64,000 nt of DNA from Larkinella terrae (GTDB lineage Bacteria > Bacteroidota > Bacteroidia > Cytophagales > Spirosomataceae): NCBI RefSeq assembly GCF_009668025.1, contig NZ_WJXZ01000014.1, positions 62,001 to 126,000 on the forward strand, in the 5' to 3' direction. This document shows positions 1-64,000 of the stretch, piece after piece (position 1 is the first letter of the stretch; every line of letters begins with the position of its first letter). Position numbers and translations under genes: made by a program. A model generated the notes under the pieces. The model ran no database searches. It saw nothing but the letters and a program-made list of their open reading frames with translations, and had not been told where the DNA came from.

Positions 1-1
1 G

Positions 2-829
2 CCGAACGTCGCCAAAGGCATTAAGGAAGTTCAGGACGGAATTATTGGTCGACCGTATTTCGCTAAGGGTTGGTACACTAACAACCGGGCGTCGATCGGC
101 ATTGGCAAGGAAGCGCCCGTACCATCATGGCTGAATTACGAGTTGTGGCAGGGACCCGCCCCGCGCCGACCCTTCAAAGACAACCTGCTGCACTACAACT
201 GGCACTGGTTCTGGCACTGGGGAACGGGCGAAGCGCTCAACAACGGCACCCACATGGTCGACCTGATGCGCTGGGGGCTGGGCGTCGAATTCCCGACACG
301 GGTTTCCTCCGCCGGGGGGCGTTACCGGTACAAAGACGATTGGGAAACGCCGGATACTCAGGTGATTACGCTGGAATTCGACAATAACACCAGCATTGCT
401 TGGGAAGGGCGAAGCTGCAACGGGCGTACTGTCGAAGACAATAGCGTGGGTGTGGTTTTTTACGGCGACACCGGTTCTGTGACCATCGAAAGTGGCAATA
501 CTTACAAAGTCTACGATCTGCAGAACAAACTGGTGAAAGAAGCCAAAAACGACTTTGTAGTCGACCCGCGCGACCGGATGAATCCGTCGCAGGCGCTGGA
601 TGCGATCCACATTCAGAATTTCTTCGACGCGATTCGCAAAGGCACGCCGTTGGTTGCCGACATCAAGGGTGGTCACCAGAGCACGCTGTTGTGTCAGTTG
701 GGTAACATCGCCCTCCGGACCGGCGAAACCCTGAACATCGACCCGAGCAACGGCCACATCAAGAATAAGGGCGTCATGAAAAAATACTGGAAACGGGAAT
801 ATCAATCCGGCTGGGAACCAACGGTTTAA
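2..829 (+). CDS. Gfo/Idh/MocA-family oxidoreductase, 5' end outside window
   Basis: This is the C-terminal 275 residues of an NAD(P)-dependent sugar or cyclitol dehydrogenase-like protein. The frame is open from base 2, so the Rossmann N-terminus lies upstream of the window. The visible part is the alpha/beta dimerisation and substrate domain, including the family stretch GEALNNGTHMVDLMRW (residues 'NGTHMVD' resemble the conserved catalytic His region) and W-rich sugar-site segments. Substrate cannot be told from sequence. The next gene, 51 bases on, is a FucP-like sugar transporter on the same strand, which suggests joint use of an imported sugar. Confidence 0.85.
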   Translation, partial: PNVAKGIKEVQDGIIGRPYFAKGWYTNNRASIGIGKEAPVPSWLNYELWQGPAPRRPFKDNLLHYNWHWFWHWGTGEALNNGTHMVDLMRWGLGVEFPTRVSSAGGRYRYKDDWETPDTQVITLEFDNNTSIAWEGRSCNGRTVEDNSVGVVFYGDTGSVTIESGNTYKVYDLQNKLVKEAKNDFVVDPRDRMNPSQALDAIHIQNFFDAIRKGTPLVADIKGGHQSTLLCQLGNIALRTGETLNIDPSNGHIKNKGVMKKYWKREYQSGWEPTV

Positions 830-880
830 TGATTCTTCTTTGCACTCAATTACTCATTCGCTCAATCACTCAATAAATTG

Positions 881-2203
881 ATGAAAGCAACACTGGCGGC
901 CGTCGATGTCAGCGCCTTAAGCAAGCGGGATACGCTCATTTCCATCCTGATCATCGGACTGTTATTCTTTATTTTTGGTTTTGTTACCTGGGTCAACGCC
1001 ATTCTGATTCCGTATTTCAAAATTGCCTGCGAACTCAGTAATTTCCAGTCGTACCTGGTCACGTTTGCGTTTTACATTTCGTATTTCGTGATGTCGGTGC
1101 CGTCGTCGTACCTGCTGAAACGCACCGGTTTTAAAAAAGGTATGATGGTTGGTTTCTGGATTATGGCGGTGGGTGCGTTCATTTTCGTGCCCGCAGCCCT
1201 GACCCGGACCTACGAAATTTTCCTGCTGGGTTTGTTCATGATCGGCGTCGGACTGGCGGTTTTGCAAACGGCGGCCAACCCGTTCATTACCATTCTGGGG
1301 CCACAGGAACGGGCCGCGCAGCGGATCAGCATCATGGGCATTTGCAACAAGGGCGCGGGCGTATTGGCCCCGATTCTGTTTGCCGCCGTGATTCTGCGGG
1401 CCACCGACACCGACCTGTTCGCCCAACTGCCGACCATGTCCGCCGTGGAGCGGAGTGCCGCACTGGACGCGCTGGTTCGGCGGGTGATCATGCCGTATTC
1501 GCTGATGGGCTGCGTGCTGATCGGGCTGGGGTTGATGGTGCGGTTTTCGCCCTTGCCGGAAATCAACACCGAGCAGGAAACCGCCGAAGTCGCAGCCGCC
1601 AATTCCGGGAAAACCTCGATTTTCCAGTTCCCGCACCTGATTCTGGGCGCAGTCGCCATTTTCCTGCACGTCGGCAGTCAGGTCATTGCCGTTGATACGG
1701 TGATTGGGTACGCCAACTCCATGGGAATCAGCCTGCTGGAAGCCAAGACGTTTCCGGCCTACACGCTGACGGCCACGATTTGCGGCTATATTCTGGGCAT
1801 TTCGCTGATCCCAAAAACCATCAGCCAGGTGACGGCTTTCCGGTTTTGTACGATTCTGGGGGCGGTTTTGACGCTGCTGATCATTTACACCAGCGGACCG
1901 ATCACGCTTCTGGGCCATTACGCCGACCGTTCAATCTGGTTTGTCGTGTTGCTGGGTCTGGCGAATTCGCTGGTCTGGGCGGGCATCTGGCCGCTGGCGC
2001 TCGACGGTCTGGGCCGGTTCACGAAACTTGGCGCGGCCATCCTGATCATGGGGCTTTCCGGCAACGCGATCCTCCCGCTTTTCTACGGCCACTACGCCGA
2101 TGCCTATGGTGTCAAAACCGCCTATTGGGTGTTGTTTCCGTGTTATGTGTATCTAATGTTTTATGCGTTTTGGGGGCATAAGGTGAGACGGTGGGTAGGG
2201 TGA
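881..2203 (+). CDS. MFS sugar transporter, FucP/GluP type
   Basis: This is a 440-residue inner-membrane proton-sugar symporter of the fucose/glucose/galactose permease group. About twelve hydrophobic segments are visible, and the sequence LQTAANPFITILG followed by RISIMGICNK is characteristic of the FucP/GluP branch. I chose the ATG at 881; a TTG lies just before it at 878. It probably works with the upstream oxidoreductase. N-acetylglucosamine import (NagP-like) is an alternative given the nag genes 9 kb away, but the sequence does not settle this. Confidence 0.85.
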   Translation: MKATLAAVDVSALSKRDTLISILIIGLLFFIFGFVTWVNAILIPYFKIACELSNFQSYLVTFAFYISYFVMSVPSSYLLKRTGFKKGMMVGFWIMAVGAFIFVPAALTRTYEIFLLGLFMIGVGLAVLQTAANPFITILGPQERAAQRISIMGICNKGAGVLAPILFAAVILRATDTDLFAQLPTMSAVERSAALDALVRRVIMPYSLMGCVLIGLGLMVRFSPLPEINTEQETAEVAAANSGKTSIFQFPHLILGAVAIFLHVGSQVIAVDTVIGYANSMGISLLEAKTFPAYTLTATICGYILGISLIPKTISQVTAFRFCTILGAVLTLLIIYTSGPITLLGHYADRSIWFVVLLGLANSLVWAGIWPLALDGLGRFTKLGAAILIMGLSGNAILPLFYGHYADAYGVKTAYWVLFPCYVYLMFYAFWGHKVRRWVG

Positions 2204-2215
2204 AGTTCATCAATT

Positions 2216-2251
2216 AAATTACATCCGGCTCTAGTAAACCGGATGTAATTT
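2216..2251 (+). terminator. Hairpin downstream of the sugar transporter
   Basis: A perfect 13-bp inverted repeat (AAATTACATCCGG at 2216-2228 with its complement at 2239-2251, loop 10) begins 13 bases after the transporter stop. The T-tract is short, so termination strength is uncertain. Confidence 0.55.
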
Positions 2252-2292
2252 GATAGCCTAAATCTTGAAAATCAGCACCCTGGGCGATAGCC

Positions 2293-2323
2293 TTTGCTTT
2301 TTTGCACCCTATTTGTATCTTCC
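2293..2323 (+). promoter_or_regulatory. Putative Bacteroidota-type promoter for the nucleotidyltransferase pair
   Basis: TTTG at 2293-2296 is followed after 19 bases by TATCTTCC at 2316-2323. This fits the spacing of the -33 TTG / -7 TAnnTTTG promoter, with two mismatches in the -7 box. It lies about 35 bases before the ATG at 2357. Confidence 0.4.
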
Positions 2324-2356
2324 TGTGTTATTATAGCAATACAAGTCATTGGAATC

Positions 2357-2557
2357 ATGAATGAGCTAACCAAATATGATAGCATTCAGGAGTTGAAAGC
2401 CACCGCAAAGCCTATCGACCTGACTTCTGCCAAAGCGAAGGAGCGTCATGATCGGTTTGAACGCTTTATTAACTCTTTGAAAGGGAGCGATGTCAAGGAT
2501 GTGTCGCCGTTACGGAACAAAACGTCTGTAAATAAGGATACTGCCTATGGCCTATGA
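2357..2557 (+). CDS. Small protein paired with a nucleotidyltransferase, possible antitoxin
   Basis: This encodes 66 residues, charged and probably helical, with no family I recognise. I chose the ATG at 2357; an open frame extends upstream to 2294, but that would add an unlikely hydrophobic leader placed on the promoter. Its end overlaps the start of the nucleotidyltransferase gene by 11 bases, so the two are probably translationally coupled. Base composition is clearly A+T richer than the neighbours, as in the next gene. The antitoxin role is inferred only from size, order and overlap. Confidence 0.55.
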   Translation: MNELTKYDSIQELKATAKPIDLTSAKAKERHDRFERFINSLKGSDVKDVSPLRNKTSVNKDTAYGL

Positions 2558-3047
2558 CGATTCTGATCACAATATATTCGAGATATTTAAGCGGAATAAG
2601 GTTGAATATATGGTTGTTGGGGGCTTTGCAGTGTCGTATTATGGAGATTACAGGAAATCAGTAAATCAGGAAGGAAAAATTGTTGACAAACCAGATTTAG
2701 ATTTCTGGTATAATCCAAGCTATGTGAACTATTACCGGTTGCTTGATGCTTTACAGGAGTTGGGTAGAGACGTAGCGAAATATAAAGAAGAAGCCTCCCC
2801 CGATCCCAAACGATCCGTTTTCAAATACGAATTTGACGATTACACACTTGATATCCTGCCAGGCATCAAAGCGCCACTAAAATTCTCGGAAGCTTATGCC
2901 AGAAGAAAAGTTATTGAAAGCAACGGAATTGAAATTTCATTTATCAGCTTTGACGATTTAATCAAGGATAAGCAAGCACTGGGAAGGCAAAAGGATTTTG
3001 ATGATATCGAGAATTTGAGGAAGAATAACCCGTCCAAAACTTCCTAG
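2547..3047 (+). CDS. Nucleotidyltransferase-fold protein, possible toxin of a TA pair
   Basis: This 166-residue protein has the pol-beta/MNT nucleotidyltransferase signature: VVGGFAVSYYG near residue 24, the metal-binding pair in KPDLDFW, and a third acidic residue in YTLDILPG. The C-terminal DLIKDKQALGRQKDFDD segment matches the tail seen in AbiEii-like or DUF6036-like proteins. Such proteins transfer nucleotides to RNA or protein and often sit in toxin-antitoxin or abortive-infection pairs. It overlaps the small gene before it. Low G+C and absence of the AAAACCG heptamer that is frequent elsewhere suggest recent acquisition. Confidence 0.7.
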   Translation: MAYDDSDHNIFEIFKRNKVEYMVVGGFAVSYYGDYRKSVNQEGKIVDKPDLDFWYNPSYVNYYRLLDALQELGRDVAKYKEEASPDPKRSVFKYEFDDYTLDILPGIKAPLKFSEAYARRKVIESNGIEISFISFDDLIKDKQALGRQKDFDDIENLRKNNPSKTS

Positions 3048-3163
3048 GAAGAATTCAGCACAACTGTGAATCAACTGGTTGCAAGCTTACTTCAATTTTT
3101 TGAGAAGGCGCATAGTAGCGGGATACAAACAGCATTCCAACCGGGCCGCTCCGGCCCACTTTT

Positions 3164-3196
3164 CAATTATTCCCGTTGCGCGAAGGGATAATTGGC
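3164..3196. other. Imperfect hairpin upstream of the SMP-30 gene
   Basis: CAATTATTCCC and GGGATAATTGG form an imperfect inverted repeat with a GC-rich loop, about 85 bases before the ATG at 3279. It could be a leader structure or an operator; nothing else identifies it. Confidence 0.25.
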
Positions 3197-3278
3197 GGAA
3201 ATTATATACATTGGCCGCCGTCATTGCAGGTCAGTTCTGGCCGCCTTTTACTCACTTCCAATTCTAACCTTGCCAACC

Positions 3279-4127
3279 ATGAGAAAAGTATTTTTCGTTG
3301 CATTCGTTGCGCTTTTATTCCGGGGGATGCCGGACGCCGTAGCGCAAACCGCCGATTTGAAACCGGTTTGGGAAACCGATACGACCATCCGGACGCCCGA
3401 AAGCGTTTTGTTCGATCCAAACCAAAATGTGCTGTACGTTGCGTGCATCAACGGCGGGCCGTCGCTGGATAACAAAGGCAGTTTCATTGCCAAACTGGGT
3501 CTGGACGGAAAGGTCATTAAGCTGAAATTTGCCGAAAACCTCAATTCAACCAAAGGAATGGGCATTTTGGGCGATAAACTGTACGTAACCGAAATGAATC
3601 AGGTCGCGGAAATTGCGTTGTCGTCGGGTAAAATCCTCAACCGCTACCCCATCGCAGGTGCCAAATTCCTCAACGATATTGCGGTGGATACAAAAAAGAA
3701 AATCGTCTACATTACGGATTCGGGCAATGGCCAGGTGTGGGCGTTAGCGCAGGGAAAAACCAGCGAAGTCCTCTCCGGCGCTCCGCTCAAAGGCACCAAC
3801 GGGCTGTTGGTTGAAAACGATCAGGTCCTGATCGGCAACGGCGACGGTACGCTCTACACGATGAATCCGGCGACGAAGCAACTGAACACCGTTGCCAAGG
3901 TGTCGGGCGGGATTGACGGTATCGTGGCCCTGGGCAACAAGCAATACATCGTTACGGAATGGGGTGGTAAAATCTGGCACGTCAAGGCCGACGGAACCAC
4001 GGAACTTAAACTGGATACAACGAAAGAGAAGATCAATACGGCCGATGTCGGGTATAATCCAAAAACCAAAATGCTGTTTGTTCCCACCTTTTTCCATAAT
4101 ACGGTAAAAGCGTATTCCCTCAACTAA
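3279..4127 (+). CDS. Secreted SMP-30/gluconolactonase-like beta-propeller protein
   Basis: This 282-residue protein has a signal peptide (MRKVFFVAFVALLF, cleavage after VAQ near residue 23) followed by a repeated propeller pattern with NDIAVD, GLLVENDQVLIGN and VALGNKQYIVTEW blades. The fold is that of the SMP-30/LRE lactonase or NHL-like group, which hydrolyse sugar lactones or bind ligands in the periplasm. I chose the ATG at 3279 because it starts the signal peptide; the open frame continues upstream but codes for unlikely residues. It appears monocistronic, closed by a strong terminator. Substrate is unknown. Confidence 0.75.
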   Translation: MRKVFFVAFVALLFRGMPDAVAQTADLKPVWETDTTIRTPESVLFDPNQNVLYVACINGGPSLDNKGSFIAKLGLDGKVIKLKFAENLNSTKGMGILGDKLYVTEMNQVAEIALSSGKILNRYPIAGAKFLNDIAVDTKKKIVYITDSGNGQVWALAQGKTSEVLSGAPLKGTNGLLVENDQVLIGNGDGTLYTMNPATKQLNTVAKVSGGIDGIVALGNKQYIVTEWGGKIWHVKADGTTELKLDTTKEKINTADVGYNPKTKMLFVPTFFHNTVKAYSLN

Positions 4128-4145
4128 ACCGGTTTTTACAAGGAA

Positions 4146-4177
4146 AGAGGTCGGTGTAAGCACCGACCTCTTTTTTT
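4146..4177 (+). terminator. Rho-independent terminator after the SMP-30 gene
   Basis: An 11-bp perfect stem (AGAGGTCGGTG, loop TAAG, then its complement) is followed by a run of seven T, 18 bases after the stop codon. Confidence 0.9.
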
Positions 4178-4346
4178 CTGCTTCTGCCAGGTGTTCAGAA
4201 ACCCTCGCAAATCCGGGCGGTTTTTATGAAAGAGGCTGGCGATGAGTAGTATATCTCCGAATTGATAGCTATATTCCAGCCTGACTTCAACGGATCGACA
4301 TTCTCCGCAGTCAGAACCGTTTGACTACTTTTCGTTTGGCCCACCA

Positions 4347-6443
4347 ATGGTTTTGCGCTGCTTTCTGGGGATAATCGGGCTGTTGAAAAACAGCTTAAAG
4401 AACGGTCTGTTTCCCGTTCTTTTGGGAATCACTCTGCCGCTTCAGGCTCAGAAAATCGATTCATTACAAAACCAGTTGCAAACGGCAAAACCGGATACGC
4501 ACCGGGTGAGCATGTTGCACGATCTAAGCTATGCGTATTGGCTCGGCGGTGACGATTCGCTGGCGATTCGGTACGGCACGCAGTCGGTAAATCTGGCCAA
4601 AAAGCTGGGGTTTTTGCCGGGAGAAGGCAAAGCCCGGCTGCACCTGACCCGCATCGAAGCCGATCGGATGATCGATCTGACCGGCGCTTTTGCCCAACTG
4701 GATACGGTTTTGCGGATCGCGGCAAAGCTGAAAGACCGGCACATGGAGGCCGAGACGTATATTCGGAAGGCGCAGCTGCTGGAAACCAACCTGGCGCGGC
4801 AACCGGAGATCATGCCCCTTTATGACCAGGCCAAAGCTATTTTTGTGAACCTGGGCGATAAGTCGTGGCAGGGGACGGTTTTCAACGAAAAAGCCCGGTT
4901 TTTTACCCGCAGCGGGGACTTCAGCAAAGCCGTTGAATTTCTGCTGAAAGCCCGGCAGCTTCAGGAAGAAGTGAACGACCTGCGGGCTCTGCGATCGACG
5001 CTGCCCAATCTGGGTGTGGCTTATTCCGCCCTGGGTTTGTACAGGGAAGCACTCCGGGCGTTCGACGACGCCGAAATCGTGGCTAAAAAACGGAATGATA
5101 AAGTCCTGACGGCTTTTTTGCTGAATCAGCGGGCGGAAATTTTTGAAAAACAAGGGAATTACGCAGCCGCGCTGAAAACCTTGACCCAAGCGGCCGATAT
5201 TCATAAAACCACCCGTACGGCCTACTGGTTACCCAAAACCTATTCCCGAATGGGGAGGGTGTACATCCAGCTGAAAGATTACGGTAATGCGCTGAAATAT
5301 ACCCAATTGGGTGACAAGCTTTTTCAGGATGTGGTCGATTCTGACAACTTTCTGGATCACGTGGTCCAGCTCAATTATGCTAAAATTGCGCTGGCCAGAA
5401 AGCAATACCGCCGGGTGATCGACTACGCGTCCAAAGGCGTGGAATGGGCCGAAGAGTCGGACCCGCCGTTGCTGCCGGAAGCCGCGGAATACCACCGACT
5501 CCTGGCCGAATCCTACGAAATGACTGGTCAGATTGATCAGGCCTACGTTCATTATAAAAAATTCAAAGCCGAATCGGATTCACTCCTCAATAAGGAATCG
5601 CTGCAAAAAGCCACGGCGGCTACCCTGAATTACGAATTCGACAAGCAACAGCAGCAGCAAAAACTAAGCATTCAGAAGCTGGAAAACGAAAACCTCGCCC
5701 AAACCCGCAACCTCCTCGGGGCGTTGCTGCTGCTGGGAGCGGGCATACTCAGTTTTGTGTTCTGGAATAACCGCCGGCTTCGCACCAGAAACGAAGAACT
5801 GGCCCGCAAAAACGCCGAGATCGAAGCCGCTTTATACCGCGGCCAGACGATGGAGCGGAAGCGGGTGGCGAGCGAATTGCACGATAACGTTGCGACCCGC
5901 GTCTCGGCCCTGAAATGGCGATACGAAGCCTTCGATACCTCGCAGTTCGACGCCGATCAGCAGACCGAACACGCCCGCTTGCTCGAACATATCGGGGAGA
6001 TTTACGACGATATCCGCTCGGTTTCGCACAATCTGATGCCCGACGTGCTGGAAAAATCGGGTCTTCAGGCCGCGCTGATCAAGATGGCGGACACGCTGAA
6101 CGTCCAGAACCGCACCCGGTTTCAGCTCGAGCTGGAGCAATCGGGCGCTGATGTGCGGGGAAAAACCGCTTACGAACTTTACGCCATTACGCTGGAACTG
6201 GTCAACAACATTCTCAAACACGCCAAGGCTCGCCAGGCCAACATTGCGCTGGTCCGGCAGGACGGTTTTCTGACGCTTGTTGTTCAGGACGACGGGCAGG
6301 GGTTCCGTCAGGCCGGGCGATCCAACGGCATCGGCCTGCAGAACATTCAATCCCGGCTGGATCGCCTGGGCGGTTCCTGTCAGATTTCGAACCGCGAACA
6401 GAGTGGGACGCTCGTTCAGGTGCGGGTTCCGATTGCTGGATAG
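4347..6443 (+). CDS. TPR-containing sensor histidine kinase, HisKA_3 (NarX/DegS) type
   Basis: This 698-residue protein has a signal peptide, then tetratricopeptide repeats over about residues 40-420, a coiled linker, one membrane segment near 450-470 (LLGALLLLGAGILSFVFW), a HisKA_3 dimerisation helix with the phospho-acceptor in ERKRVASELHDN (His about residue 512), and a C-terminal HATPase (NNILKHA, DDGQGF, GIGLQNIQ). It should sense a periplasmic cue through the TPR domain and phosphorylate a NarL/LuxR-type regulator. No such regulator is adjacent. The nearest receiver domains are in the hybrid protein encoded at 7071-9023 on the other strand. Confidence 0.85.
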   Translation: MVLRCFLGIIGLLKNSLKNGLFPVLLGITLPLQAQKIDSLQNQLQTAKPDTHRVSMLHDLSYAYWLGGDDSLAIRYGTQSVNLAKKLGFLPGEGKARLHLTRIEADRMIDLTGAFAQLDTVLRIAAKLKDRHMEAETYIRKAQLLETNLARQPEIMPLYDQAKAIFVNLGDKSWQGTVFNEKARFFTRSGDFSKAVEFLLKARQLQEEVNDLRALRSTLPNLGVAYSALGLYREALRAFDDAEIVAKKRNDKVLTAFLLNQRAEIFEKQGNYAAALKTLTQAADIHKTTRTAYWLPKTYSRMGRVYIQLKDYGNALKYTQLGDKLFQDVVDSDNFLDHVVQLNYAKIALARKQYRRVIDYASKGVEWAEESDPPLLPEAAEYHRLLAESYEMTGQIDQAYVHYKKFKAESDSLLNKESLQKATAATLNYEFDKQQQQQKLSIQKLENENLAQTRNLLGALLLLGAGILSFVFWNNRRLRTRNEELARKNAEIEAALYRGQTMERKRVASELHDNVATRVSALKWRYEAFDTSQFDADQQTEHARLLEHIGEIYDDIRSVSHNLMPDVLEKSGLQAALIKMADTLNVQNRTRFQLELEQSGADVRGKTAYELYAITLELVNNILKHAKARQANIALVRQDGFLTLVVQDDGQGFRQAGRSNGIGLQNIQSRLDRLGGSCQISNREQSGTLVQVRVPIAG

Positions 6444-6467
6444 GCCTTATTCCCAGTCAGTTGCCAC

Positions 6468-7049
6468 TTAATGCGGACTCCGGATTTTATCAAAATACGG
6501 ATCCAGGGATTCCAGGTCACATTCCGAGGTGATGGCCAGAAACGACTGACTGGCGATGGTCAGCCGGGAAGCCTGCTCCGCCCGGCAACGGGCATTGTAA
6601 CCCCGGGCGTGAACCGCCAGCGCCAGAATTCCGTCGTTTTCCCAGTTTTCGCTCGTTAGAGTCATTCGTTTATCGCGCCCTTCGTCGCAGAGGGACAGGA
6701 GTTGGGGCGGCCCGATTTTTCCTTTGCCGTGTTCGCGGCTGAATGCTTTTTCCAGTAAATCATCGTAGGTGCAGGTAATTCGAGCCAGGCGGTTTTCGTA
6801 AAAAACCAGAAATAGACCGGTAATCGAAACGCCCTGAATCTCAACGGAATCGGCTTTGAACAGGCGAATGTCGGTACAAACCAACGCGAGCGTCCCTTTC
6901 ACAACGGGCGGTTCTTCCTCCCGAAAACCGGCGGAGGGCAACGAATCAGGCGTTGTTATCCCAATTCTGAACATCCCCAAACCGGTTACGTTCGACTGCG
7001 CGAAGAGGACACCGGTTTGGAGGAAAAGGAGCAGAATCAGGGATTTCAT
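6468..7049 (-). CDS. Secreted protein of unknown function
   Basis: This 193-residue protein has a clear signal peptide (MKSLILLLFLQTGVLFAQ). The mature part contains four Cys (in VCTDI, TCTYD, LCDEG, CRAEQ and SECDLE there are five in all) and no motif I recognise. It is convergent with the TPR kinase gene, ending 25 bases from it, and lies 21 bases downstream of the hybrid regulator gene on the same strand, so it may share that transcript. Function unknown. Confidence 0.6.
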   Translation of the reverse strand: MKSLILLLFLQTGVLFAQSNVTGLGMFRIGITTPDSLPSAGFREEEPPVVKGTLALVCTDIRLFKADSVEIQGVSITGLFLVFYENRLARITCTYDDLLEKAFSREHGKGKIGPPQLLSLCDEGRDKRMTLTSENWENDGILALAVHARGYNARCRAEQASRLTIASQSFLAITSECDLESLDPYFDKIRSPH

Positions 7050-7070
7050 GGCGGTTTTACGCTTTCCGGG

Positions 7071-9023
7071 TTACCGCTTGATAAAGGCGGTGGGCGTTTG
7101 CTGGTAAAACTCCCGGAACACTTTGGTAAAGTAGGAAGGCGTCTCAAAACCCACCAGATAGGCGGTTTCGGCAGCGCTGTGTCCCGACCGCAGCAGGTCG
7201 ATGGCTTTGCGGAGCCGGTATTGCCGGATCAGTTCAACCGGGGAGAGCTGAGTCAGGTTGTGTACTTTCAGATACAGCGCTTTTCGGCTCATGGCCAGTT
7301 CATCGGCCAGCCATTCGACGTTGAGGGTCGAGTCGTCGAGGTGTTGCTCGATGAGCGTGTACAGCTTCCGCAGAAACTGATCGCCCACCGTCAGCAGCGG
7401 AGGGGCGCTGTCGGGTTGGGCGAGTTGCTGGCGGTAATGATCGCGCAGGCGCTCCTGGCGACTCAGCAGGTTACGCAGCCGCAACTGAAGTTCACCGAGG
7501 TGAAAGGGTTTGGTCAGGTAATCGTCGGCCCCGAGCGAGAGCGCTTTCAGCCGGGAAGACTCTTCACCACTGGCCGACAGCAAAACCACCGCAATGTGGT
7601 CGGTCACCGGATCGGCTTTCAACCGTTCCGTTAAGGCATAACCGTTGAGACGGGGCATCATCAGGTCGGTAATGATAATGGACGGCAGTTCTTCTTTCGC
7701 CAGAATCCAGCCGTCGTGGCCGTTGGCAGCCGACCGAACCCGGTAATTCGTGCTAAGTTCCGCCACCATAAACTCCCGCAGTTCGGCGTTGTCTTCCACC
7801 ACCACAACCAGCGGATGCGACTCCTGCTCGTCGGCTACCGCAAAAGACGATCCGGGCAGGGCCGGGGTATCGACTACCACGGACGGACCGGTGACCGAGG
7901 CCGCCGAATCCGGGCTGCTGGTGCGCTGGAAAGGCAGTTCGAGAGTAAAAACCGTACCTGACTCCCGCCCTTTGCCCTCAATCTGGCTCTGAACGTCCAC
8001 TGTACCGCCGAGCCGCCAGGTCAGTTCGCGCACCAGCGCCAGGCTGATTCCCGTGCTGTCGTTGGCGCGAATCCGTTGATTATCACCTTCGTAAAACCGG
8101 TCGAACACATGCGGGAGCTTGTGGGCCGTAATGCCAATGCCCGTATCGCGTACCGTTAACCGGGCACCCGCAGCAGTCTGGTGCAGGGAAACGGAAATGC
8201 CGCCGGTATGGGTAAACCGGATGGCGTTACTCAGCAGGGTGGAAAGAATCATTTCCCACTTGTCGGCATCGAAGCGGTAATTGCCGGAAGGCAAATCCGT
8301 CTGGTACGTCAGCGTCAGATTCTTGCTGTCGGTTGACGGGCGAAAGAGCTCGACCAGTTGTTCCACAAAACCGGGTAAATCGCCGACCTGATCGACCAGC
8401 TCCGTCTCCCGGTTTTCGAGCTGGTTGATGGCGATCAACTGGTTGATGAGTCGCAGCAACTGACGGGCATTGCGCCGGACGGTAGTCAGCGGCTGCGTCG
8501 CCGGGACATCGGCGGTTTCCATCAGCTTGTCCACGGTCGCTACAATCAGCGACAGGGGTGACCGTAGCTCGTGGGTAATGTTGTTAAAAAAGCGCGTTTT
8601 GACCACATCGACGGCCTTCAGCTCCTGGGTTTCGCGCAACTGCCGAACGTACTGGCGGGTTTTCTCAATCGTCGCTTCGAGGTCCTGAAAATCAATGGGT
8701 TTGGTGATGAAATCAAAAGCGCCCCGGTTCATGGCGGTTCGGATGTTCGCGACATCGCCGTACGCGGTCAGTACGATGGTGCGCGCAACCGGGTTGATTC
8801 GGGGGAGGTGTTCCAGCAGCGTCAGGCCATCCATGCCGGGCATGTTGATGTCGGTCAGCAGCAGGTCGATGTCGGGTTGTTCTTCCAGTATCCGCAGGGC
8901 CTGCTGACCATCGCGGGCAAAAACGAATTCGTAGGTGCCGTTCTGAATGGATTGGCGAAACCGCTGCCGGAAGAGTGTTTCCTGGTCGGTTTCGTCATCC
9001 ACCAATAGTATTTTGGTCTTCAT
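7071..9023 (-). CDS. Soluble hybrid two-component protein, REC-HisKA-HATPase-REC-AraC
   Basis: This 650-residue protein begins with a receiver domain (phospho-acceptor Asp58 in LLTDINMPGMDG, conserved Lys in FITKPID). It is followed by a HisKA helix (His151 in NITHELRSPL), an HATPase (DTGIGI near 294), a second receiver (Asp453 in IITDLMMPRLNG, Lys in LTKPF) and a C-terminal AraC-type helix-turn-helix pair over about residues 550-650. There is no signal peptide, membrane segment or periplasmic sensor, unlike classic Bacteroides hybrid systems, so the input is probably phosphate delivered to the first receiver. The TPR kinase next door is a candidate donor, though its class normally pairs with NarL-type partners. 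Confidence 0.88.
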   Translation of the reverse strand: MKTKILLVDDETDQETLFRQRFRQSIQNGTYEFVFARDGQQALRILEEQPDIDLLLTDINMPGMDGLTLLEHLPRINPVARTIVLTAYGDVANIRTAMNRGAFDFITKPIDFQDLEATIEKTRQYVRQLRETQELKAVDVVKTRFFNNITHELRSPLSLIVATVDKLMETADVPATQPLTTVRRNARQLLRLINQLIAINQLENRETELVDQVGDLPGFVEQLVELFRPSTDSKNLTLTYQTDLPSGNYRFDADKWEMILSTLLSNAIRFTHTGGISVSLHQTAAGARLTVRDTGIGITAHKLPHVFDRFYEGDNQRIRANDSTGISLALVRELTWRLGGTVDVQSQIEGKGRESGTVFTLELPFQRTSSPDSAASVTGPSVVVDTPALPGSSFAVADEQESHPLVVVVEDNAELREFMVAELSTNYRVRSAANGHDGWILAKEELPSIIITDLMMPRLNGYALTERLKADPVTDHIAVVLLSASGEESSRLKALSLGADDYLTKPFHLGELQLRLRNLLSRQERLRDHYRQQLAQPDSAPPLLTVGDQFLRKLYTLIEQHLDDSTLNVEWLADELAMSRKALYLKVHNLTQLSPVELIRQYRLRKAIDLLRSGHSAAETAYLVGFETPSYFTKVFREFYQQTPTAFIKR

Positions 9024-9114
9024 GGAGTTCTGTCAGGGAATTCGCCGGGCATCGGCAAGCCCTAAAGATACGAAAGGAAAGCCGTTCCGAACGGGTGCAT
9101 CAATCGCCAGAAAG

Positions 9115-9143
9115 CAAAAAACCGGTTTATTCAAACCGGTTTT
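9115..9143 (-). terminator. Terminator of the first small secreted-protein gene
   Basis: Reading the minus strand, an AAACCGGTTT-type inverted repeat (stem near 9116-9143) ends in a T-run, 41 bases past the stop of the gene at 9184-9579. Confidence 0.65.
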
Positions 9144-9183
9144 CGAGGGTGGATATAGTAGAGAGTTGTTACTGTTCGGTCGG

Positions 9184-9579
9184 TTATTTAACGGCAATCA
9201 GGCGGGTGGCGAAGTTGGGCTTCTGGGTAGCCAGCGTTACGTTATTAACCTGCGTGTCAACCCCGTTGGTGAAAACGACCCGGTAAGCGCCGTCGGGTAA
9301 TTCGCTGATGTCCAGGGCTAAGCGAGCGGTTTTTTGCCGTTTTCCGATTTCCTGAACAAAGAATTCTTTTCCTTCCGGATTAACCAGCCGGACTTCAACG
9401 GCGCCCCCGGTTTCTTTGTCGACAGCGACGCGAAGCTTGCCCTGCGCATCGGTGTACAAACTGGTTTGGTAGGCAGCGTTTTTGGCTGCGGGAGTTGGGC
9501 GGTTGGTTGCGAAAGAAGGAGCGAAGGCAACGAATGTCAGCAACAAGGCGACGAGCGGAAGTTTAACGAGCGTTTTCAT
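9184..9579 (-). CDS. Small secreted protein, copy A of a duplicated pair
   Basis: This 131-residue protein has a signal peptide (MKTLVKLPLVALLLTFV, cleavage after SFA) and a single beta-rich domain with KLRVAVDKETGG, VRLVNPEGKEFF and LPDGAYRVVFTNG. The layout resembles a short Ig-like or T9SS-tail-like fold that presents a GxYxVxFTNG strand, but no named family is recognised. It is about three-quarters identical to the protein encoded at 10905-11300, and the similarity continues about 110 bases into the upstream DNA. Role unknown; perhaps an envelope stress or surface protein. Confidence 0.7.
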   Translation of the reverse strand: MKTLVKLPLVALLLTFVAFAPSFATNRPTPAAKNAAYQTSLYTDAQGKLRVAVDKETGGAVEVRLVNPEGKEFFVQEIGKRQKTARLALDISELPDGAYRVVFTNGVDTQVNNVTLATQKPNFATRLIAVK

Positions 9580-9688
9580 GATATCGAAAGTTTAGTTTTT
9601 TTGGCCTGTTTGAATGATTCAAAGGTCGGGCAGATTGACCAGAGACGCTGTCACAAATGAGTCAATCACTAGCACTTTTGGGAAAAGG
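9184..9688 (-). repeat. Duplicated gene-plus-promoter unit, copy A
   Basis: The coding region and about 110 bases upstream of its start match 10905-11409. Identity in the non-coding part is about 90%, ending at the shared AGCACTTTTGGGAAAAGG. Both copies have the same orientation and flank the TIM-barrel gene at 9838-10743. Confidence 0.75.
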
Positions 9689-9837
9689 TGCGTTGCGCGA
9701 AAACAAAGGATACTTGCTTTGGAAAGCGGTTTTTGCATTTGAAATGCGATATTTGGGAAAACCGGGCGGTTTTCATCCCGCATCGCCGGTTTCTGGTCCA
9801 ATTTCCAGCTTTCCCAAACCCTATTCCGTCGACGATT

Positions 9838-10743
9838 ATGAAGCAAACTGAAGAAGATCCCCAAAAAACTGCTGTTGCCGGGAAAAGAGCCCTGAAAAGT
9901 TTCCTGTTGCTGAGTCTGTGGATCATGGCTTCTGCGAGCCTTTTCGCCCAGACTAAAAAGAAAACGACCGATCCCAAAAACTGGAAACTGGGCGTGGCGC
10001 TGTATACTTTCAATCCGTTTCCGTTCCCGGAGCAACTGGCCAAAGCGGATAGCGCGGGCCTGAAATTTGTCGAGGGCTACACCTTTGGCCGGGCTGGCGC
10101 GGAACTCAAAGATTCGTTGATCATGAATCTGTCGCCGGCCGGAATTGAAAAGCTCAAGCGACAGGTGAAGGACAAAGGGCTGCTGATGGAGTCGATTTAT
10201 TTGGTCGGCGGAAAAACCGTTGACAAGTGGGCCCGGGAGTTTGAGCTGGCCAAAAAGCTGAACGTCAAATACGTCACCGCCGAACCGCCGATCAATCTGT
10301 GGGACAGCGTAGACAGCCTGGCGGGCGTGTACGGCATGAAAGTGGCGTTGCACAACCACTGGAAAGGCACCAGCGCCTACTGGCATCCGGATTCGGTGCT
10401 GGCGGCCCTCAAAAACCACCCCAATTTCCGGGTTTGCGCCGACATCGGCCATTGGCCCAAGAGCGGCATCAATCCGGTCGAAGGGCTCAAAAAACTGGAA
10501 GACCATTTGATCGCGCTGCATTTAAAAGACATTGCCGCCTACAACGACCCGAAGCTGAAAGATGTGCCGGTTGGAACGGGCGTCATTGATTTTCCGGCGG
10601 TTTTTAAGGAATTGAAGCGACAGAACTTCAACGGCCACATCATTATCGAGCGCGATGCGCAGGACAAACCCAGCAACCTGCCTTCCGTCATTCAAACCGT
10701 CAAATACTACAACGCCCAGTTGGGACTGACGCCGGTTAAGTAA
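9838..10743 (+). CDS. Secreted sugar phosphate isomerase/epimerase-like TIM-barrel protein
   Basis: This 301-residue protein has an N-terminal cytoplasmic stretch then a hydrophobic signal segment ending in ASASLFAQ, followed by an AP-endonuclease-2/xylose-isomerase-like barrel. Metal-site and active-site positions are suggested by the segments VTAEPP, ALHNHW, CADIGHW, ALHLKDI and IIIERD, the usual E, H, D, H, E series of the family. I chose the ATG at 9838 since upstream in-frame codons overlap the duplicated promoter region. Such secreted members occur widely in Bacteroidota near sugar-acid metabolism, usually with unproven substrates. Confidence 0.8.
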   Translation: MKQTEEDPQKTAVAGKRALKSFLLLSLWIMASASLFAQTKKKTTDPKNWKLGVALYTFNPFPFPEQLAKADSAGLKFVEGYTFGRAGAELKDSLIMNLSPAGIEKLKRQVKDKGLLMESIYLVGGKTVDKWAREFELAKKLNVKYVTAEPPINLWDSVDSLAGVYGMKVALHNHWKGTSAYWHPDSVLAALKNHPNFRVCADIGHWPKSGINPVEGLKKLEDHLIALHLKDIAAYNDPKLKDVPVGTGVIDFPAVFKELKRQNFNGHIIIERDAQDKPSNLPSVIQTVKYYNAQLGLTPVK

Positions 10744-10827
10744 GTCCTTTATCGTTTATGATTAAGAGAGCAACGGTTTCACTATCAAAAGGGTGGTAAG
10801 AAAGGCTATAAACTACGATCAAAAACG

Positions 10828-10860
10828 AAAAGCCGATCCGAAATGGGACCGGCTTTTTTG
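10828..10860. terminator. Probable bidirectional terminator between convergent genes
   Basis: AAAAGCCGATCC and GGGACCGGCTTTTTT form a stem with a T-run. It lies between the isomerase gene (plus) and the second small secreted-protein gene (minus). Confidence 0.75.
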
Positions 10861-10904
10861 CCATACACTTTAACCAGTTCAAGCTCCTGAACAAGTCAGA
10901 TTTG

Positions 10905-11300
10905 TTAATTAACGGCGACCAGTCGGTTGGTAACGATCTGTTTTTGAGTACTCAGCGTCAGGTTGTTTGTGAAATCGGTGACGCCGTTGGTAAAGGCTAC
11001 CTGATACGCGCCATCGGGCAATGCACTGACGTCCACCCGCAGCCGGGCCTTGCGTTGCCATTTTCCGATCTGTTGAACGAAAAATTCTTTTCCTGCGCTG
11101 TTGACCAGCCGAACTTCGACGACGCCCCCGGTTTCTTTATCGACAGCGACGCGAAGCTTGCCTTCGGCATCGGTGTACAAACTGGTTTGGTAAGCAACGG
11201 CTTTGGATGCGCGTTTGGGCCGGTTGTTGGCGAAAGAAGGAGCGAAGGCAACGAATGTCAATACAAAGGCGACGAGCAGGGATTTGACGAGCGTTTTCAT
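10905..11300 (-). CDS. Small secreted protein, copy B of a duplicated pair
   Basis: This 131-residue paralogue of the protein at 9184-9579 has the same length, a signal peptide (MKTLVKSLLVAFVLTFV) and the same KLRVAVDKETGG core. Differences cluster in the mature N-terminus and the C-terminal strand (NNLTLSTQKQIVTNRL). The pattern of mostly conservative changes suggests that both copies are expressed and under selection. Function unknown. Confidence 0.7.
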   Translation of the reverse strand: MKTLVKSLLVAFVLTFVAFAPSFANNRPKRASKAVAYQTSLYTDAEGKLRVAVDKETGGVVEVRLVNSAGKEFFVQQIGKWQRKARLRVDVSALPDGAYQVAFTNGVTDFTNNLTLSTQKQIVTNRLVAVN

Positions 11301-11409
11301 GGTATCGGAAGTTTAGTTTTTTTGGCCTGTTTGAATGATTCAAAGGTCGGGCGGATTGCCGAGAGACGCTGTCACAAATGAGTCAATCACTGGCACTTTT
11401 GGGAAAAGG
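10905..11409 (-). repeat. Duplicated gene-plus-promoter unit, copy B
   Basis: Same orientation as copy A at 9184-9688, offset about 1720 bases. The upstream part keeps a GACCTTTG stretch close to the TAnnTTTG -7 box at the same distance from the start codon in both copies, so both promoters are probably alike. Confidence 0.75.
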
Positions 11410-11558
11410 CAATCCGGAGAGGGGAAGGCGGTTTTATGGACCGATCCGGATCGGAAAACGCGAATTCAATTTATTTAATCGCTCCGGCTCGGTAAAATCG
11501 GCTGGCAAGCCTTATTTTGCAGAAATCCCTAACCATCGATTGTCTCTTCCCATTTACT

Positions 11559-12302
11559 ATGGAAATTATCCTGACCGAAACCCCTAAGGAACTCGGCCAA
11601 CTGGCCGGTAGCCGGGCGGCTGAATTTATTCGTGATGTTATTGCCCAAACCGGTCGTTGTAACCTTTTGCTGGCCACCGGTACCAGCCAGTTTGAAACGC
11701 TGAACCAACTGATCAGCAGTCCGGGAATCGACTGGAGTAAAGTCGTTATGTTTCACCTGGACGAATACATTGGCCTGCCAATCACCTCACCGGCCAGTTT
11801 CCGGCGGTACCTGAAAGAACGGTTTCTGGACCAGGTGCCCCCCCTGAAAGCGAGCTACCTGATCGACGGCGAAGCCGATCCGGAAGCCGAGTGCGAACGT
11901 CTGGGCGGCATCATCGCCCAACACCCCATCGACGTCGCGCTGGTGGGCATCGGGGAAAACGGGCATCTGGCCTTCAATGATCCCCCGGCTGATTTCGATA
12001 CCGAAAAACCGTATATCATTGTGGAACTGGACGAACCCTGCCGCAATCAGCAGTTTTCGGAGGGCTGGTTCGCATCGTTCGACGATGTGCCGCAAAAAGC
12101 CATTAGCATGTCGGTGAAGCAAATCATGAAATCCAAACGGATTGTGTGTTCGGTGCCCGACGAACGGAAGGCCGTCGCCGTTAAAAACAGCGTTGAACAG
12201 GAAGTAAGCAACCAGTTTCCGGCCAGTATTTTACAGCAACACTCCGACTGTGCCCTGTTTCTGGATGCGGGTTCGGCCAGTCTGCTTTCAAAAACCGCAT
12301 GA
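11559..12302 (+). CDS. nagB: Glucosamine-6-phosphate deaminase
   Basis: This 247-residue cytosolic enzyme converts glucosamine 6-phosphate to fructose 6-phosphate and ammonia. Family motifs are intact: the phosphate loop in [11 protein letters not shown], the catalytic Asp in HLDEYIGL, and the [14 protein letters not shown] block with the active-site His. The ATG at 11559 gives the normal family length. Its TGA overlaps the nagA ATG (ATGA), so the two are translationally coupled. It supplies the last step after NanA and NagA in sialic-acid and amino-sugar use. Confidence 0.95.
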
Positions 12303-13489
12303 ATCCGCAGCGCCTGAAAATCACCAACGGCCGGATTGTGACGCCGTATCGGATTATTCCCCGTGGCACGGTTTTGATCACCGACGGCACGATTACGGAA
12401 ATCAGCGAGCGCGATATTGACGCGACGGATGCGGTGGAAATCGACGCCGGGGGCCGCTACATCGCCCCCGGTTTTATCGACATTCACGTGCATGGCGGGG
12501 GCGGACACGATTTCATGGACGGTTCCGAAGCGGCTTTTCTGGCCATCGCCGAAACCCACGCCCGCTACGGCACCACGGCGATGCTGCCGACGACGCTGAC
12601 CAGCACCAAAGAACACCTGCTGAAGACACTCGAGTTGTACGAATCGGCCCACCGGAAAAATACCGCCGGGGCGCAGTTTCTGGGAATGCACCTCGAAGGA
12701 CCGTATTTTGCCATGAGCCAGCGGGGTGCGCAGGACCCGCGTTACATCCGGGACCCGGACCCCGCCGAATACCGGGAAATTCTGGAACGCTCGTCGTCGG
12801 TTAGACGCTGGAGCGCGGCCCCGGAACTGAAAGGTGCGATGGAATTCGGGCGGTTTTTGCGGTCCAAAGGCGTGCTGGCGGCCGTGGCCCATACCGATGC
12901 CATTTACGAGGACGTGCTGGAAGCGTTTGAAAACGGTTACAGCCTGGCGACGCATTTTTACAGCGCCATGTCGGGCGTTACGCGCCGGAACGCGTTCCGG
13001 TATGCCGGCGTGGTGGAAAGTGCGTACCTGATCGACGCGATGGACGTGGAAATCATCGCCGATGGGGTTCACCTGCCCGCTCCTTTGCTGAAACTGATTT
13101 ACAAAATCAAAGGCCCTGACCGCACGGCTTTGATCACCGACGCCATGCGTGCTGCGGGAATGCCGCCGGGCGACAGTATTCTGGGGAGTCTGCACGACGG
13201 AATGCGTGTGATTGTGGAAGACGACGTGGCCAAATTGCCCGACCGCACGGCTTTTGCCGGGAGCGTGGCCACCGCCGACCGGCTGGTGCGGAACATGATC
13301 CGGCTGGCGGATATTCCCCTGCCGGAGGCCGTGCGGATGATGAGCGGCACACCGGCCAACATTCTGGGCCTGAAAGACCGGAAAGGGTCGTTGCTGGCGG
13401 GGAAGGACGCGGACGTTGTCATTTTTAACGAAGATATTCGGATCTTTAGGACAATCGTGGGCGGGAAAGTAGTTTACGAGGGGCAGTAG
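12299..13489 (+). CDS. nagA: N-acetylglucosamine-6-phosphate deacetylase
   Basis: This 396-residue amidohydrolase-superfamily enzyme removes acetate from GlcNAc-6-phosphate. Visible motifs are the metal-binding [23 protein letters not shown] (metal Glu), [10 protein letters not shown] and THFYSAMSG (metal His), and the catalytic Asp in [10 protein letters not shown]. The start overlaps the nagB stop by four bases. With nagB it forms a two-gene operon; the C-terminal remnant of another gene begins eight bases after the stop. Confidence 0.95.
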
Positions 13490-13496
13490 CTCGTTT

Positions 13497-13784
13497 GAAA
13501 ACGGAATCGGTTTCGAGCACCTGATTTTCTCAATTCACGCCCACACGATCCTGTTTGTTCTCTACACGATTACGCTGACCATCGATTACGTTGCGGATAC
13601 CACCCTGGCGACCAAATATGCCTCGCTGATCGGCTGGTTCTACTTTCTGCTGTCGCTCAAGCGGGTTTATCAGCAAAGCTGGCTCGTTACGCTGGGTAAG
13701 TTTCTGGGTCTGTCGGTTGCGTATTTAGTTGTGATCTGGCTGTTCACGGCCACGGCTTTTGTGTGGGGAATAATGACCTTCTAA
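13497..13784 (+). pseudogene. C-terminal remnant of a DUF3667-like membrane protein
   Basis: A 95-codon open frame without a usable start reads ENGIGFEHLIFSIHAHTILF, then two hydrophobic helices around a SLKRVYQQSWLVTLGKF segment, and ends TAFVWGIMTF-stop. The HLxFSxHxHxxxF start and the L(K/R)RVYxQSW motif are characteristic of the C-terminus of DUF3667 proteins, which normally carry an N-terminal zinc ribbon. That part is missing: the nagA stop lies eight bases upstream, in another frame. This looks like a truncated gene left by a deletion or rearrangement. Confidence 0.7.
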
Positions 13785-13789
13785 TTTTG
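13782..13789 (+). promoter_or_regulatory. Putative -7 box upstream of the patatin gene
   Basis: TAATTTTG matches TAnnTTTG exactly and overlaps the stop of the DUF3667 remnant. It is about 220 bases from the patatin start, so a long leader or another promoter closer to the gene (for example TATATTTA near 13908) is possible. Confidence 0.3.
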
Positions 13790-14007
13790 TAGTATCTTCC
13801 AAAAACCGGTCCGGGAAATAGTGAAGTACACGGTTTGCTGCGAAAACCGAAGCCGGTAGCTGCATTCACGCCACGAATTTCATTGAAATTGTGTGCGGTC
13901 GGGCCAATTATATTTACTTTTTATCCTTTTCCGTTTATCATTGTTGTCAGACACAAAACATTGAAATCCAGACACCGACAAGGATAACTTTACTCCTACT
14001 CCCTTTC

Positions 14008-15873
14008 ATGGCAACCCGACTCAATCCGGCGCAAAACCACCTTTTACAAACCAGTCTTACCCAGTTATTCGGCGACTTCGATGCGCCCACGCTAGCCACA
14101 CTTACGCCCCTGCTGGAGTGGGTCGAAATCCGGGGTGGCGAGTGCCTGTTACGCCAGAACGAGCCCGGCAATTCGATGTATTTTGTCATCAGCGGCCGCT
14201 TGCAGGCCGTGGTGACGGAGAATGGGCAATCCCGGAAAATCGGGGAAATCATGCGGGGCGAAACGGTGGGCGAAACCGCCCTGATTACCAACGAACCCCG
14301 GAATGCCTCGGTATTTGCGCTGCGGGATACGGTATTGGTGCGGCTTTCAAAAACCGCCTTCGAACAGGTCATCAACAAACACCCGGCGGTTGCGCTGAAC
14401 ATGGCCCGGTGCATTATTCAACGGCTGAAAAAGACACCTTTTTCGGAGCGGTTTCACAAAAAACCGGTCAACATTTGCCTGCTGCCGCTGCATACGACGG
14501 TTGATTTAACCGGAATTGCGCAAAAACTTCACGAACTCCTGCTCCTGAAAGGCACGGTATTATTGCTGACCAGCGACCAGCTCAGCCAACTGAAAACCGG
14601 TACGGATGACAAAACCGCCGACTCGCCACTCCGTCAGTTTTCGCACCGGCTCGACGATCTGGAGTCGCAGTACGAATACGTGCTGCTCGTCGCCGATCCG
14701 GCAGATTCGGGCGGTACGCTGTCCGAATGGTCGCAATTTTGTGTCCATCAAGCCGACGACATTCTGCTGCTGGCCGACGCCCGGCAACCCGCCGATCTTT
14801 CACCGGGTGAAAATCAACTGTCTCAAAAAGGGTTAATTAACGGACAGGCCGAAACCCTCATTCTCATTCATCCGACCGAAACCCTCATTCCGCGGCATAC
14901 GTCAAACTGGCTGAATAAACGGCCTCAGATTCATGCCCATTACCACATTCGCCAGGATTTGGAGCGCGATCTGGCCCGGCTAAGCCGCATTTTAAGCAAT
15001 ACGGCCATCGGTTTCGTGCTGGCGGGGGGCGGAGCGCGCGGTTTTGCGCACGTTGGCGTATTGAAAGCCCTGCAGGATTACGGCATTCCCATCGACTTTG
15101 TGGCCGGAACCAGCGTGGGCGGTTTGATTGCCAGCGCCATTTCGTTTGATCAACCGGCCGAGACGGTCCGGAAACACGCCCGGAAAGGAGCTTTGTTCAA
15201 CCCATCGAAAGATTATAACTTTCTCCCGCTGATTTCCCTGATTCGCGGCCAGCGGATGGAGCAGATGATTCGAAATACCATTGGTGATTTTCTGGGAGGA
15301 ATTGAGCCGGATATCGAAGACTCCTGGATAACGTTCTTTACTCTTTCCAGCAATTACACGCAGGCCCGCCCCGAAATCCACACGCGGGGTTCGATGATTT
15401 ATTACCTCCGGGCCACCACCGCCATTCCGGGGGTTTTTCCGCCGATCATTGATGGCGATGATTTTCTGGTGGACGGCGGTTCGTTCAATAATTTTCCGGC
15501 TGATGTGATGAGTCGAATGCCCGTTGGAAAAATCATCGGGGTGGATCTCACGATCGACAAACCCCGGAAACTGACCATCACCAGCATCCCCAGTCCGACG
15601 GCCTTGCTGCGCGACCGGTTTCGGTCTAAAAAACAGCGCAAATACCGGCTGCCGTCGCTCTCGTCGATTCTGCTCAATTCAACGCTGCTCTACAGTGCGT
15701 CGCAGCGCGGTGCGGCCCGGCAGTTGATCGATCTCTATTTCAACCCCGACGTCAGCCGGTTTAGCCTCATGAAGTGGAGTTCCTACGACAAAATCGTCGA
15801 AAAGGGCTACGAGCACGCGATGATCGTTCTGAAGCAGATGAGCGACACCGAACTGGCGGCTTACCGGGCCTGA
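14008..15873 (+). CDS. Cyclic-nucleotide-binding patatin-like phospholipase (NTE/RssA type)
   Basis: This 621-residue protein has an N-terminal cNMP-binding domain (about residues 15-130; EPGNSMYFVISGRLQ and GETVGETALITNEPR are phosphate-cassette-like), a central region of about 200 residues with no clear assignment, and a C-terminal patatin lipase domain. In the patatin domain the oxyanion loop is LAGGGARGFAHVGVL, the nucleophile elbow GTSVGG, and the catalytic Asp is in VDGGSFNNFP. It likely cleaves lysophospholipids or phospholipids at the membrane under cNMP control, like neuropathy-target-esterase relatives. I chose the ATG at 14008; an upstream ATG at 13891 would add a non-conserved leader. 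Confidence 0.88.
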   Translation: MATRLNPAQNHLLQTSLTQLFGDFDAPTLATLTPLLEWVEIRGGECLLRQNEPGNSMYFVISGRLQAVVTENGQSRKIGEIMRGETVGETALITNEPRNASVFALRDTVLVRLSKTAFEQVINKHPAVALNMARCIIQRLKKTPFSERFHKKPVNICLLPLHTTVDLTGIAQKLHELLLLKGTVLLLTSDQLSQLKTGTDDKTADSPLRQFSHRLDDLESQYEYVLLVADPADSGGTLSEWSQFCVHQADDILLLADARQPADLSPGENQLSQKGLINGQAETLILIHPTETLIPRHTSNWLNKRPQIHAHYHIRQDLERDLARLSRILSNTAIGFVLAGGGARGFAHVGVLKALQDYGIPIDFVAGTSVGGLIASAISFDQPAETVRKHARKGALFNPSKDYNFLPLISLIRGQRMEQMIRNTIGDFLGGIEPDIEDSWITFFTLSSNYTQARPEIHTRGSMIYYLRATTAIPGVFPPIIDGDDFLVDGGSFNNFPADVMSRMPVGKIIGVDLTIDKPRKLTITSIPSPTALLRDRFRSKKQRKYRLPSLSSILLNSTLLYSASQRGAARQLIDLYFNPDVSRFSLMKWSSYDKIVEKGYEHAMIVLKQMSDTELAAYRA

Positions 15874-15932
15874 GGCATTCTTAGGAGCATAAAGATCCGG
15901 CGGTAGTCGGCGGTTTTCAGACAATCGCCGGA

Positions 15933-16628
15933 CTACCGCCGGATCGTATTGTAGTAAACCGAAAGGTGAATGTGCATCGCCTTCCGGAACTCCTCCGGCG
16001 TGCCGTCTTTCAGGATTTTGAACAGGTCGTAATGCGAAACCGGGTTGGCGGGGGCAGCGTGTTCGGTAGTAGTGACCATTGTGGCAAACACATGCTCAAA
16101 AACCGGAAATAGCAGGCTCTGAAACCGCTGGAAGGTCTCGTTGCCGGTCATGTCATACAGCTTCCCGTGGAATTCGATTTCATCTTCTTTACTCAAAACC
16201 GGTAACCCCTTCTGTTTTTCGACAATCGCTTCCAGCTCGTCCAGGTCTTTTGGTGTTTTCCGGGCAAACAAAAACTCGGCAATCCCCATTTCCAGGATCA
16301 GCCGCAATTCAAAAATATCGTTCTGATTACTCTTGCTCAGAATAAACGGGTTGAGGACTTTCTCAATCCCGGCTAGTAAATCCGGCTGCGCCATGATCAT
16401 ACCGCGCCGGGGACGGGCCTCGATCATCCCCAGCATCCGCAACCGGCTCAACGCTTCCCGAACCACATTGCGGCTAACGTTCAGTTTCTGAGCGATTTCC
16501 ATCTCATTCGGAAGCGCATCGCCCGGTTTGAAAGCGTTCTCGGTAAAATACTCCCGTAATATGTTTTCGACACGATCCGTCATCGATAGGCTCTCCAACG
16601 GTTCCAACAGGCCAGTTTTGGGATTCAT
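15933..16628 (-). CDS. GntR-family regulator, FadR subfamily, of the sialic-acid locus
   Basis: This 231-residue protein has an N-terminal winged helix-turn-helix (about residues 15-85; LPNEMEIAQKLNVSRNVVREAL and the RPRRGMIM wing) and an all-helical FCD-type ligand domain (ELRLILEMGIAE, HGKLYDMTGN, with a His that may bind metal). It diverges from susC, with about 200 bases between them holding promoters for both and a matching FadR-type operator. By position it should repress the locus until a sialic acid or its catabolite binds, like NanR in concept. I chose the ATG at 16628; an upstream in-frame ATG would place about 40 residues on the promoter. Confidence 0.85.
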   Translation of the reverse strand: MNPKTGLLEPLESLSMTDRVENILREYFTENAFKPGDALPNEMEIAQKLNVSRNVVREALSRLRMLGMIEARPRRGMIMAQPDLLAGIEKVLNPFILSKSNQNDIFELRLILEMGIAEFLFARKTPKDLDELEAIVEKQKGLPVLSKEDEIEFHGKLYDMTGNETFQRFQSLLFPVFEHVFATMVTTTEHAAPANPVSHYDLFKILKDGTPEEFRKAMHIHLSVYYNTIRR

Positions 16629-16645
16629 TATCTTTATTTTTTGTG

Positions 16646-16653
16646 CAAATGTA
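16646..16653 (-). promoter_or_regulatory. -7 promoter box for the GntR regulator
   Basis: On the minus strand the sequence is TACATTTG, an exact TAnnTTTG match, 18 bases before the start codon. No convincing -33 TTG is seen. The transcript would have a very short leader. Confidence 0.5.
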
Positions 16654-16714
16654 ATGCAATGCCTTGGTATTCGTGTACTTTTTGAAGGATTATATCTTTT
16701 TTGATACAAGTTCA

Positions 16715-16743
16715 TTGTAATTAAAATACTACTATTATATTTG
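16715..16743 (+). promoter_or_regulatory. Promoter of the susC/D locus
   Basis: TTG at 16715-16717 is followed after 18 bases by TATATTTG at 16736-16743, an exact TAnnTTTG box. It is about 85 bases before the susC ATG. The -7 box overlaps the operator at 16738-16754. Confidence 0.65.
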
Positions 16744-16754
16744 TAGGACAAATA
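16738..16754. promoter_or_regulatory. Probable GntR/FadR-type operator over the susC promoter
   Basis: TATTTGTAGGACAAATA is a perfect 7-3-7 inverted repeat. Its core TTGTAGGACAA (16741-16751) matches the TNGTNNNACNA consensus described for FadR-subfamily GntR sites. It covers the end of the -7 box and the likely transcription start, the expected position for a repressor site. The divergent GntR gene encodes the obvious ligand. Confidence 0.6.
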
Positions 16755-16827
16755 AAAAGATAATATTTAATTCTCCCTTTAAGCCAGCACCCACTATATC
16801 ATTCTATGATTCTAACTATCTACTTCC

Positions 16828-19800
16828 ATGAAGACACTGCCAGGAGACTTTTGTAAGTTCATCGTTCTTTGTTGCTGGCTGATCCTGGGTCATCTCGCCG
16901 TTGCTCAGGCCCAATCGGTCAAAGGAATCGTCACTTCGGGGGCCGACAACTCGCCCCTGCCGTTTGTTACCGTGGTGGTGAAAGGCACGCAAACCGGAGT
17001 CACGACGGATGCCGCCGGAAAGTTCACCATCAATGCCCCCGCCGACAAAACACTGGTTTTTAGTTACATCGGCTACATCACCAAAGAAGTTACGCCCGGC
17101 AACCAGACCGAACTCAGCGTCGTGCTGGAACCGGATCAGAAAACCTTGAACGAGGTCGTCGTGGTGGGTTACGGCTCGCAATCCCGCGAAACCGTAACGA
17201 CTTCGATTTCCAAGCTGGACAACAAGGTGCTGGAAAACATTCCCTACGCCAATGCCGCTTCCGCGCTGCAGGGAACCTTACCGGGCGTTCGGGTGCAGAC
17301 CACCACCGGCCAGCCGGGTGCCGCTCCCCGCGTGATCATTCGCGGAGGAACGTCCATCAACAACCCGGACGGTTCTTCTCCCTTATATATTATAGACGGC
17401 GTCATCCGGTCCGACATGAACGACATCAATGCCGATGACATCGAAACGCTGCAAGTGCTGAAAGATGCTTCCTCCACGTCGATTTACGGGGCGCGGGGCG
17501 CCAACGGTGTGGTGATTATCACGACGAAAAAGGGCAAAGCCGGGAAAATGCAGATCACGTTTCGGCAGAACACCACGTTTTCGCAGCTGGCGAAGAAATA
17601 CAACATGATGTCGGCGCGGGATTACGTGTATTTTGGGCGGTTGGGCGTGTTGAACTCGGCTAAAAAGATTCCGGAACGCATGAGCGTGCTGAGCATTGCC
17701 AACAGCTTCGGAACCGGTAACGACCTCACCAACCGTACGTATTCAACGGTGCAATACCTCACTCCCCAGAACCAGTACAAACTCAGCGAAGGCTGGGAAA
17801 GCATTGCCGACCCCGCCGATCCGACCAAAACCCTCATTTTCAAAAATACCGACTGGCAGGATGTGCTCTTTCAAACCGGTATTTCCCAGAACTATTACCT
17901 GGGCGCAATGGGCGGCACCGAAAAAGGCAGCTACAACCTGGGTGTAGGCTACCTGAAATCACAGGGCATCGCCATCAACACGGATTTCCGGCGGTTTACG
18001 TTCGATCTGAGCGGTGATTTGAAGATTCGCGAGAAGCTGAAAGTGAACGCCTTTACTAATTTTACCAATTCGGGGAACAACCAGGTTTTCAACGATAACC
18101 AGATTTTTCAGCGCGCGCTGGCCCTGCCACCGACGGCCAAACTGTATTTCGAAGACGGCACGATGTCGCCCGGTTTTAACCGCTCGATCGGGAATCCCTT
18201 GTACCAGTTAAGCCGGTATACGACGGACAATCATTTGTACCGGCTGACGCTCGGGGGCGGCTTGACCTGGAACATCCTGCCGGGGCTGACGTTCGAGCCT
18301 TCGACCTCGCTCTACGTCATCGAAACCAACAACAATTCCTTCCAGAAATCGTACCTCAACGGCCCCCTGGCGTTCATCGATTCGCGGGTGGCCACCGGCA
18401 TGCGCCAGACGCACTGGCAGCAGCAGGTCGACGCCATTCTGTCGTACAACAAAAGCATCAACCAGCACGGCCTGGATTTCATGCTGGGGGCTTCCTATTT
18501 TGACCGGAAAATATCGGCGTTGTCGGCGACGGGTCAGGGCGCTTCGACGGACATTATTCCGACGCTGAACGCTTCGGCCACGGCGGTTGCCGTCAGCAGT
18601 TCGATTACGCGACAGCGGATCATCAGCTTCTTCGGACGTGCCAACTACAATTTTGCGCAGAAATACCTGCTGTCGCTGAACGCCCGTTACGACGGCGCTT
18701 CCAACCTCGGTTTGAATAACAAATGGGGATTGTTCCCCGGAGCTTCCGTGGGCTGGAATATCCACAACGAATCGTTCTGGAAAGGCCTGGGCCTGACCGG
18801 CGTGGTGAACATCCTGAAGCTGCGATCAAGCTACGGCGTGAACGGAAACCTGGGCCAACTCGGTGATTTTCAGGCACAGGGCAATTACAATGTCGGCGCG
18901 CGCTACGACGGCACGGCGGCCATTCAGAACACCGTTATTCCCAACTCGAACCTCAAATGGGAGCAGACGCAGACCTACGACGTCGGTCTGGACATCGGGC
19001 TGTTCAACGGACGCGTCAACCTGCTCGTCGATTATTTCAACAAACGAACGGACAACCTGCTGACCAACCTCGAATTGCCGCTGGAAACCGGTTTTCAATC
19101 CATTCTGACCAACTACGGCAGCCTCCAGAACCGGGGTTTTGAGGTCGAAATTTCGGGTACGATCATCCGCACGGAGTCTGGTTTTAACTGGAATGCCGGT
19201 TTTAACATCGCCACCAACCAGCAGAAAATCCTGAAACTTCCGGCCAACGGCAACGAGCGAAACCGGGTCGGCGGGGTGCTGGTGTACGATCCCGAAACCG
19301 GTAAAAACGAGTGGCGCGGTGGTTTGCAGGAGGGAGGGCGCATCGGCGATTATTACGCCTACAAGCAGATCGGCATTTTTGCCACCGACGAAGAAGCGGC
19401 TGCCGCACCCATTGACAACATCGTTCCGCTGGCCAGCAAGGTGAAATTCGGGGGTGATGTGAACTGGCTGGATGTCGATGGGAATAAGCAGATCAATTCG
19501 TACGACCGCGTGTATCTGGGCAATCCGTACCCGACCGTCACCGGCGGTTTTACAACGGCTTTCGCCTACAAGAATTTTACGCTGAACGCCCGGGCCGATT
19601 TCACGCTGGGCCACACGATTTACAACTACACGCGGGCCCTGTACAACGGTCAGTTTGTGGGCGAAAACAACGCGTCCAACGACATTCTGCGCTCGTGGCA
19701 AAAACCGGGTGACCAGACCGACATTGCCCGCTATTACTACGCCGACCAGCAGGTCCAGAGTAACCTTTTCCGGCAAAATTCGCTGTATTTTGAAAAAGGC

Positions 19801-20016
19801 GATTTCCTCGCTATTCGGGAAATTACGCTCGGGTACGGTTTTCCCAGCGCCCTGACGTCGAAGCTCGGTTTGAGCAACCTGCGCCTGAATGTGACCGCCA
19901 ACAACCTGAAATATTTTACGAAATATTCCGGTCTGAACCCCGAAGAAGGCGGGCAGGACAACGGACGCTACCCGGTTCCGCGCAATTTCATCGTAGGTCT
20001 GAATGTGTCATTTTAA
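16828..20016 (+). CDS. SusC/RagA-family TonB-dependent outer-membrane transporter
   Basis: This 1062-residue protein has a signal peptide (to about residue 28), a CarboxypepD_reg-like domain (about 30-110), a TonB plug (about 115-235; VVVGYGSQSRETVTTSI then the DASSTSIYGARGANGVVII signature) and a 22-strand barrel ending in an aromatic residue (GLNVSF). It imports oligosaccharides or nonulosonates with the SusD lipoprotein encoded 13 bases later. Position behind the GntR-controlled promoter and ahead of nanA and sialidase-like genes suggests a sialylated substrate. Exact ligand is inferred. Confidence 0.95.
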   Translation: MKTLPGDFCKFIVLCCWLILGHLAVAQAQSVKGIVTSGADNSPLPFVTVVVKGTQTGVTTDAAGKFTINAPADKTLVFSYIGYITKEVTPGNQTELSVVLEPDQKTLNEVVVVGYGSQSRETVTTSISKLDNKVLENIPYANAASALQGTLPGVRVQTTTGQPGAAPRVIIRGGTSINNPDGSSPLYIIDGVIRSDMNDINADDIETLQVLKDASSTSIYGARGANGVVIITTKKGKAGKMQITFRQNTTFSQLAKKYNMMSARDYVYFGRLGVLNSAKKIPERMSVLSIANSFGTGNDLTNRTYSTVQYLTPQNQYKLSEGWESIADPADPTKTLIFKNTDWQDVLFQTGISQNYYLGAMGGTEKGSYNLGVGYLKSQGIAINTDFRRFTFDLSGDLKIREKLKVNAFTNFTNSGNNQVFNDNQIFQRALALPPTAKLYFEDGTMSPGFNRSIGNPLYQLSRYTTDNHLYRLTLGGGLTWNILPGLTFEPSTSLYVIETNNNSFQKSYLNGPLAFIDSRVATGMRQTHWQQQVDAILSYNKSINQHGLDFMLGASYFDRKISALSATGQGASTDIIPTLNASATAVAVSSSITRQRIISFFGRANYNFAQKYLLSLNARYDGASNLGLNNKWGLFPGASVGWNIHNESFWKGLGLTGVVNILKLRSSYGVNGNLGQLGDFQAQGNYNVGARYDGTAAIQNTVIPNSNLKWEQTQTYDVGLDIGLFNGRVNLLVDYFNKRTDNLLTNLELPLETGFQSILTNYGSLQNRGFEVEISGTIIRTESGFNWNAGFNIATNQQKILKLPANGNERNRVGGVLVYDPETGKNEWRGGLQEGGRIGDYYAYKQIGIFATDEEAAAAPIDNIVPLASKVKFGGDVNWLDVDGNKQINSYDRVYLGNPYPTVTGGFTTAFAYKNFTLNARADFTLGHTIYNYTRALYNGQFVGENNASNDILRSWQKPGDQTDIARYYYADQQVQSNLFRQNSLYFEKGDFLAIREITLGYGFPSALTSKLGLSNLRLNVTANNLKYFTKYSGLNPEEGGQDNGRYPVPRNFIVGLNVSF

Positions 20017-20029
20017 TCAAGGAACGATC

Positions 20030-21502
20030 ATGAAAAACAACCTCATTGCCTTGTTATTCATCTCTTTGTTGTGTTCCTGTGACAAAGAACTGGATGTAAA
20101 ACCGGATAGCCAGATCACGGCGACCTCGTTCTGGACCACGCAGGAAGACGTGACCGGTGCCCGCAGCGGCATGTACGCCCGTTTTCGCTCCTTCACGGAT
20201 TTCAACCTTTATTACCTCGGGGAGTCGCGCAGCGAAATCATGGGAACCGGTATTCTAAACGCCGATTTCCGGATTCCGTATTTCCAGAACCGCCTGAACA
20301 AAATTACCGCGCCCGGCCCCGACTGGGGCAGCATCTACACGGTGATTCACGACATCAACCTAATCCTGAAATACGCACCGGGCATCGCGTTTACGTCGGA
20401 AAGCAACAAAAACAACATTCTGGCCGAAGCCTACACGATGCGGGCCTTCCTGTATTTCGTGCTGGTGCGGACCTGGGGTGGAACCCCGCTGCTGCTCGAC
20501 CCGACGGAGTCGTTCGACCCCGCTACGATTTACAAACCGCGGGCCAGCGAGGACGAAATGTTTAAGCTGATCACGGACGATCTGGCCAAAGCCCTGGAGC
20601 TTTTCCCGGTCAACACCTATCCCACCAAACGGGGCGCATGGTCGAAACCGGCGGCCAACGCCCTGAAGGGCGACGTCTATTTGTGGATTGCCAAGCGTAG
20701 AAACGGTGGCGAAAGCGCGTTGAATACCGCGCTGGCGGCTTTGCAGGAAGTTCAGAAAACCGACGTGGCCCTGCTGCCGAATTTTGCGGACGTGTTCAGT
20801 TATACGAACAAAGGAAACAAGGAAATTGTGTTTGCGGTGCGGTACCAGGACCTGGAGGCCGTCAACAATTACAGCGGGGACATGTACATCCGCGACAGCG
20901 ATCTGCCGCCGGGCGTGGATGCCGAAACGTTGAAGAAAATCGGACTCGGCGGGGGCATGAACTGGTGGGCGCCCTCGGAAACGATGCGGAAACAATTCAC
21001 GGCCGACGACAAACGCAAGGACAAATCATTCGTGGAGATTTACGGCAAAAACGCGCAGGGGAACCCGACTTTTTACACCTCGATCATGACCAAGTTCAGC
21101 GGTTTTATCGACGCCAACGGCCGCCGGTTTCTCGACGACATCATCATTTACCGCTACGCCGACATTCTGCTGATGATTGCCGAAGCCAAGAACGCGCTCG
21201 GTCAGGACCCCTCGGCCGAAATCAACCTGGTGCGGCAGCGGGCGTACGGCGATCAGTTTGAAAAACACAAGTTCGTGTCGACGTCGAAAACCGCTAATGA
21301 CGACGAAATTCTCAGGGAACGCCTGTTCGAGCTGGCGTTTGAGGGCAAACGCTGGTGGGATCTGGTCCGCTTCAACAAAGCCTTCGACCTGGTTCCGTCG
21401 CTTGCCGACCGCAAAGGCCAGACCAACCTGCTGCTCTTCCCGCTGTCCGAAACCGTCATGAGCCGCAACTCCAAACTCATCCAGAATCCGGGCTATGAAT
21501 AG
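20030..21502 (+). CDS. SusD/RagB-family surface lipoprotein
   Basis: This 490-residue protein has a lipoprotein signal peptide (FISLLCSC, acylated Cys about residue 17) and the helical TPR-like SusD fold, with typical AYTMRAFLYFVLVRTWGGTPL and C-terminal ELAFEGKRWWDLVRFNK motifs. It forms the lid on the SusC partner and binds glycan at the surface. I chose the ATG at 20030 because it starts the signal peptide. A mild transcription gap of 160 bases follows before nanA. Confidence 0.95.
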   Translation: MKNNLIALLFISLLCSCDKELDVKPDSQITATSFWTTQEDVTGARSGMYARFRSFTDFNLYYLGESRSEIMGTGILNADFRIPYFQNRLNKITAPGPDWGSIYTVIHDINLILKYAPGIAFTSESNKNNILAEAYTMRAFLYFVLVRTWGGTPLLLDPTESFDPATIYKPRASEDEMFKLITDDLAKALELFPVNTYPTKRGAWSKPAANALKGDVYLWIAKRRNGGESALNTALAALQEVQKTDVALLPNFADVFSYTNKGNKEIVFAVRYQDLEAVNNYSGDMYIRDSDLPPGVDAETLKKIGLGGGMNWWAPSETMRKQFTADDKRKDKSFVEIYGKNAQGNPTFYTSIMTKFSGFIDANGRRFLDDIIIYRYADILLMIAEAKNALGQDPSAEINLVRQRAYGDQFEKHKFVSTSKTANDDEILRERLFELAFEGKRWWDLVRFNKAFDLVPSLADRKGQTNLLLFPLSETVMSRNSKLIQNPGYE

Positions 21503-21664
21503 CGGTTTACAGGTTTCAGTATTCAGTTTTTAAAAGGTGATGCCCAATTTGAAGTTCATTATTCATTGTTAATTGTTCATTTTTTGAGCGCCAGCTACCG
21601 AATACGGAAAACCATAAACCTAAAAACCAAAAACTTAAACTATAAAAACAAGTACACAAACACC

Positions 21665-22576
21665 ATGAATCATTCCCCAATCGGTGGCCTGTGGCCGGCC
21701 CTGTTCACACCAGTCGATCAAAACGGTAACCCTGATTTACACCAACTTGAGAAAATTGTCGAGCTATGCAGTAAGCAAAAACTGGACGGTCTGTATATTT
21801 TAGGCTCCACCGGGCAGGGATTTCTGTTCTCGGAAAAACAACGGATGACCATTACCCAAACCGTGATGGAAACCGTCAACGGCGCCATGCCGGTGATCGC
21901 TCAGGTGGGTGCGCTGAACACGAACGAGTCGATCCGGCTGGCGCAGTCGGCGCAGGAAATGGGCGTTTACGGCATCTCGACCGTCGGCCCGATTTACTAC
22001 CAGTCCGGCGTCCGGAACGCCCTGGCGCATTACTCCGCGATCGGGTCGTCCATCGACATTCCATTTTTTCCGTATCACATTGGGAACCACAGTGTTTTCG
22101 GAGGTGACGCGCGGCAGTACATCGAGCAGATTCTCAGTTTGCCCAACATTGCGGGCATGAAACTCACGACGCAGAACCTGTACGAAATCAGCCTGATTCA
22201 CATTCTGTCGCAGGATAAAATGGTGCTTTTCAGCGGGGCCGACGAGCTGTTCTGTCAGGCTACTTTGTGCGGAACCGTGGGCGCGATCGGGAGCTTTTTC
22301 AACCTCTGGGGCGAGGAGTGCAAGTTCGTGCGCGAAGAGTTTATCAAAGGCAATTTTGAGTTGGGCAACCGGTTTATGCTCACGTTCCAGGAAATTATCT
22401 TCGACGTGTTGCCCAACATCTGGTCGTTCTTCCATCAGGCCATGCTGCTCAAGCACGACATCAACATCGGCGCGCCCAACCCGCCCCTGGGTCTCGGCAA
22501 TTCGCCCTGGAAAGAGAAAGACATCGTGGACATCTGCGACCGGATTTCTGCCGTGAGCGGGCTGGTCAACAATTAA
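21665..22576 (+). CDS. nanA: N-acetylneuraminate lyase-like DHDPS-family aldolase
   Basis: This 303-residue cytosolic class I aldolase should split N-acetylneuraminate into N-acetylmannosamine and pyruvate. The catalytic Tyr137 (in FFPYHIGNHS) and Schiff-base Lys166 (in IAGMKLTTQNLYE) fall at almost the same numbers as Tyr137 and Lys165 of the E. coli enzyme, and the carboxylate-binding loop reads LGSTGQGF. I chose the ATG at 21665 from this alignment. Surrounding sialidase-like genes and a NanM homologue support the assignment; another 2-keto-3-deoxy acid aldolase activity remains possible. Confidence 0.88.
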   Translation: MNHSPIGGLWPALFTPVDQNGNPDLHQLEKIVELCSKQKLDGLYILGSTGQGFLFSEKQRMTITQTVMETVNGAMPVIAQVGALNTNESIRLAQSAQEMGVYGISTVGPIYYQSGVRNALAHYSAIGSSIDIPFFPYHIGNHSVFGGDARQYIEQILSLPNIAGMKLTTQNLYEISLIHILSQDKMVLFSGADELFCQATLCGTVGAIGSFFNLWGEECKFVREEFIKGNFELGNRFMLTFQEIIFDVLPNIWSFFHQAMLLKHDINIGAPNPPLGLGNSPWKEKDIVDICDRISAVSGLVNN

Positions 22577-22587
22577 AAGTCGGCCTT

Positions 22588-22621
22588 GAAACCGGATCGG
22601 ACAAAAAACCGGTCCGGTTTC
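22588..22621 (+). other. Hairpin between nanA and the first sialidase-like gene
   Basis: GAAACCGGA at 22588 pairs with TCCGGTTTC at 22613-22621. No T-run follows, so it is more likely an mRNA processing or stability structure than a terminator. Confidence 0.4.
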
Positions 22622-22664
22622 AATCTTCAGCGATTTTTCACGAAAACCGTACACCAGCAGTAAA

Positions 22665-24431
22665 ATGACGATTCGATTCCTACACAAACACCTGACCGCA
22701 ACGTTCCGGAAGTCCCGATTCGTCGGCATCCCGGTGCATTGCCTCGGTGTTTTCTGGGGAATCGAAAGTTATGCGCAGAGCCCGGATGAGTCATCGTTCG
22801 GAATGCGGCTGCGCGGGATTCCGCAACGGGCGTCCGCGTTGTACGAACCGACCCGCGTAACTTCCGCTCCCACGAATGAAGCCACGCTCATCCGCAGGAA
22901 AAACGGCGGATTAACGGTTTTTTACGTCAATCGGCCCGGCGAAGCTGACAAGCTTCTGTCGATTTCGTCACCGGATGGCTTGAAATGGTCCGAACCGGTG
23001 AAGGAGCTCGACCTGCCGGGGCAGGCGTATTATGCCAACCGCCTGCTGGAAGATCGGAATGGCGGGTTACACTGCATTTTTCATCTGTGGAGTACGGGCG
23101 AAAACGGCTACCGGGGCAGGCATCTGGATGTCTGGTATTGCCGGAAAACCGCTGCGGAAAAAATGTGGAGTTCGCCCCGAAAAATTTACGACGGCTACGT
23201 GGGCTCGATGCGGAGTTTTATTCAGTTGACCACCGGCGAATTGCTGATTTCATTTGCCCGAGCGGTGCCGCAACGGCTGGAAAAACCCGCTGACGGTCAG
23301 AAAGATTACGGCTGGAACGACATTCGGGTAATGGTTTCGGACGACAACGGGCAGAACTGGAAACCGTCAGCGGATCAACTGCGGGTTGAAATCGACGGAC
23401 ACATGCCGGTTCGTTACGGCGGGATTGAACCCGACGTGCTTGAGCTGGCCGATGGCCGGTTGTGGATGCTGATTCGCACGAATAAAGGCCGATTGTACGA
23501 GTCGTTTTCGACGGATCGCGGCAAAAGCTGGCAACCGGCTCAGCCCTCCCGCTTTATTTCTTCGGATTCGCCCGCGGAGCTGCTCCGGCTTTCGGATAAC
23601 CGTATCGTGCTGTTTTACAACGCCAACCAGCGTTGGGACAATCCCCGCAGCTATGCCGCCGGAGGTCGCGAGGTGCTGCACGCAGCCATCAGCCGGAATG
23701 AAGGAAAAACCTGGAAAGGATTTCGGGAAGTGTTGACCACCCCATCGGCCAAACAAAAAGCCACCAACGACCGGGGCACGGCGTATGCGTCGGCAGCGGA
23801 AACCGCCACCGGAAAAGTGGCCTTCGTGGCCGGGCAGGGGGAAGCCAGATCGATCGTACTATTTGATCCCGACTGGCTCGAACAATCCGAAGCTCGGGAC
23901 GATTTTTCCGCCGGGCTGGTGCAATGGACACTGTACGACGCCGACAGCCTGATCCGCTTATCGTCGGACCCAAAAACCGCTCGGAAAGCCTTGCTGGTGA
24001 CCGCGGGCAGCGGAAAAACGAATGCCGAGGCCGTCTGGAATTTCCCGGCTACCGGGCGGGGAACGCTGAAAACCGAGTTGGAAATATCGCCCGATTTGCC
24101 CGCGATTTCGCTGGTGCTGACCGATCATTTTTCGGTTTCGACGGACGCGCAGGCCGCTGAACACAGCGTAGTTGGGTTTTCGTTTAAACCCGCCGACTTC
24201 CCGGAAAAACCGTCGAAAAACCGCTCGACGGTTTTAGAAATTAAGTGGGATTCGGAGAAAAATAAAGCCGTTTTGTACGTAAACGACCGAATGGCGGCCC
24301 AGTCCGATTTCCGTCGTCGACCCGAGTTTGGGTTTAATTACCTGCGGATTGGCCTGGCGAAGCTTGCTGCTCCACCAGCCGCAGTGATGATTCGTTCCGT
24401 AGCGGTTTCCGGTAATAAAAGCAATCATTAG
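22665..24431 (+). CDS. Secreted BNR/sialidase-like protein with C-terminal extension
   Basis: This 588-residue protein has a signal-like segment (IPVHCLGVFWGIESYAQS) and a six-bladed sialidase-type propeller over about residues 60-400 with Asp-boxes such as SSPDGLKW, SDDNGQNW, STDRGKSW and SRNEGKTW. IEPDVLELADGRLWMLIRTN carries the Glu and Arg expected at the sialidase active site. The FRIP motif of classical GH33 enzymes is not visible. About 180 residues at the C-terminus form an additional beta-rich domain of LamG-like character. It probably cleaves a nonulosonate or related glycoside in the periplasm or outside. Confidence 0.78.
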   Translation: MTIRFLHKHLTATFRKSRFVGIPVHCLGVFWGIESYAQSPDESSFGMRLRGIPQRASALYEPTRVTSAPTNEATLIRRKNGGLTVFYVNRPGEADKLLSISSPDGLKWSEPVKELDLPGQAYYANRLLEDRNGGLHCIFHLWSTGENGYRGRHLDVWYCRKTAAEKMWSSPRKIYDGYVGSMRSFIQLTTGELLISFARAVPQRLEKPADGQKDYGWNDIRVMVSDDNGQNWKPSADQLRVEIDGHMPVRYGGIEPDVLELADGRLWMLIRTNKGRLYESFSTDRGKSWQPAQPSRFISSDSPAELLRLSDNRIVLFYNANQRWDNPRSYAAGGREVLHAAISRNEGKTWKGFREVLTTPSAKQKATNDRGTAYASAAETATGKVAFVAGQGEARSIVLFDPDWLEQSEARDDFSAGLVQWTLYDADSLIRLSSDPKTARKALLVTAGSGKTNAEAVWNFPATGRGTLKTELEISPDLPAISLVLTDHFSVSTDAQAAEHSVVGFSFKPADFPEKPSKNRSTVLEIKWDSEKNKAVLYVNDRMAAQSDFRRRPEFGFNYLRIGLAKLAAPPAAVMIRSVAVSGNKSNH

Positions 24432-24459
24432 CTGACTCTAAACCCTTAACACTTTTTGT

Positions 24460-25614
24460 ATGAACGTCTTGAAAACAATAAAACCGGTCGTCGTTCTGCT
24501 TCTCGCTGGGCTGGCCCTAACGGGTAGCGTACCGGTTTTGGCACAAACCGCCGGGCTGGACAAATCCGGCGGGAAAACGACGACTTCGGGCTCCTGGATT
24601 GCCGACAAGGTGCAGGAAATTCCGGGACTGAAAATGGGGCCGTTCGTTCGGCTGGCCGACGGCGGAATTCTGACGGTTTTGAAAACCAAAAGCCTGATTA
24701 GCAAGGACGAAGGTAAAACCTGGACGGAATACCCGATTTTCAACGATCCCGAAAAGTTTGAAATCAGTGAGGAACGGGCGTTGATTCGCACCAAAAAAGG
24801 GGCGATTATTCTGGCCTGCATGAACCTGAAAGAACGTGCCAACTGGAACTGGCAGAAGGAAATTTCCGACTCGCCGGACGCCAAATTGCCGACCTACACC
24901 GTGCGCAGTCTCGACGGCGGCAAAACCTGGCAGGATGCCCAGAAACTCCACGACGAGTGGACCGGCGCCATCCGCGACATGATCGAAACCAAAGACGGCA
25001 GCATCGTTTTTACGTCCATGATGATGCAGCACAATCCGGGTCGGCATTCGGTTTTGACCTATTCGTCCAAAAACGAGGGCAAAAGCTGGACGCGCAGCAC
25101 GATCATCGATCTGGGCGGAACCGGTCACCACGGCGGAGTGACGGAAGCGACCGTCGAGCAGTTGAAGGATGGCCGTCTGTGGCTGCTGCTTCGCACCAAC
25201 TGGGGCAGCTTCTGGGAGGCTTATTCCAAAGACGACGGCGTTACCTGGAGCGGGTTTAACCCGACGAAAATCAGCGCCAGCTCGGCGCCCGGTTTACTCA
25301 AACGCCTGAAAGACGGCAAGTTGGTGCTGGTCTGGAACCGCCGTTTTCCGGAAGGAAAAGTAGACTATAAACTCAGTGGGGGCGATAACCAATGGTCGGA
25401 AGTTCCGGCCAGCAATCACCGCGACGAGCTGTCGATCGCCTTTTCGAGCGACGAGGGCAAGACCTGGAGCAAACCGGTCGTTTTCGCCGAGCGCGGCACC
25501 CAGCCCCGCCTGTCGTATCCGTACCTATTTGAAGAAAAGCCGGGCCTGCTCTGGATCACCGTCATGCAGGGCGAACTGCGCGTCAAACTGGAAGAAAAGG
25601 ACTTTTTGCGGTAA
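24460..25614 (+). CDS. Secreted BNR/sialidase-like protein
   Basis: This 384-residue protein has a signal peptide (IKPVVVLLLAGLALTGSVPVLAQ) and the sialidase propeller with Asp-boxes SKDEGKTW, SLDGGKTW, SKNEGKSW, SKDDGVTW and SSDEGKTW. The segment VTEATVEQLKDGRLWLLLRTN supplies the conserved Glu and Arg, and a Tyr near the C-terminus (LSYPYLFEE) could be the nucleophile. It lacks FRIP. It follows the previous sialidase-like gene by 28 bases and is co-directional, so probably co-transcribed. Not closely similar to the two following paralogues. Confidence 0.78.
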   Translation: MNVLKTIKPVVVLLLAGLALTGSVPVLAQTAGLDKSGGKTTTSGSWIADKVQEIPGLKMGPFVRLADGGILTVLKTKSLISKDEGKTWTEYPIFNDPEKFEISEERALIRTKKGAIILACMNLKERANWNWQKEISDSPDAKLPTYTVRSLDGGKTWQDAQKLHDEWTGAIRDMIETKDGSIVFTSMMMQHNPGRHSVLTYSSKNEGKSWTRSTIIDLGGTGHHGGVTEATVEQLKDGRLWLLLRTNWGSFWEAYSKDDGVTWSGFNPTKISASSAPGLLKRLKDGKLVLVWNRRFPEGKVDYKLSGGDNQWSEVPASNHRDELSIAFSSDEGKTWSKPVVFAERGTQPRLSYPYLFEEKPGLLWITVMQGELRVKLEEKDFLR

Positions 25615-25641
25615 GCTAATGTTCAGTTAAACGATCAAAAA

Positions 25642-27531
25642 ATGGTTACGATTTGCTATCGCCCCCAACCCCCTGAAGGGGGCTTTTCTCGAACAATTAA
25701 AGCCCCCTTTAGGGGGTTGGGGGCAGTTTTCATAGTTTTCGCTTTTCTCCTCAGCTTCCCGGTTTTTTCCGAAAAACCGGGGTCGACGGACAAAGATAAT
25801 CTCACGATTGTGGCGTTTGGAAACTCCATTACGGCCACCCGAAAAACCGTCAATCAGGTGTTTGCGCAGCGACTGCCGCAGTTGCTGGCGCAGAAAGGCT
25901 TGAGTGCCACAGTCATCAACGCGGGGATTCCGGGGAGCCATACCGGTCGCCAGACGGACCATAATCTGTTTAAAATCAGACACGCGCTCGACCGGTTTGA
26001 GATGGACGTGCTGGCCCATCACCCCGATCTGGTCATTATCGGTTTCGGGATTAACGATGCGCACATCGACAGCGGGGGCGCTACGGGTCCGTCGCGCATT
26101 CCGCTGGAGAAATACCAGCAAAATCTGGCGTTTATCATCGAATCGCTGCAGAAACAGGGCAGCAAAATTATCCTGACGGTTCCGAATCCGCTCGGCAAAA
26201 AGTACCCGGATTACCAGAATGAGCGCTTGCAGTCGTACCTGGAAACCGTCCGGAATTATGCCCAGAAATACCAAACCGGTCTGGTCGATAACAACAAAGC
26301 TTTTCGGGATTACCAGACGCAGACCGGAGTAAGTTTTGACTCGCTCATGCTCGACGGAGTTCACCCGAACGACAAGGGCCACGAACTCATTGCCGCGAAC
26401 ATGGCGGAGGAAATTTTGCGGATTACCGGAAACACGCCAACGAGCCTTTCGGCGCAGAAAAAGCTGGTGTTACAATTGAATCCGGGTCCCGGCAACCCGC
26501 GCAACAGCGAAGGCGATTTTGTTACACTGAAAGACGGGCGGATTTTGTTCATCTATTCGCGGTTTCTCGGAACGTCTTCGAGCGATTTTGCCGCAGCTAC
26601 GCTGGTGGGGCGGTTTTCCAGCGATGGCGGCAAAACCTGGACGCCGGAAGATACGCCGATTGTGAAAAACGAAGGCAACATGAACGTGATGTCGGTGTCG
26701 CTGCTGCGGCTGCAAAACGGAAACATTGCGTTGTTCTACGCCCGCAAAAATTCCATTGACGATTGCATTCCGATGATGCGGATTTCGACCGACGAAGCCA
26801 AAACCTGGAGCGATGCGGTTCCCTGCATTACCGACCGCAAAGGCTATTTTGTGCTGAACAACAACCGCGTTATCCAACTGAAAACCGGTCGGCTGGTGAT
26901 ACCGGTCGCCCTGCACGAAACACCACCCGGTGCCGGTTTCAACGGAAGGGGCCGGTTGTTTACCTATTATTCCGACGACAACGGCCAGAACTGGAACGTG
27001 AGTCAGGAAGTTGCCAATCCGGATGCCGTCATTCATCAGGAACCGGGACTTATTTCGCTGAAAGACAAGCGGTTGATGATGATTATACGGACCGATGCCG
27101 GGGTGCAGTACGCTTCGTATTCGACGGATCAGGGACAAACCTGGAGTCCGGCCCAGCCAACCGCCATCGTGTCGCCGGTTTCGCCCGCAACCATCGCCCG
27201 CATTCCATCCACCGGCGATCTGCTGATGGTCTGGAATAACAACGACAACAAGGACGGCAACCCGATTAAAGGCCGACGAACCCCTTTGAACATTGCCGTG
27301 TCGAAAGACGAAGGCCAAACCTGGCAGCACGTCAAAAATCTCGAAGCCGACCCCGACGGCTGGTATTGTTACACGGCCATTCATTTCGTGGGCAAAAAAG
27401 ACGTTTTATTGAGTTATTGCGCCGGAAACCGCCCCAAAGGCACCGGTTTGTCAGTCACCAACGTAACGCGCCTGAGCCTGGATTGGATTTACAATAAAAA
27501 TCGACGATTGACGATAGACCATCGACGATAG
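25642..27531 (+). CDS. Fusion: SGNH esterase + BNR/sialidase-like protein
   Basis: This 629-residue protein has an SGNH hydrolase domain (about residues 50-260; nucleophile Ser in AFGNSITA, Asn in GFGINDAHID, catalytic Asp-His in LDGVHPNDKGH) joined to a sialidase-type propeller (about 275-620) with boxes SSDGGKTW, STDEAKTW, SDDNGQNW, STDQGQTW and SKDEGQTW. It could remove O-acetyl groups and then the sugar. The propeller is a close paralogue of the protein at 27647-28750. Both ends are odd: codons 7-28 run through a palindromic repeat (25661-25724) and the last residues and stop lie in another repeat. A TTG after the palindrome is an alternative start giving a cleaner signal peptide. Confidence 0.8.
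   Translation: MVTICYRPQPPEGGFSRTIKAPFRGLGAVFIVFAFLLSFPVFSEKPGSTDKDNLTIVAFGNSITATRKTVNQVFAQRLPQLLAQKGLSATVINAGIPGSHTGRQTDHNLFKIRHALDRFEMDVLAHHPDLVIIGFGINDAHIDSGGATGPSRIPLEKYQQNLAFIIESLQKQGSKIILTVPNPLGKKYPDYQNERLQSYLETVRNYAQKYQTGLVDNNKAFRDYQTQTGVSFDSLMLDGVHPNDKGHELIAANMAEEILRITGNTPTSLSAQKKLVLQLNPGPGNPRNSEGDFVTLKDGRILFIYSRFLGTSSSDFAAATLVGRFSSDGGKTWTPEDTPIVKNEGNMNVMSVSLLRLQNGNIALFYARKNSIDDCIPMMRISTDEAKTWSDAVPCITDRKGYFVLNNNRVIQLKTGRLVIPVALHETPPGAGFNGRGRLFTYYSDDNGQNWNVSQEVANPDAVIHQEPGLISLKDKRLMMIIRTDAGVQYASYSTDQGQTWSPAQPTAIVSPVSPATIARIPSTGDLLMVWNNNDNKDGNPIKGRRTPLNIAVSKDEGQTWQHVKNLEADPDGWYCYTAIHFVGKKDVLLSYCAGNRPKGTGLSVTNVTRLSLDWIYNKNRRLTIDHRR
25661..25724. repeat. G/C-block palindrome, 26-bp arms, inside an ORF start
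   Basis: Arms at 25661-25686 and 25699-25724 are inverted copies with one mismatch, built on the CCCCCTGAAGGGGG core. The same kind of element occurs at 32365-32439. It is a REP-like intergenic palindrome that overlaps the first codons of the esterase-sialidase fusion. Confidence 0.85.
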
Positions 27532-27626
27532 TCTATCGGCGATTGGCCATCGTCAATCGTCCATCGTCAATGGTCTATCGTCCATCGTCAATGGTCAATG
27601 CTCTATCGTCAATCGTCAACCGTCCA
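27503..27626. repeat. Degenerate short-unit repeat with inverted halves
   Basis: Units of about 7-10 bases (ATCGTCAA, ATCGTCCA, GGTCTATCG) are repeated. The first third is in inverted orientation to the rest, so the region can fold. It supplies the final codons and stop of the upstream fusion gene and fills the space before the next sialidase-like gene. A related shorter tract is at 38470-38515. Confidence 0.75.
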
Positions 27627-27646
27627 TACACAACTTCCTGACCACC

Positions 27647-28750
27647 ATGACCAAACTTATTTTTTGTACGCTTCTTTTGTTGACTTTCGGAACGGTTTGG
27701 GCGCAGACCGACCCGGTTTCCAGCGTTGCTTTGCAACTGAACCCCCGCGACAACAACCCGCGCAACAGCGAAGGCGATTTTATTACGCTGAAAGACGGGC
27801 GAATTCTGTTTGTGTACAGCCACTACACCGGGGCCAGTACGAGCGACCACGCCCCGGCGTATCTGGCGGGACGGTTTTCGAGCGACGGCGGCAAAACCTG
27901 GACCGATCAGGATCAGCTCATTGTGGCCAAAGAGGGCGATATGAACGTGATGTCGGTATCGTTGCTGCGGCTGCAAAACGGCAAAATTGCGCTCTTTTAC
28001 CTGAAAAAGAACTCCGAGCAGGACTGCATTCCGATGATGCGGATTTCGACCGACGAAGCCAAAACCTGGAGCGCGCCCACCCCTTGTATTACGGATAAAG
28101 CCGGTTATTTTGTGTTGAACAACAACCGGGTCATCCAGTTGAAAAACGGGCGGCTGCTGATGGCCGTGGCGCAGCATCAATCGCTGGGCGGCAAATGGCA
28201 GAACAAGGCCACGCTCTACAGCTATTATTCCGACGACAGCGGCACGACCTGGAAATCCGGTGAAGCGGTTCCCAATACCACCGAAATCATCACGCAGGAA
28301 CCGGGCGTCGTGGAGCTGAAAAACGGCACGATCATGATGTTTATCCGGTCGAGCGGGGGCGCGCAACAGCTTTCCTATTCGAAAGACAAGGGGCAAACCT
28401 GGAGCCACATCGAGCCGAGTTCGCTGAAATCGCCCCTTTCTCCGGCCTCTATCGCCCGGATTCCGTCGACCGGCGATCTGCTCGTGGTCTGGAACAACAA
28501 TGACGGCAGCAACCCGGAAATCAAGGACATGCGAACGCCGTTGACGGTGGCGATTTCGAAAGACGACGGCAAAACCTGGCAGCACATCCGCAACATCGAG
28601 ACGGACCCGCAGGGCTGGTACTGTTACATCGCGATTCATTTCGTTAAAAAAGACGTGCTGCTGAGCTACTGCGCCGGAAACCGCATTCAAAAAAGCCACC
28701 TGTCCATTACCCGAATCAACCGGTTGAATCTGGCGAAGTTGTACCAATAA
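27647..28750 (+). CDS. Secreted BNR/sialidase-like protein, paralogue of the fusion's second domain
   Basis: This 367-residue protein has a signal peptide (MTKLIFCTLLLLTFGTVWAQ) and one sialidase propeller with boxes SSDGGKTW, STDEAKTW, SDDSGTTW, SKDKGQTW and SKDDGKTW. EPGVVELKNGTIMMFIRSS carries the conserved Glu and Arg, and GWYCYIAIHF the likely catalytic Tyr. In place of FRIP the N-terminus reads NSEGDFITLKDGRILF, as in the upstream fusion protein. Long identical DNA stretches (for example near 28020-28070 versus 26760-26810) show that it arose by tandem duplication. Confidence 0.8.
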   Translation: MTKLIFCTLLLLTFGTVWAQTDPVSSVALQLNPRDNNPRNSEGDFITLKDGRILFVYSHYTGASTSDHAPAYLAGRFSSDGGKTWTDQDQLIVAKEGDMNVMSVSLLRLQNGKIALFYLKKNSEQDCIPMMRISTDEAKTWSAPTPCITDKAGYFVLNNNRVIQLKNGRLLMAVAQHQSLGGKWQNKATLYSYYSDDSGTTWKSGEAVPNTTEIITQEPGVVELKNGTIMMFIRSSGGAQQLSYSKDKGQTWSHIEPSSLKSPLSPASIARIPSTGDLLVVWNNNDGSNPEIKDMRTPLTVAISKDDGKTWQHIRNIETDPQGWYCYIAIHFVKKDVLLSYCAGNRIQKSHLSITRINRLNLAKLYQ

Positions 28751-28762
28751 ACCGGGTTTGCC

Positions 28763-29545
28763 ATGAAAAACGATTCCGCGCTTTCCCGCCGAACATTCAT
28801 CAAAACTGCTGGTATCGGAGCGGTTTTCCCGACGGTTTTGACACCGGTTTTTCCCCAACTGCCGACGGCGCTGGACGTTCCGGATCTGGAGAAAATCAAG
28901 GCGCTGCTGGCGACGAAAGACCCGAACATCTGGCTTTTCACCGGCGACAGCATCACCCACGGTGCCAAGCACACGCACGGGTCGCGGAGTTATCCGGAGA
29001 TTTTCGCCGAACGACTGCGCTGGGAATTGAAGCGGGTACGCGATCTGGTGATCAATACCGGCATCAGCGGCAACGCAACCCGCAACATTCTGAGTGATTT
29101 CGACTGGCGCATCAGCCAGTTCAAACCGGCGGTGGTTTCGCTGATGATTGGTACCAACGATTGCGCGCGGAAAGAAATAACGACGGCGGTTTTTGAACAA
29201 AACCTGACCGATATTGTGCTGAAAATCCGGGCGTTGGGTGCGGTTCCGATTCTGCATACGCCCAATCCGATCATTCTTGAAAAAGCGCCGGAACGCAGCA
29301 CGCTGCCGGATTATGTTCCCGTGATCCGAAACGTGTCGAATGCGCAGGCCGTGATTCTGGTCGATAATTACCAGCATTGGCAGGCCACCACCGACACCAA
29401 CGTCAATCGCGAGTGGCTGAACGATCCGCTGCATCCGGGGGCGCGCGGGCACCAGGAAATTGCCCGCTTGCTGTTCAGAACATTGTCCATTTTTGATGCG
29501 CAGGAACCCACTTGCGGTGGGCCTTATTATGAAGGAGAACACTGA
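28763..29545 (+). CDS. Tat-exported SGNH/GDSL esterase
   Basis: This 260-residue protein has a twin-arginine leader (SRRTFIKTAGIGAV) and a complete SGNH hydrolase: TGDSITHG (Ser), NTGISGNATRN (Gly), MIGTNDCARK (Asn) and DPLHPGARGH (Asp-His). It likely removes O-acetyl groups from sialic acids or host glycans. It starts 13 bases after the previous sialidase-like gene, and its stop lies inside the start of the next gene (17-base overlap). Use of the Tat path rather than Sec sets it apart from its neighbours. Confidence 0.85.
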   Translation: MKNDSALSRRTFIKTAGIGAVFPTVLTPVFPQLPTALDVPDLEKIKALLATKDPNIWLFTGDSITHGAKHTHGSRSYPEIFAERLRWELKRVRDLVINTGISGNATRNILSDFDWRISQFKPAVVSLMIGTNDCARKEITTAVFEQNLTDIVLKIRALGAVPILHTPNPIILEKAPERSTLPDYVPVIRNVSNAQAVILVDNYQHWQATTDTNVNREWLNDPLHPGARGHQEIARLLFRTLSIFDAQEPTCGGPYYEGEH

Positions 29546-30470
29546 AAACCGCTTCTATAAACGCCTGACGGGAGCGTTGCCGGGACCGCACGTGCTGCTC
29601 ACTGCGGGGGTTCACGGCGATGAGTACGAACCGATGCTGGCGGCCTGTGCGCTGATGGACGAGCTGGCCGGAAAACTGGCGGCTGGCCGGGTCACGATTG
29701 TGCCGATTGTCAACGAAAATGCGTACGAGCGGACAAACCGCTGCGGGGACGATGGCCTTGATCTGGCCCGAATTTGTCCGGGAAACCCTGACGGTTCAGT
29801 CTCGGAGAAAACCGCCGACTGGATCAGCGCGCTCATTCGGGAGGCTGATTATTACGTCGATATGCACACCGGCGGACTGGCGTACGACATCTTTCCGCTG
29901 GCAGGTTATATGCTGCATCCGTCGCCGGACGTGCTTGAAAAGCAGCAGCAAATGGCGATCTCCTATAATTTGCCCATCGTCTGGGGAACCGATTTCCGAC
30001 CGAATGGCCGAACGCTTTCGGTGGCCCGCGACGCCAACATTCCGGCCATTTACCTGGAATACGGCGGAGGAACCGGCCTGCGCGAGCCGGTCGTAACTGC
30101 CTACAAAGCCGGTTTTCTGAATATGCTGAAACACCTGAATTTACTCGATGAAGCCGCTGAGACGCAGCCGATTTCCGAGCGGTTTTGGGTGGAAGATCAT
30201 CGGCCGGACAGCGGCTATCTGCAGGCCAAAATGCCGTCGCCCGCCGACGGTGTTTTTCAGGCCGTCATCAAACCGGGTGAACGGGTTCGTGCCGGGCAGC
30301 TTTGGGGACGAATCATCGACCCGGTTTCGGGAACGCAGACGGACGTTCGCGCGGAAGCCGATGGCCTGGCCTTTCTGCTGCGAACGGTCGTAAAAGTTAA
30401 AACGGGTGACGCGCTGGGCGGTATTTTGCCCATCGACAAACCCGGTAAACGGATCATTCATGGAGACTAA
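29529..30470 (+). CDS. Aspartoacylase/succinylglutamate desuccinylase-type N-deacylase
   Basis: This 313-residue protein belongs to the M14-like zinc deacylases. The zinc ligands are visible as TAGVHGDEYEP (His, Glu) and DYYVDMHTGG (His), with NENAYERTNRCGDDGLDLAR as the substrate-binding Arg/Asn region. A C-terminal biotinyl-like barrel (PADGVFQAVIKPGERV) is present, typical of the AstE/AspA-like group. Cytosolic, since no signal peptide is seen. In this setting it may remove an N-acyl group from an amino sugar acid or amino acid; that is inference. Its start and end both overlap neighbouring genes, showing tight translational coupling. Confidence 0.8.
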   Translation: MKENTENRFYKRLTGALPGPHVLLTAGVHGDEYEPMLAACALMDELAGKLAAGRVTIVPIVNENAYERTNRCGDDGLDLARICPGNPDGSVSEKTADWISALIREADYYVDMHTGGLAYDIFPLAGYMLHPSPDVLEKQQQMAISYNLPIVWGTDFRPNGRTLSVARDANIPAIYLEYGGGTGLREPVVTAYKAGFLNMLKHLNLLDEAAETQPISERFWVEDHRPDSGYLQAKMPSPADGVFQAVIKPGERVRAGQLWGRIIDPVSGTQTDVRAEADGLAFLLRTVVKVKTGDALGGILPIDKPGKRIIHGD

Positions 30471-31275
30471 AAACGTGGTCATTATCACCGGCGCTGCGGG
30501 CGGAATCGGGCGAGCAACGGCCGTGAAATTTGCCGAAGCGAACGTCCAGCTGGTGCTTTCCGATATTGCCGAAGAACCGCTGCAGGCGCTGGCTGTCGAG
30601 TTGAAAAACCGCTACGACGCTGACTGTCTGCCCATTCCCGGTGATTTGGCCCAAACTTCTTACCTGGAACAACTGGTTACGCAGACGATACAACGGTTTG
30701 GCCGGATCGATGCGCTGGTGAACAATGCGGCCTGGCGAACGCTGGAAACGCTGCGAACAATAAACATTGAAACCTGGGAAAAAACGCTGCGGGTTTGCCT
30801 GACGGCCCCGGTTTTTCTGACGAAAGCCGTCGCACAGGAAATGGAAAACCGGGGTGCCGGGGGCGTCGTGATTAATGTGACCAGCGTCATGGCGGCCCGG
30901 CCTTCGGGTTGCGGCCCGGCCTACATTGCGGCCAAAGGTGCGCTGGAAAGCCTGACGGCGGAGCTGGCAATTACGTACGGGCGAAGCGGGATTCGGGTCG
31001 TTGGCATCGCGCCGGGTTACATCGATACCGAACTGAGCAACGATTACACTGACCCCGATGGCGAAAACATCAGCACCAGATTGACGGCGGAACTCACGGA
31101 TTACATCCCAAGCGGTCGGGGCGGCAATCCCCGCGAAGTGGCCGAAGCGATTTTCTGGCTGTGTTCCCCGCAGGCGTCCTACATCAGCGGCACGACCCTC
31201 ACCATCGACGGCGGTTTGAAGCCCAATTTCAATTCGTATTCCACCAAGCATTTGCAATTTCCCAACGAATTTTGA
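30460..31275 (+). CDS. SDR-family oxidoreductase (first of the locus)
   Basis: This 271-residue classical short-chain dehydrogenase has the NAD(P) motif TGAAGGIGRA near residue 10, NNAAW, the catalytic Ser in VTSVM, and Tyr/Lys in AYIAAKGAL. It ends SYISGTTLTIDGG like other 3-ketoacyl reductase relatives. Its ATG overlaps the end of the deacylase gene by 11 bases. The substrate is probably a hydroxy acid or sugar acid made within this operon, but nothing in the sequence identifies it. Confidence 0.88.
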   Translation: METKNVVIITGAAGGIGRATAVKFAEANVQLVLSDIAEEPLQALAVELKNRYDADCLPIPGDLAQTSYLEQLVTQTIQRFGRIDALVNNAAWRTLETLRTINIETWEKTLRVCLTAPVFLTKAVAQEMENRGAGGVVINVTSVMAARPSGCGPAYIAAKGALESLTAELAITYGRSGIRVVGIAPGYIDTELSNDYTDPDGENISTRLTAELTDYIPSGRGGNPREVAEAIFWLCSPQASYISGTTLTIDGGLKPNFNSYSTKHLQFPNEF

Positions 31276-32357
31276 ACACGATCTGGAAATACCCGCATCA
31301 GTTGCCGGAGGTAGCGCCCCAACACCGCGTGTTGCTGGGCGAAGGCCAGACCCCGCTCGTCAGCTCGCGCTCGATTGGGGCTTCACTGGGAATTGATAAG
31401 CTATATTTTAAGCTGGAAAACCTGAATCCCAGCGGTTCGTACAAAGACCGATTTGCGGCCGTGCTGGTCAGTGAAATGACCGCCAGGGGCCAGAAACTCT
31501 GCATTGCCACCTCGAGCGGAAACACCGGAGCCGCGCTGTCGGCGTATTGCGCAGCTGCCGGCATCACCTGCATTCTGGTCGTGGTGGACGGTGCGCCGAT
31601 GCCGAAAATCCGGCAGATGCAGTTGTACGGCGCCCATATTTTCATGGTGCGCGGTTTCGGGAAAGACCCTGCGATCACGACGGCGGTTTTTGACGCACTC
31701 GAAAATCTGTGCCGTTCCCTGGATATTCCGCTGCCGATCAGCGCCTACCGCTATTGCCCCTCAGCCATGCAGGGTGTTCAGACTATTTCGTCCGAAATTC
31801 TGGAAACGCTGGCGGGGCAGGTCGATCACCTTTTTTCACCGGCGGGCGGTGGTGGCCTCACGCTGGCGATTACCAAAGGCATTCTGGCCGAAAAAGCGGC
31901 CACCCGACTCACGAAAGTCAACTGCGTCCAGCCCGAAGGCAACGACACCATTGCGAGTTCCCGGCGAATGAACGTGAAAGCGAAAGCGGTTTCGGCCTCG
32001 ACCACCGCCGTCAGCGGTTTGCAGGTTCCGGGCGTGCTGGATGGCGATCAGGTGATTGAAACCGGGCGAAAAACGGGCGGGAATGGCTATATTGTTACCG
32101 ATGAACGGGTATTTGCGTGGCAAAAAGCGCTGGCGCAGCAGGAAGGCATTTTCAGCGAACCCGCCGGAGCTGTGGCGCTGGCCGGACTGGAAGAAGCCGT
32201 TCGCCGAAACGAAGTGGCCCCACATGAAACGGTGGTTTGTCTGGTGACGGGCAGCGGTTTTAAGGATATGGCTTCGGTGGAACGGAACTTTGGCCTGCCG
32301 CCGGTGGAAACCGTTGACGTCGGCCAGACCCTTGCGCTGATCAAGCCGTTTTTGTAG
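31272..32357 (+). CDS. Threonine synthase-like PLP-dependent enzyme
   Basis: This 361-residue fold-type II PLP enzyme has the PLP Lys in NPSGSYKDRF, the phosphate/carboxylate loop SSGNTGAAL and a PAGGGGLTL tetraglycine stretch. It lacks the long N-terminus of true threonine synthase, so threonine synthase-like, diaminopropionate-lyase-like or serine/threonine dehydratase-like chemistry is possible. I chose TTG at 31272, which overlaps the SDR stop (TTGA), because it begins the conserved part and couples the genes; an upstream ATG at 31161 would read deep inside the SDR gene. RidA two genes on would fit an enzyme releasing enamines. Confidence 0.8.
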   Translation: MNTIWKYPHQLPEVAPQHRVLLGEGQTPLVSSRSIGASLGIDKLYFKLENLNPSGSYKDRFAAVLVSEMTARGQKLCIATSSGNTGAALSAYCAAAGITCILVVVDGAPMPKIRQMQLYGAHIFMVRGFGKDPAITTAVFDALENLCRSLDIPLPISAYRYCPSAMQGVQTISSEILETLAGQVDHLFSPAGGGGLTLAITKGILAEKAATRLTKVNCVQPEGNDTIASSRRMNVKAKAVSASTTAVSGLQVPGVLDGDQVIETGRKTGGNGYIVTDERVFAWQKALAQQEGIFSEPAGAVALAGLEEAVRRNEVAPHETVVCLVTGSGFKDMASVERNFGLPPVETVDVGQTLALIKPFL

Positions 32358-32364
32358 TCGTTTT

Positions 32365-32439
32365 ACCCCTAAATCCCCTGAAGGGGACTTGGACTCGGCT
32401 AATCCGGATTTGAAAGTCCCCTTCAGGGGATTTAGGGGT
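32365..32439. repeat. Perfect 26-bp inverted repeat within the operon
   Basis: Arms at 32365-32390 and 32414-32439 are perfectly complementary, with a 23-base centre. The core is ATCCCCTGAAGGGGACTT, the same family as the palindrome at 25661-25724. It begins eight bases after the PLP gene stop and may act as an attenuator or stability element ahead of the MFS gene. Confidence 0.9.
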
Positions 32440-32467
32440 ATTTTCAACCTTTTAAACGATACCGTCA

Positions 32468-33730
32468 ATGACTGTTTCAAAACCTTCGTTCTATCCGTGG
32501 CTGGTGGTGGGCATGCTCTGCATCGTCGGTTGTTTGAATTACCTCGACCGGATGATGATCACGACCATGCGCAGTTCCATTCTGGCCGAAATCCCGATGA
32601 CCGACGGCCAGTTCGGGCTGCTGACATCGGTTTTTTTGTGGGTATATGGCTTATTGAGTCCGCTGGCGGGTTACCTGGCCGATCGTTTCAACCGCAGTCG
32701 GGTCATTGTCGGCAGCTTGTTTGTCTGGTCGATTGTCACCTGGTGTACCGCGCAGGCGACAACCTTTGAAGAATTGCTGCTGACGCGGGCGCTGATGGGC
32801 ATCAGCGAAGCCTGTTACATTCCGGCCGCGCTGGCGCTGATTGTTGATTACCACCGGGGCGCGACCCGCTCGCTGGCGACGGGCGTGCACATGGGCGGGA
32901 TCATGATTGGGCAAAGTCTGGGGTTTGTGGGTGGGTGGCTGGCCGAAAGCCGGAGCTGGAACTACGCATTCGGTGTGTTTGGTCTGGTGGGCATTGGTTA
33001 CGCCATTCTGCTGGCTCTCGCGCTGCGCGATCCCGTGGCCGAATCCGGTCCGGTAGGTGTAAAACCGGAATCCAAAATCAGTTTCAAAGCCGCTGTCGCC
33101 GATTTGTTCAGCCGAAAAGCGTACGTCACGGCCCTGACACTCTGGGGATTGGGCGGCATTGTGAGCTGGCTGGTTGTTGGCTGGTTGCCGACCTATTACA
33201 AGGAACATTTCAATTTGTCGCAAACTGTCGCGGGGCTTTACGCTACCGGTTATTTCCACACGGCTTCGCTGGTGGGCGTGTTAACGGGCGGTTTTCTGGC
33301 CGACCGCTGGAGTCGTACCAATCCGCGCGGGCGCATTCTGGTGCCATTCATCGGGCTGGTCATTGCAGCCCCGGGCATTTTCATCGCGAGCAGCACCAGC
33401 GTTCTCTCCATCGCAATCGTCTGTTTCATGCTTTACGCCTTCACGCGCACGTTCCTCGACGCGAACATGATGCCGATTCTGTGCCTGATTGCCGACGAAC
33501 GGTACCGCGCCACGGGCTACGGCATTCTAAACCTGGTGGCCTGCCTGATCGGTGGCGTGGGGCTGTACGCGGGCGGTATTTTGCGCGATGCCAACATCGA
33601 CCTCAGCCGGATTTTCCAGTTTGCGGCCGTGACCATGCTCATTTCGGCGGCTTTGCTATACACCATCAAACCAAAGCCCGAAAACATTCCCGAGAGTCCC
33701 GAAATCCAGAATAAACCCGTTTTAAAATGA
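32468..33730 (+). CDS. MFS transporter, anion:cation symporter-like
   Basis: This 420-residue inner-membrane protein has twelve predicted helices. NYLDRMMITTMRSSI near residue 20 and GLLSPLAGYLADRFNRSRVI (the loop 2-3 motif) match the ACS/NanT/hexuronate branch of the major facilitator superfamily, whose members import sialic acid, uronates or other organic acids with protons. As the only inner-membrane carrier in the locus it may carry the sialic acid or an acid derived from it. It overlaps rraA-like by four bases (ATGA). Confidence 0.85.
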   Translation: MTVSKPSFYPWLVVGMLCIVGCLNYLDRMMITTMRSSILAEIPMTDGQFGLLTSVFLWVYGLLSPLAGYLADRFNRSRVIVGSLFVWSIVTWCTAQATTFEELLLTRALMGISEACYIPAALALIVDYHRGATRSLATGVHMGGIMIGQSLGFVGGWLAESRSWNYAFGVFGLVGIGYAILLALALRDPVAESGPVGVKPESKISFKAAVADLFSRKAYVTALTLWGLGGIVSWLVVGWLPTYYKEHFNLSQTVAGLYATGYFHTASLVGVLTGGFLADRWSRTNPRGRILVPFIGLVIAAPGIFIASSTSVLSIAIVCFMLYAFTRTFLDANMMPILCLIADERYRATGYGILNLVACLIGGVGLYAGGILRDANIDLSRIFQFAAVTMLISAALLYTIKPKPENIPESPEIQNKPVLK

Positions 33731-34371
33731 ATTTTGATGAATTGAAAGAAAAGTTATACGTGGCCGTGTTGTCGGACGTCCTCGATCAATTGGGCTACAC
33801 CCACCAGGCCACCCGCATCCCGTTTCACGCGTATACCGGTATTCCCAAACTACTTGGACGCTGCAAAACGACCCTTTGGGCGGACATGTTCGACCGCGAT
33901 AAAAACCCCTACGAACTGGAATTGCAGGCCGTCGATTCCTGCCAGCCGGGCGATGTGCTGATTTGTGCCGCGGGCGACTCCCGTCGTTCGGGAATCTGGG
34001 GCGAGTTGCTGTCGACGGCGGCCCGCAACAGCGGTTGTGTGGGCGTGATCGTTCACGGCGGTGTGCGCGACATTGATAAAATGCGGGCGATGGAGTTTCC
34101 GGTTTTTGCCACTTCCCGAAATCCGTACGACAGCCAGAACCGCCAGCGGGTAATTGATCTGGATGTCACGGTGGAAATCGACGGCGTTCAATTTCGACCG
34201 GGCGATCTGGTCATGGCCGATGAGGATGGGATTGTCGTAGTTCCGAAGGAAATTGAAAATCAGGCGATTGCGGCTGCCCTTGAAAAGGTGGATGCCGAAA
34301 ACACCACGCGCGATGCGATTAAGAATGGCATGAAAGCCTGGGAAGCGTACCAAAAATTTGGCGTATTATGA
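33727..34371 (+). CDS. RraA-family protein, HMG/CHA aldolase-like
   Basis: This 214-residue protein is related to 4-hydroxy-4-methyl-2-oxoglutarate aldolase. The metal and substrate site is visible as GELLSTAARNSGCVGVI (Gly-Glu-Leu) and GGVRDID (Arg, Asp), the usual DGxxRD in which the first Asp is His here. True RraA RNase regulators share the fold, but the operon context favours an aldolase or decarboxylase acting on a 2-oxo acid. It overlaps the genes on both sides by four bases. Confidence 0.82.
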   Translation: MNFDELKEKLYVAVLSDVLDQLGYTHQATRIPFHAYTGIPKLLGRCKTTLWADMFDRDKNPYELELQAVDSCQPGDVLICAAGDSRRSGIWGELLSTAARNSGCVGVIVHGGVRDIDKMRAMEFPVFATSRNPYDSQNRQRVIDLDVTVEIDGVQFRPGDLVMADEDGIVVVPKEIENQAIAAALEKVDAENTTRDAIKNGMKAWEAYQKFGVL

Positions 34372-34751
34372 GCAAGAAAGAAGTAGTCAGCGGGGCGAAT
34401 ATCCCGAAAAGTCACCTGCCGTTTTCACCCGGTATTGTGTCCGGTGATCACCTGTTTGTGTCGGGACAGGCGTCGGTGGATGACACTGGCCAGATTGTCG
34501 TCGACACCTTTGAGGGCGAATGTCGGCGGTCGTTTGAGAACCTGAAGCGGATTGTGGAAGCCGCCGGAGCCAGCCTCGACGATGCCGTTCAGGTGCGGAA
34601 TTACGTCGGCAAACAGGAATACCTGGCCGAATTCAACGCCATTTACCGGGACTATTTCAACGCGCCGTATCCGGCCCGCACCACACTCATCGGTTGCCTC
34701 GGCGACCTGCTGAAGTTCGAAGTCGATGCGGTTTTTTACGTCGGAAAGTAA
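34368..34751 (+). CDS. RidA-family enamine/imine deaminase
   Basis: This 127-residue YjgF/YER057c/UK114-fold protein hydrolyses reactive enamines and imines released by PLP enzymes. The catalytic Arg is present in YPARTTLIG and the Glu in LLKFEVDAV, so it is likely active. Its start overlaps the RraA-like stop (ATGA). Location three genes after a fold-type II PLP enzyme fits a shared pathway. Confidence 0.88.
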   Translation: MSKKEVVSGANIPKSHLPFSPGIVSGDHLFVSGQASVDDTGQIVVDTFEGECRRSFENLKRIVEAAGASLDDAVQVRNYVGKQEYLAEFNAIYRDYFNAPYPARTTLIGCLGDLLKFEVDAVFYVGK

Positions 34752-34760
34752 GTTTCAATC

Positions 34761-36227
34761 ATGCGAAAACGAGTCGCCCTGCTGGGGATTTACCACGAAA
34801 CCAACACGTTTATTGAAACGCCCACCACATTGGACGATTTCAAAAAGGGCTATTGGCTGGCTGGTGACGCCATCCGAACCGAGTACGAGGGTGCGCACCA
34901 CGAAATCAGTGGCGTCATCGAAGTGATTGACAGCCAGCCTGATCTGGAACTGATACCGGTTTTTTACGTGTCGGCGACCCCGGGCGGAATGATTCAGCAG
35001 GCAGCCTACGAATCCATACTGGCCGAACTCATGACGGCTATCGATGCGGTTTTGCCCCTGGACGGCTGTATTGTCGTACCGCACGGGGCCGGTGTGGCGG
35101 ATTCGTATCCTGATCTGGACGGGCATTGGCTGGTTTTGTTACGCGAAAAGCTGGGCAACGAAATCCCGATCACCGGTACGCTGGACCCGCACGCCAACGT
35201 CAGCCCGGCGATGGTGTCGGCTACGGACGCACTGGTGGCGTATGCCACCAACCCGCATGTCGATCAGCGGCTTACGGGTCGGATAGCCGCCGAACTGATG
35301 GTGGAAGCACTGCGCGGAAATTGTAAACCGGTGCAGCATCTGGTGCAACTGCCGATAGCGATCAGTATCGAACAGCAATACACCTCGCAGGAGCCTTGCC
35401 GGAGCCTGTACGATTTCGTAAACCGGACAAAAGAGCAAAACCGCCTGCGGTCGGCGAGCGTGCTGCTCGGTTTTCCGTACGCCGATGTGCCGGAAATGGG
35501 CTCGTCTTTTATTCTCGTCGGAGATGAAAAGCAGAACCCGGATGTTCGTCCGCAGTTGCAGAAAATCGGACAGACATTATCCGACTATATCCTCAACCGA
35601 AAGGAAGATTTTAACGGCAAAAAAACCGGTATTGCTGAGGTTTTCTCTTCGCTGGAAACCTTACCCAAACCGATCCTGATGCTGGATATGGGCGATAACG
35701 TCGGAGGAGGGGCACCCGGAAACAGTACGCATTTACTTGACTATCTGGAAGATAAAAAGACGTCACCGGTTTTTATTTGCCTTTACGATCCGCAGGCGGT
35801 TTTGGAAGCGGGAAGGTACAACCCTGGCGAATCGTTTCGATTGGCGATGGGCGAAAACGGTCGGGAATTCGAAGCGGACGTGATTCTTGAGCAATTGTCG
35901 GACGGGAAGTTTACCGAAACGACCCCCAAACACGGCGGTTTTGTGAATTACGATATGGGCGAAACGGCGATCGTGAAAACCGCCAAAGGCAACACCGTCA
36001 TGCTGACGACCCGCCGAACACCGCCGTACAGCCTTCGGCAACTGACGGCATTCGGACTCAAACCCGAGTCGTTCGCGGTGATTATCGCCAAGGGCGTCAA
36101 TGCGCCGATTGCCGCCTACGCCCCGGTTTGCCCGTCAATCGTGCAGGTCGATACGCCCGGCGTCACTCAGGCGGACATGACCCTGTTTGCATACAAAAAC
36201 CGCCGGGAGCCGATGTTTCCTTTTTAA
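34761..36227 (+). CDS. M81-family (MlrC-like) metalloprotein
   Basis: This 488-residue protein matches the MlrC/DUF1485 family: the N-terminal GIYHETNTF, then PHGAGVADSYPDLDG, GTLDPHANVSP (metal-binding His/Asp) and DNVGGGAPGNST. The namesake hydrolyses linearised microcystin, but most family members sit in small-molecule catabolic operons and probably hydrolyse amides, ureides or lactams. No signal peptide. It starts nine bases after the RidA gene. Substrate here unknown. Confidence 0.85.
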   Translation: MRKRVALLGIYHETNTFIETPTTLDDFKKGYWLAGDAIRTEYEGAHHEISGVIEVIDSQPDLELIPVFYVSATPGGMIQQAAYESILAELMTAIDAVLPLDGCIVVPHGAGVADSYPDLDGHWLVLLREKLGNEIPITGTLDPHANVSPAMVSATDALVAYATNPHVDQRLTGRIAAELMVEALRGNCKPVQHLVQLPIAISIEQQYTSQEPCRSLYDFVNRTKEQNRLRSASVLLGFPYADVPEMGSSFILVGDEKQNPDVRPQLQKIGQTLSDYILNRKEDFNGKKTGIAEVFSSLETLPKPILMLDMGDNVGGGAPGNSTHLLDYLEDKKTSPVFICLYDPQAVLEAGRYNPGESFRLAMGENGREFEADVILEQLSDGKFTETTPKHGGFVNYDMGETAIVKTAKGNTVMLTTRRTPPYSLRQLTAFGLKPESFAVIIAKGVNAPIAAYAPVCPSIVQVDTPGVTQADMTLFAYKNRREPMFPF

Positions 36228-36236
36228 ACTTCGTTA

Positions 36237-36255
36237 TTCAATATTCGATATTGAA
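36237..36255. repeat. Small palindrome after the M81 gene
   Basis: TTCAATATTCGATATTGAA is a perfect 8-3-8 inverted repeat ten bases after the stop. It resembles the 'ATTCGATATTC / TTCATTATTCATT' tracts near 21560 and 39490. It could be a weak processing signal. Confidence 0.6.
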
Positions 36256-36329
36256 TTGATTGTCAAAGGTTTAAACAATGTGAGCTATGAAATTTTCAGA
36301 TTGATATCCAGCTAATTAAGTGCCAGCGG

Positions 36330-36475
36330 CACGACATGTTTGTAGCTAAAAAGCGACCCGATTCCTCCCGCGTGCCTTTAGGTACGCAATCAGCTTGGGT
36401 GGTAGCGTACCTAAAGGCACGCGCAGTAGCTTAAGAAGTTATTTTGCTACAAACATTCAACCGCTACGCGGCCAA
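36330..36475. repeat. Nested palindromic intergenic element (variant 1)
   Basis: Outer arms ATGTTTGTAGC (36336-36346) and GCTACAAACAT (36446-36456) enclose a perfect 18-bp inner inverted repeat, GCGTGCCTTTAGGTACGC (36370-36387) with 36405-36422. With the small palindrome before it, this accounts for most of the 305-base gap between the M81 and SMP-30 genes; no gene is seen there. Confidence 0.8.
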
Positions 36476-36532
36476 TCATCTCAAAGCTCACGTTAAATAG
36501 CGATTGCTGAATAGCGAACAACGAAGTTGAAA

Positions 36533-37363
36533 ATGCACCATATCGTCGAAAAGCTTCTTGATCTGTCCTTTTACACCGAGGGTCCGGTGGTGGATCGGGA
36601 GGAGAATTTTTACTTTTCCACTTTAACGGGCGGGGAAATTGTGCGGGTGGATACCGATGGGGCGTATTCCGTTTGGGCTAAAACCGCCTGCCCGAATGGA
36701 CAGGTTATTCTGCCGGATGGAACGCATTGGGTGTGTGATCCCAAGCAAGCTGCCGTCAGCCGGTTTGATGCAACGGGTGAATATCAAGGAGCTGTTATTC
36801 AGTGCGTTTGCGCTGGTGCAATCGTGCAATCGCCAAATGATCTGATCATTGATTCGCAGCGAAATCTGTATTTCACGGACTCGATTCGGACGGATGGAAA
36901 AGTCTTTTTTGTCGGTTCCGACGGCCTGGAGCGGATCGTCGCCGACAGCATCGATTACGCGAACGGTCTGGTGTTGTCCAGTGACGAGCGGTTTTTGTAC
37001 GTGGCCGAAAGTTTTAAAAACCGGGTGCTGGTGATCGAACTGGCTGAACCCGGTATTCCGAAAACGAAGCCGAATGTCTTTGCGGATTTACCGGTTCACC
37101 GTTCCGGCAATCCGATCGGCAACTTGCCGGACGGACTAGCCATCGACCGCGCCGGAAATGTTTGGGTGGCGCATTATGGGATGCAGGCGATTCAGGTGCT
37201 CTCGGCCGGGGGCGACTGGCGGTTTTCCATTGATACCTCGCTGCCCCTGACGAGCAATCTGTGTTTTCTGGAAGACAATCCCGAGCGTCAAACCTTGCTG
37301 GTGACCGGCGGCTACGGCGAGCCGGGGCCGGGCGGGGTGGTTCAGGTGACGGTTTTCCCTTAA
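36533..37363 (+). CDS. SMP-30/gluconolactonase-family protein
   Basis: This 276-residue beta-propeller has metal-site residues in FYTEGPVVD (Glu), SPNDLIID (Asn, Asp), DYANGLVLS (Asn) and LPDGLAIDRAGN (Asp), the standard SMP-30 set. It probably opens a sugar-acid lactone. I chose ATG at 36533; a TTG six bases earlier is possible. No signal peptide is visible. It is followed after ten bases by the mutarotase gene, so these two are likely expressed together. Confidence 0.85.
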   Translation: MHHIVEKLLDLSFYTEGPVVDREENFYFSTLTGGEIVRVDTDGAYSVWAKTACPNGQVILPDGTHWVCDPKQAAVSRFDATGEYQGAVIQCVCAGAIVQSPNDLIIDSQRNLYFTDSIRTDGKVFFVGSDGLERIVADSIDYANGLVLSSDERFLYVAESFKNRVLVIELAEPGIPKTKPNVFADLPVHRSGNPIGNLPDGLAIDRAGNVWVAHYGMQAIQVLSAGGDWRFSIDTSLPLTSNLCFLEDNPERQTLLVTGGYGEPGPGGVVQVTVFP

Positions 37364-37373
37364 TGACTGTAAG

Positions 37374-38438
37374 ATGATCAACCGGTTTTTTCGATTAGGT
37401 TTTCTCGTTATGATGACTGCTTTTAAAACCGTCGCGCAGTCGGCGGTCGAATGGTCTGAACTGCCCGAACTGCCGGGCGGAAAAGGTTGGGCGGGGATGT
37501 ACGCGGGCGTAAGCCATGACGCGCTGATTTGCCTGGGCGGGGCTAATTTCCCCGAAAAATACCCCTGGGAAGGCGGAAAAAAGAAATGGTACGACGATAT
37601 CTACGTACTCGTCGAAGGCAAAAACTGGCTGAAAACGGACGAAAAACTGCCTATTCCGGCAGGTTACGGCGCGACGGTTTCGTACCAGAATACGGTTATT
37701 TTGATTGGCGGAAGCAACGAAAACGGCCATTTAAACCGGGTGATCGGTTTTGAATGGGATGGGAAAAAGTTGTTTCAATCCAGCTTCCCCGATCTGCCGA
37801 TTCCACTGGCGAATATGGCCGGAACGCTGGTTGGCGACGTCATTGTCATCGCTGGAGGTATCAGTACACCGACCGAAACTCCCTTGAAAAAATGCTACGC
37901 GCTGGATTTGAAAAACCGGTCGCAGGGCTGGGCCGAAATAGATCCGTGGCCGGGCCCGGAACGCCAGCTTCCGGTATGTACGGTTTATCAGGGCCAGTTC
38001 TATTTGTTCGGGGGCGAAACCGTAGGTGTCAATTCCAAAGGGGTTAATTTTCGATCTATCCTGCTGGATTCCTACCGGTTACGTCTCACCCGGAACGCTG
38101 GCAAATGGACCGGTTTTTGGGAGAAGCTGGCCCCCATGCCCCGGGGTATGTCGGCTGGCGGGACGATTTTACCCGTATTAAAAAACGACCGTTTCCTGTT
38201 CTGGGGTGGCGTCGACGGGGTTACGGCCATGTACAAAATGCAGGCAACCCATCCCGGAATCATTCAAAGTCTGCTCTATTATTTCCCCGAAACCGATAGC
38301 TGGGAGTTCATCGGCCAGCAAACGAAAATTCCGGCGCGGGTCACCTTGCCAACGGTTTTCTGGAACAACCATTGGGTTTACGTCAGCGGAGAAATCAAAC
38401 CGGGCATCCGGACGCCTTCGGTGGTGAGTGTGAAGTAG
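37374..38438 (+). CDS. nanM: N-acetylneuraminate epimerase/mutarotase-like Kelch protein
   Basis: This 354-residue secreted protein has a signal peptide (FFRLGFLVMMTAFKTVAQS) and a six-bladed Kelch propeller with LPGGKGWAGMYAGV, CLGGANFPEKYPWEGG and LIGGSNENG, matching the cyclically permuted mutarotase family. E. coli NanM speeds conversion of the alpha-anomer released by sialidases to the beta-anomer that transporters use. Its presence supports sialic acid as the substrate of the locus. The permuted form occurs mainly in Bacteroidota. Confidence 0.82.
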   Translation: MINRFFRLGFLVMMTAFKTVAQSAVEWSELPELPGGKGWAGMYAGVSHDALICLGGANFPEKYPWEGGKKKWYDDIYVLVEGKNWLKTDEKLPIPAGYGATVSYQNTVILIGGSNENGHLNRVIGFEWDGKKLFQSSFPDLPIPLANMAGTLVGDVIVIAGGISTPTETPLKKCYALDLKNRSQGWAEIDPWPGPERQLPVCTVYQGQFYLFGGETVGVNSKGVNFRSILLDSYRLRLTRNAGKWTGFWEKLAPMPRGMSAGGTILPVLKNDRFLFWGGVDGVTAMYKMQATHPGIIQSLLYYFPETDSWEFIGQQTKIPARVTLPTVFWNNHWVYVSGEIKPGIRTPSVVSVK

Positions 38439-38469
38439 TGGACTGGTTTGTGGTGTCGTGAGGAGCAGA

Positions 38470-38516
38470 CTATTGACCATTGACCATAGTCCATTGACGA
38501 ATGACCATAGTCTGTG
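38470..38516. repeat. Short-unit repeat tract
   Basis: TATTGACCA, CATTGACCATAGTC, CATTGACGA and ATGACCATAGTC units lie between the mutarotase and aldo/keto reductase genes. They resemble the tract at 27503-27626 in unit type. Confidence 0.6.
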
Positions 38517-38541
38517 GAGTATAACCTTAAATGCTTTACGA

Positions 38542-39480
38542 ATGAAGTACAGAATATTTCGCGATTACCGGTTTTCTCAATTAACGCTGGGAACCGTGCA
38601 GTTGGGTTTGAATTACGGCATTTCGAACTCGGCAGGAATTCCGGATCGGGAGGAGAGCTTCCGGATGCTGCATTATGCGGCTCAGGCCGGCATCAGCACG
38701 CTTGACACCGCGCGCCAGTACGGCTATTCGGAACAGGTTCTGGGGGATTTTTTGGAAAAAACCGGTGATCGATACGCGCTCAATCTGGTTTCAAAATTTA
38801 AGATCAGTCCGGCTCATTTCGGCAATCTGGAGCGGGCGTGGAGCGAAGTTCGCCAGAGTGTTGTGGAGTCGTTGACGGCTTTGGGAATCAGGCAATTGCC
38901 GGTTTGCCTGCACCACAAAGGCCAGGAAGACATGCGGGATGTGATCCACATTCTGCCCACCATTTTGCACCGATTGAAGGAGGAAGGGCTGATCGACATC
39001 GGCGGAGTTTCGGCTTTTCGGCCCGAAGATGTCGAATACATTTTGGACGAGGAAGTGATGGAAGCCACCCAGATTCCGCTGAACATCTTTGACCAGCGTT
39101 TGTTGAAAACCGGTTTGCTCAATCAACTCCGGGCGCAATCGAAGCTCGTGTTTGTCCGCAGTGTGTTTTTGCAGGGATTGTTTTTTATGAATCCGGCGCA
39201 GTTGAACGGAACCCCGAAAAAGGCTGCGCACTTGCTGATTGCGCTGCAAAATCTGGCCAAACGGGCGCAGATGTCCGTCGCCCAGCTCGCTTTTTCGTTC
39301 GTTCGGGATTTGCCAGCGGTGGATAGCATCGTCTTTGGCGCAGTCAATCAGCAGCAGATTCAGCAAAATAGCGAGTTGCTGGCCGGTCCGCCGATTCCGC
39401 CGGAGCTGCTGGCCGAAATTCAGGAAGTGTTTGATTCCGTGGAAGAAGAAATCATTACGCCCGCGGTCTGGGTCTCCTAA
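38542..39480 (+). CDS. Aldo/keto reductase
   Basis: This 312-residue NADPH-dependent TIM-barrel oxidoreductase has the catalytic tetrad in LDTARQYGYSE (Asp, Tyr), LVSKF (Lys) and VCLHHKG (His). The C-terminal cofactor site reads VDSIVFGAVNQQQIQQN. It belongs to the group near pyridoxal or D-threo-aldose dehydrogenases. I chose ATG at 38542 since the frame upstream runs through repeats. In this locus it may reduce or oxidise a sugar derived from the released acid; that role is inferred from position only. Confidence 0.85.
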   Translation: MKYRIFRDYRFSQLTLGTVQLGLNYGISNSAGIPDREESFRMLHYAAQAGISTLDTARQYGYSEQVLGDFLEKTGDRYALNLVSKFKISPAHFGNLERAWSEVRQSVVESLTALGIRQLPVCLHHKGQEDMRDVIHILPTILHRLKEEGLIDIGGVSAFRPEDVEYILDEEVMEATQIPLNIFDQRLLKTGLLNQLRAQSKLVFVRSVFLQGLFFMNPAQLNGTPKKAAHLLIALQNLAKRAQMSVAQLAFSFVRDLPAVDSIVFGAVNQQQIQQNSELLAGPPIPPELLAEIQEVFDSVEEEIITPAVWVS

Positions 39481-39486
39481 CCTTCA

Positions 39487-39546
39487 TTATTCGGTGTTCG
39501 CTATTCGCTATTCGTTATTCAATATTTAATTAATAACGAACACCAG
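39487..39546. repeat. Inverted repeat with ATTCG units
   Basis: GGTGTTCG (39493-39500) pairs with CGAACACC (39537-39544); between them CTATTCG units repeat. It separates the aldo/keto reductase and the last SDR gene. Confidence 0.6.
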
Positions 39547-39566
39547 CGCCTGTAATCTTACCAAGT

Positions 39567-40358
39567 ATGAAAAACCTATTCAGTCTTGAAGGCAAAATCG
39601 CTATTGTAACCGGTGGCGCGGGCTTTTTCGGGACACCGATTTCCATCGCACTGGCCGAAGCCGGAGCGACGGTTGTTATTGCGTCTCGTGATGGTGAAAA
39701 ATGCCGGAAATTTGCCGCGACGATTCAGGAAAAAGGATTTTGCGCCGAAGGACTGGCGATGGATCTGGAGGATGAAAATTCCATTCGGACGTTCGTGGAC
39801 ACGGTAAAAAACCGCTTCGGGCGAATCGATATTCTCGTCAACAATGCGGTTTCGCGTGACGGTTTCAAGAATCTGGAAGACATCGACAAGGCCAGTTGGG
39901 AAAAAGCCCAGCGGATCAACTCGACCGGTCTGGTGCTGATTACCCAAGCGGTTATTGAAGTGATGCGTCCGCAGCAATCCGGTAACATCATCAACATCAG
40001 CTCGATTCAGGGCGCGGTCGGTCCCCATTTTCCCGTTTACGGCAACACCGGCATGACGAGTCCGGTCAATTATACGTACGACAAATGGGGCATGGTGGGC
40101 TTCACCAAATGGCTGGCCAACTTCTACGGAAAAGACAACATCCGGGCCAACTGCATCAGCCCCGGCGGCTACGGGCCAGGCGTCGCCCAAATGATTGGAA
40201 AAGAGGAGTTTGTTGAAAATTACAAGCGCCTGACGCCCCTGGGGCGGTTTGCCAGCGACGACGACATCAAAGGCCCGATTGTATTCATGGCCTCGGATGC
40301 GTCGGCGTTCGTTACCGGGCAGAACCTGCTGGTCGACGGCGGCTGGACGAGCTGGTAA
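39567..40358 (+). CDS. SDR-family oxidoreductase (second of the locus)
   Basis: This 263-residue short-chain dehydrogenase has TGGAGFFGTP as the nucleotide site, NNAVS, the catalytic Ser in ISSIQG and Tyr/Lys in NYTYDKWGM. A short insertion near residue 150 (PHFPVYGNTGMTSPVNYT) is unlike the first SDR of the locus and resembles gluconate 5-dehydrogenase-like or sialic-acid-type SDRs. It is the last gene before a strong terminator and so likely closes the 23-kb locus. Confidence 0.87.
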   Translation: MKNLFSLEGKIAIVTGGAGFFGTPISIALAEAGATVVIASRDGEKCRKFAATIQEKGFCAEGLAMDLEDENSIRTFVDTVKNRFGRIDILVNNAVSRDGFKNLEDIDKASWEKAQRINSTGLVLITQAVIEVMRPQQSGNIINISSIQGAVGPHFPVYGNTGMTSPVNYTYDKWGMVGFTKWLANFYGKDNIRANCISPGGYGPGVAQMIGKEEFVENYKRLTPLGRFASDDDIKGPIVFMASDASAFVTGQNLLVDGGWTSW

Positions 40359-40433
40359 ATTATTCCGTTAAAAAAGTGTTAGAGCCGTCTGGCAAGCGGT
40401 TTTTTATAAAATCACAGGTCATTGCCTTACCCG

Positions 40434-40484
40434 AAAATCACCGAATTCAGTGATAGCAAATCACGGATTTCGGTGATTTTTTTT
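40434..40484 (+). terminator. Strong terminator closing the sialic-acid locus
   Basis: A 12-bp stem (AAAATCACCGAA at 40434-40445, TTCGGTGATTTT at 40469-40480) with an inner GTGAT/ATCAC pair is followed by a run of T. Confidence 0.85.
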
Positions 40485-40578
40485 GGCCGGGGAAAAGGGA
40501 CATTTGCCGGTACCATCTGAAAATCAAATGGCCATGCAAGCGCCCCGTGCGCCGAAACGATTAACTTACTAAACCATT

Positions 40579-42213
40579 ATGCGTAAACCACACTATCTCT
40601 ACCTGCTTGCGCTACTCCCAACCGGCCTGCTGGCTCAGGGTAATTACGTAGCGAACAAATCCAATTCCAACTCGCCCGGCACCTACAACACCCTGGTGGG
40701 ACCCGGTGCGGGGGCTGCCGGCCCCATTACGAGTGACCGGAACACTATTACGGGTTACAATGCGGGCCTGGTGCTGACGTCCGGTTCCTGGAATACCTTC
40801 AACGGCGTCGACGCGGGCCGGTTTACCACGACAGGTTTTGCGAATACGTTTATCGGTAAAGAATCAGGGCTCTACAACACCAACGGGAGTTCCAACACCT
40901 TCGTGGGGGCATTGTCGGGTTATAGCAACACATCCGGGGTGGTCAATACGTTTGTCGGCTACCAGTCGGGGTATGCAAATACCTCGGGAGCCTACAACAA
41001 CTTTTTTGGCTACGGAGCCGGGCACGGCACCACAACCGGTAATGCCAATATTTACATCGGCCACATGGCGGGCTACCTGAGCACGGTCGGTCGGTACAAT
41101 GTCTTTATGGGTTACCAATCCGGTTACAATAACAACACGGGTTACGAGAACACCTTCATCGGTTTTGAAACCGGGAAAGGCAATACCGTCGGCAACGATA
41201 ACGTCTTCCTGGGACATCAGGCGGGGTATAACAACACGATGGGCGACGCCAACGTCTTTACGGGCGTAGCCGCCGGGTACGGCAATACGTCGGGCAAGTT
41301 TAACGTTTCGAATGGCCATTATGCCGGTTTTGTGAATAAAACCGGGTCGCAGAATACCGCCGTGGGTTATCAGGCCGGTTACACGAACCAATCGTCGTCG
41401 AATACGTTTGTCGGTTACCAGGCCGGTTCCAACAGCGTCACCGGTTCCAACAATACATTTGTGGGCCAGAATGCCAATGTACCTGCTGAAACAAATCTAT
41501 CGAATGTAACCGTGCTGGGGTACAATGCGAAGGCAACGGCCTCCAATTCGGTGATTCTGGGCAATGACGCCAACGTGGGCATCGGCAATACGGCTCCCGG
41601 CAACAAGCTGGAAATCACGCCGATCGGCATAAACCAGTCCGGGTTACGGTTTACCAATCTAACCAGTAACTCCCCCGCCAGCGTGCTGAAACAAACGAAG
41701 TTCCTGACGGTCAATGACAAGGGCGATGTGGTGTTGGGAAGCCTGAACAGTACGGCCCGCGAAAGTGCGGAATCGGCCTTGTGGCAGGTGAGCGGCAATC
41801 ATCTGCAGAATGCCAACGAAGGGGGCGTCATCATCGGCAGTGGCGTCGGCAAAACCCCGGCGGGATACCGACTGTATGTCGCGGAAGGTATTCTGACCGA
41901 AAAAGTAAAAGTGGCCGTGAAGAGTACCGATGACTGGAGCGACAAAGTGTTCGAGAAGGGGTATAAACTGAAAAGTTTAGCCGAAGTGGAGCAGCACATC
42001 CACCAGACCGGTCACCTGCCGAGCGTACCTTCGGCGGCCGAGGTGGTCGAGAAAGGGATTGATCTGGGTAAAATGGACGCCAAACTGCTGGAAAAAATCG
42101 AAGAGCTGACGCTCTATCTGATCGAGCAACGGAAAGAGCTGGAAGCGGTTCGGGAGCAGAACAAACAACTGAAAGAGCGCATGACGGTATTGGAGGGAAG
42201 ACGTAAACGCTAA
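40579..42213 (+). CDS. Secreted beta-roll repeat protein with coiled-coil C-terminus
   Basis: This 544-residue protein has a signal peptide (YLYLLALLPTGLLAQ). Residues about 30-330 consist of roughly thirteen 22-residue repeats of the form TGxxNTFxGYxAGYxN, as in left-handed beta-roll heads of trimeric adhesins and phage tail fibres. The C-terminus (about 435-544) holds HIHQTGHLPSVPSAAEVVEK followed by a Glu/Lys-rich coiled coil, a tail common in Bacteroidota fibre-like proteins. It is probably a trimeric surface fibre or adhesin. A gene for a T9SS-sorted protein follows 11 bases later. Confidence 0.75.
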   Translation: MRKPHYLYLLALLPTGLLAQGNYVANKSNSNSPGTYNTLVGPGAGAAGPITSDRNTITGYNAGLVLTSGSWNTFNGVDAGRFTTTGFANTFIGKESGLYNTNGSSNTFVGALSGYSNTSGVVNTFVGYQSGYANTSGAYNNFFGYGAGHGTTTGNANIYIGHMAGYLSTVGRYNVFMGYQSGYNNNTGYENTFIGFETGKGNTVGNDNVFLGHQAGYNNTMGDANVFTGVAAGYGNTSGKFNVSNGHYAGFVNKTGSQNTAVGYQAGYTNQSSSNTFVGYQAGSNSVTGSNNTFVGQNANVPAETNLSNVTVLGYNAKATASNSVILGNDANVGIGNTAPGNKLEITPIGINQSGLRFTNLTSNSPASVLKQTKFLTVNDKGDVVLGSLNSTARESAESALWQVSGNHLQNANEGGVIIGSGVGKTPAGYRLYVAEGILTEKVKVAVKSTDDWSDKVFEKGYKLKSLAEVEQHIHQTGHLPSVPSAAEVVEKGIDLGKMDAKLLEKIEELTLYLIEQRKELEAVREQNKQLKERMTVLEGRRKR

Positions 42214-42224
42214 CGGAATCATTC

Positions 42225-42767
42225 ATGAAACACCTATTAATACTTCTGCTGCTGATCGGCGGACCGGTTTTCGCGCAGGAATACGATCAGCACCTGGCGG
42301 TTCAGCAGGCGGTAGCGCCGGGAAACGTGAGCGATCAGAAAGCCGTTGCGTCGATTGTGGCCAGCCATCCGATCGGCCGGGGCGCAGCGGTTTCCTACCT
42401 GGCCGGTCGATCAGTTACGCTCCAACCCGGTTTTTGGGCGCCGGCGGGGGCGATTCTTACGGCGAAAATAGAACCGGTGGTTGCCGCCGGGCTGGAAATC
42501 GACGGGCGCGGGTTGTCGGCGAGGGCGTATCCAAATCCGTTTGTCGAACGAACGACCGTCGAGTACATCGCACCCCGGGGCGGGCGGATGAGTCATACGC
42601 TGACGGACGTAAAGGGTCGGGTGCTGCGCCATTTTGAAGGGCCTGCTGAACAGGCCGCCGGGCGACACGAAACCTGGATCGACGGGGGGAACCTACCGCC
42701 GGGTGTGTATCTGTATCAGTTGCGGGTTGGCGCCGAAAGCCGTACGCTTCGTCTGATAAAAAAATAA
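42225..42767 (+). CDS. Small secreted protein with T9SS type A sorting domain
   Basis: This 180-residue protein has a signal peptide (LLILLLLIGGPVFAQ) and a short N-terminal domain (about 20-80). The C-terminal sorting domain has the standard order YPNPFVERTTVEY, the middle DVKGRVLRHFEG, then LPPGVYLYQLRVG and the basic end LRLIKK. It should be exported by the type IX system and attached to the surface. Close spacing to the fibre-like gene suggests that the two act together, the T9SS protein perhaps as an anchor. Confidence 0.8.
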   Translation: MKHLLILLLLIGGPVFAQEYDQHLAVQQAVAPGNVSDQKAVASIVASHPIGRGAAVSYLAGRSVTLQPGFWAPAGAILTAKIEPVVAAGLEIDGRGLSARAYPNPFVERTTVEYIAPRGGRMSHTLTDVKGRVLRHFEGPAEQAAGRHETWIDGGNLPPGVYLYQLRVGAESRTLRLIKK

Positions 42768-42784
42768 TAAATAGGAAAACATCG

Positions 42785-42852
42785 GGGTTTCGTTTGATAG
42801 TTGGCAGGTTTTTTGTCTGGTAACTACCGAACGAAACCCTGACGTTTTTTTT
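42785..42852 (+). terminator. Hairpin and T-run after the T9SS protein gene
   Basis: GGGTTTCGTTTGATAGTT (42785-42802) pairs with 42822-42839 with two mismatches, followed shortly by a run of T. Confidence 0.6.
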
Positions 42853-43013
42853 CGTTGCCCTGACAACCTTCGTAAAACTTTCCCTGTCTTTATACGTTAA
42901 CTGAAGGTAAAGTCTTTAATCCGATTTTAAAATTGGGTTAAAATCTGGTAAAACGAATTTCGCTCAGATTCTTTTCTGATTTACTCAACGTATAAACTTT
43001 AAACTTCAATACT

Positions 43014-43253
43014 ATGTCCACGATGCAGATGATGAGTGCCATTGAAAAAGGAATTATGGATCAATTGGCGACCAATCCTACCAAAATTTCAAAAATGACT
43101 CCTAACGAGCTCGACCAGATGATGCAGCGGATTGCGGGTGTCGTCGATTCTTTTACGGGAGTGAAAATGAACTGGGAATTACCCACGCCGTCCGATAAAC
43201 CGACTCAACAGCAGCAGGCTGAACAACTGGCGGCTTTGTATCTGGGCGTATAA
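43014..43253 (+). CDS. Small hypothetical protein
   Basis: This 79-residue protein has a helical, Met- and Gln-rich sequence (MSTMQMMSAIEKGIMDQL, then KMTPNELDQMMQRIAGVV) and ends with a QQQQAEQLAALYLGV helix. No known family, signal peptide or membrane segment. It lies 15 bases before the YciI-like gene, so the pair may be co-transcribed. A long leader of over 200 bases precedes it. Confidence 0.55.
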   Translation: MSTMQMMSAIEKGIMDQLATNPTKISKMTPNELDQMMQRIAGVVDSFTGVKMNWELPTPSDKPTQQQQAEQLAALYLGV

Positions 43254-43268
43254 ACGGCATTCTCGGGC

Positions 43269-43622
43269 ATGCCGACTGATTTTTTAGTGCTTTTTCGTGA
43301 GCCGGATGGAAGAACTGAGCCCCATGATCCGGTTTTTGCCCAGCAGCATCAGCAGCACTGGCAGGAGTGGTTTTCCAAATACGGCCAGTTGGGAAAGCTG
43401 GCTGGCGGACAGGCCCTGACACTCGAAGGCCGGGTGCTGCGCAGGGCAGAAGAACCGGCCGAACCCGGTCCCCACCGGGTAGGAACTGAAATTGTGGGGG
43501 GCTACCTTTTGTTGAAAGCGACTGATCTGGAAGAAGCCACCGCGATCATCCGCGAATGCCCGATTTTTGAAGCCGGTGGTTACGCCGAAATCCGCCCGGT
43601 AATGAGCCGCGGAAATCAGTAA
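43269..43622 (+). CDS. YciI-like (DGPF-type) protein
   Basis: This 117-residue protein has the dimeric alpha/beta ferredoxin-like YCII fold signature: FLVLFREPDG at the start, HQQHWQEWFSKYGQLGKLAGG (the QxxxW-G segment), GGYLLLKATDLEEATAII and CPIFEAGGYAEIRPV at the end. Family members sit near sigma factors or small regulators and have no agreed activity; several carry a catalytic His-Asp. It is convergent with the zinc-peptidase-like gene, ending seven bases from it. Confidence 0.75.
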   Translation: MPTDFLVLFREPDGRTEPHDPVFAQQHQQHWQEWFSKYGQLGKLAGGQALTLEGRVLRRAEEPAEPGPHRVGTEIVGGYLLLKATDLEEATAIIRECPIFEAGGYAEIRPVMSRGNQ

Positions 43623-43628
43623 CATTTC

Positions 43629-44741
43629 CTACAGTTTACCCTTCCATTCGTCCAGTTTGGCCAGGATTGCCTCGGTCGAACTACTGAATCTGATCAGATT
43701 TTTGTCCGGATTCTGCTTGTAAATGGCAACATACAACCGGCAAAATTCGATCGGGTCCTGGTTGATCAAACCGGCTAACACTTCCTTTCCGCGGTATTGT
43801 TCGATCACTTTCGCCATTCGATAGCCCGTATAATAGCTGGTTTCGTCAAAAGCGGTCGTAAAGGCAATGTTGTACAATTCGCCCATGTCGGCCGCCGGAT
43901 CGTGAAAAGCGGAGAACAACAGGCTCTCGAACAGCGCGAAATTCTGCCGCGCGCGTTCGCCGTTTCGGGCGTAATCGTCCTGCTGTTGCCTCGAAAATTC
44001 TTTGGGATTTTTCGATTTTACAAATTCACCAACCAGATTGGCCGTTCCTTCCGACCACAGATTGGCCAGCAGGAAATAGGCGTTCGATACCGGTTTGGGC
44101 GGTTCGGCTGCGGACTTTTCCAACTGGCGGTTTCGTTCGCCAATTTGCTGCACCGAATGATACAGTTCATGCGCAACCAGATTAACCAGCCCCTCGTAAT
44201 CGTCGCCAATTTTCTGCAAAGCCACGTTAAACGTATCTTCATTGCCAAGCGTAAAGCCCAGCGAGCCTCCACCCACCAGAAAGCAGGCCCGAACCTTACC
44301 ATTGATGTTCGGCGGTGAATACGGAAGAATGCGGTTTTTGACGTCCTCCACAAATGTAGCTTTGGTTTCCAGTTGGTTAATCAACTGCCTGATTCCGCTC
44401 AATTGGCTTTTAACGGCTTTCCAATCGAAAGGATCATTGCCTTTGACAGTTCCGCTTTCGGTTATTTCCCGTAACGTTTGCTTAAAAACAGTTTCGTTGG
44501 CGGTTTTATCGTAGCCCGAAACTTTTTTGATTAGCTGCTGGCTGCCGTAGAGTTTGGCGATTCGGTCCAGTTCCGCGTCGGTCGTTTTCGGTTTGGTCAA
44601 TAAGGCGGTGATGGCTTTGGCACTTTCGAAATCGAGCTGGATTTCAATCCCCGATTTCGGGGACGGTTTTTGGATTTCCCGGCTGAACGATTGACGACAG
44701 AATAACCCAATGAATGCGAAAAGAAGGAACGTTGACTTCAT
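43629..44741 (-). CDS. Secreted putative zinc peptidase (DUF5700-like)
   Basis: This 370-residue protein has a signal peptide (STFLLFAFIGLFCRQSFS). The HExxH motif appears in LVAHELYHSVQQI, and a downstream Glu in LWSEGTANLVGEFV may be the third zinc ligand, as in gluzincins. Overall order resembles the DUF5700 putative zinc peptidases of Bacteroidota. The C-terminal half is helical (YYTGYRMAKVIEQYRG). Substrate unknown. It is transcribed alone toward the YciI-like gene. Confidence 0.65.
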   Translation of the reverse strand: MKSTFLLFAFIGLFCRQSFSREIQKPSPKSGIEIQLDFESAKAITALLTKPKTTDAELDRIAKLYGSQQLIKKVSGYDKTANETVFKQTLREITESGTVKGNDPFDWKAVKSQLSGIRQLINQLETKATFVEDVKNRILPYSPPNINGKVRACFLVGGGSLGFTLGNEDTFNVALQKIGDDYEGLVNLVAHELYHSVQQIGERNRQLEKSAAEPPKPVSNAYFLLANLWSEGTANLVGEFVKSKNPKEFSRQQQDDYARNGERARQNFALFESLLFSAFHDPAADMGELYNIAFTTAFDETSYYTGYRMAKVIEQYRGKEVLAGLINQDPIEFCRLYVAIYKQNPDKNLIRFSSSTEAILAKLDEWKGKL

Positions 44742-44842
44742 AATAAATAGACTATTGTGCTGAGCATGAACAGGTACCGGCTGGAATAGCCGGTTTTCGG
44801 CACGGATTGCGGTATAGACGACGGGCCCCGAAAACCGGTCGT

Positions 44843-45202
44843 TCAGTATTTCAACTCCGTTGTCACGAACTCCAGTACCTGATCACCGGTATTTTGCAGA
44901 TCGTGGATGGCGGGCCCCTGCTGAAGAATAGTGTAAAACGACGTCTGGTTTTTTCGGAACGTCAGGGGCACCTGGCTGCCGTCGGCCTGGTTGGAAACGC
45001 CCTGCCCATCCTGCAAAACCGTCCAGAAATAATCGTGGCTGTGGCGGTGGTAATGAATCCGCTCGCCCGGTTGCAGGCTGATGTGCCACACTTTGACTTT
45101 GTCATTTTCGAATAAGAGGGTGTGACCAACCTCTTCGTTGTCGCGGTATTGCTGCAGTTCTTCCCGCAAGGCTTCCGCTGATGGACTGGCGTATGCTGAC
45201 AT
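44843..45202 (-). CDS. Small cupin protein
   Basis: This 119-residue protein is a single cupin barrel. Motif 1 is recognisable as PGERIHYHRHSHDYFWTVL (His residues and Glu-like positions for a metal) and motif 2 as GPAIHDLQNTGDQVLEFV. It starts at the ATG near 45202. Such short cupins bind a metal and small ligand and act as isomerases, dioxygenases or stress proteins; none can be chosen here. It stands apart, with a repeat-filled gap upstream. Confidence 0.7.
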   Translation of the reverse strand: MSAYASPSAEALREELQQYRDNEEVGHTLLFENDKVKVWHISLQPGERIHYHRHSHDYFWTVLQDGQGVSNQADGSQVPLTFRKNQTSFYTILQQGPAIHDLQNTGDQVLEFVTTELKY

Positions 45203-45470
45203 GGTAGTTGTGGTTTAGGGTTTTTCGTATATTCTTATTCAAATCAATCAACACGCCTGGGAATCGAAGTGAAAAAGGCCTGTCGCCGGAACAGATTCGG
45301 CTCTTGTTAGCCCAGAAAAAGGTAACACAAAAGGGCTTCAGAAACACATCGGGAAACTGAAGCGGGGTCTTGACGGGCTGGCTTATCAGAAAGAAGCACG
45401 TCATGAATGGGATTGATTTTTTAGCTGAATGAACGATTCTAATTGCTGATAATTGTTCTCAAATTTGTAA

Positions 45471-45620
45471 GTCGCGTAGCGACTCAATGTTTGTAGCAAA
45501 AATCACCGATAAACCTGTTTTTTGGTCGCGTAGCGATCTGACGTTTAGTGTTCGTTCGCTACGCGACCAGTTCGGAATACGGTTCGATATTTCACTACGA
45601 ACATCCGGTCGCTATGCGAC
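45471..45620. repeat. Nested palindromic intergenic element (variant 2)
   Basis: Outer arms at 45471-45496 and 45595-45620 (about 80% complementary, containing GTCGCGTAGCGAC and the TGTTTGTAG motif) enclose an inner 13-bp repeat GGTCGCGTAGCGA (45524-45536) with 45556-45568. It is the same family as 56598-56797. The rest of the gap 45203-45634 shows no gene. Confidence 0.8.
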
Positions 45621-45634
45621 CCAAAATGCGATAC

Positions 45635-46996
45635 TTATTGCTTCTCCAGTCGCTTCAATTCCTTCTGAATATACGCTTTCGGCAGCCAGTTGGTCCCGAT
45701 CATGACGCCTTCGATGTTCTTGGTCTGGCTGATGTCGTTCAGCGGATTGCCGTTCAGCAGCACCAGGTCCGAGACATTACCGGTTTTGATTGTGCCCGCA
45801 TCCGGTTTTTTGAGATACGACGCCACGTTGACGGTTCCGGTGCGCAGGGTTTCGTACGGCGTCAGACCAGCGCCCACCAGAAATTTCATTTCGTGGTGAA
45901 TCGAAAAACCGGGTACGTTCAACACCTGGGGCGCATCGGAACCCAGCAGAATATCGACGCCGTTTTTCTGGCAGGCCAGCAGAATTTTTCGGCGCATGTC
46001 GATGTATTTTTCGGCGTGTTCCTTCGAGAATTTCGGGTTGTTGTTGTAGTTGTTTTTCGTGTTCATCCAGTTCTGAACTTCCGACGCCTTCATGTATTTC
46101 ATCTCGGGATCGTTCGCAAAGGCGGAGGCCGGTTGGGGCGACAGCCAGCGTTCGGCCAGCGCTTCGGTCGGCACCACGCGAATGTTCTGGTCGTGCAGGC
46201 CTTTCACCAGTTTCGGAATCATCGCCGGGTCGGCGCGGTAGCCGATCCAGGAGCCAAACAGCCCGGTTTCCTGCTCAACGAGCGTGTCGGAGCCCGGCGT
46301 AATGGCTTCGATAAAGCTGTCGAGGTGATCGATGGACGAATACCCCGCATCGATTGCCATCCAGGCGCCGACATTGAACGAAACGTGCCCGATAAACGGA
46401 ATGCCGACTTCTTTGGCGGTTTTGGCAATGGCCGGGAAGGTTTCTTTGGTCAAACCAGGGTGCAATTTCAGGAAATCATACCCGGCGGCTTTCTGATCGC
46501 GCACCATTTGCGCGCCCTGTGCCGCCGACTTGACGGTCTGGCCGCTGAACGAAGGTCCGGCCGGGTAAAAATGCGGTCCCAGAATCTCACCGCTGTTTAT
46601 TTTACTGCGCAGTTCGAGGTGTTTGGCGTGGCCGAGCATGCCCCGAATCGTCGTAATTCCGTTGGCCAGGTACAGAACCAGCACGTCTTTCATCGGCTCG
46701 ATGTCGTCGACGGGCGGCACGTGCGCGTGCATTTCGGCCCAGCCGGGCGTCAGGTATTTTCCTTTGGCATCAACCACCAGCGCGTCTTTGCCGTATTTCA
46801 CTTTTCCTTCCGCACCGAGTCCGGTAATCCGGCCGTCTTTCACCACAACTGTCTGATTTTCAAGAACCCGTTCCCGATCCATCGGAATCACGTTGACCGA
46901 TTTGAACACGACTTCCCGTTGCCGGTTGCTGACCAGGTCCTGAGCCAGAACCGACTGGATCAGGCTGAAAAATAGAAGTGTAAGGAGGCTGCGCAT
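45635..46996 (-). CDS. Secreted amidohydrolase (prolidase/imidazolonepropionase-like)
   Basis: This 453-residue protein has a signal peptide (LLTLLFFSLIQSVLAQ) and the amidohydrolase barrel. Metal ligands are visible in GWAEMHAHVPP (HxH), the carbamylated-type Lys in YDFLKLHPG, His in FIGHVSFN and Asp in LLGSDAPQV. The beta-sandwich ends IKTGNVSDLVLLNGNPL. It probably hydrolyses small peptides or cyclic amides in the periplasm. I chose the ATG at 46996 because it begins the signal peptide; a longer frame upstream to 47107 lacks support. Confidence 0.83.
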   Translation of the reverse strand: MRSLLTLLFFSLIQSVLAQDLVSNRQREVVFKSVNVIPMDRERVLENQTVVVKDGRITGLGAEGKVKYGKDALVVDAKGKYLTPGWAEMHAHVPPVDDIEPMKDVLVLYLANGITTIRGMLGHAKHLELRSKINSGEILGPHFYPAGPSFSGQTVKSAAQGAQMVRDQKAAGYDFLKLHPGLTKETFPAIAKTAKEVGIPFIGHVSFNVGAWMAIDAGYSSIDHLDSFIEAITPGSDTLVEQETGLFGSWIGYRADPAMIPKLVKGLHDQNIRVVPTEALAERWLSPQPASAFANDPEMKYMKASEVQNWMNTKNNYNNNPKFSKEHAEKYIDMRRKILLACQKNGVDILLGSDAPQVLNVPGFSIHHEMKFLVGAGLTPYETLRTGTVNVASYLKKPDAGTIKTGNVSDLVLLNGNPLNDISQTKNIEGVMIGTNWLPKAYIQKELKRLEKQ

Positions 46997-47320
46997 GGTT
47001 CTGAAGGGTTTGGGATGGATTGGAAAACAGCTCGTCGAATGTACTTCCACGAAACTAGGTACTTTTTTACGGAGAAGCAAAATGGCAACATCCGGTTTTA
47101 AAATCAAGAATCATGGCGGAATTTACTGCCTTACCGGTTAGCTTGCCCCAGTAGATAAATACAAAGCTTTCTTTGGATAATAAATTATTTTTAATCGCGT
47201 TTTAATGAATAATCCAGTAGATTTAAGTCTTTTTTAAGATTGAATGCGCTGATAATCATGACTTTTGTGCCAGGGTTTTGCGCAGAAAATTTTAATTAAT
47301 CATAACGTTGAGTAAGACTT
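46997..47320. other. Intergenic region with no gene seen
   Basis: Divergent spacer between the amidohydrolase and fucosidase genes. It is A+T-rich over 47150-47310 and has no convincing open frame. A possible small-RNA promoter (TTG then GACTTTTG near 47250-47276) lies ahead of the orphan terminator at 47321. Confidence 0.4.
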
Positions 47321-47356
47321 AAAAAACCAGCCCAAATGAGCTGGTTTTTTCTTTTT
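47321..47356 (+). terminator. Orphan terminator-like hairpin
   Basis: AAAAAACCAGC (47321-47331) pairs with GCTGGTTTTTT (47340-47350), followed by further T. No gene on either strand ends here; the flanking genes diverge. It may end a small RNA or be the relic of a lost gene. Confidence 0.6.
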
Positions 47357-47410
47357 CAGGACGTTCGGATCGGGCAAAACCGGCGATCTTTTCTCCGTTT
47401 GGGCCTCGGC

Positions 47411-47441
47411 TTGGGTAACATCGGCTCCCGGTTTATCTTTG
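47411..47441 (+). promoter_or_regulatory. Promoter of the alpha-L-fucosidase gene
   Basis: TTG at 47411-47413 is followed after 20 bases by TATCTTTG at 47434-47441, an exact TAnnTTTG box, 22 bases before the ATG at 47464. Confidence 0.6.
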
Positions 47442-47463
47442 CCCGATCTATTTTAAAACCGCA

Positions 47464-48879
47464 ATGTGCTTTCTTACCAAACCGTACCCGTACTTTCTTG
47501 TGCTAGTTGGCCTGTTATCGCTTGCAACGGTAACCGCACAGGCGCAGCCGCAATCGGCCAAAACCGCTTCATTGACAAAAAACCAGCAGGATTTTGTTGA
47601 CCTGCGTTTCGGCATGTTCATTCACTTCAACATTCCGACGTTCATGGAGGAAGATTGGGCCGATCCGGATGCATCGCCAACGCTTTTCAATCCGACCAAA
47701 CTGAACTGCGACCAGTGGGCCAAAGCCGCCAAATCGGCGAAAATGTCGTACGGCGCGCTGACGACCAAACACCACAGCGGTTTCTGCATCTGGAACACCA
47801 AAACTACCGGCTACAACGTCATGAACAGTCCGCTGAAACGCGACGTGGTGAAGGAATATGCCGATGCGTTTCGGGCGAACGGCCTGAAAGTAATGCTCTA
47901 TTATTCGATTCTGGATACGCACCACAAACTGCGCCCCGGTTTTATTACTAAGCAGCACGTGAAAATGGTGAAAGATCAGTTGAGCGAACTGCTGACGAAC
48001 TACGGCGAAGTTTCGGCGCTGATCATCGACGGCTGGGACGCGCCCTGGTCGCGGATTTCGTACGATGACATTCCGTTCGAGGAAATCTACAAACACATTA
48101 AATCCATTCAGCCGAATTGCCTGGTGATGGACCTGAACGCGGCCAAATACCCGGCCGAAGCCTTGTTTTATACCGACATCAAATCGTACGAACAGGGCGC
48201 GGGGCAGCACATTTCGAAGGAAACCAACCGCCTGCCTGCGCTGTCGTGCCTGCCGATCAACAAAACCTGGTTCTGGAAAACCACCTCGCCGACCGAACCC
48301 GTGAAAGATCCGGCGGTGCTGGTGAACGACAACCTGATTCCGTTCAATAAAGCCTACTGCAATTTCATTCTGAATGTGGCCCCCAATCGCGACGGTCTGA
48401 TCGACGACAACGCGCTGACGGCTCTGGCAAAAATTGGTGAAATCTGGCCGGGGAACGAGGGGCGGGCCGTGCTCCCGGTTTTCGATGCGCCCATCATTTC
48501 GACGAATCTGGCGAAACACCGACCCAGCAACGCGAGCTGGAGCGACGACATGTGGATCATGGATTTCGGGAACGATGACAATTTCAAAACCGCCTGGACC
48601 TCCAATCCAGCCATTAAAAAACCGTGGTACGAAGTGGTTTTCGAGCAGGAAAAACCGTTCAATCTCATTACGATTCTGGAAAAACAGCCCGCGATTACGA
48701 AGTACCGGCTGGAATATTTCACGGGTGGCAACTGGAAACCGATCCTGTCGGGCACCGACAGCGGACGGGCCAAAATCAACCGGTTTAACACCGTCAAAGG
48801 CAGCAAAGTCCGGATTCTGATCGACGGGTTTACGAGCCCACCGGCCATTGCGGAATTGGGCGTTTACAACGAAAAGTAG
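47464..48879 (+). CDS. Secreted alpha-L-fucosidase, GH29 type
   Basis: This 471-residue protein has a signal peptide (YPYFLVLVGLLSLATVTAQAQ) and the GH29 barrel: FGMFIHFNIPTFMEEDW, LTTKHHSGFCIWNTKTTGYN and LIIDGWDAPW, the last with the probable nucleophile Asp. A C-terminal domain (about 345-470; TAWTSNPAIKKPWYEVVF) resembles an F5/8-type C carbohydrate-binding domain. It should release fucose from host or plant glycans, which often occur with sialic acid. The response-regulator gene starts 23 bases later, so read-through is possible. Confidence 0.88.
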   Translation: MCFLTKPYPYFLVLVGLLSLATVTAQAQPQSAKTASLTKNQQDFVDLRFGMFIHFNIPTFMEEDWADPDASPTLFNPTKLNCDQWAKAAKSAKMSYGALTTKHHSGFCIWNTKTTGYNVMNSPLKRDVVKEYADAFRANGLKVMLYYSILDTHHKLRPGFITKQHVKMVKDQLSELLTNYGEVSALIIDGWDAPWSRISYDDIPFEEIYKHIKSIQPNCLVMDLNAAKYPAEALFYTDIKSYEQGAGQHISKETNRLPALSCLPINKTWFWKTTSPTEPVKDPAVLVNDNLIPFNKAYCNFILNVAPNRDGLIDDNALTALAKIGEIWPGNEGRAVLPVFDAPIISTNLAKHRPSNASWSDDMWIMDFGNDDNFKTAWTSNPAIKKPWYEVVFEQEKPFNLITILEKQPAITKYRLEYFTGGNWKPILSGTDSGRAKINRFNTVKGSKVRILIDGFTSPPAIAELGVYNEK

Positions 48880-48902
48880 CAAAACCGGGTAGGAGCCTTC
48901 GG

Positions 48903-49583
48903 ATGAAAACACTGGTAATTGAAGACGATCAACGGGTTGCCGACCTCATCAAACGGGGATTGGAGGAAGAAGACTGGCAGGTGGACGTCGCTTTCGACGG
49001 TCAGATGGGCTGTCGGCTGGCGTTATCGGTGGAGTACGATCTGATCATTACGGATGTTATCCTCCCCAAAATCAACGGGTTGGATGTCTGCCAGCAGGTT
49101 CGGCTGGCCAAACCGAATGTGCCGATCATCATGCTGACGGCGCTCGGGACCACCGACGATAAAGTGGAGGGCTTCGACGCCGGAGCGGACGATTACCTGG
49201 TGAAACCGTTCGATTTTCGGGAATTGCACGTTCGCATCCGGGCGTTGCTGAAACGGCAGGCCAACCAGCCCGTAGCCACTACCTCGATTCTGAAAATGGC
49301 GGATCTGGAGATGAATCTCCGCAACAAGTCGGTGATGCGCAGCGGCCAGCCGATCAGCCTGACACCCAAGGAGTTTAAGCTGCTTGAGTTCATGATGCTT
49401 AACCCCGGCCGCCTGCTGACCCGCACCGAAATTGCCGAAAAAGTGTGGGAAACGCATTTCGATACGGGCACCAATTTCATCGATGTCTACATCAATTACC
49501 TGCGCAAAAAGCTGGATAAGGAGTTTGAGCGGAAGCTGATTCACACCAAAACCGGAATGGGTTTTATCTTCGGGGAGGGCTAA
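48903..49583 (+). CDS. OmpR-family response regulator of the efflux operon
   Basis: This 226-residue protein has a receiver domain (acidic pocket VIEDDQ, phospho-acceptor Asp in LIITDVILPKING, Lys in YLVKPFDF) and an OmpR/PhoB winged helix (about 130-226; SLTPKEFKLLEFMM, DVYINYLRKKLDKEF). The CusR/CzcR-like layout with the kinase gene three bases downstream and an HME-RND efflux operon after it suggests control of metal export. Its likely target is the set of 11-bp-phased direct repeats at 50964-51003. Confidence 0.9.
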   Translation: MKTLVIEDDQRVADLIKRGLEEEDWQVDVAFDGQMGCRLALSVEYDLIITDVILPKINGLDVCQQVRLAKPNVPIIMLTALGTTDDKVEGFDAGADDYLVKPFDFRELHVRIRALLKRQANQPVATTSILKMADLEMNLRNKSVMRSGQPISLTPKEFKLLEFMMLNPGRLLTRTEIAEKVWETHFDTGTNFIDVYINYLRKKLDKEFERKLIHTKTGMGFIFGEG

Positions 49584-49586
49584 ACG

Positions 49587-50966
49587 ATGCGGATTCGGAC
49601 GAAACTGGCCATGCTTTTTACCGCCATCACGGCGGCCATTCTGCTGTTGTTTGCCGTGTCGATTTACCTTTCCTACGCCGATTACCGGGAGGAGTCCTTT
49701 TATAAACTGCTGAAACAACAGGCGCTGACCAAACTCCGGCTGCTTTTGAATGCGAAAGTTGAACCGGATGTTCTGAAGGTGATTTACCAGAACGCGCCAA
49801 ACGCCCGGTTTCAGGAGGAAGTGGCGGTTTACGATGCCCGGTTTCGCCTGATCTACCACGACGATCAACAGGGCGATTTTGTGAAAGAAACCCCGACCTT
49901 GCTGGATGCCATCCGGCAGCAGAAAGAGTTTCAGTTTGAGCAACAGGGCCGCCAGGTGGTCGGTTTTCCGTACAAATTTCAGGGCGAGACGTACCTGGTT
50001 ACCGCAGCCGCTTACGATGAAGTGGGCCTTTCGAAGCTTGAAAATCTGCGCATCACGCTGATTGTGGCCTTTATGCTGGGGCTGCTGATCGTGGCGCTGG
50101 TGAGTCGGCTGGTGGCCCGGCAATTGCTCAGACCCATCTCGACCGTGGTGCGGCAGGCCAGTGAAATCACGGCGACCAACCTCGATCGGCGGGTGGAAGA
50201 GGGCAACGGGCGCGACGAACTGGCCGAGCTGGCCATCACATTCAATCAGATGCTCGACCGGCTGGAACAATCGTTCGATGCCCAGAAACAATTCGTTTCC
50301 AACGTCTCGCACGAACTGCGAACGCCCCTGGCGGCCATTGCCGGGGAACTCGAACTGGCGTCGAACAAACCCCGGAGTACGTCAGAATATCAGGCGGTTA
50401 TTTCCCGGGCGCTGCGCGACGCCCGGCGGCTGACGCACCTTTCCAACGGCCTGCTTGATCTGGCGAAAGCCAGTTACGACGCCAGTGAAATCTCGTTCCG
50501 TGAACTTCGGCTGGACGAATTGCTGATGGAAGCCCGGGGGCAATTGCTCCACCAGCATCCCGAATACCGCATAACGATTGTTTTTGAACAGGAAATCGAA
50601 GACGACCAACTGATTTCGGTTCGCGGAAATGCGTATCTGCTGCGGGTAGCGTTTAGTAACCTGATGGAGAACGGCTGCAAATTTTCGCCCGATCAACACT
50701 GCACGGTGACCGTCAAATCTCTGTCCGACCTGTGTCGGCTGAGCTTTATCGATGAGGGAATCGGCATTTCGGACGATGACCTACCGCACGTATTTACGGC
50801 GTTTTACCGGGGTCAAAACCACACCTACGCCGACGGCAACGGCATTGGCCTCTCGCTGACGCTCCGCATCATCAGTTTGCACCAGGGCGGTATTTCGGTC
50901 AAAACCGACCCCGGCCAGCGCACTATTTTCGAAGTCGAACTGCCGCATTTGAAAACCGCTCTTTAA
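49587..50966 (+). CDS. Membrane sensor histidine kinase
   Basis: This 459-residue protein has two membrane segments (about residues 8-30 and 150-175) around a periplasmic sensor domain of some 120 residues, a HAMP linker, a HisKA helix (His in FVSNVSHELRTPLAAI) and a HATPase (NLMENGCKF, DEGIGI, GNGIGLSL). It pairs with the OmpR-type regulator. Metal sensing is inferred from the adjacent efflux genes; the sensor domain has no obvious Cys/His cluster. The stop codon TAA itself forms the start of the first direct repeat. Confidence 0.9.
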   Translation: MRIRTKLAMLFTAITAAILLLFAVSIYLSYADYREESFYKLLKQQALTKLRLLLNAKVEPDVLKVIYQNAPNARFQEEVAVYDARFRLIYHDDQQGDFVKETPTLLDAIRQQKEFQFEQQGRQVVGFPYKFQGETYLVTAAAYDEVGLSKLENLRITLIVAFMLGLLIVALVSRLVARQLLRPISTVVRQASEITATNLDRRVEEGNGRDELAELAITFNQMLDRLEQSFDAQKQFVSNVSHELRTPLAAIAGELELASNKPRSTSEYQAVISRALRDARRLTHLSNGLLDLAKASYDASEISFRELRLDELLMEARGQLLHQHPEYRITIVFEQEIEDDQLISVRGNAYLLRVAFSNLMENGCKFSPDQHCTVTVKSLSDLCRLSFIDEGIGISDDDLPHVFTAFYRGQNHTYADGNGIGLSLTLRIISLHQGGISVKTDPGQRTIFEVELPHLKTAL

Positions 50967-51003
50967 CAGCCTTTTAATAGCATTCTAATAACTCTCTAAC
51001 AAC
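50964..51003 (+). promoter_or_regulatory. Four 11-bp-phased direct repeats, probable response-regulator boxes
   Basis: TAACAGC (50964), TAATAGC (50975), TAATAAC (50986) and TAACAAC (50997) recur with an exact 11-base period. PhoB/OmpR-family regulators bind such direct repeats in tandem. They end about 20 bases before the -7 box, replacing the missing -33 element, the position expected for activation. Confidence 0.65.
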
Positions 51004-51022
51004 CTCCCGGTTTCGTAAACCG

Positions 51023-51030
51023 TACTTTTG
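51023..51030 (+). promoter_or_regulatory. -7 promoter box of the efflux operon
   Basis: TACTTTTG matches TAnnTTTG exactly. No -33 TTG is found at the right distance; instead the direct repeats occupy that place. The following ATG at 51075 has an unusual (for this phylum) AAGGAGG at 51064-51070. Confidence 0.5.
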
Positions 51031-51074
51031 CGGTTGGTGGCTTGCCGCTCACCCGACCGAATCAAGGAGGAATT

Positions 51075-52352
51075 ATGAAAAACCGGATGGCGAAACTGCG
51101 CAAAAAAGAGGCCGGTTTCATCCTAAGTGTCCTGCTCAGTGGCAGCCTTTTCGCGCAATCTCCCCGCACGCTGACACTTCCCGAAGCCATTGCCGAAGCC
51201 CGGCAGCACAACCCGGTTTTGCGGGCCGAACAGCTTTCCATTCAATCATCCCTGGCTGATGTCGTAACCGCCGGTCTGCGCCCCAATCCGGTGCTCAACA
51301 ATCAGACGTTGCAACTGGTTAAACCGGCTGCGTTTCCGGAAAATACCGGCGCATTGAATAACCGCAACCGGCAGGTCTGGTGGCAGTTGACGACGCCCGT
51401 CAATGTGGCCCGCAAGCGTCAGAAAGCCGTTGCCCTCGCCGAACAGGGCGTTGAACTGACCCGCCGGAATGTGGCCGAAACGGAGCGGAATCTGTTGCTC
51501 GACGTGGGCAACCAATGGCTCGATGCCTGGACCGCCCGGCGTCGGCTCGAACTGATTCTGGAGGCCCAGCAAAACATCGACACGCTCGTTACCATCAATC
51601 AGGTACGCCTTCGGAATCAGGTGATTACGAAAACCGATCTGTTGCGAACCCAGATTCTGGCCGATCAATACCGGCTCCGCAGCCAGACCACCCGCCAGGA
51701 ATACCAGAACCAACTGCTGCTGCTGAAACGCCTGCTGGGAACCGCCGACAGCCTCGACATTTCGATGGATGACACGGCGCTGGCCTGGAAAACCGGTCCT
51801 GCTGATACGCTCATTACGCGGGCGCACCTCAAACGTTCGGACGTCCGGGTAGCCGAACAGGCCATTGAAGTGTCGACCCAGAATACCCGTTTGCAGGAAG
51901 CCCTGCGGGCACCCCAGCCCGAAGTTGGGGCGATTTACAATCCCCAGAACAGCGTTCCCTACGTCGGGTTTTACGGGACTTTGCCACTGCCGTTTTTCAA
52001 CAAAAATCAGGGCGGAATCCAGAAAGCGAAAGTGCAGCAGGAACAGGCCCGGCAGGTGGCCGATTACACCCGGCTCCAGGTGCAGACGGAAGTGCAAACC
52101 GCTTACCGCAGTTACCTGACGCAGCGCGGAAATGTTGACCGGTATGAGGGTATTCTGCAGCAGTCGGAACAGATTCTGACCAGTGTCCGCTATGCCTATC
52201 TGAAAGGCGGAACGACCATTGTCGATTACCTGGAAGCCCAGCGTTCGTGGCTCGATGTTCAGCAAACGTACCTCGATGCGCAGGAATCCTACCGGCGCAG
52301 CCTGCTTCAATTGTGGTTTGTAACGGGGCAGATGCCAACCCAAAACCGATGA
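51075..52352 (+). CDS. TolC/CzcC-family outer-membrane efflux protein
   Basis: This 425-residue protein has an N-terminal export signal (FILSVLLSGSLFAQS after a basic stretch) and two OEP repeats of long helices (TLPEAIAEARQHNPVLRAEQ near residue 40; NRNRQVWWQLTTPVNVARKRQKA) typical of CzcC/CusC. It forms the outer-membrane duct of the tripartite pump. Its start is preceded by AAGGAGG with four bases spacing, which decides the start. Stop overlaps the adaptor ATG (ATGA). Confidence 0.9.
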   Translation: MKNRMAKLRKKEAGFILSVLLSGSLFAQSPRTLTLPEAIAEARQHNPVLRAEQLSIQSSLADVVTAGLRPNPVLNNQTLQLVKPAAFPENTGALNNRNRQVWWQLTTPVNVARKRQKAVALAEQGVELTRRNVAETERNLLLDVGNQWLDAWTARRRLELILEAQQNIDTLVTINQVRLRNQVITKTDLLRTQILADQYRLRSQTTRQEYQNQLLLLKRLLGTADSLDISMDDTALAWKTGPADTLITRAHLKRSDVRVAEQAIEVSTQNTRLQEALRAPQPEVGAIYNPQNSVPYVGFYGTLPLPFFNKNQGGIQKAKVQQEQARQVADYTRLQVQTEVQTAYRSYLTQRGNVDRYEGILQQSEQILTSVRYAYLKGGTTIVDYLEAQRSWLDVQQTYLDAQESYRRSLLQLWFVTGQMPTQNR

Positions 52353-53368
52353 AAATGAATAAGATAACTCTGGGCCTGCTGGTGATGGTGTGCGGCACGG
52401 CCTGCCAGGAAAAACCGTCGGCGGTGGCCGTTCAGAAACCGGTTTCGCGCCCCGTTGTGCAGGACAGCGGTCGGTTGATCGAGGTGGGCCCCGATTCGAC
52501 GACCATCCGGTTTTTCCAAACCGAGTCGGTACAAAACCGCAGTTTAACGGCTGATTATCAGGCTCCGGCCCATGTCGTAGCCACGGTGATCGGTTCGGGG
52601 GAAAGTGAAGGAAAACCGATGGTTTTGTTTGATAACCCGGATCTGACCGACAATTATTCGCAGTTGCAGCAACACCTGACCAACATCCGCCAACTTCAGG
52701 ACGTCAACATGAAGCAGAAACTGATTGAGCTGGATCGGGCCAAAGACCTTGCCGAACACGGAGCCGCCACGGGGCGCGAAGTGCTGGAAGCGCAGTCGGC
52801 GCTGGCGATGGTGCGGACCAATCTGGCCAACGAACGCGCGCTGCTGTCGGAGCACGAAACCAAATTGAAACTGGCCGGATTCGATCCGGTTAGCCTCCAG
52901 CGCGCCCGACCCGGGCAAGCCTGGCTGATTTGTGATGTGCCTGAAAGTCAGGTGAATAAATTGAAAGTGGGCCATGTCGCCACGATCCGGTTCACAGCCT
53001 ATCCCGACGAAACCGTCAGCGGTCGCATCGAGTCGTTCGGCGACGTGGTCGACAATGTGACCCGAACCATCAAGCTCCGCATCCGCCTGGATAATCCGGC
53101 GGGAAAATTCCGGGCGGGGATGTTTGCCACGGTTTCGTTTGGAATTTCCGAAGGCCAGTTTATGTCGCTGCCGCAAACCGCTCTGGTGACCGTTCAGGGA
53201 AAAGATTACGTATTTATCAAGTCGGCACCCCGCCGGTTCGAACGCCGGGAAGTGACGCTGGGCCAGCAGATTGGCGACCGGATTGTGGTTTTTCACGGAC
53301 TAAAAGAAGCAGAAGCGGTGGTAATCAAAGGCACCATGCAGCTCAAAGGGCTGAGTTTCGGGTATTAA
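52349..53368 (+). CDS. Efflux RND periplasmic adaptor lipoprotein
   Basis: This 339-residue membrane-fusion protein has a lipobox (VMVCGTAC, acylated Cys about residue 19), a short hairpin (KLIELDRAKDLAEHGAATGREVLEA), then a beta-barrel domain (WLICDVPESQVNKLKVGHVA) and membrane-proximal domain (SLPQTALVTVQGKDYVF). It links the outer-membrane duct and the RND pump. There is no obvious Met/His metal-binding N-terminus. It is coupled to the TolC-like gene by a four-base overlap and lies three bases from the pump gene. Confidence 0.9.
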   Translation: MKMNKITLGLLVMVCGTACQEKPSAVAVQKPVSRPVVQDSGRLIEVGPDSTTIRFFQTESVQNRSLTADYQAPAHVVATVIGSGESEGKPMVLFDNPDLTDNYSQLQQHLTNIRQLQDVNMKQKLIELDRAKDLAEHGAATGREVLEAQSALAMVRTNLANERALLSEHETKLKLAGFDPVSLQRARPGQAWLICDVPESQVNKLKVGHVATIRFTAYPDETVSGRIESFGDVVDNVTRTIKLRIRLDNPAGKFRAGMFATVSFGISEGQFMSLPQTALVTVQGKDYVFIKSAPRRFERREVTLGQQIGDRIVVFHGLKEAEAVVIKGTMQLKGLSFGY

Positions 53369-53371
53369 CGT

Positions 53372-56300
53372 ATGATACAGAACGCACTAAAGGTTGCCCT
53401 CGCCAACCGCACCGCTTTCGTCATTGCGGCCCTGTTGTTGATGGCGGCCGGGCTGGTTTGTTTCCGGTTTCTGAAAATTGAGGCCTACCCGGACATTGCC
53501 GATACGAACGTCATCGTGATTGCGCAATACGCCGGTCGGGCGGCTGAGGAAGTGGAACAGCAGGTCACAATTCCGCTCGAACGGGCCTTGAACAATACGC
53601 CCCGCGTCATTGCCCGCCGGTCGCGCACCATCTTCGGGCTGGCGGTCGTGCAGCTCAATTTCGAAGACGGAACGAACGATTATTTTGCCCGGCAACAAGT
53701 CATTGAACGGCTGGCAGCTGCGGAATTGCCCGACGGCGTCACGCCGGAACTGGGTCCGCTGACGACGGCGGTGGGCGAGATTTACCGCTACGTGGTGGAA
53801 GCTCCGCCGACCTTTTCGCCGATGCAGCTCCGCGATTTGCAGGATTGGGTCATCCGTCCGGCGCTGACGCAGGTTTCGGGCGTGGCCGACGTGGTGACGT
53901 TCGGCGGCCCCGTCAAACAGTATCACGTGCTGACCTCGCCGGATCGCTTGCGGAAATACAACCTGACGATGGAAACCATCATTCAGGCCGTGCAGGCCAA
54001 TAACCTGAATACCGGCGGCAGCATCGTCGAACGCGGTGGGCAGGGGTTTGCGGTGCGCGGTCTGGGCGCGATTCAGCGAGCCAGAGACATCGACAACATC
54101 GTGCTGACCACCATCAACGGCGTTCCGGTTTACATCCACGACGTCGCCAGCGTTGAGGTGGCGCCCCCCCAGCCGCAGGGAATTTTGGGCTATACGATTC
54201 CGGTGAAGGGCGTTGACGTCAATTCCGGGGTGGAAGGAATCGTCTCGCTGCGCCGGGGCGAAAACCCGACGGAGGTTCTGAAAGCACTCAAGGAGCGGAT
54301 TACCGATTTGCAGGACAACGAACTGCCCAAAGGCGTCAAATTACAGATTATATACGACCGCTCGACGCTGGTCAACTACACCCTCGAAACGGTATCGCAC
54401 ACGCTGCTGGAAGGTATTTCCATCGTCGTCATCATTCTGGTGCTGTTTCTGGGCGACATTCGTTCGGCGCTGGTGGTGGCCATTACCATTCCGTTTTCGC
54501 TGTTGTTTGCGTTTATCCTGATGAAACTGACCGGTATTCCGGCCAATCTGCTGTCGTTGGGTGCGATCGATTTCGGGATTATTGTCGACGGTGCCTGCGT
54601 AATGGCGGCTCACCTGATTCATTCATACCGACACGCGGCCGATCGGACGGCGGAATCGGGAAAACACCGGAAAAACATTGTGGCCCTGACCATTGAATCG
54701 GCGGGCGAAGTTGGGCGGGAAATCTTTTTTGCGGTGACCATCATCATTCTGGCGTATTTACCGATTCTGACCATGCAGCGCGTGGAGGGAAAACTCTTTT
54801 CGCCGATGGCGCTGACGCTGGCTTTCGCCGTGATTGGCTCAATGTTATTTGCCTTGACCCTGATCCCGGTTTTGATGACGTTCGTGTATCGGAAACAGGT
54901 TGAAACCGCTCAACCCGCCAAAAAGAAGCGGAAAACCGTTTTTGAACGCATCCAGGGTAGTTATGTTCGGATGGTCCTGCGAAGTTTGCAGAACCCCCGA
55001 GCGGTTTTTTTCGGCGGCCTGGCCGTGGTGCTCATCGTCATCGGTTTGGGCGTTCGCATCGGTACGGAGTTCCTGCCGACGCTGGATGAAGGATCGATTT
55101 TCATGCGCTCGTTCCTGCCCGCCGGTACGAACATCACGGAAAACCAGAAGATTGCCCCGGTGATTCGTCGGGTGGCGTCGCAGCATCCCCAGATCGAAAG
55201 CATCGTTACGCAATCGGGGCGGAATGACGACGGAACGGACCCGTTTCCGGCCAACCGGACCGAAATTCTGATGATTCTGAAACCATATAGCGGCTGGGTG
55301 CACGACACGACGAAGCAGCAATTGCTGACGACGATCAAAAGCCAGCTGGAAGAGCAATTGCCCGGTGCCAACCTGTCGTTCGGTCAGCCTATTATCGATC
55401 AGGTGACGGAAATTGTGACGGGTTCGGCCTCCGATCTGGCGATCAATCTGACCGGTTATGACCTGACGCTCCTGCGTTCCAAAGCCGATCAGGTGCTGAA
55501 AATTGTGCGCGGCATCGACGGCAGTTCCGAGTCCGGTATTGAGCAGGAGGGACCCCAGGCGCAGATGAGCATCAATATCAACCGCCAGCAGGTGGCCCGC
55601 TACGGCATCAATGTGGCCGCGATTCAGACGATGGTCGAAGCCGCCATTGGCGGAAAAGTGATCAGCACACTCTACGACGGACCCCGGCGTTACGACATTG
55701 TGGTGCGGTATTTACCCGAAAACCGCAATAACATCGACGTGATCCGCAGCCTGCAGGTTCCGTCGCCGGGCGGTTCCCTGATTCCGATGAGCCAGTTGGC
55801 AGATGTGCAACTGATTGACGGACAGACGAATATCTACCGACTGGATGGCAAACGGCTCGTCACGGTGCGGACCAACATCCGGGGGCGCGATCAGGGGAGT
55901 TTTGTGGCCGAAGCCCGGCGCAAAGTCCGGCAGCAGGTGACGCTGCCGCACGGTTATGCGGTGGCTTACGGTGGTCAATTCGAGAACCTGGAACGGGCGG
56001 GCAAGCAATTGACGGTGGCCATTCCGCTGACGGTGGTGATTGTGCTGGCGGTTTTGTTCCTGCTTTTCCAGTCGGTTCGTTACGCGCTGATGACGGTTGT
56101 CTGCGTGCTGTTCGGGCTGGCGGGCGGTATTGCGGCCTTGCTGCTGCGCGGCTATAACTTCAATGTATCGGCTGGGGTCGGTTTTGTTTCCCTCTTCGGT
56201 TTGTCGGTCATGGCCGGTGTGCTGTTGATTGCCGCTATCAACCGGGAGCGCGAAACCGGCGAAATGCCGCTTAAAATGGCGGTGGCCCACGCGTCGGGCG

Positions 56301-56545
56301 AGCAGTTGCGGGCTATTCTGATGATGCTGATCGTCGCGATCATCGGCTTGATTCCGGCGGCAACTTCTTCGGGCATTGGCTCGGACGTGCAGCGTCCGCT
56401 GGCGACGGTTATCATCGGCGGTTTGACCTCGACGCTCCTGTTTACACCTTTTCTGTTACCGCCTTTGTATTACTGGATAGAACGAAACCGCAGGAAAAAA
56501 ACGGTTCCTGAGCCCCAGGAAGTTGTTGAATCCTCCCGGACCTAA
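53372..56545 (+). CDS. CzcA/CusA-type RND efflux pump with an altered proton-relay residue
   Basis: This 1057-residue inner-membrane pump has two six-helix bundles, two large periplasmic loops and heavy-metal-efflux (HME) signatures such as PGVTPELGPLTT-like text near 130 and LTGIPANLLSLGAIDFGIIVDG. In CzcA, TM4 carries D402, D408 and E415 for proton transport. Here both Asp are present (DFGIIVDGACVMAAH) but the position of E415 is Ala. This may mean a changed proton path or a different substrate. The gene is the last of the operon; a nested palindrome follows. Confidence 0.88.
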   Translation: MIQNALKVALANRTAFVIAALLLMAAGLVCFRFLKIEAYPDIADTNVIVIAQYAGRAAEEVEQQVTIPLERALNNTPRVIARRSRTIFGLAVVQLNFEDGTNDYFARQQVIERLAAAELPDGVTPELGPLTTAVGEIYRYVVEAPPTFSPMQLRDLQDWVIRPALTQVSGVADVVTFGGPVKQYHVLTSPDRLRKYNLTMETIIQAVQANNLNTGGSIVERGGQGFAVRGLGAIQRARDIDNIVLTTINGVPVYIHDVASVEVAPPQPQGILGYTIPVKGVDVNSGVEGIVSLRRGENPTEVLKALKERITDLQDNELPKGVKLQIIYDRSTLVNYTLETVSHTLLEGISIVVIILVLFLGDIRSALVVAITIPFSLLFAFILMKLTGIPANLLSLGAIDFGIIVDGACVMAAHLIHSYRHAADRTAESGKHRKNIVALTIESAGEVGREIFFAVTIIILAYLPILTMQRVEGKLFSPMALTLAFAVIGSMLFALTLIPVLMTFVYRKQVETAQPAKKKRKTVFERIQGSYVRMVLRSLQNPRAVFFGGLAVVLIVIGLGVRIGTEFLPTLDEGSIFMRSFLPAGTNITENQKIAPVIRRVASQHPQIESIVTQSGRNDDGTDPFPANRTEILMILKPYSGWVHDTTKQQLLTTIKSQLEEQLPGANLSFGQPIIDQVTEIVTGSASDLAINLTGYDLTLLRSKADQVLKIVRGIDGSSESGIEQEGPQAQMSININRQQVARYGINVAAIQTMVEAAIGGKVISTLYDGPRRYDIVVRYLPENRNNIDVIRSLQVPSPGGSLIPMSQLADVQLIDGQTNIYRLDGKRLVTVRTNIRGRDQGSFVAEARRKVRQQVTLPHGYAVAYGGQFENLERAGKQLTVAIPLTVVIVLAVLFLLFQSVRYALMTVVCVLFGLAGGIAALLLRGYNFNVSAGVGFVSLFGLSVMAGVLLIAAINRERETGEMPLKMAVAHASGEQLRAILMMLIVAIIGLIPAATSSGIGSDVQRPLATVIIGGLTSTLLFTPFLLPPLYYWIERNRRKKTVPEPQEVVESSRT

Positions 56546-56597
56546 AAACCGGCTTTGAAACCGTCTGTTTTTCCGTCCACCGTGCCAGTGGCTTCAT

Positions 56598-56797
56598 CTA
56601 AAGATGCACCTTCTTTCTGGTCACGTAGAGACCGAATGTTGGTAGAAAATGAACCCGGTTCCACTGCTTTAGGTCGCGTAGCGATCGAACAAAAGGCGCG
56701 TGTTCGATCGCTACGCGACCAAAAGGGATGTGCTTAGAGAATTATACTATAAACATTCGGTCGCTACGCGACTAGAAAAGAGGTGCATCTACTTTAG
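56598..56797. repeat. Nested palindromic intergenic element (variant 3)
   Basis: Outer arms (CTAAAG...GATGCACCTT...ACCGAATGTT and the inverse at about 56752-56797) enclose a perfect 20-bp inner inverted repeat GGTCGCGTAGCGATCGAACA (56672-56691) with 56701-56720. The core is shared with 45471-45620. It fills most of the 290-base gap between convergent genes. Confidence 0.85.
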
Positions 56798-56835
56798 AGG
56801 AAGACACAGCCCACGGGTTTGGCATTTTGCATTGA

Positions 56836-57699
56836 TCAGGCTGTAGTACGTTCGGTTTCAAAACCGGTCGAAACCGTCAGTTCTTTCCAGGTTTCCAGAT
56901 CACTTTTTACGGCATCAATCTTTCCATAAGCCAGATCGTAGGCATCCTGTCCCAGGAATAAATGCAGGGGCGGATTGGCTTCCGATGCAATTTGAATGAT
57001 TGCGGCAACGGCTTTTTCGGGATCACCCGGCTGATTTCCGTTGATCTGCTGCTGGTGCGCCTGTTGCGAATCGCGGACCTCCCGGTAGGCATCGATCTGG
57101 TTTTTAGGAACGGCCAGCGAACCGGACGTCAGAAACTCCGTCCGGAAATAGCCGGGCTCAACCACGGTTACATGGATTCCCAGCGATTTAACTTCCGTAG
57201 CGAGCGATTCCGAAAATCCTTCGACGGCAAACTTGGTGGCGCAGTAAATCCCGAAACCGGGGAAGGCACCGGTAAAACCGCCAATGGAAGAAATATTGAA
57301 AATATGCCCGGATTGCTGCGCCCGCAGGTGTGGCAGCGCCTGCCGGATCACATTCAGCGAACCGAAAACGTTGACGTCAAAATTTTCGCGGGCCTCTTCG
57401 TCGGTCAGTTCCTCGACGCTGCCCAGCAAACCGTATCCGGCATTGTTCACCACCACATCGATTTGCCCGAAATGCCCGACGGTTTGGGCAATCGCGTCGG
57501 CCACGCTCGACTCGGTTTTCAGATCAACGGCCAGCGGCAGAAAACGATCGGCAGGCGCTTCGACCAACCGGCGCAGGTCGTCGAGATTCCGGGACGTGGC
57601 GGCAACATTATACCCGCCGTTCAACAACTGTTTTACCAATGAAAGTCCCAGACCTTTAGAGGCTCCGGTAACAAACCATACTTTCTGTGTGCTCATCAT
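56836..57699 (-). CDS. SDR-family oxidoreductase
   Basis: This 287-residue short-chain dehydrogenase has TGASKGLGLSL as the cofactor motif near residue 12, NNAGYGLLG, the catalytic Ser in ISSIGG and Tyr/Lys in YCATKFAVEG. This set with the AFPGFGIY insertion resembles the oxidoreductases commonly placed beside AraC regulators. Two ATG codons in tandem make the start uncertain by one codon. It lies 81 bases from the divergently or co-directionally regulated AraC gene on the same strand. Confidence 0.88.
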   Translation of the reverse strand: MMSTQKVWFVTGASKGLGLSLVKQLLNGGYNVAATSRNLDDLRRLVEAPADRFLPLAVDLKTESSVADAIAQTVGHFGQIDVVVNNAGYGLLGSVEELTDEEARENFDVNVFGSLNVIRQALPHLRAQQSGHIFNISSIGGFTGAFPGFGIYCATKFAVEGFSESLATEVKSLGIHVTVVEPGYFRTEFLTSGSLAVPKNQIDAYREVRDSQQAHQQQINGNQPGDPEKAVAAIIQIASEANPPLHLFLGQDAYDLAYGKIDAVKSDLETWKELTVSTGFETERTTA

Positions 57700-57780
57700 T
57701 TTGTGTGTTTAATGATGGGACAAAAGTAGGGGCATCGGGCGGGCGAAGCATTGCGGTTTTCAAACCGATACTTGCAAAAT

Positions 57781-58683
57781 TCAAACAGTCCGGAAAGCGG
57801 AGGGTGTCAGGTGGGTCTGTTTCTTGAAAAAGTTGTTGAAATGGGCCGGTTCTTCGAAACCGAGCGTATAACTGATTTCGGAAATATTCCAGTCCGTGTG
57901 TTTCAGCAGCGCTTTGGCTTCGCTGGCGAGTCGTTCGGCAATGTGATCGGTCGTCGTTTTTCCGGTGGTCTCCCGAATCGAGCGGTTCAGGTGGTTGACG
58001 TGGACCGAAAGCTGGTCGGCAAAATCCTTCGCCGATCGCAATTTGAACCGTTGGGAAGGCGACTCGATGGGAAACTGCCGTTCGAGCAATTCGCTGAAAA
58101 CCGCCGTGAGCCGCGATTTGGCGTCGGTTTGCTGATACAGCGTTTCCGTTGGCTGCATTTTAAGTGCGTAATGGATCAACTCCATCAGGTAATTCCGCAG
58201 CAGATCGTATTTATACGGATAATCCGAGCCAATTTCGTCGAGCATTTTCCGAAACAACTGGCTAACCTGTTCATCCTGCGTTTCATTCAGAACGTAAGCC
58301 GGTTTGCCGCCAATGGCGAACATGGGTAATTCGCTCAGGTTGCCCCGGAATTTTTCGGTAAAGAAAGCTTCCCTGAAAATGCAGAAAAAACCGCCGATGT
58401 CGTCGGACAGGGCTTCCCAGTTGTACGGCACCTGCGGGTTGAAAAACATCAGCGTTGGACCGTTGATATCCAGGCTTTTATCGGCGTAATGGTAAACATT
58501 TCGTCCGCGAATCAGCGTGACTTTGTAGAAATCCCGGCGGCTGTAGTTGACCGGTTCTTTGCCTTGACCAACGCAGTCCTCCAGCCGAAACACGTTGAAA
58601 TGTCCCCGGTCCTGTTGCAGGTTTTCGGGCAGCCAGTTGAATTTGATCTGGTAAAAGTCTTCGAGCGTTTCGGTCTTTTGCAT
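57781..58683 (-). CDS. AraC-family transcriptional regulator
   Basis: This 300-residue protein has an N-terminal cupin-like ligand domain (about 30-170; LMFFNPQVPYNWEAL, GGFFCIFREAFF) and a C-terminal AraC double helix-turn-helix (about 195-298; FADQLSVHVNHLNRSIRETTG and WNISEISYTLGFEEPAHFNNFFKKQTHLTP). It lies just upstream of the SDR gene in the same direction and probably controls it and itself. Inducer unknown. Confidence 0.9.
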   Translation of the reverse strand: MQKTETLEDFYQIKFNWLPENLQQDRGHFNVFRLEDCVGQGKEPVNYSRRDFYKVTLIRGRNVYHYADKSLDINGPTLMFFNPQVPYNWEALSDDIGGFFCIFREAFFTEKFRGNLSELPMFAIGGKPAYVLNETQDEQVSQLFRKMLDEIGSDYPYKYDLLRNYLMELIHYALKMQPTETLYQQTDAKSRLTAVFSELLERQFPIESPSQRFKLRSAKDFADQLSVHVNHLNRSIRETTGKTTTDHIAERLASEAKALLKHTDWNISEISYTLGFEEPAHFNNFFKKQTHLTPSAFRTV

Positions 58684-58744
58684 GACGCGAAGTTACGAAA
58701 TTCAAACCGGATTTTTAGAGTTAGGGAGGGCGGTTTCTTGAAAA

Positions 58745-58856
58745 ATGGTTGAATGGTTTTGATGGTTGGATGGTTAAAAATGGTTAAATGGCTGGTCGAG
58801 TAGGAAACCATTTAACCATTTTTAACCATCTAGCCATTTTTAGCCATCCAATATTA
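58745..58856. repeat. ATGGTT-unit inverted repeat
   Basis: A perfect 23-bp inverted repeat has arms at 58769-58791 and 58808-58830 (loop 16), made of ATGGTTAA units; further degenerate units flank it. It lies between the AraC gene's start and the end of the MoeB-like gene. Confidence 0.85.
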
Positions 58857-59999
58857 ATACACCTCCATTTCCGGCTGCACGTCGCGGGCCCAGCTGTTGA
58901 TGCCGCCCTGCAGGTTCATGAGGTTGGTGAAGCCGAATTCTTTCTGGAGATAATCGATGACGTACTGGCTGCGGATGCCATGGTGACAGTATACCACGAC
59001 CGGCCGGTCGGTGGGGATGCGTTTGACGTTGTTGGCAATGATGTTGACCGGAATCAAAACCGCATTGTCGAGGTGGCAGATGTTGTATTCGGGCCGCTCG
59101 CGGACGTCGAGCAGGAAAAAATCTTCCGATTGCGCCAGCCGATCGGCCAGTTCCAGGGCGGTAATGGACTGGCGAACGGCGGTTTTTACCGCAATCCGCT
59201 GGCCTTCTTCCCAGCCGTTCTGGGCGGCTGCTTCGGCATCGAGCCGACGGCGAACCCGGATTTTCTGGAACGACATCGCCAGCAAATCCACCATCAGCAA
59301 TTCTTCACTTAGCAAATGACCGATGCCCGTGATCAGTTTGATAACTTCATTGGCCTGATACGTCCCGATCACACCCGGCAAAACGCCCATCACGCCCGTT
59401 TCGGCGCAATTGGGAATCTCCATCTGATTCGGGAATTCGGGGAATAAACACCGGTAAGTGGGTCCGCGACGGACTTCTTCCGGCTGAACATCCGAAGCCG
59501 CCAGCCGGGCATTCAAAACCGCTACCTGTCCTTCAAACCGGTGAATGGCACCGTAGATAAACGGTTTTTCCTGCATCACACAGACGTCGTTGACCAGATA
59601 CCGAACGGTGAAGTTGTCGGTGCAGTCGACCACCAGATCGTACTCGTCGATCAGCGTGCGGGCGTTCGAGCGATCGAGGGCGTAAGCGTAGGCATTAAAC
59701 CGGATTTCCGGGTTTATTTTTTTGAGTGAATTTACGGCAATTGTCGCTTTGGGTTTTCCAACCTGCTCGGTGGTATAAAGCACCTGCCGCTGGAGGTTGC
59801 TGACGGCAACCGTATCCGGGTCGATCACGCCGATGGTACCCACGCCTGCCGCCGTCAGATAAAGCAAAACCGGACAACCCAACCCACCTGCGCCAACGAC
59901 CAGCACACGAGCCTGTTTTAATTTCAATTGGCCTTCCAAGCCGATTTCGGGGAGATTCAGGTGTTTTTCGTAACGAGCGTATTCCGCAGGTAAAAGCAT
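58854..59999 (-). CDS. MoeB/ThiF-like adenylyltransferase fused to rhodanese
   Basis: This 381-residue cytosolic protein has an E1-like domain (about 15-255) with VLVVGAGGLGCPVLLYL for ATP, DxxNLQRQ (in VAVSNLQRQVLY) and DCTDNFTVRYLVND, then a rhodanese domain (about 280-381) with the active Cys in VVVYCHHGIRS. It activates the C-terminus of a sulfur carrier (MoaD or ThiS) and supplies sulfur. Like MOCS3/MoeZ. The zinc CxxC pairs of MoeB are not evident. I chose the ATG at 59999; the frame runs 16 codons further without support. Confidence 0.88.
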   Translation of the reverse strand: MLLPAEYARYEKHLNLPEIGLEGQLKLKQARVLVVGAGGLGCPVLLYLTAAGVGTIGVIDPDTVAVSNLQRQVLYTTEQVGKPKATIAVNSLKKINPEIRFNAYAYALDRSNARTLIDEYDLVVDCTDNFTVRYLVNDVCVMQEKPFIYGAIHRFEGQVAVLNARLAASDVQPEEVRRGPTYRCLFPEFPNQMEIPNCAETGVMGVLPGVIGTYQANEVIKLITGIGHLLSEELLMVDLLAMSFQKIRVRRRLDAEAAAQNGWEEGQRIAVKTAVRQSITALELADRLAQSEDFFLLDVRERPEYNICHLDNAVLIPVNIIANNVKRIPTDRPVVVYCHHGIRSQYVIDYLQKEFGFTNLMNLQGGINSWARDVQPEMEVY

Positions 60000-60116
60000 A
60001 GCTATTTGTTGTTGAGTTTCCGCACTACATTTTAAACGAAAAAGCAATCCAATTTACATTCCCACTTCTAATTTTATTTTATGAACCGCCCTTAAGTAGA
60101 AATCCCGTATTCGCAC

Positions 60117-60145
60117 TTGCAAACCTGCTTAGCGGTTTTATCTTT
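60117..60145 (+). promoter_or_regulatory. Promoter of the DinB-family gene
   Basis: TTG at 60117-60119 is followed after 18 bases by TATCTTTG at 60138-60145, an exact -7 box, 26 bases before the ATG at 60171. Confidence 0.6.
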
Positions 60146-60170
60146 GGTACTCAAACAATTAACCTTCGCC

Positions 60171-60707
60171 ATGAAACAAAAAATTGGATTTACGGCACTT
60201 GCCCTGATGCTCTGGATGAGTTTCAGCGCTTTTCTGAGTGCCCCTAAAACCGTTGCCCAGATGACAACGGAGTGGACACGCGCGAAAGAATTCACCAAGG
60301 AGTATTTGGACGCGATGCCGGAAGACGGCATGGGCTACAAACCAACGCCCGAAATCCGGAGCTTTGCTGAGCAAATGCTGCATTTGACCGCTGCCAACTA
60401 CAATTTTACTGCAGCCGCTACCGGAAAAGCCAATCCGATGCAGGGAAAAAAGCTGGAGGCAATGGACGAATTAAAAACAAAAGCCGCTCTGACGAAAGCT
60501 GTCATGGATAGCTACGACTTCGTGCTGGATGGCATCAAGGGGCTGAGTGACGCCCAACTGGCCGAAAACGTCAAGATGGGACCGCGTGAAATGTCCCGCG
60601 AAACCGTTTTTGCCAAGGCGTTTGAGCATCAGACTCACCACCGGGGCCAGGCAACGATCTACATTCGGATGAAAGGCATCAAGCCGCCGAATGAGAAATT
60701 GTTTTAA
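60171..60707 (+). CDS. Secreted DinB-family protein
   Basis: This 178-residue protein has a signal peptide-like N-terminus (IGFTALALMLWMSFSAFLSA) and a four-helix DinB/YfiT bundle. The three metal-ligand His positions are recognisable as MLHLTAANYNF and FEHQTHHRGQATIYI. DinB relatives bind divalent metals and act in stress or thiol transfer, usually inside the cell; the signal-like start makes this copy probably periplasmic. It has its own promoter and a terminator downstream. Confidence 0.85.
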   Translation: MKQKIGFTALALMLWMSFSAFLSAPKTVAQMTTEWTRAKEFTKEYLDAMPEDGMGYKPTPEIRSFAEQMLHLTAANYNFTAAATGKANPMQGKKLEAMDELKTKAALTKAVMDSYDFVLDGIKGLSDAQLAENVKMGPREMSRETVFAKAFEHQTHHRGQATIYIRMKGIKPPNEKLF

Positions 60708-60733
60708 CATCATTAGTAATTAAGGTAGAATGG

Positions 60734-60776
60734 AAACCAGAGTTCGGCGTGTTTTGTCGGGCTCTGGTTTTATTTT
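60734..60776 (+). terminator. Terminator after the DinB gene
   Basis: AAACCAGAG (60734-60742) pairs with CTCTGGTTT (60762-60770), followed by TTATTTT. Confidence 0.75.
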
Positions 60777-60879
60777 GGAGATATGTACTTACAAAATTAA
60801 TTGTACCCGATAAGCCTTAACTTGCCTGTCTAACTCCGGAAAAGTTAGTCAAAATCTCGTTGACGGGAACTTACAAACG

Positions 60880-61893
60880 ATGAAACGATACACCTTTGCG
60901 TTGGCCGTCGGATTGGTGATGTTGCTGACCATCAGCAGTGGCTGGCTGCGCCCTGAAGCGGTTTTTCGCCAGGTTACGCCAAAAATGATGTACGGCGACC
61001 AATCCCGGCTGGGCCGGCCTTACGCCAAAGATCCCCACGTCGTCAAATTTAAGGGGCGTTACCTGCTGTATTTTTCCATACCGGCCTACACTGATTCCAG
61101 CGGTGTCAAGCACGGTTGGGGCATTGGCGTGGCCGAAAGCCGGAACCTGATCGACTGGCAGAAAATTGCGGAAATTCCGCCCGTGGCAGATTACGAAAAA
61201 GCAGGCATCTGTGCGCCCGGCGCTTTGCTGAAAGACGGCAAAATTCATCTGTTTTACCAGACCTACGGGGGCGGCCCGAAAGATGCGATCTGCCATGCGT
61301 GGTCGGACGATGGCGTTCATTTTACCCGTAACGCGACCAACCCGATTTTCCGCCCGACGGGCGCGTGGAACTGCGGTCGGGCGATTGATGCGGAAGTATA
61401 CCGGTTTAAAAACCAGTATTTTCTCTATTTTGCTACCCGCGATCCGGCGTATAAAAACCAGATTCTGGGCGTGGCCGTTACCCCCTTGAAAACGTCATTC
61501 AACCGCGAGGAGTGGCAGCAACTTTCGACCGAAGGTCCGATTTTGAAACCGGAGCTGGCCTGGGAAGGAGAGTGCATTGAAGGTGCTTCGGTGATCGAGC
61601 GAAACGGCGAACTGGTGATGTTTTACGCCGGGGCTTACAACAACTGGCCGCAGCAGATTGGCATCGCCCACAGCCGGGACGGACTCCACTGGGAACGGAT
61701 GCAGACCGACCCTTTTTTGAAAAACGGGGCACCGGGCAGTTGGAACGCCAGCGAATCCGGACACCCGCATATTTTTGAAGACAGCGACCACCAGACGTAT
61801 TTGTTTTACCAGGGCAACAACGACAAAGGCCGCACCTGGCTGCTGTCCAACGAGAAACTGAGCTGGAAAGGTACCCGTCCGGTGCTGCCTTGA
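60880..61893 (+). CDS. Secreted GH43/GH117-like five-bladed propeller glycosidase
   Basis: This 337-residue protein has a signal peptide (FALAVGLVMLLTISSGWL). The first blade carries the catalytic-type Asp in GRPYAKDPHVVKFKGRY, and later blades read APGALLKDGKIHLFYQTYGG, GRAIDAEVYRFKNQYFLYF and CIEGASVIERNGELVMFY, matching the clan GH-F/J propellers. The specific activity (arabinosidase, xylosidase, other) cannot be told. It converges on aspS. No adjacent sugar genes. Confidence 0.72.
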   Translation: MKRYTFALAVGLVMLLTISSGWLRPEAVFRQVTPKMMYGDQSRLGRPYAKDPHVVKFKGRYLLYFSIPAYTDSSGVKHGWGIGVAESRNLIDWQKIAEIPPVADYEKAGICAPGALLKDGKIHLFYQTYGGGPKDAICHAWSDDGVHFTRNATNPIFRPTGAWNCGRAIDAEVYRFKNQYFLYFATRDPAYKNQILGVAVTPLKTSFNREEWQQLSTEGPILKPELAWEGECIEGASVIERNGELVMFYAGAYNNWPQQIGIAHSRDGLHWERMQTDPFLKNGAPGSWNASESGHPHIFEDSDHQTYLFYQGNNDKGRTWLLSNEKLSWKGTRPVLP

Positions 61894-61938
61894 AAAACCG
61901 CAAGCTTTCTAATTCCCTTCTTCTGGACTTATCATAAA

Positions 61939-61985
61939 ACCGGAAAGGCGCAGGTCGAAAACCCGCGCCTTTCCGGTAAAGCACT
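61939..61985. terminator. Bidirectional terminator between the GH43-like gene and aspS
   Basis: A perfect 13-bp stem (ACCGGAAAGGCGC at 61939-61951, complement at 61965-61977). T-rich sequence follows on both strands. Confidence 0.8.
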
Positions 61986-61994
61986 TTTTATTCC

Positions 61995-63764
61995 TTATTT
62001 TTTTGCGACCGCAATCTGCAGTTCGTCCAGTTGCGCCGGAGCAATTGCGGACGGCGAGTCGATCATGACGTCGCGGCCCGAGTTGTTTTTCGGGAAAGCA
62101 ATGAAATCGCGGATGGAATCGGCGCCCCCGAAAATGGAGCAAAGCCGGTCGAAACCGAACGCGATACCGCCGTGGGGCGGAGCGCCGAACTCGAACGCAT
62201 CCAGTAAAAAACCGAACTGCGCCTTGGCTTCTTCGGGCGTGAAACCCAGCAGATCGAACATGCGCGACTGCAAATCCCGCTGGAAAATCCGGATTGAACC
62301 ACCACCCACTTCGGTGCCGTTGATCACCATGTCGTAGGCATTGGCCCGCACCGCGCCGGGATCGGTTTCCAGCAATTTAATATCTTCCGGTTTGGGCGAT
62401 GTGAACGGGTGGTGCATGGCAAACCAGCGGTTTTCTTCTTCGCCGAATTCCAGCAGCGGGAAATCCAGTACCCACAACGCGCTGAACTGGTTCGGATCGC
62501 GCAGACCCAGCCGACTGCCCATTTCCAGCCGCAATTCGCTCAGCTGTTTCCGGACCTTATTGGTTTCGCCGGACATAACCAGCAGTAAATCACCCGGTTC
62601 GGCCTGGAACTGAACCACCCAATGTTTCAGGTCTTCTTCCGAATAAAACTTGTCGACCGATGATTTGATCGTTCCATCTTCGTTATACCGGACGTAAATC
62701 AATCCTTTTCCGCCAATCTGGGGGCGTTTGATGAAGTCCGTGAGTTCGTCTACCTGTTTGCGGGTGTAATGGGCGCAGCCTTTGGCGTTGATCCCGATCA
62801 CCAGCTCCGCTGAATCGAACACGACGAAGTTTTTCCCTGACGTCAGATCCACGGTGTCAAAAGCGCCTTTCAACTCAACAAACGACATCCCGAAACGCGT
62901 ATCCGGTTTGTCGGAACCGTACAGGCGCATGGCTTCGGCGTAGGTCATGCGGGGCACTTCGTCCAGCGTGAGACCAATCACGTTTTTGAACAGGTGCCGC
63001 ACCAGGCCTTCGAACATCTGAAGAATATCTTCCTGCTTAATGAACGACATCTCGCAGTCGATCTGGGTAAATTCCGGCTGGCGGTCGGCCCGCAGGTCTT
63101 CATCCCGGAAACACTTGACAATCTGGTAATACCGGTCAAAACCCGATACCATCAGCAGTTGCTTGAACGTCTGGGGCGATTGCGGCAGGGCGTAAAATTC
63201 GCCCGGATTCATGCGGCTCGGCACCACGAAATCGCGGGCACCTTCCGGCGTCGATTTAATCAAAACCGGGGTTTCGACCTCAATAAAATCCTGGCCGTCC
63301 ATGTAAATCCGCGTCTGCTGCGCCATTTTGTGCCGCAATTCGAGATTCTTACGAACGGGATTCCGGCGTAAATCGAGGTAGCGGTATTTCATCCGCAGGT
63401 CGTCGCCACCGTCGGTATCGTCTTCAATCAGAAACGGCGGCAGTTTGGCCGGATTCAATATTTCCAGCTTTTCCAGCCGGATTTCGATGTCACCCGTTGG
63501 CAGATTAGGATTTTTGGATTTGCGCTCGATCACTTCGCCGGTGGCTTTCAGAACAAACTCCCGACCCAGCGTGCGGGTCAGGGCGATGGTTGCCGGGTCG
63601 GTTTTTCCTTCTTCGAGCAACAGTTGGGTCAGGCCGTAGCGGTCGCGCAGGTCGATCCAGATCAGACCCCCTTTGTCGCGGATACGCTGGACCCAGCCAC
63701 AGAGAATAACTTGTGTGTTAACGTGTTCGATGCGAATTTCTCCGCAGGTATGAGATCGAAGCAT
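61995..63764 (-). CDS. aspS: Aspartyl-tRNA synthetase
   Basis: This 589-residue class II synthetase charges tRNA-Asp. An N-terminal OB anticodon domain (about 1-110; [21 protein letters not shown]) precedes the catalytic domain with motif 2 [19 protein letters not shown], a bacterial GAD insertion (about 300-420) and motif 3 [10 protein letters not shown] near the end. The usual bacterial length fits the ATG at 63764; the frame remains open to 63950 but that part has no homology-like features. Housekeeping gene; no neighbours in common. Confidence 0.97.
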
Positions 63765-63844
63765 ACTCTTCAAATGGTTCAATAAGCCGCAAATGTAGCC
63801 AAAGTATACCCGCCTATCAAGCCGAAATAAAAATCGATGCCGGA

Positions 63845-64000
63845 TTATTGAGCAGCAACGACCGGCGCCTTTTGCAGGAAAGCCCGGGCAAAGCTTTGGG
63901 TGTAGCGGGTGGCGGTTTTCCGGTTCAGGTGTTTGCCGTCGTCGGAACAATCGGCGGGGAAGGGCGATGTGAATGCCCGATGAAAGGGAACGGCAATCCG
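63845..64000 (-). CDS. C-terminus of a probable SGNH-type hydrolase, 5' part outside window
   Basis: The last 51 codons of a gene read in from beyond the window. The piece contains [15 protein letters not shown], where Asp-Gly-Lys-His followed by Leu-Asn matches the Asp-x-x-His end of SGNH/GDSL hydrolases, then [10 protein letters not shown] and a short tail. With so little sequence the family is a guess. Confidence 0.45.

Follow-up and report, generated by a model that had tools for sequence, protein, structure and literature searches.

The window, which is the whole 64-kb stretch of DNA analysed here, carries two BNR-repeat genes, a set of response regulator, histidine kinase, OEP and HlyD/CusB-like genes and, throughout its length, 185 exact copies of AAAACCG or its complement CGGTTTT (2.89 per kb, both strands; Table 1). 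Base composition predicts 7.1 copies and Markov models of orders 1 to 5 predict 25.6, 49.9, 58.5, 123.6 and 174.7, the fifth-order model absorbing the word because it contains the 6-mer AAACCG, itself enriched (350 copies). At Markov orders 2 and 3, no 7-mer present 10 or more times in the window has a higher z than AAAACCG. With genes called by a home-made caller, copies occur in every codon phase (sense 38/17/15, antisense 12/41/30), 30 are intergenic, and 2 lie across a gene edge. The first-pass annotation had reported heavy over-representation from hand counts in three stretches; these counts are exact on recount, and the excess was understated. The absence of copies from the A+T-rich stretch is not significant alone (P about 0.14 at 2.89 per kb), and the nucleotidyltransferase pair assigned there is not confirmed, as the single ORF scanned (166 aa, 2547-3047) has no Pfam match at E 0.001.

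Table 1. Features of the window that bear on the distribution of AAAACCG
Feature	Position	Strand	Content	Basis
AAAACCG (+, 87) / CGGTTTT (-, 98)	1..64000	both	spread throughout the window	exact count
First hand-counted stretch	22561..25860		16 copies; BNR-repeat genes 22803-24431 and 24460-25614, with flanks	count, gene calls, Pfam BNR_2
Second hand-counted stretch	48901..52620		13 copies	count, gene calls, family matches
Response regulator	48903-49583		within second stretch	
Histidine kinase	49587-50966		within second stretch	
OEP	51075-52352		within second stretch	
HlyD/CusB-like gene	52349-53368		only its start inside second stretch	
A+T-rich stretch	2357..3047		GC 0.40, zero copies	exact count
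Example cluster	24206..24235		copies at 24206 (+), 24217 (+), 24229 (-)	
CGGTTTT triplet, 12 bp steps	28821..28851	-	copies at 28821, 28833, 28845	
Collinear for the most part in six further species of the genus (G064, G098, G075, G083, G052, G037)	28001..40358	+		

Genome-wide, we count 18,454 copies (9069+9385; 2.35 per kb, or 2,352 per Mb), against 2,909 (1444+1465) of the reversed word as control. A 0.796-Mb sample holds 1903 copies where base composition predicts 90.7 and a third-order Markov model 672; the excess survives the latter model, and over base composition it is greater than that of E. coli Chi, for which PMC1939737 gives 1008 versus 151. All six codon phases are enriched 2.3-7.4-fold over synonymous shuffles, an extreme and phase-independent over-representation of the sort that marks HIP1-type words, and AAAACCG is the top 7-mer between genes as well, with 300 intergenic copies versus 79.8 expected at order 2 (2.62 per kb). 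Enrichment in G000 is 2.4 over a junction-preserving shuffle, 2.8 at order 3, 3.2 at order 2 and 3.8 over a synonymous shuffle. Around the core AAACCG, A is preferred before and C or G, then T or C, after. The earlier claims that copies lie in several codon phases and in spacers, and that codon usage is insufficient as a cause, therefore hold, and its suggestion of a HIP1-like word spread through the genome is supported by the Markov, phase and intergenic counts. Its interpretation as a whole is partly supported.

High AAAACCG density is restricted to one genus. Nine genomes of this genus, from nine species, form a gradient of 0.78-2.38 per kb, while 111 other genomes of the family reach at most about 0.5 per kb and 391 others of the phylum at most about 0.8 per kb. 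In the first-branching species, G014, AAAACCG is not among the top 7-mers, ranking 783 in a 40-kb sample. Loss of mismatch repair was rejected as a cause, since MutS1 has an open frame in 9/9 genomes of the genus.

Copies are placed at random along the genome. In 1-kb bins they follow a Poisson distribution (variance/mean 1.04) with no even spacing, and neighbours within 60 bases show next to no inverted pairing (+- 80, -- 73, ++ 67, -+ 56). With the strand inferred from GC skew, 840 copies are leading-type and 885 are not (497/551 where skew is positive, 334/343 where it is negative). KOPS and architecture-imparting sequences, likewise chromosome-wide short words, have strong ori-ter polarity; AAAACCG has none, and the segregation role raised by the first-pass annotation finds no support in these counts. 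Word density is 3.62 per kb in convergent, 3.09 in tandem and 2.54 in divergent gaps; a terminator-like role was rejected, as convergent gaps are only slightly denser. The one plasmid contig is almost free of the word (0.30 per kb).

Three-species alignments from three trios (264 kb, including the collinear stretch of Table 1), with ancestors inferred by parsimony, demonstrate that the word is protected from substitution. Ancestral copies carry 107 substitutions versus 218.6 expected (ratio 0.49), and the footprint of protection comprises exactly the seven positions of the word (0.26-0.73), with flanks scattered around 1. Neutral simulation yields a loss ratio of 0.92±0.07, nine further words, each represented by 138-364 ancestral copies, give 0.69-1.11, pooled permutations of the word show no comparable protection, and AATACCG, frequent in G052 and its kin, is unprotected (0.94). 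Protection in intergenic sequence taken by itself is weak (13 versus 17.8). How far away the next copy lies makes no difference to loss (0.49, 0.53, 0.42), which together with the Poisson bins fits sites that behave independently and not selection for coverage.

Gains are less decisive. We count 55 raw gains versus 36.8 expected (1.50), a ratio at the upper limit of what neutral simulations return (1.29±0.15, range 0.96-1.49; in a second, 1.36±0.18, range 1.03-1.58). The first trio supplies the excess (40 versus 21.9), and the second (12 versus 11.5) and third (3 versus 3.4) show none. A simulation with S=1.2 returns loss 0.58±0.04 and gain 1.59±0.18, against 0.49 and 1.50 observed, whereas a loss-only simulation returns gain 1.01±0.23 (0.65-1.54) and just reaches the observed value. 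Gains thus fit a directional bias but alone are not clearly above neutral, so directional gain rests on the loss-only simulation and on the equilibrium argument given below. An initial gain statistic (×1.74, P 1e-4) was withdrawn, as neutral simulation revealed that gains of an enriched word are overestimated by parsimony; the naive S estimates (1.24 by loss, 1.23 by gain) were withdrawn with it.

We propose, with close to an even chance of being right, that AAAACCG is a genus-specific hyperabundant word, maintained at the DNA level by a fixation bias that is word-specific and site-autonomous and most likely a molecular drive. A step that reads sequence during DNA uptake, recombination or repair would favour word-bearing alleles over near-misses; each site would act alone, so that copies could build up in any unconstrained position, and a shift in reader specificity would let a new lineage build a new word. 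Our first guess is biased uptake with recombination, as for DUS, and our second word-directed repair, with a hypothetical reader protein; the analysis links no uptake, recombination or repair protein to AAAACCG. The DUS and USS of Neisseriaceae and Pasteurellaceae are likewise asymmetric with thousands of copies, and are described as clade-specific dialects that track phylogeny and are thought to spread by drive (PMC3630211, PMC1939737). Like DUS, AAAACCG occurs on both strands without polarity and is rare in foreign DNA, as judged from one plasmid contig, a likeness in sequence distribution. A DUS is a 10-mer, present about 0.9-2.5 times per kb (computed from counts given in PMC3630211 and the meningococcal genome size), whereas here the word is a 6-7-mer. 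Known uptake sequences are evenly spaced according to PMC1939737, and the random spacing of AAAACCG counts against an uptake reading. The word is also shorter than known uptake sequences.

An unlikely, HIP1-like alternative has AAACCG as the target of an orphan DNA methyltransferase, with the sites created and kept either through methylation-directed mismatch repair or because the mark itself serves some role. The density of 2,352 per Mb falls within the 500-2500 per Mb given for HIP-type words, and HIP1 and the alternate HIPs of cyanobacteria (GCGATCGC and others) are likewise genome-wide at hundreds to thousands per Mb and replaced between lineages, in some by alternates with matching methyltransferases, as described in PMC4390886. 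HIPs, however, are palindromes tied to orphan methyltransferases, whereas AAAACCG is asymmetric, its high density is confined to one genus, and in the window its extension AACCGGTT is not favoured beyond its halves, falling under the maximum-order expectation (24 versus 35.7). Neither methyltransferase class searched is common to the whole genus: PF01555 has no match in 5/21 genomes, including G000 and G052, and PF07669 has one marginal match in G000 (E 2.5e-4) and none in G091, which leaves PF02384, PF00145 and PF02086 as candidate classes. The published model also saturates at about one site per kb, against up to 2.4 per kb here, and loss here is independent of neighbouring copies. A methylation or repair signal would make AAAACCG a non-palindromic counterpart of HIP1.

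Functional selection we consider just as improbable, whether the word serves as a Chi-like signal to an AddAB/RecBCD-type nuclease or as a nucleoid protein site, although a recombination role, Chi- or uptake-like, is possible. Chi words are typically short, asymmetric, hyperabundant and variable between lineages, all of which applies to AAAACCG, and the strong suppression of loss and the nearly word-free plasmid contig also favour this reading. Yet Chi is typically co-oriented with replication, with a leading-strand excess, and AAAACCG shows no such polarity. Under selection for coverage, copies should be evenly spaced and redundant ones lost faster, but the data show neither, and the three kinds of intergenic gap differ little in density.

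Context-dependent mutation, with the word as a cold spot or a product of biased mutation, is less probable still. A cold spot would show just such a halving of the substitution rate across all seven positions, and the raw gains, not clearly above neutral and just reached by the loss-only simulation, are compatible with it. Against it, gains arise by many different substitution types rather than one, and halved loss alone would give about 2-fold enrichment at equilibrium, less than the 2.4-3.8-fold seen in G000. Moreover, 14 of the 21 neighbours that differ by one mismatch do not exceed 1.07 of the order-2 expectation, the pooled permutations and nine other words lack such an effect, and the MutS1 frame is open in all nine genomes. 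Codon usage, codon-pair bias or amino-acid composition can safely be dismissed: maximum-order Markov models do absorb the 7-mer into its own 6-mer, and word-compatible dipeptides are mildly frequent (NR 1.34, KP 1.37), but all six phases exceed both synonymous and junction-preserving shuffles and the word also leads between genes, so the excess is limited neither to coding sequence nor to one or two phases and both codon and codon-pair bias are refuted, provided that the intergenic stretches do not consist largely of overlooked genes.

Our preferred reading, a fixation bias acting on single sites, may extend to a further word. This word, AAGTACC, is hyperabundant in a different clade of the family, where one genome has 15,982 copies; in G021 it is present in all six codon phases and reaches 4.9 per kb between genes, and its four genera all fall inside a single six-row gyrB clade. 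This other word, the genus restriction and the protection from substitution lay beyond the first-pass annotation's view. It is plausible, if somewhat short of probable, that this family of Bacteroidota has a system for sequence recognition under whose drive the target word rises, one site at a time, to thousands of copies in each genome, with a specificity that changed at least once (AAAACCG in one genus, AAGTACC in another clade), a form of self-marking like uptake sequences or HIP1. Among the open-licence papers listed, none describes a self-marking word system in Bacteroidota. Why single short words fill some bacterial genomes is a question that has stood since HIP1 and uptake sequences. 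In this family two clades have each built up a word of their own, density in one genus is graded across nine species (0.78 to 2.38 per kb), and neighbours that lack the enrichment can serve as controls; the cause is therefore testable by comparative genomics. Should the word prove to act in uptake or recombination, it would also show where gene exchange meets barriers and provide a handle for transforming these bacteria.

A third dialect, AATAGCC, was hinted at by 20-kb samples and rejected for its low density among 120 genomes, with a maximum of about 0.46 per kb in G001 (1436+1430 versus 593+606 reversed) and a maximum ratio of about 3.3 to the reversed control in G019 (865+732 versus 237+251). 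Of the 20 genera in the dialect screen, 5 gave no coding/intergenic test; the home-made caller, which had been trained on G000, yielded no usable genes for stretches of G001, G020, G029 and G030, the G005 stretch comprised 1,052 bases, and coding sequence in G023, G013 and G010 was below 7.2 kb. AAAACCG and AAGTACC have the core ACC in common, which is only suggestive.

The 64-kb window holds 185 copies of AAAACCG and its reverse complement CGGTTTT by exact count, against expectations of 7.1, 25.6, 49.9, 58.5, 123.6, and 174.7 under Markov models of orders 0 to 5. Among 7-mers with at least 10 copies, it ranks first at orders 2 and 3. The order-5 model absorbs AAAACCG because the embedded 6-mer AAACCG is itself in excess (350 copies in the window). 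A first-pass annotation, made from the sequence alone, had reported 16, 13, and 0 copies in three stretches, figures that a recount found exact. The excess it described also persists under a third-order model in a larger sample of the window's own genome, G000 (7,846,626 bases in 22 contigs; the window is C6:62001-126000, where SusC/SusD genes are found). This 0.796-Mb sample, comprising the window and 40 further stretches with 3,675 bases masked, contains 1903 copies versus 90.7, 312, 590, 672, 1196, and 1717 expected at orders 0 to 5. AAAACCG is the top 7-mer there by z at order 2 (7-mers with at least 50 copies); at order 1 it comes first or second depending on the score used, with a z of 90 that is the highest among 7-mers. 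Across the whole genome, we count 9069 forward and 9385 reverse copies, compared with 1444 and 1465 for the reversed word, the same letters read backwards, which serves as control. The SusC/SusD genes and the closest named RpoB loci among those listed (Rufibacter 83%, Hymenobacter 82%, Cyclobacteriaceae 81%, with nearer relatives possibly missing) assign the genome to Bacteroidota, most likely to the order Cytophagales.

Codon-pair bias had been named as the main alternative explanation, and confinement of the excess to one codon phase as a result that would refute the observation. The excess is not so confined. Among 589 genes from a home-made gene caller (coding fraction 0.80, some genes possibly missed), AAAACCG exceeds within-gene synonymous shuffles by 2.34, 2.36, and 3.66 fold in the sense phases and 2.84, 7.09, and 7.44 fold in the antisense phases (3.78 fold together), and junction-preserving shuffles by 1.72 to 3.39 fold across the six phase and orientation classes (2.38 fold in total); control totals are 1.10 and 0.90, respectively. 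Between the same gene calls, 547 gaps shorter than 1500 bases (114.6 kb) carry 300 copies versus 79.8 at order 2, and AAAACCG is the top 7-mer there too. The excess in all six phases and between genes rules out codon bias as the cause. AAACCG is preceded by A in 52% of cases and followed by C or G in 68%, the next base being T or C in 65%. Fourteen of the 21 one-mismatch neighbors do not exceed 1.07 of the order-2 expectation; the seven that do are the three variants at the first position (1.63 to 1.94), AATACCG (1.77), AAAGCCG (1.52), ATAACCG (1.40), and AAATCCG (1.25).

Scans of 120 genomes from 30 genera of the family and of 391 further genomes of the phylum set the window's genus apart: all nine of its genomes have 0.78 to 2.38 copies per kb, at least about 3.3 times the control in each. 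The maximum is about 0.52 per kb in the remaining 111 family genomes and about 0.77 per kb in the 391 others. Density ascends in the order G014, G091, G037, G052, G098, G075, G083, G000, G064. In an rpoB tree, G014 splits first, next G091 with G037, and next the other six; because this branching order starts with the poorest species, AAAACCG accumulates along the genus tree. Ranked by order-2 z among the 7-mers of 40- to 260-kb samples, the word comes first in G064, G098, G075, and G083, second in G052, 19th in G037, 26th in G091, and 783rd in G014, where a second-order model leaves it unremarkable.

Substitutions were polarized in three aligned trios, about 264 kb in total: G000 and G064 with outgroup G098 (120,392 aligned columns), G075 and G083 with G052 (115,833), and G091 and G037 with G014 (27,788). 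G000 and G064 were taken as closest by identity (0.870 versus 0.827), the fork between them and the G098 clade not being settled by the rpoB tree. Ancestors were assigned by parsimony, and expected rates were specific to branch, codon position, and trinucleotide but ignored site-specific constraint. The 782 ancestral copies (per-branch count) suffered 107 substitutions versus 218.6 expected. All seven positions are low (0.73, 0.49, 0.26, 0.43, 0.62, 0.45, 0.53), and the 20 positions on each side lie around 1 (0.71 to 1.54). The deficit recurs in each trio (0.44, 0.58, 0.57), at first (16 versus 28.8), second (8 versus 15.0), and third (70 versus 150.0) codon positions, and, weakly, in noncoding DNA (13 versus 17.8). 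Nine comparison words give 0.69 to 1.11, and 104 other letter permutations pool to 0.97, three of them, with low counts, showing lower loss than AAAACCG. Varying the preceding base gives 0.65 (GAAACCG), 0.84 (CAAACCG), and 0.94 (TAAACCG), and varying the following base 0.50 (AAACCGC), 0.71 (AAACCGG), 0.75 (AAACCGT), and 0.98 (AAACCGA); protection thus extends over approximately (A>G)AAACCG(C>G,T).

Gains number 55 versus 36.8 expected (by trio, 40 versus 21.9, 12 versus 11.5, and 3 versus 3.4). Neutral simulation on the same data returns loss of 0.92±0.07 and gain of 1.29±0.15 (16 runs), and a second set 0.92 and 1.36 (12 runs), so the loss deficit holds and the raw gain excess is insecure. 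A loss-only model predicts gain of 1.01±0.23, up to 1.54 (16 runs); a directional bias of S=1.2 predicts loss of 0.58±0.04 and gain of 1.59±0.18, compared with 0.49 and 1.50 observed. Halved loss would yield too little to account for the present excess, 2.4 to 3.8 fold according to the null, which by inference favors the directional model.

The proposed test for strand bias relative to ori-ter showed none. Orientations number 497 and 551 where GC skew exceeds 0.01 and 334 and 343 where it is below -0.01 (omitting four stretches of weaker skew and two masked contigs), giving a near-equal 840 versus 885 by skew-inferred replication strand in the G000 stretches. Chi sites are polarized, and AAAACCG differs from Chi in this respect. 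Intervals between copies follow a nearly exponential distribution (sd/mean 1.11), and counts per 1-kb bin, without the plasmid contig, have a variance/mean of 1.04. Loss is unrelated to how far away the nearest other copy lies (0.49 below 150 bases, 0.53 to 500, 0.42 beyond). A+T-rich DNA is poorer, at 0.55 per kb in 11 kb below 40% GC, and contig C2 of G000 (16.6 kb) has 5 copies, 0.30 per kb. We take C2 for a plasmid because of its matches to RepA, a ParA-type ATPase, MobA/MobL, and an AlwI-type restriction-modification pair. The pair comprises a D12 methyltransferase and an AlwI-type endonuclease (ORFs 2800-4680 and 4683-6449). GGATCC is rare in sampled G000 DNA (39 versus 132 expected), as are other palindromes, such as GCCGGC (77 versus 490).

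Each AAAACCG copy is favored independently, at any location and orientation, and the word behaves as under a molecular drive or a weak selection that is uniform and has a scaled strength close to 1.2. A mutational origin should work via certain kinds of substitution. Selection for coverage, as by a regular beacon, should produce even spacing and tolerated loss of redundant copies. Both signatures are missing. A simple HIP1-type link to methyltransferases fails for the PF01555 class, absent from G000 and G052, and for PF07669, which has no match in G091 and a single marginal one in G000. Biased DNA uptake with recombination would be our first guess for the drive, and word-directed repair could be a second.

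A second abundant word, AAGTACC, occurs elsewhere in the family. We screened 19 stretches for such dialects, from a set of one per genus in 20 of the 29 other genera (18 of 20 at 20 kb), and AAGTACC appeared 55 times versus 9.2 in G021 and 17 versus 4.3 in G015. Across the 120 whole genomes, forward and reverse counts are 8091+7891 in G021 (reversed control 1323), 2579+2527 in G015 (1371), 1769+1785 in G013 (1201), 1851+1930 in G036 (1183), and 1465+1559 in G003 (1578), the last only 1.9 times its control. The other 115 reach at most about 0.27 per kb, and all nine members of the window's genus carry fewer copies of AAGTACC than of its control. Within 60 kb of G021, AAGTACC is raised in all six phases (1.8 to 26 fold, 7.8 fold in total, four classes having fewer than 10 copies) and reaches 4.9 per kb between genes. 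A gyrB tree of 20 genomes groups the four AAGTACC genera, which form two pairs, with the unenriched G010 and G028 in a six-row clade (100/99); the window's genus falls into a different clade (100/100) together with six unenriched genera. In three G021 stretches (L225, L233, L234), the surroundings of AAGTACC are near-palindromic around GTAC, and AGGTACCT (70 versus 1.4) and AAAGTACC (96 versus 2.0) exceed order-1 expectation. AATAGCC was rejected as a third dialect, its excess being modest. AATCCGG (18 versus 3.2 in one G091 stretch, L142) is a possible further word, AATACCG heads the 7-mers of G052 yet lacks protection from loss, and CATCGAC/ATCGAC words are common in several species of the window's genus.

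HIP1 is comparable in density and has alternate words, and is unlike AAAACCG in being palindromic and tied to methyltransferases (PMC4390886). DUS dialects are likewise asymmetric with clade-specific variants, but are 10-mers of demonstrated uptake function (PMC3630211), and Chi differs in strength (PMC5443536, PMC1939737). No report of AAAACCG, or of any hyperabundant word in these bacteria, appears in the open-licence literature among the matches listed, mostly titles and abstract openings.

Other repeats in the window
Feature	Window position	Size	Copies	Context
Dispersed intergenic repeat 1	32361-32438	~78 bp	at least dozens, 82-94%	G075 and G083
Dispersed intergenic repeat 2	36278-36498	~170-220 bp	at least several	G064, G075, G083
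ATCGTCA tandem array	27549-27624		about 11	gap after gene 25810-27531

A distant MutS-like match lies at G000:C4:168501-169268, with relatives in G098, G075, G052, and G083; in five of the six genomes listed, the matching sequence carries a single in-frame stop.
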